NCBI RefSeq assembly: GCF_001693515.2
Contig: NZ_CP042968.1
Location: 5,642,001-5,706,000, forward strand
Reading direction: 5' to 3'
DNA: 64,000 bases
DNA from: Bradyrhizobium paxllaeri
Lineage (GTDB): Bacteria > Pseudomonadota > Alphaproteobacteria > Rhizobiales > Xanthobacteraceae
Shown here: positions 1 to 64,000 of the stretch, one piece after another
How positions within the stretch are numbered: position 1 is the stretch's first letter
Layout: each line of letters starts with the position of its first letter
The notes under the pieces: model-generated
Seen by the model: only the letters and a program-made list of their open reading frames with translations
What the model was told of the DNA's origin: nothing
The model's database searches: none
Position numbers and translations under genes: made by a program

Positions 1-114
1 ACGCCGGTGGCCTCCCGCCCGGCGCAAACTAGCGACGCCACCTCCTCGCTCAGCCCTGCCGCTCCCATCGCCGTCGCCACCGTCAGTTCGCCAGCCGCTT
101 CAAAAGCCGAGTAA
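1..114 (+). CDS. C-terminal end of a gene cut by the window edge, probably flgA
   Basis: The frame is open from base 1 to a TAA at 112-114 and encodes an Ala/Ser/Pro-rich tail ending SKAE. The next start codon (flgH) follows after 5 bases, so the two genes are very probably one operon. In alphaproteobacterial flagellar loci flgA (P-ring assembly chaperone) usually precedes flgH, which is why FlgA is suggested. No FlgA domain is visible in the 37 residues present, so the identity rests on context only. Confidence 0.45.
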   Translation, partial: TPVASRPAQTSDATSSLSPAAPIAVATVSSPAASKAE

Positions 115-119
115 TGTAA

Positions 120-872
120 ATGTCAGTTCCCCGCCTCAACCGCATCATCCTCACCGGCGCCGTGCTGTCGCTGGCCGCCGCCGCGAGCGGTTGTTCCTCG
201 ATCGACCGTCTCTCCCAGATCGGCGAGAAGCCGAAGCTGACGGAGATCGAAAACCCGACCACGCAGCCCGGCTACAAGCCGGTGCAGATGCCGATGCCCA
301 AGCCGGAGCAGGCCTCCTACAACGCCAACTCGCTGTGGCGGAACGGCAGCCGCGCGTTCTTCAAGGATCAGCGCGCCGCCCGCATCGGCGATCTGCTGAC
401 GGTGACCGTCAACATTACCGACAAGGCCAACCTGTCCAACGAGACCCAGCGCAGCCGCTCCGCCAAGGAAGACTCCGGCATCACCGACTTCATCGGATCC
501 CAGACGATCACGCAGGCAAACAAGATCCTGCCCGGCAAGATCCTGACCACGGACTCGACGTCATCGAGCGACGGCAAGGGATCGGTCAATCGCCAGGAGT
601 CGCTGACCACCAACGTCGCCGCCGTGGTAACGCAGGTGCTGCCGAACGGCAATCTCGTGGTCGAGGGAAAACAGGAAATCCGCGTCAACTTCGAAATCCG
701 CGAACTGATCGTCGCCGGCATCGTCCGCCCCGAAGACATCCAGAGCGACAACACCATCGATTCCACCAAGATCGCGCAGGCCCGCATCGCCTATGGCGGC
801 CGCGGCCAGATCACCGACGTGCAGCAGCCCCGCTACGGCCAGCAGGTGATGGACGTGCTGCTGCCGTTCTAG
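120..872 (+). CDS. flgH: Flagellar L-ring lipoprotein FlgH
   Basis: A 250-residue outer-membrane lipoprotein that forms the L-ring around the flagellar rod. The N-terminus is a lipoprotein signal peptide ending in a lipobox (AASGC, Cys near residue 25). The family signature follows: an SLW-N segment near residue 70, a central region on rings and divalent TD repeats (GDLLTVTVNI), and a C-terminal GRGQITDVQQPRYGQQ block that ends in VLLPF. Length matches the family. It starts 5 bp after the preceding gene and is followed by a hairpin terminator. Its last 45 bases and downstream DNA are duplicated at 4088-4227, beyond the tct operon. Confidence 0.96.
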   Translation: MSVPRLNRIILTGAVLSLAAAASGCSSIDRLSQIGEKPKLTEIENPTTQPGYKPVQMPMPKPEQASYNANSLWRNGSRAFFKDQRAARIGDLLTVTVNITDKANLSNETQRSRSAKEDSGITDFIGSQTITQANKILPGKILTTDSTSSSDGKGSVNRQESLTTNVAAVVTQVLPNGNLVVEGKQEIRVNFEIRELIVAGIVRPEDIQSDNTIDSTKIAQARIAYGGRGQITDVQQPRYGQQVMDVLLPF

Positions 873-970
873 TTTTTCTCAGAGCTCCCACACTCCATCG
901 CGAACCTAGGCGCGATGAAGTGTATCAACGCGGCCTCCGTCAGCTCCCCTGGCGGAGGCCGTGGTCGTTT
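828..970 (+). repeat. Left copy of a direct repeat: flgH 3' end plus terminator
   Basis: This stretch (end of flgH, its stop and the following hairpin) recurs in the same orientation at 4088-4227 with scattered mismatches and small indels, roughly 80-85% alike by eye. Shared landmarks are the codons for QQ-MDV-LPF, the motif GAGCTCCCACA, and the whole hairpin with the tail GTGGTCG. The two copies bracket tctCBA. Confidence 0.85.
931..961 (+). terminator. Hairpin after flgH
   Basis: Inverted repeat CGGCCTCCG / CGGAGGCCG with a 13-nt loop, 58 bp after the flgH stop and 72 bp before the convergent tctA stop. The T-tract is weak (TCGTTT), so Rho-independent action is likely but not certain. Confidence 0.6.
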
Positions 971-1032
971 GGCTGAATGCCAGGAATGGCGACCTCGCTG
1001 TCGCAATTTCCAAAGGGTACCATCGCCTCTGT

Positions 1033-2556
1033 TCAAAAATCCGGCTCTTCCTCAGCCATCCTGGTCTGGTGGCGCCAATGCTGCCATATGGCCAGCCCGA
1101 CCGAGGTCGCCGCCGCCAGCAGCAGCAGGCCGGAAATCGGCCGCGTCAGGAAGAGCCAGGGATTCGCGTCGGTCATGATCGCACGTACAAGGTTGATCTC
1201 GATCTGGTCGCCGAGAATCAAGCCGAGGATCAGGGGCGCGAGCGGAAAACCGAGCTTGACCAGCACGTAACCAATGACGCCGAAAAGCAGCAGCACGTAG
1301 ACGCTCTGCATGGTGTTGTTAAGCGCGTAGGCGCCGACAACGCAGAGCACGAGCACGACCGGCGCCAGCACCGCCATCCGCACCGACGTCACGCGCAGCA
1401 TCAGCGGCATCAGTGCGAGGCAGATCAGCAGCATGCAGGGATGCGCCAGGATGTAGGCCGCATAGATGCCATAGGCGATATCGGGGTTTTGCGAGATGAA
1501 CAGCGGTCCCGACTGAATGCCGTGGATCGTCATCGCGCCGAGCATCACGGCGGTGACGGCGTCACCGGGAATCCCGAATGCCATAATGGTCATCAGCGAG
1601 CCACTGACATTGGCGTTGTTCGAGGCTTCCGAGGCAATGATGCCCTCGGGATGGCCCTTGCCGAAGCGATCCGGCGTTTTCGAGAATTTCTTGGCCTGGT
1701 CATAGGCCATGACGCTCGATGCGCTGCCGCCGATGGCAGGCAGTATCCCGATGATCAGCCCGACGATCGTTGACCACGCGAGCAGGAATGGCTGCTTGAA
1801 GATTTCCAGGTTCACCTTGAGGTGCGAGAAGCGCTCGAGCCTGACCCCGGCCAGCGATTGCAGCGCGTCGCTGCGCGGCGAATTCAGCTTCTCCAGATCG
1901 GTCATGATCTGCGCGAAGGCAAAAATGCCGATCAGCACCGGGAGAAACGGAAAGCCGCCGCCGATGAACGCCGAGCCGAAGGTGAAGCGCGGCACGCTGC
2001 CGATCGGATCGTGGCCGACCACCGTGATCAACAAGCCGATGGCGGTCGAGATCAGTCCCTTCAGCAGCGACGATTCGCTGAGACCCGCGACCATCGCCAT
2101 CGCGAGCACGAACAGAGAGAAGTACTCCCACGGCCCGAATTCCAGCGCGATCGCCGCAAGCGGCCCGGTGAGAAACACGAGGAACAACGCGCCGAGCAAG
2201 CCGCCCCAGACCGAAGCCCAGACGCCGAGCCAGATGGCGCGTCCCGGCTCGCCATTACGCGCCATTGGAAAGCCGTCGAACGTGGTGGCGATCGAAGAAG
2301 GCGAGCCGGGGATACCAAGCAGGCAGCAGGCGATGAGGCCGCCGGTCGATCCGCCGACATAGACGCCGGTCATCGCCGCAAGGCCCGCCAGCGGATCGAG
2401 CCCATAGGTGAACGGCAGCACCACGATGACAGTCATCGTGATGGTGACGCCCGGAAGAGAGCCGCCGACCACGCCGATGAACGTGCCGGCAAACAGCGGC
2501 AACAGGTATTTCCACTGGGCGATGTTGACGAGGCCGCTCCAGAGCAAATCGAGCAT
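1033..2556 (-). CDS. tctA: Tripartite tricarboxylate transporter large membrane subunit TctA
   Basis: A 507-residue polytopic inner-membrane protein, the channel subunit of a TTT-family secondary transporter for carboxylates. The N-terminal block LLPLFAGTFIGVVGGSLPG and the TGVYVGGSTGG and LLGIPGSPSS motifs are diagnostic of TctA, and a second GIPG motif follows mid-protein. About eleven hydrophobic segments are visible. The ATG at 2556 overlaps the tctB stop (TGATG), so the longer frame reaching 2664 is not used. It is last in the operon tctC-tctB-tctA and converges on flgH. The substrate cannot be read from the sequence. Confidence 0.95.
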   Translation of the reverse strand: MLDLLWSGLVNIAQWKYLLPLFAGTFIGVVGGSLPGVTITMTVIVVLPFTYGLDPLAGLAAMTGVYVGGSTGGLIACCLLGIPGSPSSIATTFDGFPMARNGEPGRAIWLGVWASVWGGLLGALFLVFLTGPLAAIALEFGPWEYFSLFVLAMAMVAGLSESSLLKGLISTAIGLLITVVGHDPIGSVPRFTFGSAFIGGGFPFLPVLIGIFAFAQIMTDLEKLNSPRSDALQSLAGVRLERFSHLKVNLEIFKQPFLLAWSTIVGLIIGILPAIGGSASSVMAYDQAKKFSKTPDRFGKGHPEGIIASEASNNANVSGSLMTIMAFGIPGDAVTAVMLGAMTIHGIQSGPLFISQNPDIAYGIYAAYILAHPCMLLICLALMPLMLRVTSVRMAVLAPVVLVLCVVGAYALNNTMQSVYVLLLFGVIGYVLVKLGFPLAPLILGLILGDQIEINLVRAIMTDANPWLFLTRPISGLLLLAAATSVGLAIWQHWRHQTRMAEEEPDF

Positions 2557-3029
2557 CAGAAACCCGTCCACGCACCGCGTGGCAGCAGCACCAGCAGGTA
2601 TCGTTCGAAGATGAAATAGCTTATCACGGCGGTGCCGAGCGCGATCGTGGCGAGCACAACCCATTGCCGCACCGTTCGCGGGCGATCCAATGCAGCCTGC
2701 AACGCGCCGACGAACAAGACCGTGGCGATGCGAAATCCCAAAAGCGGCAGCAGTGCCACATAGGCGCCGACGATCGCGAATGCGATCACGACCAGGCGAT
2801 AATTTCGTCGCGGCGCGTCGCCCGCGTCGGCCGGCGCGCGGCGCTTCAGGAGGTCCTGCACGACCAGCAGCGCGCTCGCGGCCGCCATCAACGACAGCAC
2901 GATGGCCGGGTAAAAGCCCGGCCCGACCGGGACGATGGGAAGGGACGGAAGCTGAAAGGACTTGACCAGGAGGAACAGGCTGACCGCGAGCAGGATCAAT
3001 CCGGTAATTCCATCGCGGCCGATACTCAT
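2556..3029 (-). CDS. tctB: Tripartite tricarboxylate transporter small membrane subunit TctB
   Basis: A 157-residue membrane protein with four hydrophobic segments, typical of the poorly conserved TctB subunit. The start ITGLILLAVSLFLLVKSF and the segment VGPGFYPAIVLSLM match the family pattern (PxxFP near the second helix). It overlaps tctC by the four bases ATGA at its start and tctA by one base at its end, which indicates translational coupling. It is expected to assemble with TctA in the inner membrane. Confidence 0.92.
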   Translation of the reverse strand: MSIGRDGITGLILLAVSLFLLVKSFQLPSLPIVPVGPGFYPAIVLSLMAAASALLVVQDLLKRRAPADAGDAPRRNYRLVVIAFAIVGAYVALLPLLGFRIATVLFVGALQAALDRPRTVRQWVVLATIALGTAVISYFIFERYLLVLLPRGAWTGF

Positions 3030-3988
3030 TTCTTGATCAGGCCGAGATCGGTCATGACAACCTTGTTCTCGTTGTCGATCTTGGCGAGGAACTGCGCATA
3101 GTCACTGGCATTGAGGAACGCCACGCGGGTGCCCTGCAGTTTCATCGCTTGAGCAAAACTCGGCTCCTTGGTCGCCTTGGCGCAGCCCTCCTCGAGCTTG
3201 ACGCGCACCGGTGCCGGCGTCCCTTTGGGGACGAAGATGCCGCGCGCTACTTCGTACACGATGTTCATGCCGAGCTCCTTGAGCGTCGGCACGTCGGGCG
3301 CTTCCGGATCGCGCTTCTCGCTCGCGATCGCGATGTAGCGCAGCACGCCGGCTTCGACCTTGCCCTTCTGCGTCAGGTTGGAGTCCGTGAGATTGACGTG
3401 GCCGCCGAGCAGCGCGTTCATCCGCGGGGCCAGGCCGTCGTAGGACACGAACTTGAATTTCACGCCGGCCGCCTTCTCGATCATTGCCGGGAAGATATGG
3501 CTGGTCGAACCGAGCGTGGCGCCGACCGTGATCTCGCCCGGGCGCTTCTTGGCGTCGTCGGCGAGTTCCTGCCAGTTCTTCCAGGGCGTTTTGGCGCTCG
3601 CGGTCAGCACCGAAGGTGTCGCTGAGACCAGGCAGATCGGCTCGAAATCGCTGTATTTGACATCACTGATGCCCGCGTAGAACGTCAGATGGATATAGTC
3701 GTGCACGGCGTAGACCGTATATCCATCGGGCGCCGCGGCCTTGGCCTCGCGCGCGCCGGTGGTGCCGGATGCGCCGCTGACATTGGCGACGACCACGGGT
3801 TGGCCGATGTGCTTCTGGAGTTCGGCGGCGAACGGCCGGAAGATATTGTCGGTATCGCCGCCCGCGGCCCATGGCACGATCATCTTGATGGGGCGGTCGG
3901 GATATTGCGCCATCGCCGGCGCCGATAAAGCAGCCAGCACCCCGGCCAGCGCGGCAGCGCCGGCCATCGTCACCAATGTCCTTGCCAT
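3026..3988 (-). CDS. tctC: Periplasmic tricarboxylate-binding protein of the TctC/Bug family
   Basis: A 320-residue secreted solute receptor. A signal peptide of about 27 residues ends AMA-QYPDRPIK, and the mature start YPDRPIKMIVPWAAGGDTD is the hallmark of Bug-type receptors. Further family motifs are VVVANVSGASG, an AAPDGYT segment, and NALLGGHVNLTDSN. It is first in the tctCBA operon, as usual, and would deliver an unidentified carboxylate to TctAB. No regulatory two-component pair (TctDE) lies nearby. Confidence 0.94.
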   Translation of the reverse strand: MARTLVTMAGAAALAGVLAALSAPAMAQYPDRPIKMIVPWAAGGDTDNIFRPFAAELQKHIGQPVVVANVSGASGTTGAREAKAAAPDGYTVYAVHDYIHLTFYAGISDVKYSDFEPICLVSATPSVLTASAKTPWKNWQELADDAKKRPGEITVGATLGSTSHIFPAMIEKAAGVKFKFVSYDGLAPRMNALLGGHVNLTDSNLTQKGKVEAGVLRYIAIASEKRDPEAPDVPTLKELGMNIVYEVARGIFVPKGTPAPVRVKLEEGCAKATKEPSFAQAMKLQGTRVAFLNASDYAQFLAKIDNENKVVMTDLGLIKK

Positions 3989-4087
3989 CCGTCATCCTCC
4001 CAGTGTCGTCTCGTGGGCCATTCAGGCTCTCTTTCGGGGGATAATAACAGCCGAGCCCCGCAGGGGAAAGCCCTGCGGCGGCTCCAT

Positions 4088-4227
4088 GCCCGCGACAGCC
4101 AGCAGGCGATGGACGTGCCGCTGCCGTTCTCTTCTCCCGAGCTCCCACATCTCGTTGCGAACCAGGCGCGACGGGGATGTTCAACACGGCCTCCGTCAGC
4201 TCCCCTGGCGGAGGCCGTGGTCGCTTT
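4088..4227 (+). pseudogene. Orphan copy of the flgH 3' end and terminator
   Basis: Second, diverged copy of 828-970. The flgH reading frame is recognisable (QQAMDVPLPF against QQVMDVLLPF in the intact gene), but the stop codon is lost and nothing upstream resembles the rest of flgH. It keeps the complete hairpin. It lies between the tctC promoter region and the DUF3551 gene and marks the right edge of the tct cassette. Confidence 0.8.
4186..4218. terminator. Hairpin within the flgH remnant
   Basis: Perfect 10-bp stem ACGGCCTCCG / CGGAGGCCGT with a 13-nt loop, followed by GTCGCTTTT. It is the duplicate of the hairpin after flgH. It now lies about 57 bp beyond the end of the minus-strand DUF3551 gene and could serve that gene. 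Confidence 0.5.
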
Positions 4228-4274
4228 TGACCGATCATCGCGAAGGTAACGAATGCCTGTCGCGGCGTCCGGCT

Positions 4275-4532
4275 TCAGTGCGGACGACGACGCGAGCGGT
4301 TCTTGTCGATGAGCTCGGCGTTGGCGCCGAAATTGCGGTTCTCTGTACAGGAAGCCGTTCGGCCCGAAGCCGCGGCCTGGCACTGCGCGTTGGTCGAGTA
4401 GATGCACTCGCCCATCCCGCCGGCGAAATCGTCACCTTGAATGCAATAAGGATAATCCCTCGCCGAGGCCGCGCTCATGCCGGTTAGCAAGACAACTGCC
4501 GATGTCACGAAGGCAACAAATACGATACGCAT
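4275..4532 (-). CDS. Small secreted DUF3551 protein
   Basis: An 85-residue protein with a Sec signal peptide (MRIVFVAFVTSAVVLLTG, cleavage near ASA-RDYPYC). The mature part matches DUF3551, a family abundant in Bradyrhizobium: RDYPYCIQG, a GxGECIYSTNAQCQA block, and ASGRTASC. Four or five cysteines suggest disulfides in the periplasm. The C-terminus is basic (KNRSRRRPH). Function is unknown. The gene stands alone, with the flgH remnant downstream. Confidence 0.85.
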   Translation of the reverse strand: MRIVFVAFVTSAVVLLTGMSAASARDYPYCIQGDDFAGGMGECIYSTNAQCQAAASGRTASCTENRNFGANAELIDKNRSRRRPH

Positions 4533-4830
4533 GTTTCCCTCCTACGCCAATGCGGCATTCGTTGCGCCGATCTCGGAAGCGCCGCGTGAGCTATTTCACA
4601 CCGCGCGCGTCACTGTTAGGTGATGGCGCGATGTAGCTGCACCGCAAATCTCATCGCTCCGCGAGCAATTGCCGGAATACTCGACTGGCAATGCGCCTGT
4701 TCAAAACGTAACGCAGGAACTCCGCTGCTCGCGAGGCTCGCATCGCTTTTGCGACGACGCGTAGCCTTCCAATCAGGAACGTTTCCTCACGCCCTTCGTT
4801 TGCTGTCCATCAATCCCTGGAGGAAAATTC
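4533..4830. other. Intergenic, no gene supported
   Basis: About 300 bases between the divergent DUF3551 and PRC-barrel genes. It must hold both promoters, but no convincing -35/-10 pair, operator or RNA structure was recognised. The only clear element is the GGAGG ribosome-binding site just before 4831. Confidence 0.5.
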
Positions 4831-5190
4831 ATGGCTTTGGAAGCAAACGAAACCGGCAACCTGATCGGCAGCGACAAGGTCGAGGGAACTGCGGTCTATG
4901 GCGCCGATCGCAACAAGATCGGCTCGATCGAACGCGTCATGATCGACAAGAAGAGCGGCAGGGTTTCCTACGCCGTGCTGTCGTTCGGCGGCTTTCTCGG
5001 CATCGGCGACGATCACTATCCGTTGCCCTGGCAGTCGCTGAAATACGATACCTCGCTCGGCGGCTACGTCACCGGCGTAACGGAGACGCAGCTCAAGGGC
5101 GCGCCGCACTACGGCAACGACAACGCGTGGAACTGGAGCGACCCGGTCAGAACCCGCGCTGTCAACGACTATTACGGCGTCGCGATCTGA
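4831..5190 (+). CDS. PRC-barrel domain protein
   Basis: A 119-residue soluble protein consisting of one PRC-barrel domain: IGSDKVEGTAVYGADRNKIGSIERVMIDKKSG, then VSYAVLSFGGFLGIGDDHYPLPW and a final YYG motif. Such stand-alone stress-type PRC-barrel proteins are common in Bradyrhizobium. The ATG is preceded by a strong CTGGAGGAAAATTC site. It is monocistronic, with a perfect Rho-independent terminator 23 bp after the stop. The biochemical role is unknown. Confidence 0.9.
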   Translation: MALEANETGNLIGSDKVEGTAVYGADRNKIGSIERVMIDKKSGRVSYAVLSFGGFLGIGDDHYPLPWQSLKYDTSLGGYVTGVTETQLKGAPHYGNDNAWNWSDPVRTRAVNDYYGVAI

Positions 5191-5213
5191 TGGCGGTCAC
5201 GCCTGCCCTTCAC

Positions 5214-5241
5214 AAGGCCCGCCTCGATGGCGGGCCTTTTT
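5214..5241 (+). terminator. Rho-independent terminator after the PRC-barrel gene
   Basis: Perfect stem AAGGCCCGCC / GGCGGGCCTT with a 5-nt loop, running straight into TTTTT. Confidence 0.92.
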
Positions 5242-5338
5242 GCTGGCAGGCGTGATCGCGAACGCCAGCTCGCATCTTCCCGTGGGTAGAGAACTATTCC
5301 GGCTGCTTCGCGTTGGGACCATTCGAAAGGGCAGCACG

Positions 5339-5419
5339 ATGGGAAAATTCTTCTTGATCATTATCGCTGTAAGCGTCGCCATTTTGCTGGCGATGAGCGC
5401 CTATGTCATCAGCCTGTAG
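5339..5419 (+). CDS. Possible 26-residue single-pass membrane microprotein
   Basis: ATG at 5339 with AAAGGG about 9 bases upstream. The product is MGKFF followed by an unbroken hydrophobic helix (IIIAVSVAILLAM) and the tail SAYVISL before TAG. Length, positive N-terminus and single helix fit a bacterial small membrane protein. It lies 98 bp beyond the PRC-barrel terminator and so needs its own promoter, which was not identified. Coding status is inferred only from composition and ribosome-binding site. Confidence 0.45.
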   Translation: MGKFFLIIIAVSVAILLAMSAYVISL

Positions 5420-5879
5420 CGGCGATGCAGCCTGCGGGCGGTCGATCGGAAGCGATGGCGCGTTTTTCCTATCGCACGCGCGCGTCTTCGAAGGATGCGC
5501 GACGACTGTCATCCGCCCCGTGGTTCGAGACCGCGTTCTCACGTCCCCTGACCATGACAGTTGAGGTCGCAAGAAAACTGACGCCGGGGAAGATTGCGCC
5601 GGAGCCTGACGATGGTTAACGACGCTGCCGTCGGCGAGACCGCGTGGTCTGCTGCATGCCACGACATCGAAGCCAGATCAGACTTTCGATTAACTATTAG
5701 TTCGCCGGCGATGGCGGTACGACCGGCTTAACGACATGAACGCAGTCGTTGCGTAGAAAGCACCGACCGGGGTGCCCGTCATGATTACCGTATGCTTACC
5801 GCCGATACACATGGGCTGCGGGTGCTACCAAAGCCGTGCGCTCCTGTGCCCTCTTTCTTTTTTGAGGGAACCGGTTAGC
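5420..5879. other. Intergenic stretch without a supported gene
   Basis: About 460 bases. Open frames here have poor codon use and no ribosome-binding sites. The frame that runs into the SspB-fold gene begins at 5772, but its first 36 residues (cysteine-rich, no domain) look untranslated. No terminator or repeat was recognised. Confidence 0.4.
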
Positions 5880-6374
5880 ATGCCGCCCGGGAAAAGTGAG
5901 CGAACACACACCCAAGTTGTCATTCGCTCGCGAAGGCAGGGCGCTCGAGTTATTCCAGTGGCAGCAGTGATTGAAACGACAGGTCGCGGCGTGCCGGATG
6001 GCCCGCAAGCGGCGATACTGCTTCTTCTCCTGACGATTCTTATTTACGCCTCGCCTGCGTTCGCCGAGCCGTGCAGCAGGCCGACAGCGCGCTCCAGGAT
6101 CGCCGAGACGCTCAAGCTCGCCTCGGACAAGCGGCCGGTCAATCTCACGTTCCGCACCCATGCCGATGGTGTGAGACTGTCGCCCAGCCTCAAGTCGAAA
6201 TATCCCGACGACATGACCATCATCCTGCAGAATGAATTCGACCAATTGAACGTCAAGGACGACCGCTTCGACGTCTTGATGCGATTCAGCGGAAATCCGG
6301 AACGGCTGACAGTCCCCTTCAGCGCGATCAAGGCGTTCTGGGACAAGTCCGAGCTGAAGTGTTCCGACGGCTGA
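5880..6374 (+). CDS. SspB-fold protein with an N-terminal export signal
   Basis: 164 residues from this ATG. The C-terminal ~75 residues match the SspB fold (ClpXP adaptor): VNLTFRTHADGVRLSP, a KYPDDMTIILQNEFDQL block equivalent to the canonical YPDEMTIVLQHQYWDL, then GNPERLTVPFSAIKAFWD. Unlike cytoplasmic SspB, it has a hydrophobic stretch (ILLLLLTILIYASPAFA) with a good signal-peptidase site before the domain. It also lacks the acidic tail and terminal ClpX-binding motif. Two cysteines flank the domain (EPCS and LKCS) and could pair in the periplasm. A GTG at 5991 is an alternative start that puts the signal at the N-terminus but leaves it without positive charge. Confidence 0.7.
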   Translation: MPPGKSERTHTQVVIRSRRQGARVIPVAAVIETTGRGVPDGPQAAILLLLLTILIYASPAFAEPCSRPTARSRIAETLKLASDKRPVNLTFRTHADGVRLSPSLKSKYPDDMTIILQNEFDQLNVKDDRFDVLMRFSGNPERLTVPFSAIKAFWDKSELKCSDG

Positions 6375-6378
6375 GGCC

Positions 6379-7191
6379 TCACTTCGGCGTCGCACGCCGA
6401 ATGAGCGCGCAAAGCCCGCTCATCCGCGCGATCGGGTGCTCGACAAACAGACGGCAGGATGCGAGCGCGCCCTGCAGCGTAGCAGGCGGCGCCGCAGGTT
6501 TCAGTTGCGACGCGAGCACAGCACCATGCGCATGCCCAAGCGCGCGAGTCGAAAGCGTGAGCGCGTTCAGTCGCCCGTCCTGCTGCAGTGGCGCTAGCAT
6601 GGTTCTAACCAGCGCAAGATAGGCCGGCCAGTACGCGAGATGCCGGTACATGCTCGCGATCACCTGCGGCTTGGTGTCTTCGCCGAATGTATTTAACTCC
6701 TCGACCAGCGCCGCCACTTCGGGATCGAGCGCATCCATCGGCGGCAGTTCCGGGATCCTGGTGCCGGATGGTTTTGGCGCGGTCTCGGCGGCCCTCACCG
6801 TATCGGCCGGGCGCGGCTCGTAATGCGCCAGCAGCGCCGAGAGCACGACGATGGCGAGCGCATTGGTATATTGATAGCTGTCGAGCACGTCACGAATCAG
6901 CACGCGTTCGGTCTCGTCCACGCCGGCGGCGAGCAAGGTGTCGGTGGAGAAGCCGGGCCAATCCGGCAGCGCGATCGTTCGCCTGACGGCTTCGGCATGT
7001 AACGGCGCATCGCCGAGATAGAGCGGCCGCACCGTCGACCACGTCCATTCGAGCGCGCCCGGCATGGTCGCGAGGTTGCGCCAGATCAGGTTGACCACGC
7101 TGGTGCCGAGCACTTTGCGGATGTCGGCATAGATGTCGGCGATCTCGCCTCTGGCATCTGATTCGAGAACCGACGGAACGCTTTCAGCCAT
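6379..7191 (-). CDS. DehI-family (group I haloacid dehalogenase-like) protein
   Basis: 270 residues, two tandem helical repeats as in DehI. Repeat one has IYADIRKVLG, NLATMPGALEW and YQYTNALAIVVLSAL. Repeat two has PPMDALDPEVAALVEEL, YWPAYLALV and MLAPL. DehI of Pseudomonas hydrolyses 2-haloacids with Asp189 activating water and Asn114 assisting. Aligned from memory, Asn is kept (N110) but the Asp position is Met181, so dehalogenase activity is doubtful. The start is 7 bp after the stop of the FAH-family hydratase gene, so the two form an operon. Confidence 0.75.
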   Translation of the reverse strand: MAESVPSVLESDARGEIADIYADIRKVLGTSVVNLIWRNLATMPGALEWTWSTVRPLYLGDAPLHAEAVRRTIALPDWPGFSTDTLLAAGVDETERVLIRDVLDSYQYTNALAIVVLSALLAHYEPRPADTVRAAETAPKPSGTRIPELPPMDALDPEVAALVEELNTFGEDTKPQVIASMYRHLAYWPAYLALVRTMLAPLQQDGRLNALTLSTRALGHAHGAVLASQLKPAAPPATLQGALASCRLFVEHPIARMSGLCALIRRATPK

Positions 7192-7198
7192 TACGAAT

Positions 7199-7984
7199 CT
7201 ACTTGAACGACGCTTTCACCGTGCCCAAACCGTCGAGCTCCATCTCCACGGTATCACCTGCATTGAGCCACACCGTTTTCACCAGGCTCCCGGTCAGCAC
7301 GATCTGCCCGGCGTGCAATCCCTTGCCCTCCTCGGCGAGATGATTGGCAAGCCAGGCCAGCGCGTTGTGGGGATGGCCGAGCACGTCGGCGCCGGTGCCG
7401 CTGCCGGCCTCCTTGCCGTTGACGACAGCGCGGCCTTTCACCTTGAGCAGGTCGGGCGCCTTGATACGCGCCACCGCCTTGCCGAGCACGCAGCCGGCGG
7501 CAAAGAAATCATCGGCGACAAGCGTCGGCGCGCCCATCGTCTCCCATTTGACATAGCGGTCGTCGACGATCTCGATCGCGGGGAAATAGGCCTCGATCGC
7601 CTCCATCACCCACTCCGCGGTGAACGGGGCTTCCGATGGCGCAAGATTGCGCGCGAGCCGCACCGCGATCTCGCATTCAACACCGACACGGACGTAGTCG
7701 CCGTGACGCAGTTTGGCACCGCTGTCGTGAACGCCCTTGGCAAAGACGCCGCCGGCGCAGGGATGGGGGATATCGAGATATTCCTGCATCACCGCGCTGG
7801 TGCAGCCGATCTTGTAACCGACCAGGTCGCCCGCCTGCGGCAGCAGCAGATCGTGGACCGCGCGCTGAATGCGATAGCCTTCCGCCTCATCGCCGGGCGC
7901 AAGCTCAAGGGAAAGCGAGGCCAGCGGCGCGCGGTTGCGACGGGCGGTGGCGATGGTCTGTGCGGCCGCAAGAATGTTGTCCAT
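7199..7984 (-). CDS. 2-keto-4-pentenoate hydratase / FAH-family enzyme
   Basis: 262 residues from the ATG at 7984; an in-frame TTG at 8008 is possible. It matches the MhpD/DmpE branch of fumarylacetoacetate hydrolase-fold enzymes, which hydrate 2-hydroxypenta-2,4-dienoates with a divalent metal. Visible features are the metal-ligand segment VECEIAVRL, the EIVDDRY motif, NGKEAGSGTGADVLGHP with the following ALAWLAN, and GQIVLTGSL near the end. It is first gene of a two-gene operon with the DehI-like protein. The physiological substrate is not evident because no ring-cleavage genes are nearby. Confidence 0.85.
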   Translation of the reverse strand: MDNILAAAQTIATARRNRAPLASLSLELAPGDEAEGYRIQRAVHDLLLPQAGDLVGYKIGCTSAVMQEYLDIPHPCAGGVFAKGVHDSGAKLRHGDYVRVGVECEIAVRLARNLAPSEAPFTAEWVMEAIEAYFPAIEIVDDRYVKWETMGAPTLVADDFFAAGCVLGKAVARIKAPDLLKVKGRAVVNGKEAGSGTGADVLGHPHNALAWLANHLAEEGKGLHAGQIVLTGSLVKTVWLNAGDTVEMELDGLGTVKASFK

Positions 7985-8047
7985 CAGCGGCGGCTTTCTC
8001 GTTTGCAACCTGCGGCGCCGACCACACCCGGTCAGACGCCAGGTTCC

Positions 8048-8458
8048 CTACTCGTCGCGATAAACCTTCTCGCGCTTCTCGTGACGTTCCTGCGCTTCCA
8101 CCGACAGCGTTGCAATGGGGCGAGCCTCCAGCCGCTTGAGCGAGATCGGCTCGCCGGTCTCCTCGCAATAGCCGTAGGTGTTGTCCTCGATGCGTTGCAG
8201 CGCGGCGTCGATCTTGGAGATCAATTTGCGCTGGCGGTCGCGGGCGCGCAGTTCGATGGCGCGATCGGTTTCGGAAGAGGCGCGATCAGCGAGATCGGGA
8301 TGATTGACGTTCTCTTCCTGAAGGGTCTGCAGGGTGATCTTCGATTCCCTCAGGATCTCGTCCTTCCACGCCAGCAGCTTCGCGCGAAAATAATCGCGCT
8401 GGCGGTCGTTCATGAAAGGCTCTTTTTCGGAGGGTCGATAATTCTTCAACTTTTCCAA
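8048..8458 (-). CDS. dksA: RNA polymerase-binding transcription factor DksA, cysteine-poor type
   Basis: 136 residues from a TTG at 8458 (EKLKNYRPSE...); an ATG at 8413 would begin at MNDRQRDYF. DksA works with ppGpp in the RNA polymerase secondary channel. The coiled coil carries the conserved DLADRASSETDRAIELRARDR with the acidic tip Asp and Ala residues. The zinc-finger region YGYCEETGEP...LSVEAQ retains only the first of the four canonical cysteines, a form known from other alphaproteobacteria (for example Rhodobacter). In Bradyrhizobium flagellar loci dksA sits beside fliX, as it does here apart from the inserted SDR/HxlR pair. Confidence 0.92.
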   Translation of the reverse strand: MEKLKNYRPSEKEPFMNDRQRDYFRAKLLAWKDEILRESKITLQTLQEENVNHPDLADRASSETDRAIELRARDRQRKLISKIDAALQRIEDNTYGYCEETGEPISLKRLEARPIATLSVEAQERHEKREKVYRDE

Positions 8459-8613
8459 GGCCAGCCCATCTTCACGTGCAAGGCGGGGCGGAAAATTGTC
8501 CGTCCGCGCGGGCCTTATATAGCGGCGGGTTGTGACAGACAATATCGGACGTCCCCGTGGGAGTACCGCCCCCAAGGCCTTGCACAGGCAAAGCTATCGG
8601 GGCGGCCTGCCCT

Positions 8614-9225
8614 TTAGTAGCCGACCGTGAAGCGCTGGCGGATATGGGCCGGACGCTCGATTTCGTCGGCGAGTGCAACTGCGAAGTCCTCGAAGGAAAT
8701 CGAGCTTTTACCGTCGGCGGCGGTCAAAAGCTGGTCGGTCCCAAGGCGGAACTTGCCGGTTCGCTCGCCCGCGACAAACAGGGCCGAGGGCGAAAGGAAG
8801 GTCCAGTTGAGTTCCTTCTCCGCCCGAAGCAGGTCGAGGAAGGCGGCGCCCTTCTCGGCTTCCGCCTTGTATGCCACGGGGAACCCGGGGGTGGTGACCA
8901 GCCGGACGCCCGGGGCCACCTCGAGGCTGCCGGCGCCGCCCACGACCAGGTAGCGACCGACCTTCGATTCCTTTGCGGCGGCGATCAGCTTGGCCGGGTC
9001 GCTGGCCAGAAAGTGGACCGAACTGATCGCGGCGTCATGGCCGGTGACCAGCCGGGCAAGGCCAGCCTGATCCATCACGTCGCCCTTGGTTGGCGTGACG
9101 CCGGCCTGGGCAACGATCTTTTCGGGATTGCGGGCGATGGCGGTCACGCTATGGCCGCGGCGGGCGAGTTCGGCGGTGATGCGCGAACCGGCATTGCCGG
9201 ACGCGCCGATGACGGCGATTTTCAT
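8614..9225 (-). CDS. NAD(P)-binding SDR/NmrA-like oxidoreductase
   Basis: 203 residues with an N-terminal Rossmann motif (KIAVIGASGNAGSRI, the GxSGxxG form of NAD(P)-binding atypical SDRs). Then come a conserved GDVMD segment, VVGGAGSLEV, and a C-terminal FEDFAVALADEIE helix. This is the YwnB/NmrA-like family of about 205-215 residues, whose substrates are mostly unknown. It is divergent from an HxlR regulator gene with 114 bp between them, a very common arrangement that implies control by that regulator. Confidence 0.85.
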   Translation of the reverse strand: MKIAVIGASGNAGSRITAELARRGHSVTAIARNPEKIVAQAGVTPTKGDVMDQAGLARLVTGHDAAISSVHFLASDPAKLIAAAKESKVGRYLVVGGAGSLEVAPGVRLVTTPGFPVAYKAEAEKGAAFLDLLRAEKELNWTFLSPSALFVAGERTGKFRLGTDQLLTAADGKSSISFEDFAVALADEIERPAHIRQRFTVGY

Positions 9226-9339
9226 GGAGGTCTCCCTTGCGATACGCGAATGTGGTATCCAATGGTGACTAGATAGCGAAAAGAATGTAGGTGTTAAGAG
9301 AGCACTTTTGGGTCACCTGATTACGCCGGAGTAACCGCC

Positions 9340-9729
9340 GTGAAAGCCGCCAATTCGAAAATCCCGAACGCCTATTCGGCCCAATGCCCGACGCGCCAGA
9401 TCCTCGATCGGGTCGGCGACAAATGGGCGGTGTTAATCCTGCTTCTCGTGCGCGACGAGCCGATGCGTTTCAATGCGTTACGCCGCGCCATTGAAGGCAT
9501 CTCGCAGAAGATGCTGAGCCAGGTTCTCAAATCGCTTGAACGCGACGGATTGATGAGACGCCGCGCGATCGCAACTGTGCCGGTGACGGTCGAGTACTCG
9601 ATCACGCCGCTCGGCGCGACGCTGGCCGACGCGGTCGATCCGTTGCGCGAGTGGGCCGAGAACAATCTGAAGGAGGTATTGAACGCGCAACGCCGCTACG
9701 ATGCGGCGCGCAAGGATATCGCGGCGTAG
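9340..9729 (+). CDS. HxlR-family transcriptional regulator
   Basis: 129 residues starting at GTG 9340 with GGAG 9 bases upstream. The winged-helix signature is clear: CPTRQILDRVGDKWAVLILLLL-type helix, FNALRRAIEGISQKMLSQ recognition region, and SITPLGATLADAVDPLREW. A conserved N-terminal cysteine (residue 16, CPTRQIL) is the redox or electrophile sensor in several HxlR proteins. Divergent to the SDR gene, which it probably controls from the shared 114-bp spacer. Confidence 0.92.
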   Translation: MKAANSKIPNAYSAQCPTRQILDRVGDKWAVLILLLVRDEPMRFNALRRAIEGISQKMLSQVLKSLERDGLMRRRAIATVPVTVEYSITPLGATLADAVDPLREWAENNLKEVLNAQRRYDAARKDIAA

Positions 9730-9744
9730 AGGCCATCCACAGCT

Positions 9745-9842
9745 GTCATGCCCCGCTTCAAGCGGGGCATCCAGTACGCCGCAGCCTCTCGGTCAGAAGC
9801 GGCCGTCTCTGGAATGCTGGGTTGCCCGGTCGGGCAATGACA
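9745..9842. repeat. Intergenic repeat with GC-rich palindrome (Bradyrhizobium type)
   Basis: Begins TGTCATGCCCCGC-TTCAA-GCGGGGCATCCAG, continues with GTACGCCGCAGCCTCTCGG and GTCTCTGGAATGCTGG, and ends GGGCAATGACATTC. I recognise this composite sequence as a family that recurs between genes in Bradyrhizobium and Rhodopseudomonas genomes. The first hairpin may end hxlR transcription. It sits between the convergent hxlR and fliX. Confidence 0.75.
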
Positions 9843-9849
9843 TTCGGAA

Positions 9850-10266
9850 CTAAAATCGTTGTCCGGCCTTCGCCAGTTCGACTTCGACGCGAAGCTCGAT
9901 CTCGGAGAGCACCGCATCGAGACCAGGATCGCCGGAGGAAGCTTTCAGGTTGGCCGCGGCGTCCCGCAGCCGGTTCACCGTGGAAGCATCGAGGTTGCCG
10001 GAGAGCAATCCGAGCTTGAGTTCGTCGAGCACGTCGAGCGCGCCCCTGCCCCGTGCCACCGAACGCTTGCGACGCTCGGTCGGGTCTTCGACGCCCTGCA
10101 GCGCGAGCAGCGCATCGATATTGCCGGCGGCCTTGGGCGCTGTGGCCGAGCGCGGCTCTTCGGGCGTAGCCGGCGTTTCCGGCAGCGAGAAGCCGGTCGA
10201 ACTGGTCCGCCGCGTGTGGCTCGCGGGCGATCCAAGCGTGGTGCCGTTCGGTCCGTAGATGCGCAT
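9850..10266 (-). CDS. fliX: Flagellar assembly regulator FliX
   Basis: 138 residues starting at MRIYGPNGT. FliX in Caulobacter couples basal-body assembly to FlbD/sigma-54-dependent late flagellar transcription. Characteristic features are the MRIxGPN start, a Ser/Thr/Pro-rich linker, LLALQGVEDPTERRKRSVARGR, LDVLDELKLGLLSG and the C-terminal IELRVEVELAK helix. It is divergent from flgI, as in Caulobacter, with a CtrA-like box 48 bp upstream of the start. Confidence 0.95.
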   Translation of the reverse strand: MRIYGPNGTTLGSPASHTRRTSSTGFSLPETPATPEEPRSATAPKAAGNIDALLALQGVEDPTERRKRSVARGRGALDVLDELKLGLLSGNLDASTVNRLRDAAANLKASSGDPGLDAVLSEIELRVEVELAKAGQRF

Positions 10267-10313
10267 CGTGGTGATCTCGTTGTGAGAGTCGACAGACCTT
10301 CGCCTTCCTATGG

Positions 10314-10328
10314 TTAATGACGCGTAAA
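10314..10328. promoter_or_regulatory. CtrA-like box between fliX and flgI
   Basis: TTAA-TGACGCG-TAAA, one mismatch from the CtrA consensus TTAA-N7-TTAA, lying in the fliX/flgI divergent spacer nearer to fliX. CtrA control of fliX is established in Caulobacter. Confidence 0.5.
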
Positions 10329-10445
10329 CGGCCCGGCAAAATCTGCCGACATGCGGCAGTTTCGCCCATCGTGGTGAAGCCGCCGCAGCTGCGCGCTTCC
10401 AGCGAACATTCAGCGATATCAAGGTATTGCTCCGAAACCGCGATA

Positions 10446-10460
10446 TGGCACGGCGCTCGC
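10446..10460 (+). promoter_or_regulatory. sigma-54 promoter of flgI
   Basis: TGGCACGGCGCTCGC matches the -24/-12 consensus TGGCAC-N5-TTGC with one mismatch and the correct GG-N10-GC spacing. Transcription would start near 10472, about 60 bases before the flgI ATG. Confidence 0.72.
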
Positions 10461-10532
10461 ATAGTTAATCGCGGACCGCCGTCATGGGAGTGGCGCCTTC
10501 GGTCCGGTGGAAGTTCTCGAGGGGAGCACAGG

Positions 10533-11657
10533 ATGCCCGGCATCCGTTCGGCAAGACTGATTTGGGTGGCCTGCGCCGCGCTGTTGGCGCTGGCGTTATC
10601 GCCCTCGTCCGCGGGCGCGACGTCGCGGATCAAGGACCTCGCCAATATCGAAGGCGTGCGGCAGAACCAGTTGATCGGCTACGGCCTCGTCGTCGGCCTC
10701 AACGGCACCGGCGACACGCTGAACAACATTCCCTTCACCAAGCAGTCGCTGCAGGCGATGCTGGAGCGCATGGGCGTCAACATCCGCGGCGCCACCATCC
10801 GCACCGGCAACGTCGCCGCCGTCATGGTCACCGGCAATTTGCCGGCCTTCGGCACCCAGGGCACGCGGATGGACGTCACGGTATCCGCGCTCGGCGACGC
10901 CAAGAACCTGCAGGGCGGCACCCTGCTCGTTACCCCCCTGCTCGGCGCCGACGGCAACGTCTATGCAGTCGCCCAGGGCTCGCTCGCGATCGCGGGTTTC
11001 GCGGCCGAGGGCGCCGCCGCCAGTGTCACGCGCGGCGTGCCGACCAACGGCCGGATCCCCAACGGCGCCATCATCGAGCGCGAGATCGAATTCGCGCTCA
11101 ATCGCCTGCCCAATGTACGGCTGGCGCTGCGCAACGCCGATTTCACCACCGCCAAGCGCATTGCCGCCGCGGTCAACGATTTCCTCGGCGTCAAGACGGC
11201 CGAGCCGATCGACCCCTCCACGGTGCAGCTTTCGATCCCCGCCGAATTCAAGGGCAACGTCGTCGCCTTCCTGACCGAGATCGAGCAGTTGCAGGTAGAC
11301 CCGGATCTCGCCGCCAAGATCGTGATCGACGAACGCTCGGGCATCATCGTGATGGGCCGCGACGTTCGCGTGGCTACCGTGGCGGTGGCGCAAGGCAATC
11401 TCACCGTCTCGATTTCGGAGAGCCCGCAAGTCAGCCAGCCCAATCCGCTGTCGCGCGGCCGAACCGTGGTGACGCCACGCACCGGCGTCAGCGTTTCCGA
11501 AGACGGCAAGAAATTTGCAGTCGTGAAAGACGGCGTCTCGCTGCAGCAACTCGTCGACGGCCTCAACGGCCTGGGCATCGGCCCGCGCGACCTCATCAGC
11601 ATCTTGCAGGCGATCAAGGCCGCCGGCGCGATCCAGGCCGACATCGAGGTGATGTGA
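10533..11657 (+). CDS. flgI: Flagellar P-ring protein FlgI
   Basis: 374 residues including a Sec signal peptide (cleavage near SSAGA-TSRIKD). FlgI forms the periplasmic P-ring around the rod. Diagnostic motifs are SRIKDLANIEGVRQNQLIGYGLVVGLNGTGD, the LERMGVNIR segment, and a C-terminal VSLQQLVDGLNGLGIGPRDLISILQAIKAAGA. The ATG at 10533 has a GAGGGGA site upstream; longer in-frame extensions have no support. The stop overlaps the next start (TGATG). Confidence 0.97.
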   Translation: MPGIRSARLIWVACAALLALALSPSSAGATSRIKDLANIEGVRQNQLIGYGLVVGLNGTGDTLNNIPFTKQSLQAMLERMGVNIRGATIRTGNVAAVMVTGNLPAFGTQGTRMDVTVSALGDAKNLQGGTLLVTPLLGADGNVYAVAQGSLAIAGFAAEGAAASVTRGVPTNGRIPNGAIIEREIEFALNRLPNVRLALRNADFTTAKRIAAAVNDFLGVKTAEPIDPSTVQLSIPAEFKGNVVAFLTEIEQLQVDPDLAAKIVIDERSGIIVMGRDVRVATVAVAQGNLTVSISESPQVSQPNPLSRGRTVVTPRTGVSVSEDGKKFAVVKDGVSLQQLVDGLNGLGIGPRDLISILQAIKAAGAIQADIEVM

Positions 11658-12013
11658 TGGACGCGAGCCTTATCAACGGCATCGGCGCATATTCGAAGAA
11701 AAAGACTTCGCTGATCAACGGCCGCAACGACCCGCAGCTCGCCGACGCGCTCAAGAAAATTTCGCCCGAAGCGCAGAAAAAGACGCGCGCCAAGGCCGAA
11801 GAGTTCGAGTCGATGTTCCTCAACTCGATGTTTTCCCAGATGACCACCGGCGTCAAAGGCGAAGGGCCGTTCGGCGACACGCCCGGCACCGGCGTCTGGC
11901 GCTCGATGCTGACGGACGAATATTCGAAGTCCTTCACCAAGTCCGGCGGCATCGGCATTTCCAACGACGTCTTCCGCACCTTGATCCTGCAGCAAGCCAA
12001 TCGCGCCGGCTGA
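11657..12013 (+). CDS. flgJ: Short FlgJ-type rod-binding protein
   Basis: 118 residues, overlapping flgI by one base. It corresponds to the N-terminal rod-capping domain of FlgJ (KKTRAKAEEFESMFLNSMFSQMT, then GPFGDTPGTGVWRSMLTDEYSKSF and a final GIGISNDVF helix). The peptidoglycan hydrolase domain of enterobacterial FlgJ is absent, as is usual in alphaproteobacteria, where a separate muramidase does that job. Confidence 0.9.
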   Translation: MDASLINGIGAYSKKKTSLINGRNDPQLADALKKISPEAQKKTRAKAEEFESMFLNSMFSQMTTGVKGEGPFGDTPGTGVWRSMLTDEYSKSFTKSGGIGISNDVFRTLILQQANRAG

Positions 12014-12032
12014 CCACAAGGAAAATCTCGAC

Positions 12033-12518
12033 ATGAATCAGCGTCCTCAGGCCCAGCCAGCACCAGCAAGATCGATCTCGACGCCGACCGAGGCGCGCAA
12101 GCTCGCGGAAGAACTGATGGAGGTGATGAGCGCGCTGCTCGGCATCATCGAGCGTGAAACCGAACTGGTGCGCGCCGGCAGCGTGCGCGAGGCGATGCGG
12201 CTGGAAGAGAAAAAGGGCGAGCTGTCGCGCCGCTACATGGTCGCGGTCGAGAATCTGAAGAACGCGCAAAAATATCTGGCGCAGGTGTCGCCGGAACTGC
12301 TGGCCACCCTGCGTCGCCATCACGACACTTTCCGCGCCATGCTGCAGATCAATCTCACCGTGCTTGCGACCGCGCACGCGGTGTCCGAGGGCATCGTGCG
12401 CGGCGTCAACACCGAAATCCAGCGCAAGAACATTCCGAGCACCTATACGGCTTCGGGGCAACGCGCCGCGCCCGGACCGCGCAATATCACCCCGCTCTCG
12501 GTCAGCCGTTCACTGTAA
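12033..12518 (+). CDS. FlgN/FlbY-like flagellar chaperone
   Basis: 161 residues, almost wholly helical: an N-terminal Gln/Pro/Ala-rich stretch, then ARKLAEELMEVMSALLGIIERETELVR, a second helix with LEEKKGELSRRYMVAVENL, and a disordered C-terminus. This is the pattern of FlgN-type export chaperones and of Caulobacter FlbY, which follows flgJ in the same order. FlgN chaperones bind FlgK and FlgL before secretion. It starts 20 bp after flgJ with AAGGAAA upstream, so it is in the flgI operon. Family assignment is by shape and position more than by strong motifs. Confidence 0.75.
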   Translation: MNQRPQAQPAPARSISTPTEARKLAEELMEVMSALLGIIERETELVRAGSVREAMRLEEKKGELSRRYMVAVENLKNAQKYLAQVSPELLATLRRHHDTFRAMLQINLTVLATAHAVSEGIVRGVNTEIQRKNIPSTYTASGQRAAPGPRNITPLSVSRSL

Positions 12519-12676
12519 GTGAATCGCGTTTTCGGTTCTCTGCAATTTTATCTAAATTTGCGCGGCCGCGTCAGAGCGGGATTCAGCGTGTTCCCTAACG
12601 CCGCGTTGAGGGGTGCCCGGCTATATTGCAACCGATGAGGGGTTGGATTTGACTCGCAGCAAGCCCGGAGGCTGCC

Positions 12677-13057
12677 ATGAGTACAGATTTCAACATCAAG
12701 CCGGTGGGGGCACCGGTTGCCGCGCCGATCGTTCAGCACGTGAGCGAGGCGGCACAACATGCGGTCGCGACCGAACTGCCGGCGAGCCAGAGCGTCTCGG
12801 CAGTCGATTCAAGCGCGCGCGCCGGCACCGATTCCGCCGCGGTCCGCATTTCCATTTCGAATCCTGCGGTATCGAACCAGGTCGTGATCGATCGCGATGC
12901 ACGCGCCGTCGTCTATCAGGTCGTCGACGTCAAGACGAGCCAGGTCGTGAAGCAGTTTCCCGAGGAAGCCGTGCTGAGGCGGCGGGCCTATTTCCATACT
13001 CTCGACCTGACCAAGGACGCCCCGCAGCGCCTCCGCGCCACTGACCGCCAGGCTTGA
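12677..13057 (+). CDS. FlaG-like protein
   Basis: 126 residues. The C-terminal half matches the FlaG-like domain: NQVVIDRDARAVVYQVVD, then TSQVVKQFPEEAVLRRRAY, equivalent to the family pattern of a strand ending in a D-x-x-T-x-x-V-x-x-Q-x-P turn. The N-terminal half is low-complexity (Ala, Val, Ser). FlaG proteins influence filament length in other bacteria, but the mechanism is unclear. A GGAGG ribosome-binding site precedes the ATG. A 158-bp spacer separates it from the flgN-like gene, so it may have its own promoter. Confidence 0.72.
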   Translation: MSTDFNIKPVGAPVAAPIVQHVSEAAQHAVATELPASQSVSAVDSSARAGTDSAAVRISISNPAVSNQVVIDRDARAVVYQVVDVKTSQVVKQFPEEAVLRRRAYFHTLDLTKDAPQRLRATDRQA

Positions 13058-13123
13058 CCGCTTCGGCTCTGAATCGGCATCGGACTCGGCCGACGCGGTC
13101 CGCGATCACGATGCGTCGGTAGC

Positions 13124-13486
13124 TTACGAACGCTTGGCGTATGCCTGGTCGAGATAGGTCTGTCCGCTGGCGCCATCGGTTACGACGTTCTTGATCAGCG
13201 CGGTATTGTTGCCCGTGAGCGTGAACTTGGTGTCACCGACCCGGAACGCGTTGTCCTTGATCAGCACTTCCTGATATTTGTTGGTGCCGCCGCTCTGGTA
13301 TTGCACCTTGGCGCGAAATCCCGTGACGTTAGAGACCGTGATCTTGAACGTCTTCTGGTCCGCATATTTTCCCGTCCAACTACCTTCATAGAGGTTGGGA
13401 TCGACCGCCACGTACGGAGTCTTGGACGGGACGGTCATTCCCACCGTCTTGTAGTTGGCTGAGATGATGTTCCAGAGGTCAGCCAT
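13124..13486 (-). CDS. Unrecognised protein encoded beside flaF
   Basis: 120 residues with no domain I recognise. It is rich in beta-strand-like segments (YEGSWTGKYADQKTFKITVSNVTGF, then RAKVQYQSG, then FTLTGNNTALIKNVV), reminiscent of a small lipocalin-like or beta-sandwich fold. There is no signal peptide. It follows flaF by 12 bp on the same strand, so it is probably cotranscribed and linked to flagellin secretion or the filament. Good codon use and position support a real gene. Confidence 0.65.
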   Translation of the reverse strand: MADLWNIISANYKTVGMTVPSKTPYVAVDPNLYEGSWTGKYADQKTFKITVSNVTGFRAKVQYQSGGTNKYQEVLIKDNAFRVGDTKFTLTGNNTALIKNVVTDGASGQTYLDQAYAKRS

Positions 13487-13498
13487 CTTACGGACCGG

Positions 13499-13864
13499 TC
13501 AGCCGCGACCGGACAGGCCAGCGGCGAGATTGCAGTTGATATCGATCAGCGACTTCAGCTTGGCCGGATCCGGATTCAACTGCATGTCTACCGTCTGCTT
13601 CATCACGAACACACCGATGTTGGCGATGTTCTGACGCACCTCGATCGACTGCGGGTTTTCGTCGGCCTGTGCCGCGCTCATGAAGATCGACCAGAGCCGG
13701 CGATTGAACAGCAGCGCGTTCTCCATGGCCTTGCCTGGACCAGCCCAGTTGGTCTGGACCTCCTGGAGCTGTCGTGCGGCCTTCAGCAGCGCCTGCGCCT
13801 CGATTTCACGGGGGGACGATGTAGTTTGCGACGTGCGAGCGTAGGCTTGGGCTGCATTAGACAT
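13499..13864 (-). CDS. flaF: Flagellin secretion regulator FlaF
   Basis: 121 residues. FlaF signature: QAYARTSQTTSSPREIEAQALLKAARQL, then LLFNRRLWSIF and a C-terminal NIGVFVMKQTVDM helix. In Caulobacter, FlaF is needed for flagellin translation or secretion and opposes FlbT, which destabilises flagellin mRNA. Here flaF lies just downstream of the flagellin gene in the same orientation but after the flagellin terminator. The RBS is near AGAGGTTAG on the minus strand. Confidence 0.93.
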   Translation of the reverse strand: MSNAAQAYARTSQTTSSPREIEAQALLKAARQLQEVQTNWAGPGKAMENALLFNRRLWSIFMSAAQADENPQSIEVRQNIANIGVFVMKQTVDMQLNPDPAKLKSLIDINCNLAAGLSGRG

Positions 13865-14165
13865 TCACTAACCTCTGTGAGAGCGATTCGCAGGACGACC
13901 GCGGAGACTTCAGGAAAACTGCCCAACTTTCATACAGGTAGCGCGTTTAAATATGGTTAGCGAAGGTTACCGATTGTGTCAGAAGCCCGGCGAAATCCAT
14001 ATTTTCACCACCATGCCCGCCATCGGTTCTGATGGAATTAAGATCGCAAACCAAATTTTCCTGAAGAAGCTTTTTTGTTTGCGCGGCCGATACTCGCCGC
14101 TCGCTCGCGAAAGAAAAACGGCGGGGTTTCCCCCGCCGTTCTGAAGTTCTGCGTCGCTGCCGCGA
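13865..14165. other. Spacer between flagellin and flaF
   Basis: About 300 bases holding the flagellin terminator at 14117-14140 and the region from which flaF must be expressed. The central part is AT-rich compared with its surroundings (GAATTAAGATCGCAAACC), consistent with a flaF promoter, but no defined site was recognised. Confidence 0.5.
14117..14140 (-). terminator. Flagellin transcription terminator
   Basis: On the minus strand the sequence forms AACGGCGGGG / CCCCGCCGTT with a 4-nt loop, then TTTCTTTC. It is 26 bp after the flagellin stop. Confidence 0.9.
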
Positions 14166-16160
14166 TTAGCGGAGCAGCTGCAGCACGCTCTGCTGGCTCT
14201 GGTTGGCCAGCGCCAGCGCGGACACCGCGATCGACTGGCGGGTCGACAGCGCCTGGCTGTTCGCCGCTTCCTCGTTGGTGTCGGCCAGCGTCAGGTTCGA
14301 CGAGCCGGTCTGCAGCACGTTGATCAGGTTCTTCGAGAAGTCCTGACGGATCTGCACGATCGACAAGTTCGAACCGAAGGCCGAAGCCTGCGAGCGCAGC
14401 GTGGTCGACGCGCCGTTCAGCGCCGTCACGATATCGTTGATCGCAGCGTTGTCCTTGAAAGCGCCCGTGGTCAGGACGTCGAGGCCGAGGCCGGCCGGGT
14501 TGAAGTTCACGCCCTGGATGCTCAGCGTGGACTTGCCGGTTTCGTTGAACGTCAGCTTCAGAGTGTCACCGCCGAGCAGATTGATGCCGTTGAAGGACGC
14601 ATCCTGCGAGGTGGTGGTGATCTGATTGATGATGTTGTTGTACTGAATGACCAGGTTGTCACGGGTCAGCTTGGCATCTGGATCAACAACCGGAGCCGGA
14701 GCCGTGGTGCCGGCGGCGAACGCCTGGCCGGCGCCAACCGCGGAACCGGTGATCGCACCGATCGTGGCCGAGGCCGCTTCGTTCGTCGTGGTGATCGTCA
14801 GCTTGCCGGACACGAACGTGGCCTGCAGGTTGTTGGCGGCGAGAGCCTCGTTCAGCTGGTTGAGGTTCGAGATGCGGCCCGCACCCTCGCCGAACACGAT
14901 GTCGGTGGCAACGCCGCCGCCGGTCGCACCGATCCTCAGGGTCTTGCCTTCCAGCACGCCCGGGACCTCCGTGCGAGCCTGCGTCACGCCGCCTGGCAGA
15001 CCGAGCGCGGTGAGAGCTGCAGCATTGCTGCTGGATAGCGTCAGGTCGCTCAGCGTGCCGGTGTTCAGCGTGATCTGGCCGCCGGTGATCGTCGAGGCCG
15101 TCGACGAGCCGGTCAGACCGTCGATCTTCGCCAGCAGGTTGGTGACGTCGCTGTCGATCTTGATTTCGTTCGGATCGTTGCCGATCGTGTTCGCGGCCAC
15201 GAAGGTCAGCGTCTTGCCGTTGACGGTGATGGTGTCACCGACCGCGAAGGCGTTCGACAGCGAAGGAGCCGTGCCGTCGCCGACGCTCAGCTTGGTGGTG
15301 CCGGCCAGGGCACCGGCCGTCACGGCGCCACCGCCACGGGTAGCAGTGCTTTGAGCGGCAGTGTTGATTTCGAGCGCGACGGCCGCGGTACCGGTCACGA
15401 CGAGGTCGGCGGCCGTACCGGACCTCAAGGTGATGATGCCGCCCGTTGCCGTCGAGGCGTTGGCCGGGGTCGTGTTGCCCGACAGCGTGTCGATCGCAGT
15501 CATCAAATCGCTCAGCGAGGTATCGACACCCATCGTATAGGCGTTGCCCGAACCGACGAGGCCATTCGCGCCAGCCTGGAACGTGATCGTCTTGCCGTTG
15601 ACAACCAGCGTATCGTTAGCGGCGACCGCAACGGTGAGTTGCGAGAGAAGCGACGAATCGGTCGCGTTGATCGGGCCGGCCGTCTGGAGCTGGCCGCCCG
15701 GGGTAGCCACCGCGGTGCTGGTATACGCAGCGCGCTGCGGGGCTGAAGCACCGGTGAACGCGGCGTTGGTCGGGGCCTGATCGGCGACGAGATTGTCGGC
15801 CGTTGCACCGTCGATCACGACGGAGGTGAACGAGGACTTGGTCGAGTAACCGACCGTCGTCTGCAGCGCCTGATTGGCGACAGACTTGGCGGAGTCAACG
15901 AGCTTCTGCAGAGAGGTGATGCCGGTGTTGGCAGCCTGCAGGACCTGCACGCCGTTGCCGATGCCGTCGAGGAGATTGTTGATGTCGCCGGCGCGCGCAT
16001 CGAGCGAAGCCGCGGTGAAGTAGTTGGTGGGGTTATCGAGGGCCGTGTTGACCTTCTTGCCGGTGGCAAGGCGATTCTGCGTGGTGGCGAGCAGATCGGC
16101 GGTCGACTGCAGCGAGAGGAGGTTCTGGCGAACCGACGCGGAGAGAACAATACCGGACAT
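14166..16160 (-). CDS. fliC: Large flagellin with inserted surface modules
   Basis: 664 residues, about twice the size of a minimal flagellin. D0/D1 ends are conserved: N-terminal LSASVRQNLLSLQSTADLL with ATGKKVNTALDNPTNYF, and C-terminal FSKNLINVLQTGSSNLTLADTNEEAANSQ with SIAVSALALANQSQQSVLQLL. Residues ~165-485 are an insertion of repeated DUF1522-like modules (about 165-262, 288-389 and a diverged one near 400-470). Size and neighbours (FlbT, FlaF) fit the thick subpolar flagellum of Bradyrhizobium rather than the small lateral flagellins. The ATG has AGAAAGG upstream. Translation is probably subject to FlbT through the leader at 16161-16300. Confidence 0.96.
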   Translation of the reverse strand: MSGIVLSASVRQNLLSLQSTADLLATTQNRLATGKKVNTALDNPTNYFTAASLDARAGDINNLLDGIGNGVQVLQAANTGITSLQKLVDSAKSVANQALQTTVGYSTKSSFTSVVIDGATADNLVADQAPTNAAFTGASAPQRAAYTSTAVATPGGQLQTAGPINATDSSLLSQLTVAVAANDTLVVNGKTITFQAGANGLVGSGNAYTMGVDTSLSDLMTAIDTLSGNTTPANASTATGGIITLRSGTAADLVVTGTAAVALEINTAAQSTATRGGGAVTAGALAGTTKLSVGDGTAPSLSNAFAVGDTITVNGKTLTFVAANTIGNDPNEIKIDSDVTNLLAKIDGLTGSSTASTITGGQITLNTGTLSDLTLSSSNAAALTALGLPGGVTQARTEVPGVLEGKTLRIGATGGGVATDIVFGEGAGRISNLNQLNEALAANNLQATFVSGKLTITTTNEAASATIGAITGSAVGAGQAFAAGTTAPAPVVDPDAKLTRDNLVIQYNNIINQITTTSQDASFNGINLLGGDTLKLTFNETGKSTLSIQGVNFNPAGLGLDVLTTGAFKDNAAINDIVTALNGASTTLRSQASAFGSNLSIVQIRQDFSKNLINVLQTGSSNLTLADTNEEAANSQALSTRQSIAVSALALANQSQQSVLQLLR
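14751..14963 (-). repeat. Flagellin module 3 (diverged copy)
   Basis: Encodes residues about 400-470 of the flagellin: GKTLRIGA, a helix LNQLNEALAANNL, and KLTITTTNEAASATI. It keeps the same strand-helix-strand order as modules 1 and 2 but with weak sequence similarity. Confidence 0.45.
14994..15299 (-). repeat. Flagellin module 2, shared with FlgL and FlgE
   Basis: Encodes residues 288-389: GDTITVNGKTLTFVA, NLLAKIDGLTGSST, GGQITLNTGT, LTLSSSNAAALTALGL. The same order and many identical residues occur in FlgL (17546-17836) and FlgE (21579-21881). Confidence 0.85.
15375..15665 (-). repeat. Flagellin module 1
   Basis: Encodes residues 166-262: NDTLVVNGKTITFQAG, LMTAIDTLSGNTTP, GGIITLRSGTAADLVV. 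A looser copy of the same module. Confidence 0.7.
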
Positions 16161-16469
16161 CTTTCATACCTTTCTGGTGTGAAATCAAACGAGCCATGAT
16201 CCCGACCTCTCGATCGGGCGACGGCTCACTCTGGAAGCAAGTCTCTAAGAAAAAATGAATTTGGTCGGATAAGGTGCGCGGGAAGGCGGTGAATTCGAAA
16301 TTAATTCGCTGCACGGGCGGGCTTCCGTATTCCTACGGATCAGGTGCAGGAAAGGCCCGTAAAATGGGCACAAGTCGCATCTTCACCATTGGTTAACCAT
16401 CATCGGGAAGGATGCCGAATCTGCCGGCGGGCACGACAACGCGCGAAAAGCGCCAATGGGAGAACAGGC
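16161..16469. promoter_or_regulatory. Divergent flagellin/flbT control region
   Basis: About 310 bases between the two start codons. It holds the flagellin leader with a small hairpin (CCCGA / TCGGG, 16200-16220), the AGAAAGG site for flagellin, and a CtrA-like box at 16382-16396. The GGGAG site for flbT is just before 16470. No sigma-54 consensus was found here, in contrast to flgI and flgE. FlbT is expected to act on the flagellin leader RNA. Confidence 0.55.
16382..16396 (-). promoter_or_regulatory. CtrA-like box upstream of flbT
   Basis: On the minus strand TTAA-CCAATGG-TGAA, one mismatch from TTAA-N7-TTAA. The plus strand also reads TTAACCAT, a common CtrA half site, from the same TTAA. 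Confidence 0.45.
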
Positions 16470-16898
16470 ATGGCCTTGAAAGTCGAGCTCAAACCGCACG
16501 AGCGAATCATCATCGGCGCCTGCGTGGTCACCAACACCGATCAGCGTGCCAGGCTGCTGATCGACGGCGACCGGATTCCGATCCTGCGCGAGAAGGACAT
16601 TCTCACCCCGGAAACCGCCGACACGCCGGCCAAGCTGGTATATCTCGCGGTGCAGCTCATGTACCTGTCGCCGGACCCGATGGCGCACCACCCGACCTAT
16701 TTCAGCCTGGTGCGCGATATCCTCACGACAATGCCGAGCGCATGGCCCTTCATCGAGGGCATCAACAACTTCACTCTGAACGGCGATCTCTACCACGCGC
16801 TGAAGGAAGCCAAGAAGCTGATCGGCCATGAAGAGCAGATCCTGGAAAGCGCCCGTAAAATGCAATCGTCCGGGCAGCCCGATCGCAAATCCGCGTAA
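16470..16898 (+). CDS. flbT: Flagellin mRNA regulator FlbT
   Basis: 142 residues starting at MALKVELKPHERIIIGACVVTN, the typical FlbT N-terminus, followed by LLIDGDRIPILREKDIL, AVQLMYLSPDPMAHHPTYF and GDLYHALKEAKKLI. FlbT binds the 5' leader of flagellin mRNA in Caulobacter and promotes its decay until assembly is ready. It is transcribed away from the flagellin gene. A GGGAG ribosome-binding site selects this ATG. Confidence 0.96.
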   Translation: MALKVELKPHERIIIGACVVTNTDQRARLLIDGDRIPILREKDILTPETADTPAKLVYLAVQLMYLSPDPMAHHPTYFSLVRDILTTMPSAWPFIEGINNFTLNGDLYHALKEAKKLIGHEEQILESARKMQSSGQPDRKSA

Positions 16899-16919
16899 CC
16901 ACCGCTCGCACCTGAAAAG

Positions 16920-16945
16920 AAAAGGCCTCCGCAAGGAGGCCTTTT
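16920..16945. terminator. Bidirectional terminator between flbT and flgL
   Basis: Perfect 11-bp stem AAAAGGCCTCC / GGAGGCCTTTT with a GCAA tetraloop. A-run and T-run on the two sides allow it to end both flbT and the flgE-flgK-flgL transcript. Confidence 0.92.
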
Positions 16946-16969
16946 CGTTGGGCGCGAACCGGCTTGCGA

Positions 16970-18847
16970 TCAGACCGGCAGGAACTTGGTCAGCGTGGTC
17001 TGGTAGAGCATCGACGTGGTCTGATACGAGGCCTGCAGCGCGGTTTGCAGCGCCAGGATCTTGGTCGCCACCTCGTCCTGGTTGATGCCCTCGATCTGGT
17101 CGAGCATGGTTTGCGCCATTCCCTTGAGCTGGGTCTGGCGATCGGTCGACGCCTTGATGGCGTTCTGCGCGCCGGCAACCTCCGCCTGGATGTCCTGAAT
17201 CGATTGCTGTCCGTTTTGCGGCGCCAGGTTTGCTGAAATCCGCTGTTGCAGCGCGTTCACCTGCGCCTTCGAATTCGGATTGGCGGCATTGGTCGTGACC
17301 GCGGAATACACCGCGATGTTCTGCAACTGGTAGCGCAACGCCTGCTCGTTGGCGCGCGCGCCATACTGCACCGTGATCGACTGATCGATGCGCGCGATCG
17401 CGGTGCCACGCGCCGGATCGGTGCCGACCTCGCCGGTGTACCACGACACGGTGTTGGCAGATGTACCGGCGATCAGATTGGTAGCAGTCGCAAACGGCGG
17501 GCCGTTGACGCGCAGCGGCGCCGGATCTGCACTTGCCGTGGCGCTGAACCCCAGCGCCGCAAACGCGGCCGCGTTCGAACTCGAAACCGTCAAGCTCGCG
17601 CCGTCGGCGCCGTGCAGCGCAATCACGCCGCCGGTGACGGTCGACGGCGTCGTGGCGCCGGAGATCGAATCGATCTTGGCCAGCAAGGTCTGCACATTAT
17701 CGGTGATGTTGAGCTGGTTGCCGGTCGCGCCCGATGCGACGAAGGTGATCGGCGTGCCGTTGACCGTGATGGTATCGCCTGCCGCAAAGCTCGCGGCCAG
17801 CGAATCCGTTCCCGCCGCGCCGGACAACAGCGTGGCGCCGGTGATCGGCGCCGGCACCGCGGCCTGGTTGTTGACCGCACTTCCGGTGACGGTCGCGGAC
17901 GGGTTGAAGAAATTGTCCGATGCGGCGATGGCGGACGCGGCGACCAGCGCCGTGTCGCTTAGCGTCTGGATCGAGGACGTCATCGCCGCCTGCAGGTTCG
18001 CGGTGGTTGCGGCCGTATCGACGCCGATCAGAAACGAGCCGGCCGGAGGCGGGTTCGTCGTCGTCGCGGTCAGCGTGATCGCTTCGGTGGTGCCGTCAGG
18101 CAGGTTGAAGTTGAAGGTGATCTTGTCGCCATCGTTCGGATTGACGGCGCCGAGGTCGACGGTGGCGGCCGGCGGCGTGCCGGTCGGCTGCGTCACGGTC
18201 GCGCCCGTCAGCGATGAACTGATCGGACCGAGTTTCAGCCCGAACGAAGAGCCGTCCTCGGCGAGGCTGGTCACGGTCGTCGTCAATGGCGGCGACGAGA
18301 CGGTCAGATGCGCCATGTTGCCGACACCCTGATCGGCCTGGCGGCGTTCGTTGATCAGTTGCTTCAACCCGGCCTGCGTTCCCAAGCCATCGAGCATGAC
18401 GTCCGCCGACACCGTCGCTGCCGTGTCGGTGGTGCGGCCGGAAAACAGATAGCGGTCGCCCGCCTGGCTGTTGAGCAGCGACACCGCATTCGAAAATGCC
18501 GCCTGCGCCGTGATCTGGCCGGAAGTCTGACCGTTGTTGTTGAGCACGATGGTCGACGTACTGGCCGCGCTCTTCACCGACGTGCCGATGTCGACCATTC
18601 CCTGCAGCGCGAGATTGACGACATTGAGCCTTGTGTTGACGTTCTTTGCCGTGTCGGCGAACGCATCAATGCTGCTGACCTGCGCGCGCAGGCTCAGCGC
18701 AAAGCCGCGATTGGCGCCCTGCCCTGCATAGGTCGTCGAGACCCGGCCGCTGGCGAGTTGCTGCGTCAGATCATCGAGCTGCTTGCGGATATTGAGGATC
18801 GAGGTCCCGATATAGGACGTCCTGCCGTTAACGCCATCGATCGACAT
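16970..18847 (-). CDS. flgL: Hook-filament junction protein FlgL, enlarged
   Basis: 625 residues, about twice the usual FlgL. The N-terminal helix (SYIGTSILNIRKQLDDLTQQLASGR) and C-terminal ends (DEVATKILALQTALQASYQTTSMLYQTTLTKFLP) are FlgL/flagellin-like, and DRYLFSGRTTDT is the FlgL-specific block. The excess length is mid-protein and includes a copy of the flagellin/FlgE module at residues ~338-434. It is third in flgE-flgK-flgL, 7 bp after flgK, and ends at the bidirectional terminator. Confidence 0.93.
   Translation of the reverse strand: MSIDGVNGRTSYIGTSILNIRKQLDDLTQQLASGRVSTTYAGQGANRGFALSLRAQVSSIDAFADTAKNVNTRLNVVNLALQGMVDIGTSVKSAASTSTIVLNNNGQTSGQITAQAAFSNAVSLLNSQAGDRYLFSGRTTDTAATVSADVMLDGLGTQAGLKQLINERRQADQGVGNMAHLTVSSPPLTTTVTSLAEDGSSFGLKLGPISSSLTGATVTQPTGTPPAATVDLGAVNPNDGDKITFNFNLPDGTTEAITLTATTTNPPPAGSFLIGVDTAATTANLQAAMTSSIQTLSDTALVAASAIAASDNFFNPSATVTGSAVNNQAAVPAPITGATLLSGAAGTDSLAASFAAGDTITVNGTPITFVASGATGNQLNITDNVQTLLAKIDSISGATTPSTVTGGVIALHGADGASLTVSSSNAAAFAALGFSATASADPAPLRVNGPPFATATNLIAGTSANTVSWYTGEVGTDPARGTAIARIDQSITVQYGARANEQALRYQLQNIAVYSAVTTNAANPNSKAQVNALQQRISANLAPQNGQQSIQDIQAEVAGAQNAIKASTDRQTQLKGMAQTMLDQIEGINQDEVATKILALQTALQASYQTTSMLYQTTLTKFLPV
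17546..17836 (-). repeat. Surface module in FlgL
   Basis: Encodes ATLLSGAAGTDSLAASFAAG, DTITVNGTPITFVASGATGN, QTLLAKIDSISGATTPSTV, GGVIALHG and SSSNAAAFAALGF. It is closely similar to the FlgE module, and the DNA reads TCGATCTTGGCCAGCAAGGT on the plus strand in both. Confidence 0.85.
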
Positions 18848-18854
18848 GGTACCC

Positions 18855-20735
18855 TCACATGGCCTGGATCAACGTGTCGTACATCTGCTTGATGGACGAC
18901 ATTACGCGCGCGTTGGCGGAATAGGCATTCTGCAGCGCTAGCAGGTGAGCCATCTCGTCGTCGATATTGACGCCCGAGGCATCGGTCACCTTCTTCTGCA
19001 GGGTGTTCAGCACCACGGACTGACCGTCGGCGAGTTGCTTGGCGGCAGTCGCGGCTTCGCCCTGCTGGCTGATGAACTGCTTGGCAAAGTTGACCAGCGT
19101 GCCGGTGAACGGAGCGCCGGTGGTCCCGATGCCGGTCTGCGGCGAGTAGCGATAGCTGCCCGTCTGCAATTGCGCGAGAATGAAATCGGCGCGCGTCGTG
19201 TCGCCCGCGGCCGTGAGCGGGCTGGTGGAAAACACGATGGTGCGCGAGGGATCGCCGAGCAGAGCGGTATTGACGCTGATGCGGCCGGCGAGGCCCGTCA
19301 TCTGCGAACCGCTGGCGGTAATTGCGCCGCTAAAAAGCCCACCATTGTCGGTGAACAGCGGCAGCTGGGGATTGCCGCTGGTCAGCGACGACATCGTCGT
19401 GGTGACCGATGCCGCCAGCACGTCCGAACGGTTTGCCGCGCCGTCATCCAGCACGCGCAGGGTCGATCCCGACGGGTTTGAGAACTGCAGATCACTCGCC
19501 CCTAGCGCGGCGTTGAGCTGGGAGACTACCGACGCCATGCCGCCGGAAAAATCGATGCCGAGCACTTCGTCGTTCGGATCGAGCGTCGTGGTGTTGCTGA
19601 GCGGCAGCACGCTCGGATCGTCAACGCGCACGATCGAGAGATTGTGCGTGATGCCGGTGGTGTTGTCCTTGTAGCTGACGTTAATGACATTGCCTGACTG
19701 CAATCCCGTCAGATCGAGATCATAACCGACCTGCGGCAGGACGGACGCGGGAGCGGCAGTGCCCGCGGTGGTCTTGTCCGACAGCGCGCTCGACATCGAC
19801 GCCGCGAACTGGTCGATCTGCGTCTGCGCCTTCACCAGCGTGTCGTCGCGCAGCTCGAGATAGGCGGCGATCTTGCCCGAGCGAATCGAGTTGGTGGACA
19901 CCAGATCGTAGCTGCCGCCATGCGGGAAATTGATCGTGATGGTGCCGACGTTGTTCTTGGTCGGATCGACGTTATACAACGTGTTGGGCGTCATCGTGCC
20001 CTGAGGATTGAAGCTTAGCTGTGCCGCTTCGGTCCCGACCAATTGCACGCCAGAGTTCGTGAATACGGTCACCTGGTTGAGGTCGTTGACGACCGTCCTG
20101 ATATCCATCAGGCTCGACAATTGCGTGATGTATTGATCGCGCTGATCCAGCAGCGAGGCCGTCGCAGCGTCGGTCTTGCCGTTGTTCTGAAGCTGGTTGT
20201 TGATGAACGCGATCTGGGCCATCGCGTTGTTCGCGGTCACGATGGAATCGTTGATGCCCATCTCGGCATTGGCGCGAAGCGCCTGAATTCCCTGCGTCGC
20301 CGCATTGAGCGTCTGCGCCATCGTCTGCGCAGCGGCGACCGCACTGATCCGCGCCGACTGCGAATCCGGGCTGGTCTGCAGGCCCTGGAAGGCCGTCAGC
20401 AGCTTGTTGAAGGAATCCTCGATGGTGCCGGTTTCAGCCGGATTGCCGTAAACGTTCTGCAGATTGGCCAGAAAAGTCGAACGAATATCGGCATAGGCGG
20501 CGCCCGAGGTTTCGGTGCGCAGTTGCGTCTGCAGATACTGGTCGAGCTGCCGGTCGACACCGTGGAGCAGAACGCTCGAACCGTAATCGCCGGTCACGCC
20601 GGCGGACTGGATGATCGACTTCCTGACGTAACCAGGCGTTTCCGCGTTGGCGACGTTAGATCCGACCAGCGCGATCGCGGCTTGCGTCGCGCGCAGGCCG
20701 GACATCGCGGTAGAGAGAGCTTGACTCAAACCCAT
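18855..20735 (-). CDS. flgK: Hook-associated protein 1, FlgK
   Basis: 626 residues. N-terminus GLSQALSTAMSGLRATQAAIALVGSNVANAETPGYVRK is the classic FlgK/rod-hook signature. The central region includes LLDQRDQYITQLSSLMDI, and the C-terminus DDEMAHLLALQNAYSANARVMSSIKQMYDTLI closes the D0 coiled coil. FlgK is the first hook-filament junction layer. It is 7 bp upstream of flgL and 45 bp after flgE. Unlike its two neighbours it does not contain the shared surface module. Confidence 0.96.
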   Translation of the reverse strand: MGLSQALSTAMSGLRATQAAIALVGSNVANAETPGYVRKSIIQSAGVTGDYGSSVLLHGVDRQLDQYLQTQLRTETSGAAYADIRSTFLANLQNVYGNPAETGTIEDSFNKLLTAFQGLQTSPDSQSARISAVAAAQTMAQTLNAATQGIQALRANAEMGINDSIVTANNAMAQIAFINNQLQNNGKTDAATASLLDQRDQYITQLSSLMDIRTVVNDLNQVTVFTNSGVQLVGTEAAQLSFNPQGTMTPNTLYNVDPTKNNVGTITINFPHGGSYDLVSTNSIRSGKIAAYLELRDDTLVKAQTQIDQFAASMSSALSDKTTAGTAAPASVLPQVGYDLDLTGLQSGNVINVSYKDNTTGITHNLSIVRVDDPSVLPLSNTTTLDPNDEVLGIDFSGGMASVVSQLNAALGASDLQFSNPSGSTLRVLDDGAANRSDVLAASVTTTMSSLTSGNPQLPLFTDNGGLFSGAITASGSQMTGLAGRISVNTALLGDPSRTIVFSTSPLTAAGDTTRADFILAQLQTGSYRYSPQTGIGTTGAPFTGTLVNFAKQFISQQGEAATAAKQLADGQSVVLNTLQKKVTDASGVNIDDEMAHLLALQNAYSANARVMSSIKQMYDTLIQAM

Positions 20736-20780
20736 GACTAATTGCCCATCTCAAATCGCATCCCGAACGGTGTCGCGGAA

Positions 20781-22592
20781 CTAGCGCAGTACGTTCAGCA
20801 GATCCTGCACCATCGTGTTGGAAGTCGTGATCACCTTGGTGTTGGCCGAGTAAGCCTGCTGGGTGACGATCAGCTTGGTGAACTCGTCGGCGATATCGGT
20901 GTTTGATCCTTCCAGCGACGAACCGACGATGGTTCCGGCCTTGCCATACAGCGCCTGTCCGGATCCGTCGGTCATCTCGAACGCGCCGCCATTGACGCGC
21001 TTGAGGAAGTTGGTGCCGTTGAAGGTCGCGACCGAGATTTCGGCGAGGTCGAGGTTGCGGCCGTTGGAATAGTTGCCAACGATTCGACCGTTGGTGCCGA
21101 CGCCGACGGACTGCAGCTGGCCGGCCGGGAAGCCGTCCTGCTGGATCTGGTTGACCTGCACGTTGCCGTTGGCGTCCGCAAACTGGGTGACACCGCCGGT
21201 GCCAAAGTTGATGACGGGACTGCCGAGCGCGACGCCGTTGACGACGGCATTGGTAAGCTCCACCGACGGAATCGCCGGCGTCATCTGGCCTGAGGCCGAG
21301 AAGGTGAAGTTGGTATTGACGTTCTGCCACGAGACCTGAGTGCCGGTTGCGTTGGGATTGACCTGGTAGAACAGGTTCCAGGTGTCGGTATGGCCGGCGC
21401 CAAGCGAAGCGCTGTCGACCTTGGCCCAGCGGAATTGCAGGTTCACCGGCGCGCCCGAGATATCGTACGTCGTGACCGCACCACCCGCTATCGACTCGGC
21501 AAGGAATGTCGAGTTGTCGTTGCCGACGACCTGGCCGGTGCCGACGCCGCCGCCACCGCCGCGTTGCGCCGTCACGGTACCGGTAAAGCCGAGGGCGGCC
21601 CAGGCTGCGGTGTTCGAACTTGAGATCGAGAGATTGAAGTTCGTACCGGAGTGCAGCGTGATCGAGCCGGACGCGATCGTGGACGGGGTTGAAGTTTGCT
21701 GGAGCGCGTCGATCTTGGCCAGCAAGGTTCCGATGTTGTCGTCGACGTTGATCTCGTTGGCGCCGACGGCGGTGCCCGACGCCATGAAGGTGAGGGTTTG
21801 GCCGTTGACCGTGATGGTGTCGCCCGCGACGAAATTGGTGGAGATCGAGTTGCTGCCGGCAATGCCGCTGAGCAGGGTCGTGGCCGTATTTGCAACCGAC
21901 GGCGTCGCCTTGTTGTTCTGGGTGGTGCCGCTTCGCGATGCGTCGGTATAGGGCGCCGCAGGCGTGCCAAGCGCCAGCGGATTGTGTCCGGCACTGTACG
22001 ATCCGGGCACGATCAACTCCGATCCGGGAACGGAAACGTCATGCTTGGTGGTCAGCGGATAGCTGGCGAGGTTGGCGCGATAGTCGATCCTGGTGGTCTG
22101 CTGCGCCGGCAGGAAGTCGTTCTGGAACCTTAGAACCTGCGGCGAACTGCCGGACGGGTTGCCCGTGGTCGGGTCGATCGGCACGCCCTGCAGATAATAG
22201 CCGGCGCCGTTGACGAGATAGCCGCTCTTGTCGAGCTGGAAGTCGCCGCGACGCGTGAAGCGGTCGACGCCGTCGAACACCGGCGTGCCGTCGGTGAAGT
22301 TGCCGGGCTTTTGCACCGCGAAAAAGCCGTTGCCGTTGATCGCCATGAAGGTCGCGACCGAGGCCGTCTGCACGTCGCCCTGCACCGAGTTGGTGGAGCG
22401 GGATTGCGTGGTGACGCCGCCGGCAAGCTGCGCGGTGGTGGCGGTCTGCGGGATGAGATCCAGGAACGAGGTATCGATGCGCTTGAACGCCGTGGTCTGC
22501 GAGTTGGCGATGTTGCCCGAGACGTTTTCCAGCGCGTAGGAGTTGGCGCGAAGGCCGCCGACCGCGGTGGTGAGAGCGCCGAAGATACCCAT
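20781..22592 (-). CDS. flgE: Flagellar hook protein FlgE
   Basis: 603 residues from the ATG at 22592, which has GGAG 8 bases upstream; the frame extends further without support. N-terminus MGIFGALTTAVGGLRANSYALENVSGNIANSQTTAFKR, the flagellar rod-hook motif FMAINGNGFFAV, and C-terminus TKLIVTQQAYSANTKVITTSNTMVQDLLNVLR define FlgE. Residues ~238-338 are the module shared with FlgL and flagellin, and a glycine run (GGGGG) follows it. It heads the flgE-flgK-flgL operon and has a sigma-54 promoter about 75 bp upstream. Confidence 0.96.
   Translation of the reverse strand: MGIFGALTTAVGGLRANSYALENVSGNIANSQTTAFKRIDTSFLDLIPQTATTAQLAGGVTTQSRSTNSVQGDVQTASVATFMAINGNGFFAVQKPGNFTDGTPVFDGVDRFTRRGDFQLDKSGYLVNGAGYYLQGVPIDPTTGNPSGSSPQVLRFQNDFLPAQQTTRIDYRANLASYPLTTKHDVSVPGSELIVPGSYSAGHNPLALGTPAAPYTDASRSGTTQNNKATPSVANTATTLLSGIAGSNSISTNFVAGDTITVNGQTLTFMASGTAVGANEINVDDNIGTLLAKIDALQQTSTPSTIASGSITLHSGTNFNLSISSSNTAAWAALGFTGTVTAQRGGGGGVGTGQVVGNDNSTFLAESIAGGAVTTYDISGAPVNLQFRWAKVDSASLGAGHTDTWNLFYQVNPNATGTQVSWQNVNTNFTFSASGQMTPAIPSVELTNAVVNGVALGSPVINFGTGGVTQFADANGNVQVNQIQQDGFPAGQLQSVGVGTNGRIVGNYSNGRNLDLAEISVATFNGTNFLKRVNGGAFEMTDGSGQALYGKAGTIVGSSLEGSNTDIADEFTKLIVTQQAYSANTKVITTSNTMVQDLLNVLR
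21579..21881 (-). repeat. Surface module in FlgE
   Basis: Encodes TTLLSGIAGSNSISTNFVAG, DTITVNGQTLTFMASGTAV, GTLLAKIDALQQTSTPSTI, GSITLHSGT and SSSNTAAWAALGF. Confidence 0.85.
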
Positions 22593-22665
22593 GACATGTT
22601 CTCCAAATTCGATCCGGGCGGCTCGCCGATCCAAGTGATCCCAGGCCGCGTCGGGAGAAGATGTC

Positions 22666-22680
22666 GCAAGCGTTGTGCCA
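22666..22680 (-). promoter_or_regulatory. sigma-54 promoter of the flgE-flgK-flgL operon
   Basis: On the minus strand TGGCACAACGCTTGC, a perfect TGGCAC-N5-TTGC. Transcription would start near 22654, giving a leader of about 60 bases. In Caulobacter the hook operon is also sigma-54 (FlbD) dependent. Confidence 0.85.
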
Positions 22681-22713
22681 AACAACAAAATCGATAAAAA
22701 TCAATACCTTAAG

Positions 22714-22741
22714 AAAAAAGCCCCGGTCCAGGGACCGGGGC
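22714..22741 (-). terminator. Terminator after msrB
   Basis: On the minus strand GCCCCGGTCC / GGACCGGGGC with a very short loop, then TTTTTT. It lies between msrB and the flgE promoter and insulates the flagellar operon. Confidence 0.92.
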
Positions 22742-22780
22742 ACATTTGCCGGGCGGGGCAACAATTGCCGGGTGCGCGGC

Positions 22781-23281
22781 TTACGAAGCCGAAGGCCCGG
22801 CGGGGTGAAACACCAGCCCAAATCCGTCGATGCAATAGCGCAAGCCGGTCGGCTTCGGTCCGTCCTCGAAGACGTGGCCGAGATGGCCGCCGCAGCGGCG
22901 GCAATGCACTTCGACGCGCGTCATGCCGAAGGTACGGTCCTCGGTTTTGCCGAGCGCATTGTCGAGCGGCTGCCAGAAACTCGGCCAGCCGGTGCCGCTG
23001 TCATATTTGGTGTCCGAGGAGAACAGCGGCAGGTCGCAGCCGGCGCAGGCAAAAATGCCCTTGCGCTTTTCCTTCAGCAGCGGGCTCGAGCCCGGCCGCT
23101 CGGTGCCGTGCTTGCGAAGGATCTCATATTGCTGCGGCGTGAGCTGCGCGCGCCATTCGGCGTCGGTCTTTTCGACCTCGAATTTCTCCGCGGCTTGCGC
23201 CGGCGTGGTGCGCAGCCAGCGGAAAGCAGCCAGGCCAAACAGGCCGGCGACGGATGCGAGCAGGATACGGCGGTCGAACAT
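22781..23281 (-). CDS. msrB: Peptide-methionine (R)-S-oxide reductase MsrB with signal sequence
   Basis: 166 residues from ATG 23281 (GGAG upstream). MsrB reduces the R form of methionine sulfoxide in proteins. Visible are the zinc-site pairs CAGC and CRRCGGHLGHVF, the substrate motif GTGWPSFWQP, and RYCIDG containing the catalytic cysteine. An N-terminal hydrophobic leader with preceding arginines (FDRRILLASVAGLFGLAAFRW, ending near AQA-AEK) suggests a periplasmic enzyme, possibly Tat-exported, that repairs envelope proteins. Confidence 0.95.
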   Translation of the reverse strand: MFDRRILLASVAGLFGLAAFRWLRTTPAQAAEKFEVEKTDAEWRAQLTPQQYEILRKHGTERPGSSPLLKEKRKGIFACAGCDLPLFSSDTKYDSGTGWPSFWQPLDNALGKTEDRTFGMTRVEVHCRRCGGHLGHVFEDGPKPTGLRYCIDGFGLVFHPAGPSAS

Positions 23282-23345
23282 GGCAAATCTCCGTGCGTAG
23301 CGGACGTAACGGTTCGCCATCAAATACGGGCCGGCAACGTCCACG

Positions 23346-24854
23346 TTACACGGAACCGTCCCGGATTTTCTCACTTTCATGCGAGGTCATGCTCTCCTGC
23401 GGGGCCATGGCGGGCATCCCGCCGTCCTGTGCCTCCGCCGGCCGCAGCGGCTGCGGCCGCACCGGGCGCGGCGCACCTGGCGGCGGACGGTGCGGTGGCC
23501 TGGTTCCGGCCTGCCGGTTGGCCTCCGCCAGCCGCGCCTCACGCACCCGTTCCCGGGCCCGGGCGCCCTCGCGGTAACGGGCCAGCGCGCCCGCGGCGGC
23601 GGAATGGCCCCGCCCCCACAGGCCGATCAGATGGCCGGCGGCGCGGCCGGTGGCGCCGCCCGCCCAGACCAACTCGAACGGCGAGAACAGTTTCCAGCGG
23701 TCCTCGCCCCACAGGATGCTGCGCGCGATCACCTGCCCTGCCATCGCCGAGGTGTTCAGTCCCTGCCGGCCGAAGCCGCTCGCGACCCATAGCCCTTTGC
23801 GGAGCTGGCCGATCTGCGGCATGCCGTGCACGGTCACCCCGACCGCGCCGCCGAACACGTCCGATATCGCGACTTTGCCGAGCTTGGGGAAAACGGTCGC
23901 AATGCGGCGCTGGATGGCCGGGCCGAAGCGGTGCGGCCGCGCCTCCCAGGTGGTTTCCGGGCTCGCCCACATCAGCCGGTCGCCGTCGACGATTCGGAAA
24001 TGATCGATGCCGTCGCTGTCGGTTACCGATCCCCTGAAGGCGATCACCTCGCCAAGCCGCTCGCCGAGCGGCTCCGTCACCGCGGCATAGCGCCAGACCG
24101 GCAGCAACGTCTCCGACAGGCGGCGCAAGGGCGCGCCGAGGTGAACGTTGCCGGCCAGCACAATATGCGAGGCGCGCAGCCGCGCCGACGGCGTCACGAT
24201 GCGCTTGCGAATGCCTGATGGATCGATGCTGACGACGGGCGTATCCTCGAAGATGCGCGCGCCCGCCCGCCTCGCCTGCGCGGCAAGGCCGTGGATATAT
24301 TTGCGGCCGTCGATTTGGAACGCGCGCGGATAGTAGATGCCGTGGAAATAACGCCCGGTGCCCAGTTGATCGCGAACGCGATCGATCTGCCACCCCTCGA
24401 CCTCGGTCTCGAAATCCTCGCTCAGCATCTGCAGCCGGCTGATCAGCGTTTCGCCGGCGTCGACATTGGAGACCTCCAGCGCGCCCTCGCTCAGCGCAAT
24501 GCCTGATATCGCCTCTTCGGTCGCGGCAGCACGAACGTAATCGGCGCCCTCCTTCGACAGCGCCCACAATTCGCGCGCGTCATCGAGGCCGACGCGCTCG
24601 ATCAGGTCGCCGATCGGAAGACTGTAGCCCGGCATCACCGTGCCGAGCTGATGGCCGGACGCGTTCCAGCCGACATGCCGTCCCTCGAGCACGGCGACGC
24701 TGGCGCCGAGCCGCGCGGCCTCCAGCGCTACCGTGAGACCGGCAAGGCCGGCTCCCACCACGCAAATGTCAACATCGAGGTCGAATGAGAGACGCGAGCG
24801 AAAAGGCGCGTCGTCATCGGGGCCGTTGGTCGCACTTGTGAAAGTCTCGGGCAT
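23346..24854 (-). CDS. FAD-dependent DAO-family oxidoreductase
   Basis: 502 residues. N-terminal dinucleotide-binding motif VDICVVGAGLAGLTVALEAARLG with the acidic end VLEG, then GWNASGHQLGTVMPG, which matches the PuuB/OrdL-type amine oxidases of the DAO superfamily. The C-terminal FAD contact is GLWVASGFGRQGLNTSAMAG. After residue ~430 there is a Pro/Arg/Gln-rich tail of about 70 residues that is not part of the fold. The substrate is probably an amine or amino acid, but no polyamine genes are adjacent. It precedes msrB by 64 bp on the same strand. Confidence 0.87.
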   Translation of the reverse strand: MPETFTSATNGPDDDAPFRSRLSFDLDVDICVVGAGLAGLTVALEAARLGASVAVLEGRHVGWNASGHQLGTVMPGYSLPIGDLIERVGLDDARELWALSKEGADYVRAAATEEAISGIALSEGALEVSNVDAGETLISRLQMLSEDFETEVEGWQIDRVRDQLGTGRYFHGIYYPRAFQIDGRKYIHGLAAQARRAGARIFEDTPVVSIDPSGIRKRIVTPSARLRASHIVLAGNVHLGAPLRRLSETLLPVWRYAAVTEPLGERLGEVIAFRGSVTDSDGIDHFRIVDGDRLMWASPETTWEARPHRFGPAIQRRIATVFPKLGKVAISDVFGGAVGVTVHGMPQIGQLRKGLWVASGFGRQGLNTSAMAGQVIARSILWGEDRWKLFSPFELVWAGGATGRAAGHLIGLWGRGHSAAAGALARYREGARARERVREARLAEANRQAGTRPPHRPPPGAPRPVRPQPLRPAEAQDGGMPAMAPQESMTSHESEKIRDGSV

Positions 24855-24949
24855 AGCGTTTCTTAACGGACCGCTGCGGCGCTTGTCACCTTGTCCGGGA
24901 CATGAGCTTGTAGATTAGTCCAGACTAAGACCGAATCGAGATTGCGCCC

Positions 24950-25504
24950 ATGCGCCGTTTGATGCTGCTGCGTCACGCCAAGACCGAACATGACGCGCCT
25001 TCGGGCCATGACCAGGACCGCCGTCTCGACGAGCGCGGGCGGCTGGATGCCGCCGCCATTGGAACCTGGATCGGCCAACATCCGCCGCTTCCCGATGCCG
25101 TTCTGGTTTCCACCGCAGTGCGGGCGCGCCAGACGTGGGAAATCGCTCGCGATGCAATGAAGGATGCAGTGCGGGAACGGCTGCCGCAGCCGCAGGTCGA
25201 ACAGCTTGACGAACTCTACGGCGCCGAGCCGACACAGCTCCTGCACATCATCCGCATGGCTGACGTCACCGACCCCGCGCGGCTGATGCTGATCGGCCAC
25301 AATCCCGGCATGCATGAGCTGGCACTGATGCTCGCCGGCAGCGGGGACGCGGCAGCGAAGAAAGCGCTTGAAGGCAATCTGCCGACCGCTGGCCTTGCCA
25401 TCCTGGATTTCGCGACCGACGACTGGAGCGAGGTGGCGTTCCGCCGCGGCAAGCTCGTTCGCTTCACCAGCCCGAAACTGCTCAAGCAGGCGCTGGACGA
25501 TTGA
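24950..25504 (+). CDS. SixA-type phosphohistidine phosphatase
   Basis: 184 residues with the histidine-phosphatase RHG-type motif at the N-terminus (RRLMLLRHAKTEHD, catalytic His9), a Leu-x-x-x-Gly-x-x-x-A helix (RLDERGRLDAAAIG), the conserved Arg in VSTAVRARQTWE, and the second catalytic His in LIGHNPGMHELA. SixA removes phosphate from phosphohistidine of Hpt or PTS proteins. It is divergent from the DAO oxidase gene. Confidence 0.9.
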   Translation: MRRLMLLRHAKTEHDAPSGHDQDRRLDERGRLDAAAIGTWIGQHPPLPDAVLVSTAVRARQTWEIARDAMKDAVRERLPQPQVEQLDELYGAEPTQLLHIIRMADVTDPARLMLIGHNPGMHELALMLAGSGDAAAKKALEGNLPTAGLAILDFATDDWSEVAFRRGKLVRFTSPKLLKQALDD

Positions 25505-25664
25505 GCCCGCGCGGACATCCAAGCCTGCCCGTGTTAAGCTGGCCATGACCCGTTTTCGAGCGAATTAGCAACAAGTTCGCGTAAAAAGAAAACGCGTCAA
25601 AACAATGGGCTGGCGTCGAGTTCTGACAAATCGGAACCGGACCGGCCGGAAGCCGGAGGCGCAG

Positions 25665-26090
25665 ATGTTCAAGTCGATTCTCGTGCCGATCGATCTCGCC
25701 GACACGGATCTGGCCAAGCCCGCGATCGCGACCGCGGCAACGCTGTCACAGACCTGGAACGGCTCGGTGCGCCTGCTCAATGTGTTGCCGATGACGCCGG
25801 TGATGCTGGCGGAATATGTGCCGGCCGATTTCGATGCGCAGCAGCGCGCCACCTCGGAGGAAGCGCTCGCAATCGTCGCGTCGGAATCCGGCATCGCCGC
25901 ACCGCGTATTTCCACCGCAGTGCGAAAGGGCGGGATCTATCATGAGATCCTCGAAGAGGCCGCCGCGATCAAGGCCGACCTGATCGTGATGACCTCACAC
26001 CGGCCGGCGATGCGGACCTATTTCCTCGGCTCCAATGCCGGCCACGTGGTGCGCTATGCCAAGTGTTCGGTGCTCGTGGTCCGGCACTGA
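25665..26090 (+). CDS. Universal stress protein (UspA family)
   Basis: 141 residues beginning FKSILVPIDLADTD. The C-terminus carries the nucleotide-binding motif of ATP-binding Usp proteins (DLIVMTSHR, then FLGSNAGHVVRYAKCSVLVVR, the G-x2-G-x9-S/T pattern in slightly altered form). The ATG at 25665 follows a GGAGG site; the longer frame from 25605 lacks one. Confidence 0.93.
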   Translation: MFKSILVPIDLADTDLAKPAIATAATLSQTWNGSVRLLNVLPMTPVMLAEYVPADFDAQQRATSEEALAIVASESGIAAPRISTAVRKGGIYHEILEEAAAIKADLIVMTSHRPAMRTYFLGSNAGHVVRYAKCSVLVVRH

Positions 26091-26095
26091 GGGTA

Positions 26096-26118
26096 GCGCC
26101 GCCGTAGAATGGCGGCGC
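26096..26118. terminator. Hairpin between usp and the DUF1127 gene
   Basis: GCGCCGCC / GGCGGCGC with a 7-nt loop in the 36-bp space between two convergent genes. No T-run follows, so termination is only possible. Confidence 0.4.
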
Positions 26119-26126
26119 CCGTTATC

Positions 26127-26363
26127 TCACATCATTCGCCCGAACGTCGGATCAATCAGGCCGCGCACGGCCGTCTCGATCTGGCTACGCTCGACGCCAA
26201 TATCGCGAAGCGCGCGGTCGTCCAGTTCGCTCAGCGTTTTGACGGCTTCGCGGTGCGCAAAATAAGTGACGACGCCGTTCACCCAGCCACCGAGCAGACG
26301 GAAAAATCCGGTCCGCGCGTTTCGGGACGCAGGCTGGCCTGCCGTCTGGGATAGCGTCGTCAT
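26127..26363 (-). CDS. DUF1127 small protein
   Basis: 78 residues. The C-terminal 45 residues are the DUF1127 motif: REAVKTLSELDDRALRDIGVERSQIETAVRG. Arg-rich DUF1127 proteins in alphaproteobacteria have been linked to RNA turnover and to phosphate and carbon metabolism. It starts 175 bp from the divergent mocR-type gene, so the repeats in that spacer may regulate both. Confidence 0.92.
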   Translation of the reverse strand: MTTLSQTAGQPASRNARTGFFRLLGGWVNGVVTYFAHREAVKTLSELDDRALRDIGVERSQIETAVRGLIDPTFGRMM

Positions 26364-26445
26364 CGTCCTTCTCCTTGCTGTTGCGCGGCAAAGCGCTGCC
26401 GCTGGCGCAAACGCCCAATGCGCTTGCGCCTATTGATCCGATTGC

Positions 26446-26536
26446 TTGCACCCCTCTCAGTGCAATCTCAGGCTTGATGGGTTCAAAATGATCCGATACA
26501 TTTCTCGGTGCAAGGGAAACATTGCTCTCGGTGCAA
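26446..26536. promoter_or_regulatory. Repeat operators of the MocR-type regulator
   Basis: Three direct repeats CTC(A/G)GTGCAA at 26456-26465, 26504-26513 and 26527-26536. The first is also half of an inverted repeat TTGCAC-N8-GTGCAA (26446-26465). Spacing between repeat starts is 48 and 23 bp. Direct plus inverted half sites are typical of MocR regulators. The last repeat ends 2 bases before the chosen ATG, implying autorepression or a very short leader. Confidence 0.72.
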
Positions 26537-26538
26537 TA

Positions 26539-27879
26539 ATGTCAAAGTTCGAGTATTTGAAGCTTGCCGATACCGTCGCCGCCGAGATCGCCAATGGCGC
26601 GCTCAAGCCAGGCGACCGCCTGCCGCCGCAGCGCAGCTTCGCCTACGAGCGGAAGATCGCGGTCTCGACCGCGAGCCGCGTCTACACCGAGCTGTTGCGG
26701 CGGGGCCTGGTGGTCGGCGAAGTCGGGCGCGGCACCTTCGTCTCAGGCGAGACGCGCCGCGGTGTCGCCATGCCGACTGAGCCACGCGGCGCGCGCATCG
26801 ATCTGGAAGTGAACTACCCGATCCTGCCGACGCAATCGGCGATGATCGCAAGAAGCCTGGCCGGTCTGGAGCGCCCCGAAGTGCTCGATCTCGCGTTGCG
26901 GCACTCGACCACGACAGGCACGCTGGCGGCGCGGACCATTTCCGCCGAATTTCTCTCCCGCGAGGACTGGACCCCGGCCCCCGATCAGCTCGTTTTCACC
27001 GCAAACGGCAGGCAATGCATCGCTGCCGCGCTTGCGGCGATGGTGCCCAGCGGCGGGCGCTGCGGTGTCGAGGCGCTGACCTATCCCTTCATCAAGGACA
27101 TCGCCGCCAGGCTCGGCGTCACGCTGGTGCCACTCGCGATGGACGAGAACGGCGTGCGCCCGGACGCGGTGCAGAAGGCGCACCGTGAAGCGCATTTGTC
27201 GGCGCTGTACCTTCAACCGACGATTCAAAATCCGCTCGGCATGACCATGCCGCAGGCGCGCCGGGCCGACCTGCTCCGCGTCGTCGAGAAGCTCGGCCTC
27301 ACCGTGATCGAGGACACGGTCTATGGCTTTCTCGACGAAGAAACGCCGATGGCCGCACTCGCGCCCGATAGCTGCATCACGCTCGACAGCCTGTCGAAGA
27401 AGGTGGCGCCCGGCCTTGCGCTCGGCTTCATCGTTTCGCCGCCGCATCTGCGCGAACGCGTCATGGCTGCGGTTCGATCGGGCGGATGGACGGCTTCCGG
27501 ATTTGCCTTTGCCGCCGGACAGCGGCTGATGGCTGATGGCACGGTTGCCGAACTGTCACGCCTGAAACGAATCGATGCGGCCCGGCGCCAGCAGATGGCG
27601 GCCAGATATCTCGCCGGCTTCGAAATCCAGGCCAACGCCAAATCCTACCACCTCTGGCTCACTTTGCCCCAACATTGGCGCTCGCAGACTTTTGTCGCGG
27701 CCGCGGCCCGGCGCGACATCGCGCTGACGCCCTCGACCACCTTCGCCGTGATCCCCGGCCATGCCCCCAACGCCGTCCGCCTGGCGCTCGGCGCCCCCAG
27801 CACCGAACAGCTCGATCTGGCGCTACGAACGCTGTCGGGCATGCTGACGGCGAAAGAGGACGTCGATACGACCGAATAG
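26539..27879 (+). CDS. MocR-type regulator (GntR domain fused to aminotransferase fold)
   Basis: 446 residues. Residues 1-75 are a GntR winged helix (YLKLADTVAAEIANGALKPGDRLPPQRSFAYE, VSTASRVYTELLRRGLVVGEVGRGTFV). The rest is a fold-type I PLP aminotransferase domain with FTANGRQCIAAAL, the NPLG motif, VIEDTVYGFL, and the PLP lysine in LDSLSKKVAPGLALGF. MocR proteins sense PLP or PLP-bound amino compounds. No Shine-Dalgarno sequence precedes ATG 26539; an in-frame ATG at 26488 is an alternative. The target is unknown; DUF1127 is divergent and a DUF218 gene converges. Confidence 0.92.
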   Translation: MSKFEYLKLADTVAAEIANGALKPGDRLPPQRSFAYERKIAVSTASRVYTELLRRGLVVGEVGRGTFVSGETRRGVAMPTEPRGARIDLEVNYPILPTQSAMIARSLAGLERPEVLDLALRHSTTTGTLAARTISAEFLSREDWTPAPDQLVFTANGRQCIAAALAAMVPSGGRCGVEALTYPFIKDIAARLGVTLVPLAMDENGVRPDAVQKAHREAHLSALYLQPTIQNPLGMTMPQARRADLLRVVEKLGLTVIEDTVYGFLDEETPMAALAPDSCITLDSLSKKVAPGLALGFIVSPPHLRERVMAAVRSGGWTASGFAFAAGQRLMADGTVAELSRLKRIDAARRQQMAARYLAGFEIQANAKSYHLWLTLPQHWRSQTFVAAAARRDIALTPSTTFAVIPGHAPNAVRLALGAPSTEQLDLALRTLSGMLTAKEDVDTTE

Positions 27880-27881
27880 CG

Positions 27882-28490
27882 CTATCGGTCGCAGGTTTCG
27901 CGCGCCGGCCACTCCGCGATGAAGCCGCTGGCCTTGTACGGCTCGATCTTGTCCCATTCACGGAGCATGCGGCGGCAGAATTCGGCGTCGGTGTGCCAAA
28001 GCGCCCGTGGCGTCTTGAAGCTGTCGACCGTGACCAGCATCTTCTCCACTGCCGGCCAGTGCCGATGCAGCGTCATCGGATAGCGGCGCGCGGTCCAGGT
28101 ATTGCCGAGGCAAATCACGCTGCGGATGTTGCCGAGCCCCAGCGCGGCGTCGATGATGGGCAGCGAGAAGATTACGTTCTCGCCGGTGTTCATCGCGCGA
28201 TCCTCTCTCAGGATGATGTCGGCCGGGACGCCGCGCGCCATCATGGCGTCGGCAATGACGGCGCATTCCGACCGGTCCGATCCCGGCGTCACGCCGCCGC
28301 TCACGATGGCCCAGCGGAAATATCCCTTCCGCCACAGCCGGCAGGCTTCGTCGACGCGCTGGTCGACATCCTCGCGCGTGCCGAACACGAACAGCAGGTC
28401 GGCCGGCCGCAGCGGCGTCTCGACCAGATGCCGCGCATTGATCGCGGCAATTTCCGCTTCCGTCGGCAATCGCGTCGTTGATGTGATCAC
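27882..28490 (-). CDS. YdcF/DUF218 family protein
   Basis: 202 residues from GTG 28490; the upstream extension is Ser/Arg/Cys-rich and unlikely to be translated. DUF218 motifs are visible: LLFVFGTR, RWAIVSGG, ECAVIADAMMARGVPADIILREDRAMNTGEN, and VICLGNTWTARRYPMT. Members include SanA/YdcF-like envelope proteins; YdcF binds S-adenosylmethionine in vitro. There is no signal peptide or transmembrane segment here. The stop is 2 bp from the mocR stop (convergent). Confidence 0.85.
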   Translation of the reverse strand: MITSTTRLPTEAEIAAINARHLVETPLRPADLLFVFGTREDVDQRVDEACRLWRKGYFRWAIVSGGVTPGSDRSECAVIADAMMARGVPADIILREDRAMNTGENVIFSLPIIDAALGLGNIRSVICLGNTWTARRYPMTLHRHWPAVEKMLVTVDSFKTPRALWHTDAEFCRRMLREWDKIEPYKASGFIAEWPARETCDR

Positions 28491-28584
28491 GGCATCTCGC
28501 CTGCTACCAGAGGACGGCGCACAGAGTGCCGCGCCCTTCGGCCTTGACGAAATCACGTTCCATGTCGCTTGATTGCGAAGCCGG

Positions 28585-29190
28585 TTACGGCAGCAATGTC
28601 TCGGGCAATTCGTCGAACGTATAGCGGCGCGGCCGGTTGCGCTTGATGAAGCCGCCGATGGTCCAGGCAAACCAGATGGCGATGCCGACCAGAAACAGCG
28701 CGCCGGTGAATTCGGACGTCGCGAGCGCGCGCACCAGAAGCCCGACCATGGCGGTGGCCAGCAAGGCCAGCATCACGACCGCCGTGGCATAGGTCATCGT
28801 CCCGATACCGCCGAGCAGGGACGCCTTGCTGCCGGCCGCTTTCATTCTGCGGTGCAACTCGGTGATGAAGGCGCGGTAACCCTGATCCTGTGGCGTCATC
28901 AACGTGACCGTCTGCCAGCTCGTCGAAACGATGGCGATCTTTCCGCCACCCGTCCTCTTGATATCGGCGCGAAAGCGGCGGGCTTGCATCGACATCGGTC
29001 GGTACGACAGACGGACCGAAGCGATCTCGGCATAGGGCCATACACCGGACCGGCTGCCGATCCGCCATGACAATCCGGCGTCCGTCAGTTCGAACTGTTG
29101 CGCCGACGAGACCAACGACGCCTTGTAGGCGTAGCTGAGCGTGCGTGCGCCCTCGCCGTCCGTTGCCTGATTCGGTAGTGATGTCGGCAA
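28585..29190 (-). CDS. Membrane protein of unknown function with a PH-like N-terminal half
   Basis: 201 residues. The first 110 residues look like a small beta domain (FELTDAGLSWRIGSRSGVWPYAEIASVRLSYRP, then KIAIVSTSWQTVTL), resembling bacterial PH-like domains in which a short WPY/W-x-x-I motif recurs. Two hydrophobic helices follow (GTMTYATAVVMLALLATAMVG and ALFLVGIAIWFAWTIGGFI), then a basic end. The family is not recognised with certainty. It is divergent from the small membrane protein gene at 29261. Confidence 0.65.
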   Translation of the reverse strand: MPTSLPNQATDGEGARTLSYAYKASLVSSAQQFELTDAGLSWRIGSRSGVWPYAEIASVRLSYRPMSMQARRFRADIKRTGGGKIAIVSTSWQTVTLMTPQDQGYRAFITELHRRMKAAGSKASLLGGIGTMTYATAVVMLALLATAMVGLLVRALATSEFTGALFLVGIAIWFAWTIGGFIKRNRPRRYTFDELPETLLP

Positions 29191-29260
29191 TTCAAAATAT
29201 CCGTGTCGTTTGCGGGCCGCCTGCTTGCGCGGCGCGCCGGCTTTACCTTACAAGCGGGCC

Positions 29261-29695
29261 ATGGCCCAGACGACTTATTTTCCGCGCCGCCTGATTCTGG
29301 CCGGCGCAATCGTTTCCGGCGTGCTGCTGGCGCTCGCCGTGCACATGCTGGGCGCGCGTTACGGGCTCGATCTCGGCGGCCTGTGGCGGTCCAATACCGG
29401 CGAATTCATGCCTGCAGGCGCGGCGATCGCGTGGTGGCTGATCGCGACCGTGGGCTTTTCCGGCGGCTACTTCACCGCCAATTTGATGCATGGCGCGGCT
29501 TCGGGCCAGATTCCGCAGCGGATGCGGCAGTTCCTCATCGTGGTCGGCGTGCTGATCCTCGCCGGCGCCGGACAGGCCGCCTCGGCGCCGAGCCCGGTGC
29601 CGACCGTATCGGGCGTGCTCGCCGGCCTCGCAGCCCTGTGCCTCGGCGCGGTGATGGCGTTTTGCGGCGCGCATTTCGCGCTGCGCAAGGCCTGA
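29261..29695 (+). CDS. Small polytopic membrane protein, unknown function
   Basis: 144 residues from ATG 29261. Four hydrophobic segments: LILAGAIVSGVLLALAV, AIAWWLIATVGFSGGYF, FLIVVGVLILAGAG and VLAGLAALCLGAVMAFCGAHF. No catalytic motif is visible. It ends 4 bp from the convergent MHYT-GGDEF-EAL gene. Confidence 0.65.
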   Translation: MAQTTYFPRRLILAGAIVSGVLLALAVHMLGARYGLDLGGLWRSNTGEFMPAGAAIAWWLIATVGFSGGYFTANLMHGAASGQIPQRMRQFLIVVGVLILAGAGQAASAPSPVPTVSGVLAGLAALCLGAVMAFCGAHFALRKA

Positions 29696-29699
29696 GGAA

Positions 29700-32102
29700 T
29701 CAGGCGACGGCCTGTGCGCGTGCCTTCGACAGCATGGTTTCGACTTCGGCCACGGGACGCGGCGGGCTGAACAGGTAACCTTGCGCCTGCGTGCAGCCTT
29801 CCTGGCGCAACAGGTCGAACTGCTCGTCGGTCTCGACGCCTTCCGCCGTGGTGACGATGCCGAGACTCTTGCCGAGGCCGGTCACGGCGCGGACGATCGC
29901 CATCGAATCGTCGCGCGTCGCGAGTTCAGTGACGAAAGAGCGGTCGATCTTGATCTTGTCGAACGGGAAGCTGCGCAGGTAGCTGAGCGAGGAATATCCG
30001 GTTCCGAAGTCGTCGAGCGAAATCCGCACCCCGAAGGCGCGCAGCTCGTGCAGAACCGAAAGCGTGGCCTCGCTGTTCTGCAGCAATACCGATTCAGTGA
30101 TCTCGAGCTCGAGCCGGTGCGCCGGAAGGCCGGAGGCTTTCAGCGCCTCCTTCACGCTCAGTACCAGATTGGGATTCTTGAACTGCACCGGAGAGAGATT
30201 GACGGCGACACCGACATCGCGCGACCACCGGGCCGCGTCCATGCAGGCCTGACGCAACACCCACTCGCCGATCGGCACGATCAGCCCGGTTTCCTCCGCC
30301 AGCGGAATGAAGTTGGCCGGTGAGATCATGCCACGCAAGGCATGATTCCACCGCACCAGGGCTTCGAAGCCGACGACGACGTCTTTGGCGACGTCGCGGA
30401 TCGGCTGGTAGTAGACTTCGAATTCCTTGCGCTGCAGCGCCGCGCGCAAGTCGAGTTCCAGGAGCCGCCGCGCCTGCGCGCGGGCGTCCATCCCGGTCTC
30501 GAAGAAACGATAGGTGCCGCGGCCGTCCTCCTTGGCGCGATAGAGCGCGAGATCGGCCTTCTTGAGAAGTTCGTCGGGATTCTTGCCGTCCTCCGGCGCC
30601 AGCGAAATGCCGATGCTGACGCCGATGACGAGCTGGTGGCCGGCGATCTCGTAAGGCGCTGAAACCTGCTCGACCACGTGGCTGGCGAGCAAGGCGACGG
30701 CGGACGGATCGCAATCGTGGCAGAACTGCACGATGGCGAATTCGTCGCCGCCGAGCCGCGCCACCGTGTCATTCTCGGTGACGCATTCGCCGAGGCGACG
30801 CGCGACTTGCTTGAGCAGCGCATCGCCCACGGGATGGCCGAGCGAATCGTTGATGTCCTTGAAGTGGTCGAGGTCGAGACAGAGCACCGCGAGCTGATCG
30901 GTGCGTTTGGCGAGCCGCAGGGCTTTTTCGAGTTGCTCGCGAAACAGTATCCGGTTCGGCAGGTTGGTCAGCGCGTCATGGCGCGCCATGTGCGAGATCT
31001 GTTCCTGGACCTGCTGCCATTCGGTGATGTCTTCGAAGGTTGCGACCCACCCGCCGCCGTTCTTGGGCTGATCGACCACGCGGATCGACCGTCCGTTGCG
31101 GGTCAACGTCCTGGTCACGCTGTCGCCGGCCTTGGCCGCGGCAATCACGCTGGCGACGAACTGATCGGGATCGCCGTCCCAGCGATTGAGCGCCTTCTGC
31201 TGCCGGAGCACGTCGAGCAGCAAACGGCCCTGGAGCGTCATGCCGGTCCGCCCCATCATTTCGGCATAGCGTTGGTTGTTGAGCAGGATGCGGCCATCCG
31301 CATCGAACATGCACAGCCCCTGCGACATGTTATCGAGCGCGGTATCGAGCAGGACTTTCTGACTATGGAGTTCGCCTTTCGCGCGGCGGTCGATCATGGC
31401 CGCGAGCAGCGACAGGCCGAGGATGGCGAAGGCCGCGACCGCCGTCAGGAACGATAGCGCGGTCGGAGAAATCGACATCGTGTCGGTGCCCAGTGTCGGA
31501 TCGGGAATCAGTGTGACCGCGCCCATCGCCGTGAAATGATGCGAGACGATGGCAACCGTCAGCAGTCCGGTGGCGGCCATGGTATAGACGGGATTGTCAC
31601 GGCGTACCGCGACGAGAAGCGCAATGGCCGCGAACAGGCTGCCAAACACGATCGAGGCCAACACGAGGCCGTGCGACCATACAATGAACGCCGGCAGCTC
31701 GAGCGCCGCCATGCCGGTATAGTGCATCGCTGCGACACCGCCGCCGATGACGGCGCCGCCAAGGGCAACCACCCACTGGCGTGCACTGGACAACGCAATG
31801 CAAAGGCCGGTGGCCACGATGGCTATCGCAAAGACCAGCGACAACAAGGTGACGGGTATGCTGTATCCGGCGCCCGCGCCCGGATCGTAAGCCAGCATCG
31901 CGACGAAATGAGTGGCCCAGATTCCGCAGCCTCCGACGGCCGCGTCGAGAGCGATCCAGACCGCACGCGTTCGGCCGCGCGATGCCCTGGCGCGATGAAA
32001 CAGGCTGATGGCGACAGCACTGGCGAGCCAGCAGATGGTGCCTGCCAATACGACCAGGCGCCAATCATGTTCAGTCGTGAGGCAGGTTAAGACGCGGTAC
32101 AT
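29700..32102 (-). CDS. MHYT-PAS-GGDEF-EAL cyclic-di-GMP signalling protein
   Basis: 800 residues. The N-terminal ~240 residues form a seven-helix MHYT sensor with the repeated motifs ATHFVAM, MHYTGMAAL and SHHFTAMGA, proposed to bind metal or gas. A PAS domain follows (LDNMSQGLCMFDADGRILLNNQRYAEM). Next is a GGDEF domain with an intact active site (GGDEF at 451-455), then an EAL domain (EAL at 580-582, with DDFGTGYSSLSYLR and KIDRSFV). Both catalytic motifs are intact, so cyclase and phosphodiesterase activity are both possible. ATG 32102 has GGGGAG upstream; 39 further in-frame codons are excluded. Confidence 0.95.
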   Translation of the reverse strand: MYRVLTCLTTEHDWRLVVLAGTICWLASAVAISLFHRARASRGRTRAVWIALDAAVGGCGIWATHFVAMLAYDPGAGAGYSIPVTLLSLVFAIAIVATGLCIALSSARQWVVALGGAVIGGGVAAMHYTGMAALELPAFIVWSHGLVLASIVFGSLFAAIALLVAVRRDNPVYTMAATGLLTVAIVSHHFTAMGAVTLIPDPTLGTDTMSISPTALSFLTAVAAFAILGLSLLAAMIDRRAKGELHSQKVLLDTALDNMSQGLCMFDADGRILLNNQRYAEMMGRTGMTLQGRLLLDVLRQQKALNRWDGDPDQFVASVIAAAKAGDSVTRTLTRNGRSIRVVDQPKNGGGWVATFEDITEWQQVQEQISHMARHDALTNLPNRILFREQLEKALRLAKRTDQLAVLCLDLDHFKDINDSLGHPVGDALLKQVARRLGECVTENDTVARLGGDEFAIVQFCHDCDPSAVALLASHVVEQVSAPYEIAGHQLVIGVSIGISLAPEDGKNPDELLKKADLALYRAKEDGRGTYRFFETGMDARAQARRLLELDLRAALQRKEFEVYYQPIRDVAKDVVVGFEALVRWNHALRGMISPANFIPLAEETGLIVPIGEWVLRQACMDAARWSRDVGVAVNLSPVQFKNPNLVLSVKEALKASGLPAHRLELEITESVLLQNSEATLSVLHELRAFGVRISLDDFGTGYSSLSYLRSFPFDKIKIDRSFVTELATRDDSMAIVRAVTGLGKSLGIVTTAEGVETDEQFDLLRQEGCTQAQGYLFSPPRPVAEVETMLSKARAQAVA

Positions 32103-32423
32103 TACAGACACTCCCCAGCAGTCTGTAACAACGGTCCCATTCGTATATTTGGAGTAACCGCCGCGATCCGGTTGCGCGGATGGTGAACAAAACTTTTGGA
32201 ACTCAACCGGCCGCAGCACCCCGATGGTTAACGGGCGTTAGCAAACATCACGGTTTCGGCTTCCGAATCGCTTTCATGCAACGAAATGCCCGCGAAGCGT
32301 CGTGACGTCCGCCCAACAAAACATTTCGCTAGATATCGAAACATGAATGTAGCCGGCCTCCCGCGCGAAAAAGCCGCGCGGGATATTTTCCCGCGCGGCG
32401 TTTTGCCTCAACCAGGGCGACGA
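32103..32423. other. Spacer between the GGDEF-EAL gene and yciE
   Basis: About 320 bases. It holds the upstream region of the GGDEF-EAL gene, with an isolated TTAACGGGCGTTAG near 32227 that resembles a weak CtrA site, and the yciE terminator at 32373-32399. Nothing else recognised. Confidence 0.45.
32373..32399 (-). terminator. Terminator after yciE
   Basis: 11-bp stem GCCGCGCGGGA / TCCCGCGCGGC with a 5-nt loop; on the minus strand it runs into TTTTT. It begins 24 bp after the yciE stop. Confidence 0.9.
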
Positions 32424-32930
32424 TCAGCTCGCCGCGCGCAAATTGACCTTGCCTTCCGCCAGCGAGGTCAGCTTCTTGTCGGTCATCTTTTCCTCGTCGA
32501 GCGTCTGCTGCAGGATGCTGGCGCAATCGTTGCGTCCAAGCTGCCGCGCCCACGCAATCAGGCTGCCGTAGCGGGTAATTTCATAGTGCTCGGCGGCCTG
32601 CGCGGCGTTGATCAGCGCTGCGTCCAGCACGTTCTTGTCCACGACCTCACCCGCGACCTCATCGGCTTCCTCGATGATGCCGTCGATTGCCGGGCAATCG
32701 ACGGCCTTCACCTCGGCGCCGTGCATGCGGAACACCTCTTCGAGGCGCTGCACATGCGTCCTGGTTTCGTCGAGATGCGTCAAAAAGCCCTGCTTTAGCT
32801 GCTTGTCGGTGGCCTTTTCAGCCATTTTCGGCAACGCCTTCACGAGTTGTTTCTCAGCGTAATAGATGTCCTGCAATTGATGGATGAACAGGTCGTTCAT
32901 GGTCTTGATGTCTTGGGTGAAGAGTCCCAT
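32424..32930 (-). CDS. yciE: YciE-type ferritin-like protein (DUF892)
   Basis: 168 residues, four-helix ferritin-like fold. Motifs: MNDLFIHQLQDIYYAEKQLVKALPKMAEKA, LTHLDETRTHVQRLEEVF, CPAIDGIIEE, and AAEHYEITRYGSLIAWARQLG. The carboxylate and His ligands of the di-metal site (E, D and the ExxH pairs) are present. DUF892 proteins are stress- and stationary-phase-induced in other bacteria. Monocistronic with its own terminator. Confidence 0.93.
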   Translation of the reverse strand: MGLFTQDIKTMNDLFIHQLQDIYYAEKQLVKALPKMAEKATDKQLKQGFLTHLDETRTHVQRLEEVFRMHGAEVKAVDCPAIDGIIEEADEVAGEVVDKNVLDAALINAAQAAEHYEITRYGSLIAWARQLGRNDCASILQQTLDEEKMTDKKLTSLAEGKVNLRAAS

Positions 32931-33317
32931 TGCGGTCGTCCTTCGTTTGGAAACGCGCGAGGTCAGGCCTTCGTCCAGGCCGGTCGTGCGCTTCGTGGTC
33001 GATGCTGATGCAGGGCTAACCGGGTCGCAAAAAGCATGTTCCTAAAGCCACCCGAAGACGTCGCGATGGAACGAGGGAACGCTTGCGGCAAAAACAGTCC
33101 GCAGAACGGACCTCATTGCGACTCAAAATCGTTAACGCGGCGACATATGTAGGGCGTATGACAAAGACGGCGAGCGAAGCCAAAAGGCATGCTTGTCAAG
33201 GGCTGCACAACGGCCAGGTTTTGGCTTATGGGTTGCCCGCACGGTGCCTCTGCCCGTCGACTGTCACCTGTCGTGACAGGCCAACCTTTACGTATTGCCG
33301 CCCCGCCGGGAGGATGA
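32931..33317. other. Divergent upstream region without a gene
   Basis: About 390 bases between yciE and the YbhN-like gene. Short open frames here lack ribosome-binding sites. The only clear element is GGGAGG before 33318. A stress-type promoter (ECF/EcfG) for yciE would be expected but no clear GGAAC-type pair was identified. Confidence 0.4.
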
Positions 33318-34382
33318 ATGCATCGGCTGCTGACCGCGCTCGGGCGCGGCTTCAAGGAGAAGATCGGCTGGAAACGGCTAGGAATCGCTGCGAGTCTTCT
33401 CATCATAGCTCTTGCGATTACCCATCTGGTTCGCACCCTCAAGGGTGTCGATACCGGGGTGATTCTGACTGCGCTGACCGAAATCGCGCCGCATCGCATC
33501 GCGCTGGCGGCGCTGTGTGTGGTGGGTGCGTTCTGCACGCTGACCTTCTATGATTTCTTCGCATTGCGAACCATTGGCAAGAACCACGTCCCCTACCGCA
33601 TCGCTGCGCTGTCGAGCTTCACCAGCTACACCATCGGCCACAATATCGGCGCCACGGTCTTTACCGGCGGCGCGATCAGGTTCCGGATTTATTCCGACTA
33701 CGGCCTGACGGCGATCGATGTCGCAAAAATCTGCTTTCTCTCGGGCCTCACCTTCTGGCTCGGCAATCTGTTCGTGCTCGGCTGCGGCATGGCCTGGCAT
33801 CCCGAAGCGGCATCGGCGATGGACCTGCTGCCGCCGGCGATGAACCGGCTGATCGCGATCGGCTGTCTGACCGGCATCGCTGCGTATTTCGTCTGGCTAT
33901 TGATGGGCAAAGGCCGCCGCGAGCTCGGGCAGAACGGCTGGAAAGTCGTATTGCCCTCGGCGCGGCTGACGCTGCTGCAGGTCCTGATCGGCGTCGTCGA
34001 TCTCGGCTTCTGCGCGCTGGCAATGTATCTGCTGATGCCGATGTCACCGCATATCGATTTCGTTTCGCTGGCGGTGGTGTTCATCCTGGCGACGCTGCTC
34101 GGATTTGCCAGTCACGCGCCCGGCAGCATCGGTGTGTTCGACGCGGCAATGCTGGTGGCGCTGCCGCAGTTCGGCAAGGAACAATTGCTGGCGACGCTGG
34201 TGGTGTTTCGGATCCTCTACTTCATGATTCCCTTCGGCATCTCGATCTGGATCATGGGGACGCGCGAGCTCTGGCTCAGCGTGGTGCAGCCCTGGCTGGA
34301 ACGCCGCCGGCTCAGCGAAGCCTGCACCGCCAAGGCCAGGGTGCGGCAACGTGTCGAGGGCCGCCAATCCCGCGGCCAGTAA
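33318..34382 (+). CDS. YbhN/UPF0104 (LPG-synthase transmembrane-like) membrane protein
   Basis: 354 residues with about eight transmembrane helices. Family motifs: YRIAALSSFTSYTIGHNIGATVFTGGAIRFRIYSDYG (a GHNIG-type motif shared with the flippase half of MprF), and FASHAPGSIGVFDAAML near the end. These proteins resemble the lipid-flippase domain of lysylphosphatidylglycerol synthases but lack the synthase domain; some have been tied to cardiolipin or polyisoprenoid lipid transport. A GGGAGG site precedes the start. A Lys/Arg-rich tail ends the protein. Confidence 0.87.
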   Translation: MHRLLTALGRGFKEKIGWKRLGIAASLLIIALAITHLVRTLKGVDTGVILTALTEIAPHRIALAALCVVGAFCTLTFYDFFALRTIGKNHVPYRIAALSSFTSYTIGHNIGATVFTGGAIRFRIYSDYGLTAIDVAKICFLSGLTFWLGNLFVLGCGMAWHPEAASAMDLLPPAMNRLIAIGCLTGIAAYFVWLLMGKGRRELGQNGWKVVLPSARLTLLQVLIGVVDLGFCALAMYLLMPMSPHIDFVSLAVVFILATLLGFASHAPGSIGVFDAAMLVALPQFGKEQLLATLVVFRILYFMIPFGISIWIMGTRELWLSVVQPWLERRRLSEACTAKARVRQRVEGRQSRGQ

Positions 34383-34470
34383 CGCCGTCGTTATCTGCGC
34401 CATCTGGTCTTTTGGGCCGGAGCTGCCTCATTCTCTTATTTCTGCCTTACCGCTAACGTCAAACGGCGCC

Positions 34471-36468
34471 ATGGCTGGAATTCTCATACGTTCGATGATG
34501 TCGGTCGTGCTGATTGCCGCCGGGCTGGCCGGCATGCACGCCTCCGTTGCGCAGGCCCAGACCGCCGGTGGCTATGGGCCGCTGCAGATTTCCTGGGAAG
34601 TGCGCAACCGCTTCCGCCTGTTCCGCGAGGAGCGGGACTTCCTGCTGCACGCAGAAGCAGGGCGCGGCCGCAGCGTGCTGGCGTCGGAGCAGGTGCTGGC
34701 AATCCAGAGCGACGGTCGCGGCTGGGCGCGCAACACCGTGAACCGGCTCTGCATCGATCTCGCCGGCCGCGTCAGCGAGCCCTGCATGCGCGACAACGTC
34801 AAGGAAAGCTATCTGACGCCGATCGATCATCCCGTCGTGATCCGCCTGACGGGCCCGGTGCCGGTCGGTGCCACCTGCGCCTGGACGGTCGACGACGGCG
34901 ATGGCCCGCAAACTTCCGCCTTCGACTGCGCCGAACCGGTCAATCTGCGGGTCCGCTACGGCCGCACCACAGTCGTGACCGCCGACATATCCTCATCGGA
35001 AGGCACCCAGCGCGCTTTCACCGAGATCGCGGTGCGCGACATCTTCATCGCAGGCCTCGGCGACAGCGTCGCTTCCGGCGAAGGAAATCCGGACCGCCCG
35101 ATTGCGCTCGCCGATGAAGGCTTTTGCTTCCGCTCCTATCTCGGAACGGCGGCCGCGCAATATTACCGGCCGAGCCGCGCCAACTACAAAGGCGGGCGCG
35201 CCTGCGAGGCGCCTGATTCCCTCGCCGTCTGGCAGCGGCAGAGTGCGCTCTGGTTCAACCCCGCCTGTCACCGTTCGCTCTACAGCTACCAGACCCGGAC
35301 CGCACTGGCGCTCGCCATCAGATATCCGCACATCGCGGTGACCTATCTGCCGCTGGCCTGCACCGGCGCCACCATTGCCGATGGACTGTTCGGCTCGCAG
35401 CGCGCCCGCGATTGCCTGCCGTCGAAATCGGGCGGCGCGTGCCAGGGCACCGTCAACGGACAGCTGGCTGAACTGCGCGACGCCCTCGCCGCCGCGAAGC
35501 GCCGGCAGGCGGACCGCCAGCTCGACCTGGTGCTGCTGTCGATCGGCGCCAACGACATCTACTTCTCCGGTCTCGTCGCCGACGTCATCGTGGACACCGC
35601 GACCGAGCGCGCGCTGTTCCGGCGCAGCGGCGTGATGGCTTCGGTCGACGACGCACGCAGCGCGATGGCGCGGGATCTGCCGCAGGGCTTTGCCAAGCTG
35701 CGCGAGGCGCTCAAGCCCCTTGTCGGTGGCGACCTGTCGCGGGTCGTCTACACCTCCTACGCCAATCCGACGCTTGCGAATGGCGGTGCGCCCTGCCCCG
35801 GCGGACGCGGCGGCTTCGACATTCATCCCTCCTTCAACGCCCAGCCGCAGCGGCTGACCGCCGTGTCCAACTTCGTCGAAAACGAATTCCTGCCGCAGCT
35901 ACGAGGGCTGGCGCTCTGCGAGGGCGGCATCCTGTGCCGCAATCCGCGCACCGACCGCATGACGTTCGTCGACAGCCATCAGGCCGCTTTTGCCAGCCAC
36001 GGCTTCTGCGCACGCTCCGAAAGCGATCCCGAATTTGACCGGCAATGCTTCTCGGCGAAGGGCGACAGCTTCGATTCCGATATCGTCACGGCCGCCAACC
36101 AGCCGATGGTGTGCGGCCGCAGCGCCGGCGAGTACCGCGCCTACCTGCCGCGTGCGCGCTGGATCCGCGATGCCAATGACAGCTACTTCGCGGCGATGAC
36201 CTATCCGCAAGGCTTGCCGACGTCGCAGCAGCCGTCCGATATCCATGATGCAACCTGGGGCGTGTTGTCGGCGGTCTATGGCGGCGCGGTGCATCCGAGC
36301 GCCGAGGGCCATGCCGCCATGGCGGATGCCGCCACGCCGGCCGCCGCGGCCGTGCTGCAACTCGATGCGGCGGTGCCTGAAGTCACCTCGCAGCCGATCG
36401 CGCCACCGGCGCAGATGCAGATACAGAATGCGCCGCGGCCGCCGGGCCGCAGCGGCGGACTCAACTAG
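34471..36468 (+). CDS. Secreted SGNH/GDSL-type hydrolase
   Basis: 665 residues from ATG 34471, with a Sec signal peptide (cleavage near AQA-QTAGG). After an N-terminal beta-rich region, block I is IAGLGDSVASGEGNPD with Ser199 as nucleophile. Block III is LSIGANDIYFSG (Asn361) and block V is VHPSAEGH with His608. The acid normally three residues before the His is Ala here, so the triad may use a different residue. Several Cys pairs suggest disulfides. Likely an esterase or lipase acting outside the cytoplasm. The protein ends in a Pro/Gln-rich tail. Confidence 0.87.
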   Translation: MAGILIRSMMSVVLIAAGLAGMHASVAQAQTAGGYGPLQISWEVRNRFRLFREERDFLLHAEAGRGRSVLASEQVLAIQSDGRGWARNTVNRLCIDLAGRVSEPCMRDNVKESYLTPIDHPVVIRLTGPVPVGATCAWTVDDGDGPQTSAFDCAEPVNLRVRYGRTTVVTADISSSEGTQRAFTEIAVRDIFIAGLGDSVASGEGNPDRPIALADEGFCFRSYLGTAAAQYYRPSRANYKGGRACEAPDSLAVWQRQSALWFNPACHRSLYSYQTRTALALAIRYPHIAVTYLPLACTGATIADGLFGSQRARDCLPSKSGGACQGTVNGQLAELRDALAAAKRRQADRQLDLVLLSIGANDIYFSGLVADVIVDTATERALFRRSGVMASVDDARSAMARDLPQGFAKLREALKPLVGGDLSRVVYTSYANPTLANGGAPCPGGRGGFDIHPSFNAQPQRLTAVSNFVENEFLPQLRGLALCEGGILCRNPRTDRMTFVDSHQAAFASHGFCARSESDPEFDRQCFSAKGDSFDSDIVTAANQPMVCGRSAGEYRAYLPRARWIRDANDSYFAAMTYPQGLPTSQQPSDIHDATWGVLSAVYGGAVHPSAEGHAAMADAATPAAAAVLQLDAAVPEVTSQPIAPPAQMQIQNAPRPPGRSGGLN

Positions 36469-36484
36469 TAAGGCAGCGCGTTTG

Positions 36485-37093
36485 CTATTTGGCAGGCGCA
36501 GGTACCGCGGGCGCTGGAGTGGTGGCCTTCTTGACGGCCGGAGCCTTCGCCGGACCGGCGGGTGGCTTCATTGCCGCGGCGTACGCCGGCAGATATTTTG
36601 CGATGACCGCGGGATCGACCTGCGCCAACTCCGTGTCCGGCAGTCGCGTCCACACCTCATCCTTGCCGAACAGCGAGATGCCGAGATAGCCGCGCATCGT
36701 CAATGTCTGTCCATCGGGACTGAGCGTCATCTTCGCTTTGTAGATCTTGCCGTCGCGCGGATCGAGCACGTTGCCGTTCTCATACTTCAATCCGTCGCGC
36801 TTCATCTCGCGGATGAAGGAAAGCCCGAGCCACGGCGCATCCTTCCGGTCGTCGGTGCACTTCGAGCAGATCGGATTCGGAGGATCGCCGGGCTCAGAAA
36901 ACAGCTTGGCGAACGCGCCCTCGAAGCTGCCGTTGCGATCAACCACCAGAAACCATCCGACCGGCTTGCCTTTCTCGGTCTTCTGCCACAGGCCGGCCGC
37001 AGAGGGTCCCGCGGGCTGTGCGGCCAGTTCGCCGGCAAACACAAGCCCAAGCACGATCGAGAGCACCAGTTGAAATCCGGTCAGCTTGCGCAT
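36485..37093 (-). CDS. Exported DUF2147 protein
   Basis: 202 residues from ATG 37093, whose AGG lies 9 bases upstream; ATG at 37099 also possible. Sec signal peptide ([21 protein letters not shown]). The mature part is a DUF2147 beta-barrel: [33 protein letters not shown] with a conserved Cys pair, and [22 protein letters not shown] Pro/Ala/Lys-rich tail follows. Function unknown. Convergent with the SGNH gene, 16 bp apart. Confidence 0.87.
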
Positions 37094-37208
37094 CGTCATC
37101 ACCTGATCAATTCCCTAAATGAATGGCCGCAGACTAAGGCCATTTCGCGGACGGTTCCAGTCGCGATCGTCGCGTTAACCAAGCACCGCGCCTGACATTT
37201 TTGGGAAC

Positions 37209-38846
<1,638 letters not shown>

Positions 38847-38850
<4 letters not shown>

Positions 38851-39956
38851 GGTGGGCCGCGCTGCTCCTGCTTGCGATCGCGAGCGTCACGCCACGATCT
38901 GCCGCAGCGGCAGATTATCATCGCGAGGAGTTGCGCATTCCGATGGAGGCCGCGGGTCCGCGCGGACTTGAAGCGATGCTGCTCAGGCCCGCGGGCACGC
39001 GCCGCTATCCCCTCGCTTTGATCAGCCACGGCACGCCGCGCGAAGGCATGGCGCGGGCGCCGATGTCGCCGTACGGATCCTATCGGCAAGCGCTCGAATT
39101 CGCCCGGCGGGGTTTTGCGGCGCTGGTCTTCATGCGCCGGGGCTATGGCGATTCCGGCGGGCAATATGCCGAGAGCAGCGGCCCGTGCGAGCGGCGCGAC
39201 TACATGCGGGCGGCCCGCGAGTCGGCGAGCGACCTGCGGGCGGCGATCGAGGCCATGAGGAGCCGGACCGACGTTTCGACCGATGGCATGATTGCCGTCG
39301 GCGTCTCCGCCGGCGGTTTCGCGTCGCTGGCGCTGACCGCCGATCCGCCGCCGGGCCTCGTCGCCGCGATCAACTTTGCCGGCGGCCGCGGTTCGCGCGC
39401 CAGCAACGAGGTCTGCGACGAGGATGCCCTCGTCCGCGCCTTCGCCACGCTCGGCAGGACGTCGCGGATTCCGACGCTGTGGATCTATGCGCAGAACGAC
39501 AGGTTCTTCGGGCCTGAACTGGTGCGCAGAATACACGCTGGCTTTACCGGCGCCGGCGGACGGGCCCAATTCGTCGACTTCCCACCACATGGCGAAGACG
39601 GGCATTTTCTGTTTTCGCGTGGCATCCCGCTCTGGACTTCAGCGGTTGATGGCTTCCTGCGCGATCAGAATCTCGGAACGCGCGACATCGCCGCGATGCC
39701 GGCGCCATCATCAATTCCGCCGCCGCCGCAACTGCGCGACAAGGGACGCGCGGGATTTGCCGACTATCTTTCGGCGAGCCCGCACCGGGCGTTTGCCGTC
39801 TCGCCAAAAGGAGCTTTTGCTTTCAGGGGCGCGCGGCGGTCGGCGAACGAAGCGGCGGAGGCGGCGCTTGCCGCCTGCGCGGAATACGCGCCCGATTGCG
39901 CGTTATATGCGGTCGACGACCATCTCACTGAGACCGCCAATGCCGGATCGCGCTGA
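38847..39956 (+). CDS. Exported alpha/beta hydrolase (dienelactone-hydrolase-like)
   Basis: 369 residues from ATG 38847, translationally coupled to the thioesterase gene. Signal peptide ends near AAA-ADYHREE. Oxyanion region LALISHGTPREG, nucleophile elbow VGVSAGGFAS (Gly-x-Ser-x-Gly), acid in LWIYAQNDRFF and His in FPPHGEDGH. After the hydrolase domain a segment of ~80 residues (HRAFAVSPKGAFAFRGARRSANEAAEAALAACAEY) resembles the small stand-alone repeat found in DUF4189-like domains. The substrate is unknown. Confidence 0.87.
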
Positions 39957-39970
39957 ACGTCGTCCGGAGT

Positions 39971-40291
39971 TCAGGCCTGCCGTTCCGGCGTCGACACCAC
40001 GAGGCCGTCGAGATCGTCACTCACCTTGATCTGGCATGACAGGCGCGAGTTCGGTCGCACGTCGAAACCGAAATCCAGCATGTCTTCTTCCATCGGAGTC
40101 GGCGCGCCGACCTTCTCGCGCCAGGCCTCCTCGACATAGACGTGACAGGTCGCACAGGCACAGGCGCCGCCGCATTCGGCTTCGATGCCCGGGATGGCGT
40201 TGCGAATCGCGGCTTCCATCACGGTCGCGCCGTTCTCGACTTCAATGGTTCGTTTTTCGCCCGTGTGGTCGACAAAGTGGATTTTGGCCAT
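39971..40291 (-). CDS. Adrenodoxin-type 2Fe-2S ferredoxin
   Basis: 106 residues. Cluster ligands are in [17 protein letters not shown] (C-x5-C-x2-C) and a fourth Cys in RLSCQIKV, the vertebrate/ISC-type spacing. Related to FdVI/FdxB-type ferredoxins of alphaproteobacteria that serve Fe-S assembly or P450s. No isc genes or P450s are adjacent. Convergent with the hydrolase gene (14 bp). Confidence 0.95.
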
Positions 40292-40419
40292 GATCGCTCG
40301 TACTACCGGAATCTGAGGAAGGTCCCGGCAGTCGTATAACGGGTCGATCCGTACAGCGCCAGCGGTCGGGACGAAAACCTTGAACGAGGCATTATACGAA
40401 GGTTTTGACCGGTTTCCGC

Positions 40420-40803
40420 TCAGGAACGGCGCAGAACCGCCTCGATTGCTTCCCGCGCCTGCGTAACCGCCTCGCCGAGTTCGGCGAGCGCAGTTGAGAT
40501 GTCGGAGCCACGGGCGATCACCGCCTCCAGTCGGGCCGCGGCATCGGCGACGGCAAAGGCGCCGATTGCGCGGGCCGAGCCCTTGAGCGTGTGCGTCAGC
40601 GCACCGGCGTCCGCAGGGATGGCGGCGAGCGTGTGCATAAGTTGTAACGACTGGGCCGAGAACATCGTCAACACCTCCTGCTCGATACCGGCATCGCCGA
40701 GTGTCATGCGTTGGAGATGGTCGAAATCAATCGGCCCGGCGCCGGGAGCCAGCGGTGGCGATGGCATCCATTCAATCCGTTCGAGAGGAAGCGGCATGGC
40801 CAT
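40420..40803 (-). CDS. Hpt (histidine phosphotransfer) domain protein
   Basis: 127 residues from ATG 40803 ([12 protein letters not shown]); an in-frame ATG two codons on is equally possible. A single Hpt domain: [29 protein letters not shown], where His71 is the phosphoacceptor, preceded by a helix with [13 protein letters not shown]. Stand-alone Hpt proteins relay phosphate between hybrid kinases and response regulators. It is divergent from the large GPR/RgsE-like gene, with a perfect CtrA box in the spacer. A SixA phosphohistidine phosphatase is encoded 15 kb away. Confidence 0.9.
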
Positions 40804-41189
40804 AATTCCGGGTCGCCCCGCCGCACTGATTCTGGCTCTGGGGGCATGCCGCAGAGCCAATCACGGCATCGGTTAACGGAACGTTCCCGGAATTATCCCC
40901 AGTTTCGACACATTTTAGACGCCAGCCCGCCTTGATCGGCGATCCGGTTCCAGAAACCTGTGTATCCTTAGGGCCTTAAGGAACAAAGCTGTTAACGATG
41001 ATTAAGAATGTCTTAATCGCGGCCATTTCATTCGTATCGCTCACCCAATAGGATGTTTGCGGATGTGTGCGGACAAGGCTGCCGGCGGGCACGCTTGCGG
41101 TCCGCTGGGGGTTATGAATCCAGCTTCGAGCTTGCGGGGGTTTTAGCAAGAACGGCTGGACGCGTAAGTTTAAGAGGGCTCGGACTGAC
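40804..41189. promoter_or_regulatory. Divergent control region of the hpt and GPR-like genes
   Basis: About 390 bases. Contains several TTAA motifs (near 40873, 40992, 41002 and 41013), including the perfect CtrA box at 41002-41016, and leads into a GGGGG-rich stretch before ATG 41190. No convincing sigma-54 site. Confidence 0.5.
41002..41016. promoter_or_regulatory. Perfect CtrA-type box
   Basis: TTAA-GAATGTC-TTAA, an exact TTAA-N7-TTAA. It overlaps a second TTAA six bases to the left. It is 174 bp before the GPR-like ATG and about 200 bp from the hpt start. CtrA is the essential cell-cycle regulator of alphaproteobacteria. Confidence 0.68.
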
Positions 41190-44100
41190 ATGGCGAACAA
41201 TCCGAAGAAGGCGAAAGATCCCACCGAAGTCGCGCTCTCTGCCATTCAGGAAGCGCTCAACATCAGTGATACGTCCGTCAACCCCAACCGAAATTCGATC
41301 GGCGGCGAACTTGCGCCGCCGGCCATGCCCTCCGCCGCACCTTCCTATTCGGGCGCGCCGTTCGACACGCGCGGCGGCGCCGAGCGGCCCGTGTTCGATC
41401 CGATCGAAGAACCGCGCAGCCCCCGTCGCGCCGCCAATGACGATCGCGAAACCATCGGACAGATTCTGCAAGCGATCCAGAAGAACCACCCTGCGCGCAG
41501 CGTCTACACGCTTGCCACCGTGTTTGGCGGCGTCTGGGTGCTCGGTTGCGCCCTGCTGACCATCAGCTTCCTGCCCTCGCTGCAGGCGGCGATCGGACAG
41601 AGCGGCGGCGTGCTGGTGCTCGCCGGCCTTGCGGCGTTGTTCTTTGCGCCGGTGCTGTTGTTCTACTTCCTCGCCAGCCTCGCCTGGCGCGGCCAGGAAA
41701 TGCGGATGATCGCGCAGTCGATGGCACAGGTCGCAATCCGCTTCTCCGAGCCCGAGGGCGCCGCCGCCGACTCGATGGTGACCGTGGGCCAGGCGATCCG
41801 CCGCGAAGTCGCCGCGATGGGCGACGGCGTCGAGCGCGCGATCGCGCGCGCCGGCGAACTGGAAACGCTCGTCGCCAATGAAGTCGCAGCCCTCGAGCGC
41901 GCCTATACCGACAACGAAGTGCGCATTCGCGCGCTGCTGCAGGACATCGCCCATCAGCGCGACAATCTGGTCGGTCAGGCCGAGCAGGTTCGCAGCGCCA
42001 TTTCCGGCGTCCAGATCGATCTGCGCCACGATATCGCGCTGATCTCGGATGCGATCGCCTCGCGCGTCGACGAGGTCGCAAAAAGCATCACCGGCGCGCT
42101 GGAAGAGCGCGGCCAGCACATCACGAGCGCGCTGAGCCACGCCGGCGACAACATGATCCTCGCGCTCGGCGAGCGCGGCGGCGACCTGCTCGACCGCCTG
42201 GAGGAAGCCAGCGCCGAGACCACGCGCGCCGTGCTCGACGCCTCCGAGCGGCTGACCACCAGCCTCAACTTCAAGACCGGCCACGTCCACGACGAGTTCG
42301 TCGATCTGGCCGACCGCGTCCACGAGATGCTGAACGAACGCATCGACCGCATCACCGGCGAGTTCGAGCAGCGCTCCTCGACCATCGTCGACGGCATCTC
42401 CGACCGCACCGAACAGGTCCACGACTCCCTGAAGAACTCCTCCGACTCGCTGCTGCTCGAGCTTGAGCTGCGTTCGGGCGATCTCGTCAGCAAGATCGAC
42501 GATGCCGGCAACCGCCTGGCGAGCCGCATCCTCACCTCCGGCGACAAGGCCAGCGACGCGCTCGACGTGACCGTGAACACGCTGGTTGCCAAGGTGATCA
42601 GCCAGACCGAGAACGCGCATGACAGTCTCGCGCTGCAGATGAGCGCGTACGACGAACTGGTGAAGAACCAGGGCGCGGAGCTTGCGGAAAAGTTCGCCCG
42701 CGACAGCGGCACGCTCGGCGCACTGATCACGCGGCACATCTCGGAGTTCGACCGCACCGTCAAGACCTTCGGCGGCGAGATCGTGGAACGAATGGGCGCG
42801 CGGACCCAGGAGATTTCGGACAGCCTGAAGAACTACGTCGACACCTTCGACACCCGTCTGGTCTCGAATAGCGGCGAGATCACCGCTTCCCTCGACCAGC
42901 GGCTGCTGCAGTTCGAAACCCAGCTCGGCACCCGCGTCAGCAGCCTCGACAACTCGCTCGAGGGCAAGATCAAGTGGTTCGACGAGGCTGTCGACGGCCG
43001 CCTGAAATCGCTCGAGACGACGTTCGACACCCGCGCCAGGTCCGTCACCGAAACCATCGACAACCGCCTCAGCACGCTGTCGGGCTCGCTGACCGACGGC
43101 GCGGCGCAGGCGATCCAGTCGATCGACCAGCGGCTCAGCCTGCTCACCTCCTCGCTGACCGAAGGCACCGCCCAAGCCATTGCAGCGGTCGACCATCGTA
43201 TTGCCAACGTCACCGAAACCATCGACGGCCGCAGCGCCCATTTGACCGACACCATCCAGGCGCGGTTCCAGGAAATTCACCAGGGCATGGAGACGCGGGT
43301 CGGCGAAATCGCGAGCGGCATTGAGGCCCGGGTCGGCAATCTCACCAACGGCATCGAGACCCGCGTCGGCGACATGGCCAGCGGCATCGAAACCCGGGTG
43401 GGCGCCCTTGCCGGCGACATCGATACCCGCGTTGCGCAATTCGAGGATCTGCTCGGTTCGCGCATCGAGGCCGTGGCAGGCCGGATCGAAAGCAGCGGCC
43501 GCCAGGCCAGCGACGACCTGATGTCGCGCGCCGAAATGCTGTCCTCCGGCATCAAGTCGCATGTCGAGGACGCCGAGCGTTCGCTGACCAACCTCGTGGT
43601 CAATACCTCCGAGACCATTCAGACCGGCGCGCGCACTGCGCAGCAGGCACTGCTGTCGGTTTCCTCGGACGTCGGCGCGCAACTGAAACTGACCTCGGCC
43701 GAGGTTGAAGCCGCCCTCACCGCCGTCGGCACCGGCGCCGCCACGTCGATCCTGACCAGCGCCAGGGATGCGCAGACCACGCTGGCGTCGATCTCCTCCG
43801 AGGCCGCCACGCAGATCAAGTCGCTCGCCGCCGACGTCGAGCGCACGCTCTCGGCCGCAGGCGACGCCACCGCCGCATCGGTTCTCTCAGGCGCGCGCGA
43901 GGCCCAGAGCACGCTGGTGACCGCGTCCGCAGACGCCGCCAACCACGTCAAGTCGCTCGCCATCGATGTCGAGCGTTCGCTGTCGATCGCCGGCACGGCC
44001 ACCGCCGAGGCCGTCACCGCCGGTGCCCGCGAAGCCCAGAGCACGCTGGTCGCCGCCTCCACCGAGGCCGCCAATCAGGTCAAGTCGCTCGCCGCCGACG

Positions 44101-46520
44101 TCCAGCACTCGCTGTCGATCGCCGGCACGGCGACCGCCGAGTCGATCACAGCTGGCGCGCGCGAGGCCCAGACTACCCTGATGAGCGCGTCCGCCGAAGC
44201 GTCGACCCAGGTCAAGTCGCTCGCCGCCGACATCGAGCGTTCCCTTTCGATGGCCGGCAACGCCACCGCCGAGTCGATCACGACGGGCGCGCGCGAGGCC
44301 CAGAACACGCTGATGACGGCGTCTTCGGAAGCCACCAACCACGTCAAGTCGCTGGCGATCGACGTCGAGCGCACGCTGACCGCGGTCGGCGCCGCCGCCG
44401 CCACGTCCCTCCTCGGCAGTGCGCGCGAGGCGCAGAGCTCGCTGTCTGCGACCTCTACGGAGGCTGCGAACCAGATCAAGGCGATCGCCGCCGACATGGA
44501 GCGTTCGCTCGGCGCCGTCACCGCCTCCACGACCGACACCATCCAGACCACCGCGCAGAACGCACAGAGCGCGCTGGTTGCCGCAACCAACGAGGTCAGC
44601 TCCAAGGTCAAATCGACCTCGGCCGATATCGAGCGTTCGGTGCTCGCCGCGAGCAGCAATTTCGGCTCGACGATGACCGGCAAGACCGACGAAATCGTCA
44701 CCTATGTTCAGCAGCAGACCGACCGTCTGGCGCAGATCGTCGACAGCCGCCGCGGCTCGCTGATCGAGGCACTCGGCACCAAGGCCACGCAACTGACTGG
44801 TGACATCGACCGCGTCACCGCCGACGCGCTGAAATCGATCGAAACCCGCGGCCAGGCATTCTCGCAATCGATGTCGACCCACGGCTCGGACGTCGCGCGC
44901 ACGATCACCACCGCCGGCGACCTCGCCACCGGCGCGGTGGCCAAGTCGCTGAAGGACCTCGAACAGGCGTCGCGTTCGGCCATCGACCAGTCGCGTCAGG
45001 TGTCGATCGCCGCCGTCACCGAGATGCAGGAGACCAGCAAGATCCTGCGCACCGACACGGTGGCGCTGTTCGAGCGGCTGCGCGAAGGCAACATCCTGCT
45101 GCAGGAAGTGCTGACCGGCGCCCACGACAACCTCAACTCGCTGGAACGCGCGCTGGTGACCCGCGTGGCCGACTTCGTATCCGCCATGAACGACGTCACC
45201 GCCCGCAATGGCATCGCTACCCAGACCCTGGAAGACCAGCTCACGGTCTTCAACGGCAAGACCACCAAGGCGCTGGAAGATCTCGGCTCGCTCTCCAGCG
45301 AGTTCGAGAAGCACGGCAAGGCGCTGGTCGATGCGGCCGGCGTGGTCGAAAAGGCCAACCTCTCCACCACGACGTCGGTCGCCGACCGCAAGTCGCAGCT
45401 TGAATCGCTGGTGACCACCATCGATCTGCGCACCACCGACCTCGACCAGCGGCTGTCGCGCTTCACCGGTCTGCTCGATGAATCGCTCGCCGCGGCCGAA
45501 GAGCGTGCCCGCGACATCGCGCGCGTGGTCGCGGAGACCGCAGGCGCCGGATCGGCCGCGATCAGCCGCCAGTTCGAGGCGGTGCGAACTGCGGCCGAGA
45601 ACGAGCGGCAGCAGACCCTCCATGCGATGAACGATCTGTACCAGCAGAGCACGCATGAAACCGATGAGATGTTCAAGCAATCGACCGAGAAGTTCGCGGC
45701 GATGGTGCAGACCATGAAGCAGATGGCGGCCGAGATGCATCAGGAGCTGGAGGCGACGCGCAACGAGCTGCGCCGCGGCGTGCTTGAGATGCCGCAGGAA
45801 GCCGCCGACAACACCGCGCAGATGCGCAAGGTGATCGTCGACCAGATCGAGGCGCTGGCCGAGCTCAACCGGATCGTCGCCCATCACGGTCGCGGGCTCG
45901 ACGTCGTGACCGCCGGTCGTGCCGGCGTACAACGCCAGGAAGAGCCGGTGATGGCCGCCGCTGTCACTGGTCGCAACGAGGTGCGCATGCGCGACGCCGG
46001 CAGCGCGTCGACCCTGCCGCCGCCGGATCTCGGCATGCCGATGCCCGCCCAGCGCCGCACCGAAGCCCCGCCGGTCTCGCCGGCTGCTCAGGACGCGGGA
46101 CGCGACGGATGGCTGTCCGATCTTCTGAGCCGCACCGATGCCGGTGGACGCGAAACGCCGCGGGGCCGGCCGCAGGGCGCGGCCAATCCGCTGGAATCGC
46201 TGTCGCTCGACATCGGCCGGCTGATGGATCGCAACCTCGCCGCTGAAATGTGGGATCGCTACCAGCGCGGCGAGAGCAAGGCGTTCACCAAGCGCCTCTA
46301 CACGCCCGCCGGCCAGAAGGCGTTCGACGAAGTCTCGCGCAAATACCGCGCCGACCGTGGCTTCAAGCAGACGGTCGACCGCTACATCGCCGAGTTCGAA
46401 CGGCTGCTGGATGAGGTCGCACGCGATGATCGCGGACCGCAGGCGCTGCGCAGCCACCTCACCTCGGAGACGGGCATGGTCTACACCCTGCTCGCGCATG
46501 CAGCGGGCCGGCTGGGGTAA
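41190..46520 (+). CDS. Giant coiled-coil polar protein, GPR/RgsE-like
   Basis: 1776 residues. The N-terminal ~100 residues are soluble and Pro/Ser-rich, followed by two transmembrane helices (about 105-128 and 138-162). More than 1400 residues of almost continuous coiled coil follow with apolipoprotein-like periodicity, then a short conserved C-terminal domain (SLDIGRLMDRNLAAEMWDRYQRGE, YRADRGFKQTVDRYIAEFERLL). This architecture matches the growth pole ring protein of Agrobacterium and RgsE of Sinorhizobium, which organise unipolar growth in Rhizobiales. Five 11-residue repeats (701-755) and eight 44-residue repeats (814-1165) are exact in length. It is followed by a strong terminator. Confidence 0.82.
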   Translation: MANNPKKAKDPTEVALSAIQEALNISDTSVNPNRNSIGGELAPPAMPSAAPSYSGAPFDTRGGAERPVFDPIEEPRSPRRAANDDRETIGQILQAIQKNHPARSVYTLATVFGGVWVLGCALLTISFLPSLQAAIGQSGGVLVLAGLAALFFAPVLLFYFLASLAWRGQEMRMIAQSMAQVAIRFSEPEGAAADSMVTVGQAIRREVAAMGDGVERAIARAGELETLVANEVAALERAYTDNEVRIRALLQDIAHQRDNLVGQAEQVRSAISGVQIDLRHDIALISDAIASRVDEVAKSITGALEERGQHITSALSHAGDNMILALGERGGDLLDRLEEASAETTRAVLDASERLTTSLNFKTGHVHDEFVDLADRVHEMLNERIDRITGEFEQRSSTIVDGISDRTEQVHDSLKNSSDSLLLELELRSGDLVSKIDDAGNRLASRILTSGDKASDALDVTVNTLVAKVISQTENAHDSLALQMSAYDELVKNQGAELAEKFARDSGTLGALITRHISEFDRTVKTFGGEIVERMGARTQEISDSLKNYVDTFDTRLVSNSGEITASLDQRLLQFETQLGTRVSSLDNSLEGKIKWFDEAVDGRLKSLETTFDTRARSVTETIDNRLSTLSGSLTDGAAQAIQSIDQRLSLLTSSLTEGTAQAIAAVDHRIANVTETIDGRSAHLTDTIQARFQEIHQGMETRVGEIASGIEARVGNLTNGIETRVGDMASGIETRVGALAGDIDTRVAQFEDLLGSRIEAVAGRIESSGRQASDDLMSRAEMLSSGIKSHVEDAERSLTNLVVNTSETIQTGARTAQQALLSVSSDVGAQLKLTSAEVEAALTAVGTGAATSILTSARDAQTTLASISSEAATQIKSLAADVERTLSAAGDATAASVLSGAREAQSTLVTASADAANHVKSLAIDVERSLSIAGTATAEAVTAGAREAQSTLVAASTEAANQVKSLAADVQHSLSIAGTATAESITAGAREAQTTLMSASAEASTQVKSLAADIERSLSMAGNATAESITTGAREAQNTLMTASSEATNHVKSLAIDVERTLTAVGAAAATSLLGSAREAQSSLSATSTEAANQIKAIAADMERSLGAVTASTTDTIQTTAQNAQSALVAATNEVSSKVKSTSADIERSVLAASSNFGSTMTGKTDEIVTYVQQQTDRLAQIVDSRRGSLIEALGTKATQLTGDIDRVTADALKSIETRGQAFSQSMSTHGSDVARTITTAGDLATGAVAKSLKDLEQASRSAIDQSRQVSIAAVTEMQETSKILRTDTVALFERLREGNILLQEVLTGAHDNLNSLERALVTRVADFVSAMNDVTARNGIATQTLEDQLTVFNGKTTKALEDLGSLSSEFEKHGKALVDAAGVVEKANLSTTTSVADRKSQLESLVTTIDLRTTDLDQRLSRFTGLLDESLAAAEERARDIARVVAETAGAGSAAISRQFEAVRTAAENERQQTLHAMNDLYQQSTHETDEMFKQSTEKFAAMVQTMKQMAAEMHQELEATRNELRRGVLEMPQEAADNTAQMRKVIVDQIEALAELNRIVAHHGRGLDVVTAGRAGVQRQEEPVMAAAVTGRNEVRMRDAGSASTLPPPDLGMPMPAQRRTEAPPVSPAAQDAGRDGWLSDLLSRTDAGGRETPRGRPQGAANPLESLSLDIGRLMDRNLAAEMWDRYQRGESKAFTKRLYTPAGQKAFDEVSRKYRADRGFKQTVDRYIAEFERLLDEVARDDRGPQALRSHLTSETGMVYTLLAHAAGRLG
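43290..43454 (+). repeat. Five 33-bp coding repeats (11-residue hendecads)
   Basis: Five units starting at 43290, 43323, 43356, 43389 and 43422 encode (E/D)(T/A)RV(G/A)-x6. An 11-residue period is the hendecad of right-handed coiled coils and of apolipoprotein helices. Confidence 0.9.
43629..44684 (+). repeat. Eight 132-bp coding repeats (44 residues each)
   Basis: Units start at 43629, 43761, 43893, 44025, 44157, 44289, 44421 and 44553 with no length variation. Typical unit: AREAQSTL, then EAANQVKSLAADVERSLS, then a TATAE segment. Forty-four residues are four hendecads. Units 3-6 are most alike at DNA level; the outer ones are more diverged. Confidence 0.92.
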
Positions 46521-46545
46521 AGGCCCGGATCAATCGTAAGTCAGA

Positions 46546-46573
46546 AAAACGGAGGCAGTGATGCCTCCGTTTT
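46546..46573 (+). terminator. Terminator of the GPR-like gene
   Basis: Perfect 12-bp stem AAAACGGAGGCA / TGCCTCCGTTTT with a 4-nt loop, followed by GTTTTT. Confidence 0.95.
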
Positions 46574-46620
46574 GTTTTTCCGACCACGATCGAGATGCAG
46601 CGCTCTGGATGGGAACGGCA

Positions 46621-46902
46621 ATGGACTACATCAAGGTAAGCTGGAAACAGGACAATCCTCACACTCCGGTCCTGCTTTACAGCGAGATGGACGATGAGCG
46701 GTGGGAGGTCAGGAAAGTGGAAGTATTTCCCGACGGGTCGTTCGGATATGCCGATCGCTCCACGTCTCGCGGGACGACTTTCCTGGGCCTCGAACCAATA
46801 CCGACGCTTTCGGAGATTGCTGCAATTCCCGAGTTCGAACCTGTGGCGATCACGAAGGACGAGTTTGAAGCAATGTGGTTGAAGGCGGCCAGACAAGTCT
46901 GA
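46621..46902 (+). CDS. DUF6881 family protein
   Basis: 93 residues from MDYIKVSWKQD (ATG 46621; ATG 46609 four codons earlier is possible). Matches the small family with the patterns PVLLYSEMDDERWEVRKVEVFPDGSFGYAD and PIPTLSEIAAIPEFEPVAITKDEFEAMW. These genes turn up in polymorphic toxin and immunity contexts and as orphans; no toxin gene is adjacent here. Function unknown. Confidence 0.78.
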   Translation: MDYIKVSWKQDNPHTPVLLYSEMDDERWEVRKVEVFPDGSFGYADRSTSRGTTFLGLEPIPTLSEIAAIPEFEPVAITKDEFEAMWLKAARQV

Positions 46903-46945
46903 CGACGGGATAAATCAGCCAACCCATTGCCGATTTGCAGGTTGC

Positions 46946-47029
46946 CGTCATTGCGAGGAGCAAAGCGACGAAGCAATCCATACCGTCGGCGCGGAAGCTA
47001 TGGATTGCTTCGCTTCGCTCGCAATGACG
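46946..47029. repeat. REP-like palindrome
   Basis: CGTCATTGCGAGGAGCAAAG... and its near-inverted partner ...CTTCGCTCGCAATGACG bracket a core containing AAGCAATCCATA / TATGGATTGCTT. I recognise this as an intergenic palindrome common in Bradyrhizobium and relatives. It lies between two convergent genes. Confidence 0.82.
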
Positions 47030-47089
47030 CGGTGAAAGTTCGGCATCGCGGATGGTGACAGGGCGAGGCGAACTACTCGCCATGCGCCC

Positions 47090-47986
47090 CTACTGTCGCT
47101 TCTGTCCGCTCGGTGCCCTCGGAGCCGCGGGCGCTGGAGCCGGTGCTGGCGGCGGCGCGGCCGCCTGGCTGTTGCTGCTGCTGCCTCCCCCGAAAATCAC
47201 GCGGGTCGGGTTGCGGTCGAAATTGTTCACGGCGCGGCTGATATCGGCGAGCGTGCGGCGACCGTCGGCCATCAGCGCGCCCGACCGCTTGTCGAAATCC
47301 TCCGCCAGATCCTTGATCGCCTTCACCATCAAGTTCAGTTCGCCGCCGGCGGCGCCGCCCGCGATCGTGTTCAGCCCGAGCATCAGGCTGTCGGCCTTGC
47401 CCATCACGCCGTCGACGCGGAGCATGACGTTGTCGATCTTCTCGGAGTTGCGCGCCAGCGTAGCGGTGAAGGTCTCGAGATTCCGCAACGAGTTCTTCAC
47501 CGATTCCTGGTTGTCGGCAACGAGCCGGTTGACGTTCTGCAGCGTAGCGCGGATGGATTCCGTCACATCCTGCAGCGCGCTCGGATCGGCCGTCAGCATC
47601 GGCACGCCGTCCTCGTCGAGCGGCACGGCAGCCGCATTTTCCTCGCCACCTTTCAGCGAGATCGCGGCGACGCCGGTCAGCCCCTGGAATTCGAGACCCA
47701 CAAGCGTGTCTTTCCGAATCGGAGCGTTGTTCTCGACCATCGCCAGTGCGACCACCCGCCGCGGGTTGTCGAGCTTGACCGACACAACCTCCCCTATTCT
47801 GATACCGTTAAAATTGACGCTGCCGCCATTGCGCAGGCCTGACGCCGGGCCTTCGAACACGATGCGGATCGGGCTGCGCAGCTTGGTGGTATGCAGGCTC
47901 TGGAACCACAGCACAAAACCGAACGCCGCGGCGATCACCGCCAGCGTGAAGGCCCCGATCAGGACGTAATTCGCCCGCGTTTCCAT
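47090..47986 (-). CDS. mlaD: MlaD-type MCE-domain lipid-transport protein
   Basis: 298 residues with one N-terminal transmembrane helix (NYVLIGAFTLAVIAAAFGFVLW) and one MCE domain (IVFEGPASGLRNGGSVNFNGIRIGEVVSVKL, then TLVGLEFQGLTGVAAISL). A helical region and a Pro/Ala-rich tail follow. MCE proteins form hexameric rings that carry phospholipids between membranes with MlaE and MlaF. It is third in the operon mlaE-mlaF-mlaD, separated from mlaF by 215 bp of repeat DNA. The usual downstream lipoprotein is not encoded here. Confidence 0.94.
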   Translation of the reverse strand: METRANYVLIGAFTLAVIAAAFGFVLWFQSLHTTKLRSPIRIVFEGPASGLRNGGSVNFNGIRIGEVVSVKLDNPRRVVALAMVENNAPIRKDTLVGLEFQGLTGVAAISLKGGEENAAAVPLDEDGVPMLTADPSALQDVTESIRATLQNVNRLVADNQESVKNSLRNLETFTATLARNSEKIDNVMLRVDGVMGKADSLMLGLNTIAGGAAGGELNLMVKAIKDLAEDFDKRSGALMADGRRTLADISRAVNNFDRNPTRVIFGGGSSSNSQAAAPPPAPAPAPAAPRAPSGQKRQ

Positions 47987-48049
47987 AACTCAAGGTACTC
48001 CGAAACCAGGGTCTGTCCGGCGTCGCCGATAGACCCGTCATTATCTCAT

Positions 48050-48203
48050 GTTTGAGCATGATCCGATCCGAAAACCGATCACACTTTTGGGGGTCATGCT
48101 CCGAGCGTGACGACGTTTCTTCGAATCGTCATCACGCTCTAACTCTTTGATTTGAGCATGATCTTATCGGAAAACCGGCATCGACTTTTCCGGATCATGC
48201 TTT
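48050..48203. repeat. Tandem pair of intergenic repeats inside the mla operon
   Basis: Two copies of the element TTTGAGCATGATC...CGGAAAACCG...TTTT...GG.TCATGCT at about 48050-48106 and 48151-48203, separated by GAGCGTGACGACG / CGTCATCACGCTC. I recognise the TTTGAGCATGATC element as frequent in Bradyrhizobium and Rhodopseudomonas. The right copy overlaps the last codons of mlaF. Confidence 0.8.
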
Positions 48204-48978
48204 AGCCCATCACAGCGCGGGCGCGTTTGCCGTGAAAATATTGCCTCAGCCAGGGATGCTGCGAGGCCTGCATGTCGGCAATCGATCCTGCTGCAATGAT
48301 CTTACCGTTCCCTAAAACCGCGATGCGGTCGCAGGCCGTATATAGGCTGTCGAGATCATGGGTTACCATGAAAACCGTCAGGCCCAAAGTACGCTGCAGG
48401 GTGCGCACCAGCTCGTCAAAATCTCCGGCGCCGATCGGATCGAGCCCGGAGGTCGGCTCGTCCAGGAACACCAGTTCGGGATCGAGCGCGAGCGCGCGCG
48501 CCAGCGCCACGCGCTTGATCATGCCGCCGGACAGTTCGGACGGATATCGGTCGGCGACTTCGGGCCGCAGGCCCACCATGCCGAGCTTGGCCACCATGAT
48601 CTCGTCGAGCAACCGTTGAGAGACCTTGAGATATTCGCGCACGGGAAACTGGATGTTCTGCCGCACGGTGAGCGAGGAGAAGAGCGCGCCCTGCTGGAAC
48701 AGGATGCCCCAGCGGCGCTCGACGCCGCGGCGCTCGGCGGCGCTCGCCGCATCGAGGTCGACGCCGAACACCTCGATGCTTCCGGCGATCTTGGGCACGA
48801 GACCGATGATGGTGCGCGTCAGCACCGATTTTCCGGCGCCCGACGGGCCGACAAATCCCAAGATCTCGCCGCGCTTGACGTCAAGGTTGAGTCCGTCGAG
48901 CACCCGCGTCTTGCCGAACTGCACGGTGATGTCGCGCACCCGGATGATGGCGTCGGAAATTTCGCCCGCCATGGTCAC
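48202..48978 (-). CDS. mlaF: MlaF-type ABC ATPase
   Basis: 258 residues. Walker A GFVGPSGAGKSVLTRTI, Q-loop FQQGALFSS, signature LSGGMIKRVALARALAL, Walker B LVFLDEPTSGLDPIGAG, switch His in FMVTHDLDSL. It powers the MlaE permease. GTG 48978 overlaps the mlaE stop (GTGA); ATG 48972 is an alternative. Its last codons lie within an intergenic-type repeat, so the C-terminus (HGKRARAVMG) may have been remodelled. Confidence 0.95.
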   Translation of the reverse strand: MTMAGEISDAIIRVRDITVQFGKTRVLDGLNLDVKRGEILGFVGPSGAGKSVLTRTIIGLVPKIAGSIEVFGVDLDAASAAERRGVERRWGILFQQGALFSSLTVRQNIQFPVREYLKVSQRLLDEIMVAKLGMVGLRPEVADRYPSELSGGMIKRVALARALALDPELVFLDEPTSGLDPIGAGDFDELVRTLQRTLGLTVFMVTHDLDSLYTACDRIAVLGNGKIIAAGSIADMQASQHPWLRQYFHGKRARAVMG

Positions 48979-50108
48979 ATTCCGATCGATGCAAAGAAGA
49001 TGGCGAACACGCCGTCCATCACGATCACGAAGAAGATACCCTTCACGACAGAGGATGTCGTGTGCTGGCCGAGCGATTCAGCGCTGCCCTGCACCGCCAG
49101 CCCCTCGACGCAGGCGACGATGCCGATGACGGCGGCCATCACCGGCGCCTTGATCATGCCGACGACGAAATGATCGATCGAGATGGCGTCGCGCAGCCGC
49201 AACAGAAACGCCTCGGGCTCGACGCCGCCATAGAGCCAGGCCACCAGCCCGCCGCCGTAGAGCGCGGCCATCGCCCCAAGAAACGCCAGGATTGGCAGCG
49301 CCAAAACCAGCGCCAGCATCCGCGGCAGGATCAGGACCTCGATCGGATCGAAACCCATGGTGCGCAGCGCGTCGATTTCCTCGCGCATCTTCATCGAGCC
49401 GAGCTCGGCGGTGTAGGCCGAGCCCGAGCGGCCCGCCACCATGATCGCGACCAAGAGCACGCCGATCTCGCGCAGCACCAGCACGCCGAGCATGTCGACC
49501 ACGAAGATGTCGGCGCCGAACTTGCGGAAGTGGAAGATGCCCTGCTGCGAGATGATGCAGCCGATCAGGAACGTGATCAGAACCACGATCGGCACCGCGC
49601 GCCAGCACACCTGCTCCAGATGATGGATGGTCGAGGTCAGGCGGAAACCGCGCGGGCGGATGATGACGTGGGCGGTCGCAGCGAGCACCGCGCCCAGCAT
49701 GTCGATCAGCCCGATCAGGGTGCCGCCGATGCCGGCCACGGCGCGGCCGATCTGCTCCAGCATGCCCGTGATCGTCACCCGGTCGGTGTCGACGACCGGC
49801 TCCGCCTTCACCCGGCGCACCTCGTCGACCAGGCTCGAATAATTATCCGACAGCCCGGCGATCTCCGCCTCGACACCGCCATGGGTCAGGCTGCGGCGTA
49901 GCCGCTCGATCAGCCAGGCGCCGAACGTGTCGAGCTTCGACACCTGCGAGACGTCGATAAAGATGTTGGGCCGGGTGCCGCTGAGCTTCTCGGCATCGGC
50001 GACCATTCGCTCCAGCATCGGCGCAAAGCGGGCCGTCCAGGAGCCGGCCGCGCACAGCGCCAGCGCGTTGCCCCTGGCTATCCGCTCTAATGTCGGGTCG
50101 CCGCTCAC
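48975..50108 (-). CDS. mlaE: MlaE-type permease with N-terminal STAS domain
   Basis: 377 residues from GTG 50108, with AAGGGTGGG upstream; the frame continues 118 codons further without support. The first ~100 residues are a STAS-like domain (NIFIDVSQVSKLDTFGAWLIERL). The permease follows (GFRLTSTIHHLEQVCWRAVPIVVLITFLIGCIISQQG, AGRSGSAYTAELGSMKMREEIDALRTMG, ESLGQHTTSSVVKGIFFVIVMD). In E. coli the STAS protein MlaB is separate; here it is fused. First gene of the operon. Confidence 0.94.
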   Translation of the reverse strand: MSGDPTLERIARGNALALCAAGSWTARFAPMLERMVADAEKLSGTRPNIFIDVSQVSKLDTFGAWLIERLRRSLTHGGVEAEIAGLSDNYSSLVDEVRRVKAEPVVDTDRVTITGMLEQIGRAVAGIGGTLIGLIDMLGAVLAATAHVIIRPRGFRLTSTIHHLEQVCWRAVPIVVLITFLIGCIISQQGIFHFRKFGADIFVVDMLGVLVLREIGVLLVAIMVAGRSGSAYTAELGSMKMREEIDALRTMGFDPIEVLILPRMLALVLALPILAFLGAMAALYGGGLVAWLYGGVEPEAFLLRLRDAISIDHFVVGMIKAPVMAAVIGIVACVEGLAVQGSAESLGQHTTSSVVKGIFFVIVMDGVFAIFFASIGM

Positions 50109-50249
50109 CTTACCCACCCTTCGGCAGATATGCGCTCCCTGAAAAAACGTCAGGTTCCGCACGCCGCTCGCCTTGTAGAATCTGCCCCTAACCAGCCATA
50201 GTTGGTAGCGGCGGGCAAGCTTAGGTTCAGAAAATTGCCAGATTTTGAA

Positions 50250-51245
50250 ATGACTTCCAGCGCATCTCGAAAGCTTGCCGTCAGCATCGAACGCTGGCCG
50301 ATTGCGGGTGCTTTCACCATCAGCCGCGGCGCCAAAACCGAGGCTGTCACCGTCGTCGCCACCGTGAACGAGGGCGACCGGACCGGCCGCGGCGAATGCG
50401 TGCCCTATCCGCGATATGGCGAGACGGCGGAAGCGACGCTGGAAGCGCTTCAAGCGATGCATGAACCGCTCGCCGGAGGATTGGACCGCGCGGCCCTGCA
50501 GGCGGCGATGCCCGCAGGCGCTGCCCGCAACGCGCTGGATTGCGCGCTATTGGACCTCGAGGCCAAAACCGCGGGACAACGGGTCTGGACCCTGCTCGGC
50601 CGGAAGGCGCCGCGCCCCTGCACCACCGCATTCACGATTTCACTCGGCACGCCGGAAGCCATGGCGTCGGCCACCGCGAAGGCCGCGCGCCGGCCGCTGC
50701 TGAAGATCAAGCTCGGCGGCGATGGCGATGAGATGCGGATTGCCGCGGTCCGGAAGGCGGCCCCCGAGTCCGAACTGATCGTCGATGCCAACGAAGCCTG
50801 GACGCCGGATAATCTCGAATACAACCTCGCCGCCTGCGCCAATGCCGGCGTCACGCTGGTCGAGCAGCCGCTGCCGGCCGGGCGCGACGAGGCGCTGGCG
50901 CGCATCAGGCGCCCGATCGCGGTCTGCGCCGACGAAAGCGTGCATGACCACGCCTCGCTCGAAGGGCTGCGCGCGCGCTACGACGCCGTCAACATCAAGC
51001 TCGACAAGACCGGCGGGCTGACGGAAGCGCTCGCGATGGCGGATGCCGCGCAGGCGCTCGGCTTCGAGATCATGATCGGCTGCATGGTCGCAACCTCGCT
51101 GGCCATGGCGCCGGCCATGCTGCTGGCGCAACAGGCCAGGTTCGTCGATCTTGACGGCCCCCTGCTGCTGGCGCGCGACCGCGACGGCGGCCTGCGCTAT
51201 GACGGCAGCCTCGTCTACCCGCCGGAAGCCGCCTTGTGGGGCTGA
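50250..51245 (+). CDS. Dipeptide epimerase (L-Ala-D/L-Glu epimerase-like, enolase superfamily)
   Basis: 331 residues from ATG 50250. Muconate-lactonizing subgroup features: GRGECVPYPRYGET near the N-terminus, the catalytic KxK in LLKIKLGG (Lys152, Lys154), metal ligands in VDANEAW, LVEQPL and ADES, and the distal Lys in NIKLDKTGG. The C-terminal substrate-specifying segment is VDLDGPLLL, with the Asp-x-Asp typical of dipeptide epimerases. Probably acts in murein-peptide recycling. The last 31 bp overlap the convergent MFS gene. Confidence 0.9.
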   Translation: MTSSASRKLAVSIERWPIAGAFTISRGAKTEAVTVVATVNEGDRTGRGECVPYPRYGETAEATLEALQAMHEPLAGGLDRAALQAAMPAGAARNALDCALLDLEAKTAGQRVWTLLGRKAPRPCTTAFTISLGTPEAMASATAKAARRPLLKIKLGGDGDEMRIAAVRKAAPESELIVDANEAWTPDNLEYNLAACANAGVTLVEQPLPAGRDEALARIRRPIAVCADESVHDHASLEGLRARYDAVNIKLDKTGGLTEALAMADAAQALGFEIMIGCMVATSLAMAPAMLLAQQARFVDLDGPLLLARDRDGGLRYDGSLVYPPEAALWG

Positions 51246-52414
51246 TGCGAGAGCCGGTCCCGCGCCAGCCAGATCACCAGCCCGCCAGAGGCGGCCATGA
51301 CAGCCATCCCGTAATAGATGGCCTGCCCCCACATCTCGTAGATCGAGCCTGACGCAACCGAGGCGAGACCGGCGACGATGCCGCCGCAGGCGGTGAGATA
51401 ACCCTGCGCCCTCGCCATCACATGGCCGGGCACATGGCGCAGCATCAACCCCATGATTCCGACCTGCGTCAGCCCGAAGCTGAGCGCATGCGCGAGCTGG
51501 ACGATCGCAAGAACCGCCAGCGGCAGGTCCTGCGCCGTCAGCACCCAGCGCACCGCCGCGCTGAGCGCCGCGATCACCACCAGCATCGACGGCTGCAGCG
51601 TGAAGCGCGGCGACAGGGCAAACAGCACGATCTCGGCGATCACGCCGAGCACCCACAGAACGGCAATGGTCAGCCCGTCATACCCTGCCTGCTGCCAGGC
51701 GATCGACGCGAAAATGTAATAGGCGGCGTGGCTGCCCTGGATCAGCGCCGAGGCCACAATGATTGCGAGAAAGCCGCCGTCGCGCAGCAGTGCGTTGGCG
51801 CCCCCGGTGACCGGGCGGATAGTCCCGGCGTCGTCCAGCGGCTGCAGTGCAAGGCTGGCGACCGCCCCCAGCGCGGCCGAGCCGGCGATGATCCAGATCA
51901 GATTCTTGGCGGCGATCAGGTCGAACAGCATGCCGCAGACCAGCGCGCCCAGGACAAAGGCGGCTGAGCCCCACAGCCGCAACGGTCCGTAGTTGAGGCC
52001 GTAGCGCTTCACCCCCCGGAGCGCATAGGCGTCCGTCAGCGGCACCATGGGCGTCCACAGGCAGCAGGTCAGGGCGTAGATAAGGAACACCAGCAACGGC
52101 CAATGCTGGGTGCCCAGCACGAAAAAGCCGACCGCAGTGGCAAATGAGGTGACGATGATGCCCCCGCGGAGGGCCTGACGGCGTTCCGCAAAGCCCGTCA
52201 CCAACGGCAGCGCCGTAAACCTGGTCACCGAGGGAACGGCCGTGATCAACCCTATCCAAAACGCATCGATCCCGACCGCTTTCAACCATACCGTGAAAAA
52301 CGGCAGATGGGTGCCGGTCATGCCGAACAGCGTGGCGTAAAACAGCGCCACCCGGGTCGCGAAACGGCGGGATGTGTCTTGAGAAGCGATGGGGATTTGT
52401 GATTCGCTTGGCAT
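51215..52414 (-). CDS. MFS transporter of the HcaT/MFS_1-like type
   Basis: 399 residues with 12 transmembrane segments. The early motif ATRVALFYATLFGMTGTHLPFFTVWLKAVG and LWTPMVPLTDAYALRG, RYGLNYGPLRLWGSAAFVLG match the 3-phenylpropionate/nucleoside-type MFS group. The ATG at 52414 (MPSESQIPI) is preferred over the frame start at 52537, because that extension overlaps the divergent gene start. The substrate is unknown. Confidence 0.88.
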   Translation of the reverse strand: MPSESQIPIASQDTSRRFATRVALFYATLFGMTGTHLPFFTVWLKAVGIDAFWIGLITAVPSVTRFTALPLVTGFAERRQALRGGIIVTSFATAVGFFVLGTQHWPLLVFLIYALTCCLWTPMVPLTDAYALRGVKRYGLNYGPLRLWGSAAFVLGALVCGMLFDLIAAKNLIWIIAGSAALGAVASLALQPLDDAGTIRPVTGGANALLRDGGFLAIIVASALIQGSHAAYYIFASIAWQQAGYDGLTIAVLWVLGVIAEIVLFALSPRFTLQPSMLVVIAALSAAVRWVLTAQDLPLAVLAIVQLAHALSFGLTQVGIMGLMLRHVPGHVMARAQGYLTACGGIVAGLASVASGSIYEMWGQAIYYGMAVMAASGGLVIWLARDRLSHQPHKAASGG

Positions 52415-52490
52415 CAATTCAATTGCGATTCGGGCAATATCGTGTTGTTTCGTTATCGCAAGGCGCGCTGATTTGCGCGAAGAGTTTGAC

Positions 52491-53870
52491 ATGGCCGACG
52501 AAGCATTTGCCCTTTCACCGATCTCAGCACGCGCCACGCTGCCGAGCGAGGAGGACTATGCTGCAATCGCTGAAGCCTTCATGGAGACTTCGCGGGGCCG
52601 CTGGTTCCTGACCGAATACGCCAAGCGCAACCGCAATTCCGACACCCGCATGGTGCTCGATGCGGTGTCACGGATCGAGCAAAGCCTCACCGCCCAGAAG
52701 GAAGAAAGCCGTCAGCGGGAAGAAAGCCTGCGCCGGGAAGAAGGGCTTTCGGCACAGCAAGCGGCCGAGGCCATCGCCGCGGCGGCCGCGGCGCAGGATC
52801 GGCTGACCGAGGCGCTCGATGCCATCCGCGGCGCGGTCGAGGCCGCCGAGGAATCGGCGGTCGAGGCGCTCGACAGCCTGGCGCTGGACCAGCGGCTGGC
52901 GCCGGTCCGCAAGGGCGCGCGGGTGTTGCGTGAAATCGCCTGGCGGTTGCGGGAAATCGGCAATGACGGGCGGATCTGCGACCTGATCGATTCGCAGGTC
53001 ACCGTCATCGAAAGGGGCACCGAACAGTTTTCCTCCGAGGAGGCGCGAGTAGCCCTCCGTGCGGCCTTTGCCGCCCTGCACGGCCGGCTTGTGGAGGTCG
53101 AGGACGAGGACGCCGCGCCAGTGCCGCTGGCCGAGGCCGACGCCATGGCCCCCTTCTCGGCCGCGCAGGAAATACCCGCGACAGCGGCCGCCGAAACGTT
53201 CGTCGCGCCGGAAGCTGAGAAAGCTGCCGAGACGCCGTTCACGTCCGAGACGCCGTTCACCGCGCTGGCCAGGTCTGCCGAAGCCGCGCTCGCGGCGGCG
53301 GAAGCCGGGCTGAAGGCTGCGGAAGCGCGGCAAGCTGCCGAAGCCGCCCTGGATCAAGACAGCTCGGCCCAGGATGCCTCGGCGCAAAATATCTCGGTGC
53401 AGGACGGGGCAGCCCTGCACACGGCCACGCAAGACAATTCAGTTCGAGACAGCTCCGCTCAAGACAACGCCATCCAGAATGTGGAGGCCCAGGACCCTGA
53501 CGTGCAGGACGAGGCCCTCCTCGACATCATCGCGATGGAGATGGGCGCGCCGGATCCGATCAGCGACGCGGAGATCGCCGCAGCGATAGAAGAACAGGTC
53601 CGTGCGGCAGAGCCAGCACCGGTCGCTCCAAAGGTCGTCGCCGAAGCGCCCCAGCCGGTCGCCACGCCGGCGCCGCCGCCGGTTCAACAGGTGGTTCAAC
53701 CTCCCCCACCGCCTGCTGCCGCACCGGCGCCTGCGCCGGCGATGGAAGTCTCGCTCGGCTCGACCCTCATCGCGAGCGGCATGCTCAAAAAGCCGGTCAG
53801 TGCAGCCAACGACCCGCTGGCGCCGATCCGGCGCATGAGCCAGGCCGAGAAGATCGCGTTCTTCTCTTAA
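52491..53870 (+). CDS. Conserved alphaproteobacterial protein of unknown function
   Basis: 459 residues from MADEAFALSPI. Residues 15-60 carry a motif I recognise from alphaproteobacterial proteins of unknown function: SEEDYAAIAEAFMETSRGRWFLTEYAKRNR. A predicted coiled coil follows (QSLTAQKEESRQREESLRREEGLSAQQAAEAIAAAAAA), then a helical region (RLAPVRKGARVLREIAWRLREIG). A long acidic, Ala/Glu-rich region has pentad repeats of SAQD/VQD type and a Pro-rich linker. The last 20 residues are conserved-looking (RRMSQAEKIAFFS). No enzymatic motif. Confidence 0.8.
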   Translation: MADEAFALSPISARATLPSEEDYAAIAEAFMETSRGRWFLTEYAKRNRNSDTRMVLDAVSRIEQSLTAQKEESRQREESLRREEGLSAQQAAEAIAAAAAAQDRLTEALDAIRGAVEAAEESAVEALDSLALDQRLAPVRKGARVLREIAWRLREIGNDGRICDLIDSQVTVIERGTEQFSSEEARVALRAAFAALHGRLVEVEDEDAAPVPLAEADAMAPFSAAQEIPATAAAETFVAPEAEKAAETPFTSETPFTALARSAEAALAAAEAGLKAAEARQAAEAALDQDSSAQDASAQNISVQDGAALHTATQDNSVRDSSAQDNAIQNVEAQDPDVQDEALLDIIAMEMGAPDPISDAEIAAAIEEQVRAAEPAPVAPKVVAEAPQPVATPAPPPVQQVVQPPPPPAAAPAPAPAMEVSLGSTLIASGMLKKPVSAANDPLAPIRRMSQAEKIAFFS

Positions 53871-54002
53871 AGCGCGCGTCACGCGTGCCGGCTCCACAAC
53901 GCACCCGCAGCATTTGTTGCACCTGCGAATAGTTCGCTTTCCGGTTGATTCACTTCTCTGCCGAGATCAAGCTGGCGCGATTGCCTCTCCGCGGAGACAG
54001 CC

Positions 54003-54944
54003 GTGCAAACCAAGATCATCGTCAATCCGATGGCGAACAAGGGCAACTGCGGCAAGCGCTGGCCGCAGATTTGCGCTGAACTCGAAAAACATCTTGGCCC
54101 GCTTGGCTCCGCGCACGTTGCTATGACCCGCGCGCCCAGCCACGCCACCCACCTGGCGCGGGAAGCGGTCGATGCCGGCTATCGCCGCCTGGTCTCGGTC
54201 GGCGGCGACGGCACCTTCAGCGAGATGATGAACGGGGTGATCGCGGATGATCGCCCGATTGCATCAGACCTGGTGCTGGCGCAACTGCCGGGCGGCACCT
54301 CGAACGAACTCTCCCGCTCCTTCGGCCAGCTTTCGCTCGCCGAGGCCGGCAAGGCCATCGCCATGGGGCATACGCGCGACATCGACGTGTTCCGCGCCGA
54401 CGCCAAGGGCTATGCCGGCGGTCAGGTGACGCGCTACGGCTTCGTGCTCGCCATCGTCGGCGCCGCCGCCACGATTTCCTGGCGCGCCCAACGCGTGCCG
54501 CTGCTGAAACGATTGGGCCCGATCAGCTATGTGCTGATGACAGCGTTCACGTCGCTGACCTACAGCCCGCGCCTCTATCGTATCCAGATCGACGACGAGG
54601 CCGAGCAGCGCCTGCCGATGTGGTCACTGATGCTGTGCAGCTTCGACGGCGCCGGCGAAGGCCTGATGCTCGCGCCGGGCGCCGATCCCGCCGACCGCAA
54701 GCTCGACCTGATCATGGTCGGCGACATGGGGCGCTGGGAGAGCCTGACCAGGATCGTCCCCAACCTCGCCGACGGCAGCTATCTGGAACACCCAAAGGTC
54801 TCGCGGCGCCACGCGGTGCGGATCACCATCGACAGCGATGATATGGTCCGCGCCGATGTCGACGGCGAAAGCATCGGGCAATTGCCGATGTCGGTGACGA
54901 TGTTGCCGTTCCACCTGAAGGTGGCGGCGGTCAATCGGTCGTAG
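54003..54944 (+). CDS. Diacylglycerol/sphingosine-kinase family lipid kinase
   Basis: 313 residues from GTG 54003. The DAGK catalytic domain is clear: KIIVNPMANKGNCGKRW, the GGDGT nucleotide motif in VSVGGDGTFSEMMNGV, and LPGGTSNELSRSFG. It resembles YegS/DgkB and phosphorylates a diacylglycerol or related lipid. The C-terminus (RADVDGESIGQLPMSVTM) is duplicated at 58849-58993 beyond the efflux cassette. Confidence 0.93.
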   Translation: MQTKIIVNPMANKGNCGKRWPQICAELEKHLGPLGSAHVAMTRAPSHATHLAREAVDAGYRRLVSVGGDGTFSEMMNGVIADDRPIASDLVLAQLPGGTSNELSRSFGQLSLAEAGKAIAMGHTRDIDVFRADAKGYAGGQVTRYGFVLAIVGAAATISWRAQRVPLLKRLGPISYVLMTAFTSLTYSPRLYRIQIDDEAEQRLPMWSLMLCSFDGAGEGLMLAPGADPADRKLDLIMVGDMGRWESLTRIVPNLADGSYLEHPKVSRRHAVRITIDSDDMVRADVDGESIGQLPMSVTMLPFHLKVAAVNRS

Positions 54945-54985
54945 GATGCCCACTCCCGTCGCACAGGGTTTCATTACGACGCCGA
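54799..54985 (+). repeat. Left copy of a direct repeat: lipid-kinase 3' end
   Basis: The last ~145 bases of the kinase gene and ~40 bases after its stop recur in the same orientation at 58849-59035. Most differences within the coding part are at third codon positions. Confidence 0.9.
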
Positions 54986-54997
54986 CGTGCACGATCC

Positions 54998-56596
54998 TCA
55001 ATGGCCCACGTGAACAGCTCCACCAAGCTTGATCGTCCGAAGCATCATGGCGAGTGGCACGGCCGCAAGCGAGATCAGCATCAAGACCCAGAAGGCATCC
55101 ATGTAGGCGAGGTACGATGCCTGTGTCTGCACCTGTTGTCCGATCCACTGGATCGCCTGATCATGCGCTTGGGCCAGTGAACTTCCGTGGCCAGCGAAGA
55201 AACTCGTGATCTGCTGCAACGTATCCTGATATTGCGGATTGGACGGGAGCACCTGCTCGACCAGCCGGCTCTGGTGGAACTGCTCGCGGTGCATCAACAC
55301 GTTGGAGACGATCGATACGCCGATCGAGCCTCCGGTGTTCCGGGCTGCGTTGATCAGGGCGGAAGCCTGGTCTGTCTTGGATGGTTGAATGCCGTCATAG
55401 GATGCGGCCATGATCGGCACGAAGATTAGCGGCAGGCCGACGCCGAGCAGCATGCGCGAGCGCGCCATGAACCAGAAGCCGAGATCGGCGTAAACGTTGG
55501 TCATGGCGTACATGGAAAGAGCGCAGACCACTGCGCCCGCGGCGATCAAATATCTGGGCTGCACCTTGGCGGCCAGACGACCGACCACGAACATCATCAT
55601 CATGGTGACCACGCCGCCCGGCGAGAGCACGAGGCCCGCCCAGGTGGCGGTGTAGCCGAAATCCTGCTGCACCAGTTGCGGCAGGAATTGCGTGGTCGCG
55701 AGCAGGATCGCACCGGTCGCCAGCATGACCAGAAAGCAGGCGCCGAACTGGCGCGTCGCCACCATGTGCAGGTCTATGATCGGATGGCGGCGGCTCAACT
55801 CCCATGGAATCATCAGCACAAACGCCAGGATGCAGATGACCGTGAACGTCACGATAAAGCGTGAGCCGAACCAGTCGTCCTCGAGGCCACGGTCCAGCAC
55901 GACCTCCAGGGCACCGAGGAAGGTCGCGACCAACACGAAGCCGACCACATCGAATCGATTGCCTCGCTGCTGCGCTTCCGTACGCGCGGTTGGGGACTCC
56001 TGCAGAAGCAGCCAGATCAACGCCACCGCGATCATGCCGACCGGCACGTTGATCAGGAAACACCAGTGCCAGGACATATTGTCGGACAGCCAGCCGCCGA
56101 GCGTCGGCCCGACCACCGGGGCCACAACCACGGCGACGCCGAACACCGCAAAAGCCTGACCGCGCTTCGCCGGTGGAAAGGAATCGGCCAGGATCGACTG
56201 CGCGACCGGCACCATGCCCCCACCGCCGAAGCCCTGCAGGATGCGGCACAACAGCAGCGCATTCAGATTCGGAGCAAAGCCGCACAGCAGCGAGCTGAGC
56301 GTGAATGCTCCGAGACAGATCAGGAAGAACGTTTTGCGGCCCAATGTCCGGGCCAGGAAACTGGAGGCCGTCAGGATGATGGCGTTGGAGACGAGATAGG
56401 TGGTGACGACCCAGGACGCCTCGTCCTGGCTCACCCCCATGCCGCCTGCAATATAGGGCAGCGCAACGTTGGCGATGGTGGTGTCAAGCACCTCCATGAA
56501 GCTTGCGAGCGCGACCAGGATAGCGATCATCCACGGATTAGCCACGCCGCCGCTCGCGGATGCGGGAAGCTCGGCTCGGATCGCAGCGGAGCTCAC
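54998..56596 (-). CDS. emrB: EmrB-type DHA2 multidrug efflux permease
   Basis: 532 residues, 14 transmembrane segments. DHA2 motifs: FMEVLDTTIANVALPYIAGG, QDEASWVVTTYLVSNAI, LCRILQGFGGGGMVPVAQSIL and the motif C region AVVVAPVVGPTLGGWLSD. Its GTG start overlaps the emrA stop. Works with EmrA (and an outer-membrane channel not encoded here) to expel toxic compounds. It converges on the lipid-kinase gene with 53 bp between stops. Confidence 0.94.
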   Translation of the reverse strand: MSSAAIRAELPASASGGVANPWMIAILVALASFMEVLDTTIANVALPYIAGGMGVSQDEASWVVTTYLVSNAIILTASSFLARTLGRKTFFLICLGAFTLSSLLCGFAPNLNALLLCRILQGFGGGGMVPVAQSILADSFPPAKRGQAFAVFGVAVVVAPVVGPTLGGWLSDNMSWHWCFLINVPVGMIAVALIWLLLQESPTARTEAQQRGNRFDVVGFVLVATFLGALEVVLDRGLEDDWFGSRFIVTFTVICILAFVLMIPWELSRRHPIIDLHMVATRQFGACFLVMLATGAILLATTQFLPQLVQQDFGYTATWAGLVLSPGGVVTMMMMFVVGRLAAKVQPRYLIAAGAVVCALSMYAMTNVYADLGFWFMARSRMLLGVGLPLIFVPIMAASYDGIQPSKTDQASALINAARNTGGSIGVSIVSNVLMHREQFHQSRLVEQVLPSNPQYQDTLQQITSFFAGHGSSLAQAHDQAIQWIGQQVQTQASYLAYMDAFWVLMLISLAAVPLAMMLRTIKLGGAVHVGH

Positions 56597-57876
56597 AGGT
56601 CGCTCCTCAGCCGCTCATAGAGGGACGGCCTCGGATCAATCCGCGCGGTGGGGACTACCGACATGCCCGGGCCGAGCGCGACGTCGGACGGCGGGTTTTC
56701 CATGTCGATCTTGACCGGCACGCGCTGGACAATCTTGACGTAGTTACCGGTGGCATTCTGGGCCGGCAGCAGCGAGAACGCGGTGCCGGACCCGGGCTGG
56801 ACGCTCGCGACATGACCGTGGATCATGCGTTCCGGATAGGCGTCGATCGCGAGCGTCACCGGATCGCCCGGCTGCATGTGGTCGAGTTGAGTCTCCTTGA
56901 AGTTCGCTGTCACCCAAATCTGATCCGGCACAAACATCGCCAGGCTGTTGCCAGGCTGGGCGAATTGACCGGCCGCGGCGCTCAGGTTGACGATGCGCCC
57001 CGGCTGGGCCGCCGTCACCGTCGTGTAGGACAGATTGAGTTGCGCCTGGTCGCGCTGGGCCTTTGCCTGCGCGAGACTCGCAACAGCGCTCTTGCGCTGC
57101 GCCTTCAGCGCCTCGACTTGCCGATTCGCCAGCTTGAGGGTTGCCTGCGCGCTCAGAAGTGCCGCCTGCTGCTGATGCAGTTGCGAGGTGAACTGCTGGG
57201 CGTTCTGAACCGTGCCATAGCCTGTTTGCTCCAGGTGTTGGAAGCGCGCCGCCTGCTGCTGCGCGAACACCAGTGCCGCCTGGGCCTGATCCACCTGCGC
57301 CTGGTTGGCGCCGATCTGTGCCTGCTGCACATCGAGCTGCGCGTCGATATTCTCGATGCTGGCTTGCGCCGCCGCGACCTGCGCCTGCGCCTGCTCGAGC
57401 GCCGTGCGAAAGTCGCGGTCATCGATGCGGGCGATCACGTCGCCGGCTTTGACATGCTGGTTGTCGGTGACGGGGACGGCGGTGATGTAGCCTGTGACTT
57501 TCGGCGCGATCGAAAACTGGCGCGCCGCGACGAAGGCATCATCGGTGGATTCGAAATGTCTCGCATAGTCCATGTAGAGGTAGCCACCGGCGACCGCGGA
57601 GGCGAGGAGCGCAGCCCCGATCGCGGAGACAACCGGGCGGCGACGCAGGAAGCCGGCCCTGCGCTCTTTGCTGGTCGCCGGCGGCCGAACTGCTTCCGGC
57701 GGATCGGCTGAGGCAGGCGCTCTGGCCGCCGGATCTTCGTGCGGGAGCCGAGCCCGCTCAGTGACTTCCTGCTGGTCGAATTCGACGCTGGGCTGGCGGG
57801 GATCCGGGACGGGTCGCGGGCTTTCGACGCCGTGGAGCAGTCGTCCGTCCCGTTCCAATACATTTTGTTCGGACAT
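56593..57876 (-). CDS. emrA: EmrA-type membrane-fusion (HlyD-family) protein
   Basis: 427 residues. A ~75-residue cytoplasmic, Pro/Arg-rich N-terminus, one transmembrane helix (VVSAIGAALLASAVAGGYLYM), then the biotinyl-lipoyl-like half (ESTDDAFVAARQFSIAPKVTGYI, PVTDNQHVKAGDVIARID). A long alpha-hairpin with Gln/Ala-rich coiled coil follows, and the second lipoyl half (LSYTTVTAAQPGRIVNLSAAAGQFAQPG). The N-terminal extension is longer than in E. coli EmrA. First gene of emrA-emrB, divergent from tetR. Confidence 0.94.
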   Translation of the reverse strand: MSEQNVLERDGRLLHGVESPRPVPDPRQPSVEFDQQEVTERARLPHEDPAARAPASADPPEAVRPPATSKERRAGFLRRRPVVSAIGAALLASAVAGGYLYMDYARHFESTDDAFVAARQFSIAPKVTGYITAVPVTDNQHVKAGDVIARIDDRDFRTALEQAQAQVAAAQASIENIDAQLDVQQAQIGANQAQVDQAQAALVFAQQQAARFQHLEQTGYGTVQNAQQFTSQLHQQQAALLSAQATLKLANRQVEALKAQRKSAVASLAQAKAQRDQAQLNLSYTTVTAAQPGRIVNLSAAAGQFAQPGNSLAMFVPDQIWVTANFKETQLDHMQPGDPVTLAIDAYPERMIHGHVASVQPGSGTAFSLLPAQNATGNYVKIVQRVPVKIDMENPPSDVALGPGMSVVPTARIDPRPSLYERLRSDL

Positions 57877-57963
57877 GCGGCCGCTCCTGCTGCTAGGCGA
57901 CGCCTCAGCGACACCGAGAAAAGAAACTGCCCCGTTTCGATTTGCAGGTAATCAGGCGAAGCG

Positions 57964-57994
57964 GTTCCTCAATAGGAACGAAACGGTTTCGTTC
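57964..57994. promoter_or_regulatory. TetR operator between emrA and tetR
   Basis: A perfect 19-bp palindrome, GAACGAAAC-G-GTTTCGTTC (57976-57994), overlapped on its left by a second inverted repeat GTTCCT-CAAT-AGGAAC (57964-57979). It is 82 bp or more from either start codon. A palindrome of this size is the usual TetR-family operator. Confidence 0.85.
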
Positions 57995-58025
57995 TCTTTA
58001 AACATCACAGTTGCGTGGTTACTTG

Positions 58026-58763
58026 ATGCTCAGCGGAGATCAGAAGCGCGGTCCAGTCGCGATGAGAGCCAGCAGTTTGTTGAAGAAGAAGCCGGCGCCG
58101 AAGCGGGCCAAAGTGCGCTTTGGCCGCCCGCCGAAGGAGCTTGCCGGCGAGGTTGATACCCGCATTCTCGATGCGGCGCGAAAGGTGTTTCTTGAGCGCG
58201 GATTTGAAGGCGCGAGCATCGACGAGATCGCCGAAGTTGCACGTTCGGGTAAGCCCACGATCTATGCCCGCTTCCGCGACAAGCGGGCGCTGTTCACTGC
58301 AGTGGTAACGCGGGACATCCTATCTCGCATCGCAGAGTTCAAGGCCGAGGTGCCAACCGGCACAACGATCGAGGCGCGCCTTATAAGCGCCGCGAGCACC
58401 CTGCTGCATTGGGGTTTGGACAGCGAGAGGATTGCACTGATGCGGCTGGCAATCGCGGAATCGCGCCGCTTCCCTGATCTGGCGAGCACGGTCGGCCGGA
58501 CGGCGCGTGATCTCAGCACAAAACTCGGGGTCCGGTTGCTGGGCGAGTTGACGCAAGCCGACGAGCTTCGTGCGCTGCCCGCTTTTGCCCCGAAGCAGCT
58601 GACAACGACTGCACGCTTCTTCCTTGATCTCATCGCCGTGCCGATGCTGTTCCGAGCGCTGTTCGAGGTGGACCTCAAGACGCTGGACGCAGAGATCGAC
58701 GCGCACGTGGCACGCAGCGTTCCGTTCTTTCTTGCCGCCTGCAGGCGCGGCGGCGTGCGCTGA
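58026..58763 (+). CDS. TetR-family repressor of the emrAB-type pump
   Basis: 245 residues from ATG 58026; ATG 58062 (MRASSLLKKK) is an alternative. The N-terminal HTH is VDTRILDAARKVFLERGFEGASIDEIAEVARSGKPTIYARFRDKRALF, preceded by a Lys/Arg/Pro-rich arm (KKKPAPKRAKVRFGRPPKE) like an AT-hook (GRPP). The C-terminal ligand domain has an AcrR-type helix pattern. Divergent from emrA with a perfect palindrome between them. Confidence 0.92.
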   Translation: MLSGDQKRGPVAMRASSLLKKKPAPKRAKVRFGRPPKELAGEVDTRILDAARKVFLERGFEGASIDEIAEVARSGKPTIYARFRDKRALFTAVVTRDILSRIAEFKAEVPTGTTIEARLISAASTLLHWGLDSERIALMRLAIAESRRFPDLASTVGRTARDLSTKLGVRLLGELTQADELRALPAFAPKQLTTTARFFLDLIAVPMLFRALFEVDLKTLDAEIDAHVARSVPFFLAACRRGGVR

Positions 58764-59158
58764 GCCTTGCAAAGGCATCACTGACCGGGTCCTGAAGCCG
58801 ATACGCCGTCATGTGCCATCGCGCCTGCTCGGAAGATGGCGGACTGTACTCGCGGCGGCACGCAAGCCGGATCACCATCGACAGCGATCGCATGATCCGG
58901 GCCGATGTCGACGGCGAAAGTATCGGGCACCTGCCTATGTCGGTGACGATGCTGCCATTCCACCTGAAGGTCGCAGCGGTCAATCGGTCGTAGCGCGCCA
59001 CTCCCGTCGTACCTGGCTTCACTACGCCGCCGCGACGCCGCTCTGGAACGTCAGTTGGGGGGCGCTACGTCGAACAGGCAGGTCCGAAAGCGGCCGGATA
59101 GCGGACAGTCGTAGAATTGGCAAAACCGACGCGAATGACCCAAGGTGGACATGCGGTC
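58764..59158. other. Region between tetR and merR without an intact gene
   Basis: Holds the lipid-kinase remnant (58849-58993) and its downstream homology to about 59035. The remaining ~120 bases before the merR stop show no feature. Confidence 0.6.
58849..59035 (+). pseudogene. Orphan copy of the lipid-kinase 3' end
   Basis: Encodes 47 C-terminal residues nearly identical to the intact kinase (about 43 of 47, for example RADVDGESIGHLPMSVTM) and the stop TAG at 58991-58993, followed by ~40 bases of shared downstream DNA. Upstream of 58849 there is no similarity to the kinase. Differences are mostly synonymous, so this copy diverged while part of a functional gene, probably in another strain. 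Confidence 0.9.
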
Positions 59159-59596
59159 CTATTTCGAACGCCGACTATCGAGAATATCAAGTACCGGGCA
59201 ATTGGGAGCCGTGGTGCCGGTGCATTGCGCAACGGTTTTTGACAGCAACCGTTCCATCTTACGAAGATCGGCAATCTTCGCACGGACATCGTCGAGATGA
59301 TGCGTCGCGATCTCGCGAACTTGGCGGCATGAGGCTTGATCAGGCCCTCCGAGGCGGATCAGCGCTCGGATGTCGTCAAGAGAGAAACCCAACTCCCGCG
59401 ACCGCCGTATAAAGGCGAGGGTACGAAGATGAGTAGGGTCGTAGACGCGACGGCCACCCGCTGTGCGCGGTGGCGCGGGTAACATCTTGATCCGCTCATA
59501 GTAGCGGATGGTTTCGATATTCACGTCGGTCAGGTCCGACAGAGCACCGATAGTAAACACTTTCGCTCGCGCATCTGTGATCGAAGATATGGACAA
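59159..59596 (-). CDS. MerR-family metal-responsive regulator
   Basis: 145 residues from TTG 59596, which has AGGAG 8 bases upstream; a GTG at 59617 lies inside the operator. The winged helix is FTIGALSDLTDVNIETIRYYERIKMLPAPPRTAGGRRVYD. Three cysteines (90, 125, 133) match the Hg(II)-binding trio of MerR in order and in the 35-residue first spacing; the second spacing is one residue shorter. Other thiophilic metals remain possible. Divergent from the cysteine-rich operon. Confidence 0.88.
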   Translation of the reverse strand: MSISSITDARAKVFTIGALSDLTDVNIETIRYYERIKMLPAPPRTAGGRRVYDPTHLRTLAFIRRSRELGFSLDDIRALIRLGGPDQASCRQVREIATHHLDDVRAKIADLRKMERLLSKTVAQCTGTTAPNCPVLDILDSRRSK

Positions 59597-59601
59597 CGAC
59601 C

Positions 59602-59632
59602 TTGCTCCTGTAGTCACTACAGGAAGTACTTA
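59602..59632 (+). promoter_or_regulatory. MerR-type promoter and operator with 19-bp spacer
   Basis: -35 TTGCTC (59602-59607), a 19-bp spacer, and -10 TACTTA (59627-59632). The spacer contains the perfect dyad CCTGTAGT-C-ACTACAGG. A 19-20 bp spacer with a central dyad is the hallmark of promoters activated by MerR-family proteins. Confidence 0.88.
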
Positions 59633-59659
59633 AGCCAAAGAACTACGAAGGACAATGAG

Positions 59660-59926
59660 ATGGGTAACTTTGAGCAAGTACCAAACAGCATCGTGACCTT
59701 GCAATCGACGATCACCTGCCCGCATTGCGCAACCGGCAAGTCGGAAACGATGCCAACTGATGCTTGTCAATTTTTCTACGTGTGCACCGGCTGCGGCACT
59801 AAGCTCAAGCCCAAGGAAGGCGACTGTTGCGTTTTCTGTTCCTATGGCTCTGTGCCCTGTCCGCCGGTCCAAGCCGAGCGCTTGGGCGAGACCGGGGCGG
59901 CCTTCTGTGTAAGGCAGGCGCCGTGA
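59660..59926 (+). CDS. GDCCVxC-domain cysteine-rich protein
   Basis: 88 residues with ten cysteines: CPHC (20-23), Cys36, CTGC (42-45), the name-giving GDCCVFC (55-60), PCPP (67) and Cys83. The family includes selenoprotein versions and is often found in mercury-type loci with merR. The two CxxC pairs suggest a zinc ribbon; GDCCVFC may bind Hg or a related metal. First gene of the MerR-controlled operon, overlapping the next gene by GTGA. Confidence 0.87.
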   Translation: MGNFEQVPNSIVTLQSTITCPHCATGKSETMPTDACQFFYVCTGCGTKLKPKEGDCCVFCSYGSVPCPPVQAERLGETGAAFCVRQAP

Positions 59927-60291
59927 GCACCGTCACGAAATCCGCTGCAGATTGGGTCGGCAGCGTCGGCACAAGCGTTCTCGCATGGTGGATACCAACG
60001 GGTGCCATCATTGCCGCCCTGTTCGCCCCCGCACACATGCGTGCTGTGGTTTGGACCGCCGCACTCCTCTGGATGGGGACTGCTTGCATCTTAAACTCGC
60101 GGCGCTGCGGGCGCACTCACTGCCGCTATACAGGCCCTTACTATCTCGCGATGATCGCACCAGTGATCTTGCTGGTTTCCGGTCTCTTCACTCTGCATTT
60201 TTATGCCTGGCTCGCCTTGGCCGCTCTCATTATCTTTGGCGGGTGGATCATTTGGTGGATGACGGAACGGGCGTGGGGGAAATTCTCGTAG
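59923..60291 (+). CDS. Small membrane protein of the MerR operon
   Basis: 122 residues from GTG 59923, translationally coupled to the GDCCVxC gene. Four hydrophobic segments. A conserved cytosolic or periplasmic loop, NSRRCGRTHCRYTGPYYL, holds a C-x4-C pair (62, 67) preceded by Cys55. Proteins with this RCGRxHC-x-TGP signature accompany GDCCVxC genes. The layout suggests metal transport or binding in the manner of MerT, but it is not homologous to MerT by visible motifs. Confidence 0.78.
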   Translation: MSTVTKSAADWVGSVGTSVLAWWIPTGAIIAALFAPAHMRAVVWTAALLWMGTACILNSRRCGRTHCRYTGPYYLAMIAPVILLVSGLFTLHFYAWLALAALIIFGGWIIWWMTERAWGKFS

Positions 60292-60428
60292 CGGAAACCT
60301 ACAGCTTCCTTCACATCTATGTCTGGCTTTGGCCCTTTGCGGACTTCACCGGTTTGATTCGGCAAAACGTTGGTTCGCGGACATCGATCGAGCCGCGCTC
60401 ACGAATCTCGGCTTGCGAGTCCACGCCT

Positions 60429-61805
60429 CTAGTTCAGCTTGCCGCCGGCAACCAGGTTCTTGTGAATTTTCCCGTCCTTCATGATGACGAGGAAATTTTT
60501 GGCGGGATCCTCGATCAGCTTGATGTTCTCGATGGGATTACCATCCACCAGCAAGAGGTCAGCCAGCGCACCCTCCTCGACCACGCCAAGCTTGCCCGGA
60601 TAGGGATTGCGCTTGCCGGATAGCGTGAGCAGTTCGGCATTTGTCGACGTCGCCATGACGAGCGCTTCAGCGGGGGTGTACCACCGCGACAGCGAGGCCA
60701 GAATGGCCCCCTGTTGCCGCGCCAGCGCGGCGGAGAACAGCACATCGGTGCCCCACGCCGTCTTGATTTTGTACTTCTTCGCCAGCTCGTAGGTCTTGGC
60801 TATGCCGGGCCAAACCTCATCCGCCTTGGCGCGCTGGACTGACCCCACTGGAAAGCCGAGCCTCAAGTCCTCGGGGAGCGGCTGCATGCTCAGCCAAATG
60901 CCCTTTTCGGCCATCAGCTTGGCAGTTGCGTCGTCCATCAACATGCCGTGTTCGATACACTTCACACCTGCGACAATGGACCGTTGGATCGCAGCCGGCG
61001 TAAAGGCATGCGCGGCGACGTACGTGCCCCAATTCTCGGCTGCTTCGACCGCGGCGCGCAGTTCAGGTTCGGTGAAGGTGGACACGTCGATCGGACTGAA
61101 GGGTGACGAAACCCCGCCGCCCGCCGTCAACTTGATCTGCGAGGCGCCCTGCATGAGCTGCTCGCGCGTGCGCACGCGCACCTCGTCAGGACTGTCCGCC
61201 ACCACGGCGCCGCCGACCTGCTCCATGCGGGTAAGCATGCCGCCGATCGTGCGCGGCAAATCGGTGAGCTGGCGGAAATCGCCGTGCCCGCTCGTGACGG
61301 TGATCACCGCGCCGGACGGATAGATGCGTGGGCCATTGACGATGCCCTCGTCGATAGCGGCCTTGAGTCCGAACACCGGGCCGCCAACGTCGCGAACGGT
61401 GGTGAAGCCACGCATTAGCGTGTCTGTAGCTTCCGCGGCGGCGACGAGATTGACGTAGCCGACATCACCGAATGACTGTGCCGGAGTCACCCGGATCAGC
61501 ATCGCATGCCAATGTACGTCGATCAGGCCGGGCATCAGCACCCGTCCGCCGCCGTCAATGACGACAGTTTGCGCGTCTGTTGCGGCCGCAGCCGGCGCGA
61601 TTTTTTCGATCTTGTTGCCCCTCACCAGAACATTGGACGACGCCGAAAGCGTTTCGCTCTTCCCGTCAAAGATACGGACGTTCTGAAACAGTACAGCCCC
61701 GCCCTGCTGGGCATGCGCGGGCCGTAAGGGCGCCGCGAGGCTCAATGCCGTCGATGCAACGGCTCCGAGGACTTTGACGAGTTTGGGCCATTCTTTTAAG
61801 GGCAC
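60429..61805 (-). CDS. Exported metal-dependent amidohydrolase
   Basis: 458 residues from GTG 61805, which has GGAGG upstream. Signal peptide (VKVLGAVASTALSLAAPLRPAHA). Amidohydrolase core: LFQNVRIFDGKSE, metal motif GLIDVHWHAM (here His-Trp-His), GFTTVRDVGG, metal-bridging Lys in SQIKLTAGGG, His in YVAAHAF and EHG, and Asp in AWGTDVLF. It is closest to the imidazolonepropionase/prolidase-like group that includes Xaa-Pro peptidases and pesticide hydrolases. Substrate unknown. Confidence 0.9.
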   Translation of the reverse strand: MPLKEWPKLVKVLGAVASTALSLAAPLRPAHAQQGGAVLFQNVRIFDGKSETLSASSNVLVRGNKIEKIAPAAAATDAQTVVIDGGGRVLMPGLIDVHWHAMLIRVTPAQSFGDVGYVNLVAAAEATDTLMRGFTTVRDVGGPVFGLKAAIDEGIVNGPRIYPSGAVITVTSGHGDFRQLTDLPRTIGGMLTRMEQVGGAVVADSPDEVRVRTREQLMQGASQIKLTAGGGVSSPFSPIDVSTFTEPELRAAVEAAENWGTYVAAHAFTPAAIQRSIVAGVKCIEHGMLMDDATAKLMAEKGIWLSMQPLPEDLRLGFPVGSVQRAKADEVWPGIAKTYELAKKYKIKTAWGTDVLFSAALARQQGAILASLSRWYTPAEALVMATSTNAELLTLSGKRNPYPGKLGVVEEGALADLLLVDGNPIENIKLIEDPAKNFLVIMKDGKIHKNLVAGGKLN

Positions 61806-61875
61806 GTAAGACCTCCGTCCTGATATCGCGCGATTCAGCAGGAGCCGAAACATCCGGTGCGAAGAGCGAGGTGGT

Positions 61876-61938
61876 TTACCGGGAGATCATGCTGAAAAAG
61901 AAAAGAACGAGCAAGATGACGATTTGAATAAAAGCCAT
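61876..61938 (-). CDS. Possible 20-residue hydrophobic microprotein
   Basis: ATG at 61938, 24 bases beyond the hdeD stop: MAFIQIVILLVLFFFSMISR, then TAA. One uninterrupted helix. The ribosome-binding site is poor (GAG at -8). It overlaps an 11-bp inverted repeat (61908-61946) that could instead be the hdeD terminator. Coding status is uncertain. Confidence 0.3.
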   Translation of the reverse strand: MAFIQIVILLVLFFFSMISR

Positions 61939-61946
61939 CTTGCTCG
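61908..61946 (-). terminator. Long-loop hairpin after hdeD
   Basis: CGAGCAAGATG / CATCTTGCTCG, 11 bp perfect, with a 17-nt AT-rich loop. On the minus strand it continues TTCTTTTCTTTTT. It is a plausible hdeD terminator that competes with the microprotein reading. Confidence 0.55.
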
Positions 61947-61961
61947 AGTGGCAGGGAGGAA

Positions 61962-62525
61962 CTATGCGCTGCGAGCGGTAGGCTGCCACGCGTAGGCCAG
62001 CCATCCGATCCCATGCGATATCAAGTCGACGCCGAGCAGGAATCCGAGCACCCACAGCCCGGTCGTGGGAAATCCCGTGAGAATGATGAAACCGGCCACG
62101 ATGCCGAACACGCCGGACAGCAGCATGATCCAGCCCGGATCCCGCCAGCGGCTGACGCCGATCAGGATGCGGACGAAGCCGGAAACCGCCAACACCAGGC
62201 CGAGAACATAGGTGAGGATCAGGGCGCTAACGAGCGGCTGGCCGACCAGCACGGCGCCGAAGGCGACGTACAGGATGCCGAGCAGCACCTGCCATACGAA
62301 CCCTCCCCAGCCCTTGGTCCAGAACGCATGGACGATTTCGAAAGCGCCCGCGATGATGGCGACCCAGCCGATGAAGATGGTGCTGATGACGGTAACGAGC
62401 ATGACGTCGCCGAGAACCAGGAAGCCCGCCACGATCAACGCAAGCCCGAGCAGCACACAGATCCAGAACGGCGGCGCCGGCAGACTGCCGACGCCCGTTC
62501 GCGAACTGCTGTCATATGTCGTCAT
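61962..62525 (-). CDS. HdeD-family membrane protein
   Basis: 187 residues with six transmembrane helices in three paired repeats, each with the HdeD pattern: FWICVLLGLALIVAGFLVL, VQVLLGILYVAFGAVLV-type, and WIMLLSGVFGIVAGFIIL. Conserved GWVAIIAGAFEIVHAF, GFVRILIG and GVDLISHGIGWL blocks. HdeD is linked to acid-stress tolerance in E. coli. ATG 62525. Monocistronic. Confidence 0.92.
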   Translation of the reverse strand: MTTYDSSSRTGVGSLPAPPFWICVLLGLALIVAGFLVLGDVMLVTVISTIFIGWVAIIAGAFEIVHAFWTKGWGGFVWQVLLGILYVAFGAVLVGQPLVSALILTYVLGLVLAVSGFVRILIGVSRWRDPGWIMLLSGVFGIVAGFIILTGFPTTGLWVLGFLLGVDLISHGIGWLAYAWQPTARSA

Positions 62526-62566
62526 GTCATTTTCCTCACCTCAGGTCTCACCGACCTCGAGTCCCG

Positions 62567-62908
62567 CTATACCCATCGCCATCCGCACCGGCGGCGGCCG
62601 CGGTGCCACCAGCAGACCCAACGACGACGACGCCGATGACGGCGATGCCAGTGAGGAGGAGGACGCGACGGCCGTCCAGGTGGTCGTCCCGACGGTCGTC
62701 CCGGTGGCCGTCCAGACGGCGGTCCAGGCCGCCGCATTCCAGGATCTTGAGCCTCCAGCTTGAAATCTCCGGCGTTCCTTCCAGGATCCTTCTGCACCGC
62801 GAGCGGCGCCGCCTCGGCTAGATCAGGTAGCAGGCTTGCGCCCAAGCCGGCGGCAACGACGCCACCCATCAGGGTCCATAGCGCGGTGCGACGGTCGATT
62901 GCATCCAT
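62567..62908 (-). CDS. Tat-signal protein with Arg/Pro and Arg/Trp/Cys-rich tail
   Basis: 113 residues. A twin-arginine leader (DAIDRRTALWTLMGGVVAAGLGASLL, cleavage near AEA-APL), a short linker, then five GRP(P/S) units (positions ~65-85). The end is extremely basic and aromatic (HWHRRHRRRR, WVCWWHRGRRRCGWRW) with two cysteines. Such tails occur in small Bradyrhizobium proteins. Charge suggests binding to cell-wall polyanions, lipid A or heme/metal; there is no homology to a known enzyme. Confidence 0.68.
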   Translation of the reverse strand: MDAIDRRTALWTLMGGVVAAGLGASLLPDLAEAAPLAVQKDPGRNAGDFKLEAQDPGMRRPGPPSGRPPGRPSGRPPGRPSRPPPHWHRRHRRRRRWVCWWHRGRRRCGWRWV

Positions 62909-62947
62909 TGTTGTTCTCCTTCCTGGAACGCCCCTTTCCTCACATGT

Positions 62948-64000
62948 TCATGCTGATCCGCCCGACTTCAATCGGCTGCCGGGCGCATCGCTCGGGATCT
63001 CGCCAGGCAAGTAGTTCGGCAGCCGGCCCGCCGGAATGATCGCAAGCAGCGCAAGACCGGCCATGATCAAAAGCCCAATCTTCAGCGCGCGCAGCCGCGC
63101 CTCGGTATTCACGCGCACGGCTTCCTCGACCTGCTGTGGCGTGGCGGTCGTGCCTTCCATCACGCTGCGCAGCCGGTCGTTGCTGACGAAATTGACGTTG
63201 TCGAGATCGACCTGGCTCTGGATCTCCTTTGGCAGCACGGGGTTCGCAGCGATCTGGCTCAGCACGATCGTGCTCAACAGACCGACCAGAAGCGCACCAG
63301 CCAGCGCCGTTCCGACTGCGCTGGCCAGATTTTGCGTGGTGCCCCGCAGCGACCCGACGTCGCCCGCCAGTTCCTTGGGCGACGCCGTAACCAGTACGTT
63401 GAACAGCAACGTCACCAGCGCGCCCTGACCGATGCCGAACAGAATGAGGCCAAACAGCACCGGAACCTCACTCCAGTCGTTGCGCACGACGAAGGCGAGC
63501 CACACCAGACCGACGGTGCAGGCCACGAAGCCGTAGCGGCCGATCTGCCGCGGCGTCAGCCGGTCATAGAGATTGACGACCAGCATGGCGGTGAAAAATA
63601 CCGTCAGGTTGAACGGCATCATCGCAATCGCGGTCGCCAGCGGCGTGCGGCCCTGGACGATCTGGATATAGAGCGGCACCGAGAAATTCAGCGCGGCTTC
63701 CAGCGCGACCACCGCAAACAGTGCGTAGACCGCCGAGCGCTCCTCCCGCGAGTCGATCACCTCGAGCGCCAGTAGCGGCGTTTTTCCCGCCGCCTGGCGG
63801 CGGCGCGTCCACATCAGGAACGCTTGTCCGAGCACGACGCCGAGAACGATGAGGACAGGCGCCGGCGAAAGGCCGAGCAGATTGAACGGCGCATTGGCGG
63901 TCGCCAGCGCAAGGCCCCACCTGTTGAGATTGTTGAAGCCGAAACTGATGAGGACGATCGCCGCCGCGGCCAGCACGACACCGACCATATCGATCTGCAC
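62948..64000 (-). CDS. Partial MFS permease, DHA2-like (5' end beyond the window)
   Basis: The 350 residues present are the C-terminal two thirds of a 14-TM drug-type MFS protein. The frame remains open at base 64000, so the true start is outside. Visible are AVYALFAVVALEAALNFSVPLYIQIVQGRTPL, GVLVTLLFNVL-type segments (GQGALVTLLFNVLVTASP), and GDVGSLRGTTQNLASAVGTALAGALLVG near the end, typical of DHA2 carriers. A ~60-residue loop (NPVLPKEIQSQVDLDNVNFVSNDRL) precedes the last helix. Cargo unknown. Confidence 0.88.
   Translation of the reverse strand: MQIDMVGVVLAAAAIVLISFGFNNLNRWGLALATANAPFNLLGLSPAPVLIVLGVVLGQAFLMWTRRRQAAGKTPLLALEVIDSREERSAVYALFAVVALEAALNFSVPLYIQIVQGRTPLATAIAMMPFNLTVFFTAMLVVNLYDRLTPRQIGRYGFVACTVGLVWLAFVVRNDWSEVPVLFGLILFGIGQGALVTLLFNVLVTASPKELAGDVGSLRGTTQNLASAVGTALAGALLVGLLSTIVLSQIAANPVLPKEIQSQVDLDNVNFVSNDRLRSVMEGTTATPQQVEEAVRVNTEARLRALKIGLLIMAGLALLAIIPAGRLPNYLPGEIPSDAPGSRLKSGGSA

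Follow-up and report, generated by a model that had tools for sequence, protein, structure and literature searches.

How two small operons came to stand directly behind core genes, each bordered on its far side by a second copy of the core gene's end, is the question raised by a 64,000-nucleotide stretch of Bradyrhizobium paxllaeri DNA (the window; contig NZ_CP042968.1, positions 5,642,001 to 5,706,000). A preliminary description had proposed either entry of circular DNA from related strains by a single homologous crossover or insertion by an enzyme encoded elsewhere. Comparison with related genomes indicates that ordinary DNA recombination between related strains explains both loci better than a specialized insertion enzyme does.

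At the first locus, the intact host gene is flgH (120–872, plus strand; PF02107, 195.6 bits). Its 3′ end and a 3′ UTR of type A, with a hairpin read from the sequence at 931–961, form the left repeat copy (829–970, plus strand), as defined by alignment. A linker extends from the flgH terminator to tctA (971–1032, delimited by alignment with relatives); the aligned linker is similar in G001, whereas G019 and G028 have other sequence there. The cargo comprises tctA (1033–2664; PF01970, ORF, and gene call, with a start possibly as late as 2571), tctB (2556–3029; PF07331), and tctC (3026–3988; PF03401), all on the minus strand. It is followed by the right junction (4080–4089) and the right repeat copy, or scar (4089–4226, plus strand), which carries the flgH 3′ end, a type B 3′ UTR, and the hairpin. 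Beyond it lie a DUF3551 gene (4275–4532, minus strand; PF12071), which in G023 and G024, two genomes with an empty site, adjoins flgH, and a conserved gene identified by gene call (4831–5190, plus strand), which we take to be PRC and which served as the right anchor. The two copies match at 84% over 143 aligned columns. Each consists of about 45 bp of flgH and about 100 bp of 3′ UTR, and the repeat is therefore mostly untranslated.

The right junction, placed to within about 10 bp by alignment with tctABC loci sited elsewhere and with its shared bases read by eye, is common to all five aligned carriers, in which DNA upstream of tct gives way to flgH tail sequence; in CSA112, this junction has been lost. 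Homology to the tctABC loci of G006 and G075, which are not located at flgH, stops at 4078–4080.

The second locus is built on a DAGK/YegS-type lipid kinase gene (DAGK_cat/YegS_C; 54003–54944, plus strand; PF00781, PF19279). The left repeat copy, identified by alignment, contains the 3′ end of this gene and a cargo-linked 3′ flank (54800–54984, plus strand) resembling that of the cargo carriers G001 and G057. An MFS efflux gene (MFS_1; 54998–56596, minus strand; PF07690) and an HlyD-type membrane-fusion gene (56593–57876, minus strand; PF16576, PF13533), presumably EmrB-like and EmrA-like, respectively, are followed by a TetR-type regulator (58011–58763, plus strand; PF00440, PF14246). The right copy (58849–59032, plus strand) again carries the kinase gene's 3′ end, with a flank resembling the one in G024, a relative whose site is empty. 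The two copies align over 185 columns at 85%. Because the cassettes of G001, G057, and G038 lack the scar, it does not invariably accompany the cassette of locus 2. In G052, a different insert lies between two kinase gene ends, and its right copy begins about 90 bp further in, a difference that rests on one cargo pair in which one copy has diverged (75.6%). As the fragment starts differ between the two cargoes, no fixed att core is seen.

These data bear out the anatomy previously described. Domains and repeats identify an intact host gene on the left and a direct 3′-end copy on the right at both loci, and the aligned lengths agree with the stated duplication of about 140–190 bp. tctABC and the MFS–HlyD pair all lie on the minus strand and both host genes on the plus strand; the main operon thus converges on the host gene in each case. 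The repeats of the two loci belong to separate families, as had been noted. The term "duplicated host-gene end" holds for both, with the qualifications that the repeat of locus 1 is mostly 3′ UTR and that the scar of locus 2 is not fixed.

Variable presence of the intervening DNA was evident among relatives. Of 18 fetched relatives, four carried tct between the conserved genes at flgH, five were empty, three carried a YidB–kinase insert, and six had other content, so that the same interval holds any of several alternative cargoes or none. Empty sites at the kinase gene were found in 6 of 11 relatives. The arrangement expected of a donor, in which tctABC adjoins flgH and the scar is absent, turned up in none of the relatives except the metagenome-assembled genome L221, whose tctABC belongs to the other clade.

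Allele types of the repeat copies were compared across carriers. In G000 and G001, the flgH 3′ UTR is of type A on the left and type B on the right, and type B is that of five empty or other-gene relatives. The left copy of G000 differs by 1.2% from G038/G057, and the empty sisters G024 and G050 are among the best matches to the right copy in both G001 and B. hereditatis. The arrangement is reversed in G054 (left B, right A). Overall, of the six carriers for which both copies were typed, three (G000, G001, and G054) have differing left and right types. The pattern is mixed and counts against the model favored below. The same type occurs on both sides in the other three, G019 and sp. 190 (A/A) and B. 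hereditatis (B/B); these are no evidence against local duplication.

A model starting from the observed repeats, empty sites, non-sister alleles, common right junction, and differing fragment starts probably accounts for both loci: one-ended homology with an illegitimate junction, followed by exchange driven by the flanks. The cargo would have arrived on DNA of a related strain bearing its own version of the host gene end. One side of the incoming DNA would pair with the resident gene end for homologous recombination, presumably through RecA; consistent with this, the left side of the inserts is continuous homologous flgH or kinase gene sequence. The other side would be attached by an illegitimate junction within the resident gene end, through either short homology or end joining of the Ku type. 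Homologous pairing on one side and illegitimate joining on the other would therefore keep the gene complete, its 3′ end now being the imported one, and the resident's own 3′ end would stay behind as a scar on the far, right side of the cargo. Subsequent acquisition or loss of cargo and changes of allele could proceed through the homology of flanks and repeats. The order of events and the enzymes are what we infer here; the genome has Ku-family matches at four sites, so that end-joining genes may be present. The disagreement between the tct and flank trees, and an aroA tail lying between two cargoes (see below), also speak for the model. Besides the mixed alleles, the missing right scar in three carriers of the kinase-locus cargo, the possibility that empty sites reflect loss, the near absence of a donor arrangement, and the small genome-wide excess of such fragments speak against it.

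Homologous entry without a recombinase is the better-supported half of the earlier proposal because of the empty sites, differing alleles, variable fragment boundaries, and recombinase-free cargo. Its specific form, a Campbell-type event in which a circle with the cargo and a host gene-end fragment integrates by one crossover, appears unlikely. Such an event would yield the same anatomy, with an intact gene on the left and, on the right, a fragment whose start is fixed by the circle, and non-sister alleles would be expected. However, it requires a circle with merely a gene tail and an operon, a domain search of the cargo detected no plasmid or phage gene, and the data can be explained without it.

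Somewhat less likely still is that cargo and repeats are ancestral and that the empty genomes repeatedly lost the cargo by recombination between repeats. The tctABC genes at flgH form one clade scattered across several lineages, and the empty state there needs five changes, at least three of them forced; the empty sites may have arisen by loss and not represent the original condition. Against this explanation, the flgH site is occupied by other genes in more distant relatives, tctABC lies elsewhere in G006 and G075 with homology ending at the scar, and loss alone does not explain a gene tail behind the cargo.

It is improbable that the repeats are attL and attR sites left by a site-specific recombinase that acts on gene 3′ ends and whose gene lies in another place or has disappeared. 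Integrases frequently use gene 3′ ends, and tyrosine recombinases are present in all 14 genomes searched. A serine recombinase was located 3.3 kb downstream of flgH in 1 of 80 flgH neighborhoods. However, domain searches placed all cargo genes of both loci in transporter or regulator families, with no recombinase among them, and no tRNA lies within the window, in line with the absence of integrase, transposase, and tRNA noted before; tRNA-associated integration was rejected on the latter ground. An enzyme acting from elsewhere is further disfavored by the differing fragment starts at the kinase gene, the unrelated repeats of the two loci, and the single recombinase, not adjoining flgH, found among 848 neighboring proteins in phmmer searches with seven queries; the Pfam listing for the region covered 25 of 167 families.

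Local tandem duplication of the gene and its surroundings, with decay of the second copy to a tail, would account for a direct downstream fragment but is the least probable explanation, given that the fragment begins abruptly against native tct upstream DNA, that the cargo is missing in empty relatives, and that the differing types in G000, G001, and G054 do not fit simple duplication in those three. Long target-site duplication was rejected on the same allele differences; the three same-type carriers do not contradict it.

The proposal that this mode is general was addressed by scanning 2.0 of 8.4 Mb with 3′-end probes, using direct 5′-end and mid-gene probes as controls. Seven direct downstream 3′-end fragments were recovered, including loci 1 and 2 (76 and 196 bits), versus one 5′-end and one mid-gene fragment. 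The repeats of loci 1 and 2 exceed chance; the excess of 3′-end fragments is small. Eleven other matches were listed outside called genes: eight at 37–60 bits and three at 159–313 bits, the latter located in DNA of transposase type or in DNA that we read as IS-like. When fragments lying within called genes were counted too, every class gained short matches and the excess shrank; matches of 37–45 bits are therefore not trusted alone. aroA, whose tail sits exactly between two cargoes, is the sole further core-gene case backed by relatives. A SUMF1–sulfatase candidate (G000, 2515360) was dropped, its gene pair occurring together in many relatives with no empty site seen. aspS (3947779) was also rejected: many relatives have the cargo gene, the fragment spans 75 columns with a score of just 37 bits, and the polarity is ambiguous, as some genomes, such as G015, have a single joined copy. 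A transposase-type gene (5579582) and an accessory gene (5787169) were left out as core-gene cases.

The claim of generality is thus retained only in part: there is a small excess and one further core case, which do not establish a major route. Integrase-less hotspots are already known (PMC5635113). As a tentative suggestion, one-ended homologous capture might leave gene-end scars throughout Bradyrhizobium as its general footprint; operon-sized DNA would be added and stacked directly behind core genes without a recombinase, each arrival being bordered by the resident tail, perhaps with the help of the several Ku-type genes. Many integrase-less variable regions leave no visible footprint; a scar that keeps the resident allele, next to a tail that was imported, would reveal the direction and sequence of arrivals. 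With gene-tail scars, one-ended recombination in nature could also be tallied from genomes rather than inferred from laboratory transformation.

The favored model, one-ended homology with an illegitimate junction, is a combination of already known processes. Integrative islands insert at gene 3′ ends and can form serial arrays, as SCC does at rlmH; they share with the present loci an intact gene on one side, a displaced tail on the other, and possible stacking, whereas the cargo here lacks a recombinase and a fixed core. The minimal mobile elements of Neisseria are likewise interchangeable cassettes that sit between conserved genes and move by flank homology. The cassette pattern is the same, and the gene-tail scars at the cargo edge are the difference here. 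Hotspots that lack integrases and recombine at the core genes on either side, described in 2017 (PMC5635113), also hold alternative small cargoes between conserved genes, with no recognizable mobile element and with discordant flank trees; the model given there is double recombination at the flanking core genes, and a gene-tail scar is absent from the available part of its text. In homology-facilitated illegitimate recombination, one-sided homology is followed by illegitimate joining at the other end; the available part of the source (PMC2884548) documents it for competent species transformed in the laboratory, whereas here it is inferred from natural genomes.

The gene-end repeats that border both cargoes are real. 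At the first locus, flgH is followed by a convergent tctABC operon, a second flgH 3' end together with the hairpin of its 3' UTR, then a DUF3551 gene and a conserved gene that we take to be PRC; at the second, the order is the DAGK/YegS lipid kinase gene, a convergent MFS–HlyD pair, a TetR gene and a second DAGK 3' end. This anatomy bears out the traits that the preliminary description had listed as common to the two cassettes, among them an intact host gene on the left and a direct copy of its end beyond the cargo. Both loci most likely arose by homologous capture in which one junction formed illegitimately, and ordinary recombination came afterwards: incoming DNA would pair with the resident gene end, its far side would join illegitimately, and the resident tail would stay behind as a scar. 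The genome itself consists of one contig of 8.38 Mb, on which the window occupies positions 5,642,001-5,706,000, and the 99% and 97% identity of its FlgH to named records suggests that B. lablabi and B. jicamae are close relatives. A second flgH-like stretch (74%; G000:C1:5881084-5881729, G000 being the window genome) suggests a second flagellar system. Elsewhere in the window, a tandem repeat protein is encoded at 43662-44621, where a long coding frame contains six overlapping copies of 300 nt, spaced 132 nt apart.

A DNA search over 80 genus genomes, G000 included, gave matches in all 80, and the flgH region was fetched from 18 of the 79 relatives, picked by their matches (G numbers denote genomes, L numbers fetched loci). 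Five hold a cargo-free site, in which flgH and its terminator are followed by the downstream block (G023; G024, taken as B. lablabi CCBAU 23086; G031; G050, taken as B. archetypum; and G052), those of G050 and G052 being without a DUF3551 match; the single flgH end of G023 aligns with the ends of both window segments, with an overlap of 142 bp. tctABC and scar sequence stand at flgH in four relatives (G001, taken as B. jicamae PAC68; G054; G019; and G028, where 42 bp of scar are retained), YidB-like, Transgly_assoc and hybrid histidine kinase genes replace tctABC in three (G038, G039 and G057), and six carry other genes. YidB-like and Transgly_assoc genes also sit between flgH and tctABC in G019, G028, B. 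hereditatis, sp. 190 and CSA112. Behind these genes lie terminator-like remnants (31 bp in CSA112, 48 bp in sGM-13); G028 has a terminator-like piece there too, along with another DUF3551-like stretch that has diverged. Such remnants would record an earlier arrival at the same flgH end. Among 80 named flgH neighbourhoods, four of them with less than 4 kb of downstream sequence, scars proper lie downstream in three and terminator-only pieces in two more, and one further match, of 20 bp, lies upstream. G024 and the right copy of sp. 190 (L043 and L223) share a similar insert of about 50–60 bp (GGGCATAATCCC... type), located immediately behind the flgH stop or scar.

For the second locus, 15 further places were compared, comprising 11 DAGK neighbourhoods and four with efflux cargo located elsewhere. 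DAGK is intact and without the efflux cargo in G024, G023, G019, G054, G031 and G033, and the cargo occurs without the right fragment in G001, G057 and G038. In the 3' flank, the window's right copy is similar to G052 and the empty G024, and the left copy to the cargo carriers G001 and G057. In G052, two DAGK 3'-end copies enclose a different insert of about 0.9 kb, which by eye looks like a decayed choloylglycine-hydrolase-type gene. The host gene, previously regarded as core, is not strictly so, because it is internally deleted in G057 (L063) and G050 (L072), was not found in the G038 region (L064) and is reduced to its 3' part in the G052 region (L073), or 4 of the 11 compared relatives. 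At window positions 59082-59150 there is a short stretch, ending in CCGGATAGCGGAC, that is found again where the efflux cargo ends on the right in L062, L063 and L064, four genomes in all; it looks like a dispersed intergenic element.

Integration by an enzyme encoded elsewhere had also been proposed. Tyrosine recombinases are present in all 14 genomes searched (among the matches listed), and phmmer searches, for which seven proteins of the same genome, recombinases or transposases, served as queries, matched 1 of 848 neighbouring proteins, a serine recombinase (PF00239 and PF07508) of B. macuxiense BR 10303 (L248, 14061-15680). Six called genes separate it from flgH, from which it is 3.3 kb downstream, close to the contig end. 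No recombinase occurs among the cargo genes of either locus, nor among the 25 of 167 families listed in a Pfam scan of 131 representatives of the 848 proteins encoded around flgH and DAGK. The window's right copy starts at 58849; that of G052 matches from the window equivalent of 58941, about 90 bp deeper, and such differing fragment starts are not expected of a fixed att core, the comparison being of one pair in which the G052 copy has diverged. Ku-family matches fall at four places in the window genome, two of them in two pieces.

The flgH 3' UTR occurs in two types, A and B, among near relatives. In G000 the left copy is type A (1.2% from G038 and G057) and the right copy type B, closest to the left copy of G054 and then to G023. 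G001 is A on the left and B on the right, its right copy being equidistant (6.1%) from its empty sister G024 and the B. hereditatis left copy; G054 is B on the left and A on the right; G019 is A-like on both sides; B. hereditatis is B on both, with a right copy closest to the empty B. archetypum (90.5%); and sp. 190 is A on both. Columns identical between left and right copies number 66/81 in G000, 56/82 in G001, 71/81 in G019 and 66/81 in G054. The two copies thus differ in type in three of six carriers, a pattern that local duplication does not yield, and are alike in the other three; we assume that the copies later exchanged sequence with each other or with other strains, and that this explains the mixture.

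The tctABC operons found behind flgH group in a single clade (8/8 rows, support 100/100), separate from the operon of the MAG L221 and from those that G006 and G075 carry at other sites. The L221 operon, of the other clade and without a scar match, lies within the flgH–PRC interval, +3702 to +6654 from the flgH stop, and is possibly a second arrival of the same operon. B. hereditatis groups with G000 and G001 on the cargo tree (100/99), whereas on the flank tree it falls weakly with B. archetypum (80/63), and G000 and G001 join B. lablabi (100/100). The flank tree also pairs sp. 190 with G019 as sisters (100/100), a pairing that the cargo tree does not recover (87/87). This disagreement fits exchange through flank homology. 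On the flgH-region tree (21 rows) the empty state requires five changes, at least three forced by well-supported branches, and this scatter fits repeated loss as well.

The generality envisaged in the preliminary description is upheld in part. In five 400-kb blocks (2.0 Mb, 24% of the genome, window included), 200-bp probes were taken from the 3' end, 5' end and middle of each of 1361 genes with a minimum length of 450 bp, and compared with the 15 kb flanking the gene on each side. Counting matches that lie outside called genes and include 30 bp or more of the probed gene, 3' ends gave seven direct downstream, one direct upstream and no inverted matches, 5' ends one direct and one inverted, and middles one direct and two inverted; a single gene, whose inverted copy lies at a distance of 12 kb, accounts for two of the three inverted matches. 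With a threshold of 45 bits, direct matches number five downstream and one upstream for 3' ends and none for either control. Those five comprise both window loci, two cases surrounded by transposase or accessory genes, and aroA. The excess is modest, since control counts rise once matches inside called genes are admitted (paralogues removed): direct matches are then eight downstream and three upstream for 3' ends, five for 5' ends and seven for middles, with zero, one and one inverted. In the 80 named flgH neighbourhoods (1.52 Mb, 1027 genes), which are related rather than independent, all eight matches are direct 3'-end copies, five downstream (three of flgH) and three upstream, with no 5'-end, middle or inverted match; two of the upstream three resemble adjacent flagellin genes truncated where the locus ends. 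A mirror case at G000:C1:5847220-5849053 has a 262-bp copy (72%) of an O-antigen-ligase-like gene end and flank upstream of the gene, adjoining another tctA–tctB pair (labelled by eye).

aroA provides a further case. It neighbours cmk in many relatives, with aroA–TctC–cmk in G001 and G024 and aroA–X–cmk in G003 and G006. The window genome reads aroA–X–45-bp aroA tail–TctC–cmk, the tail lacking the gene's final 19 bp; it forms the border between two cargoes, as capture at a gene end predicts. In G031, X adjoins TctC sequence and the tail is absent, so the model must invoke later loss there.

Gene-tail scars in Bradyrhizobium found no mention in the titles and abstracts of a narrow literature search. 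Hotspots that lack mobile elements are known, and double recombination at the core genes flanking them has been proposed (PMC5635113); one-sided homology followed by illegitimate joining has also been described (PMC2884548), and a study cited in PMC7719229 reportedly treats end joining and the acquisition of heterologous DNA. The route proposed here is a combination of known processes; the readable scar, and its use for ordering arrivals, may be new.
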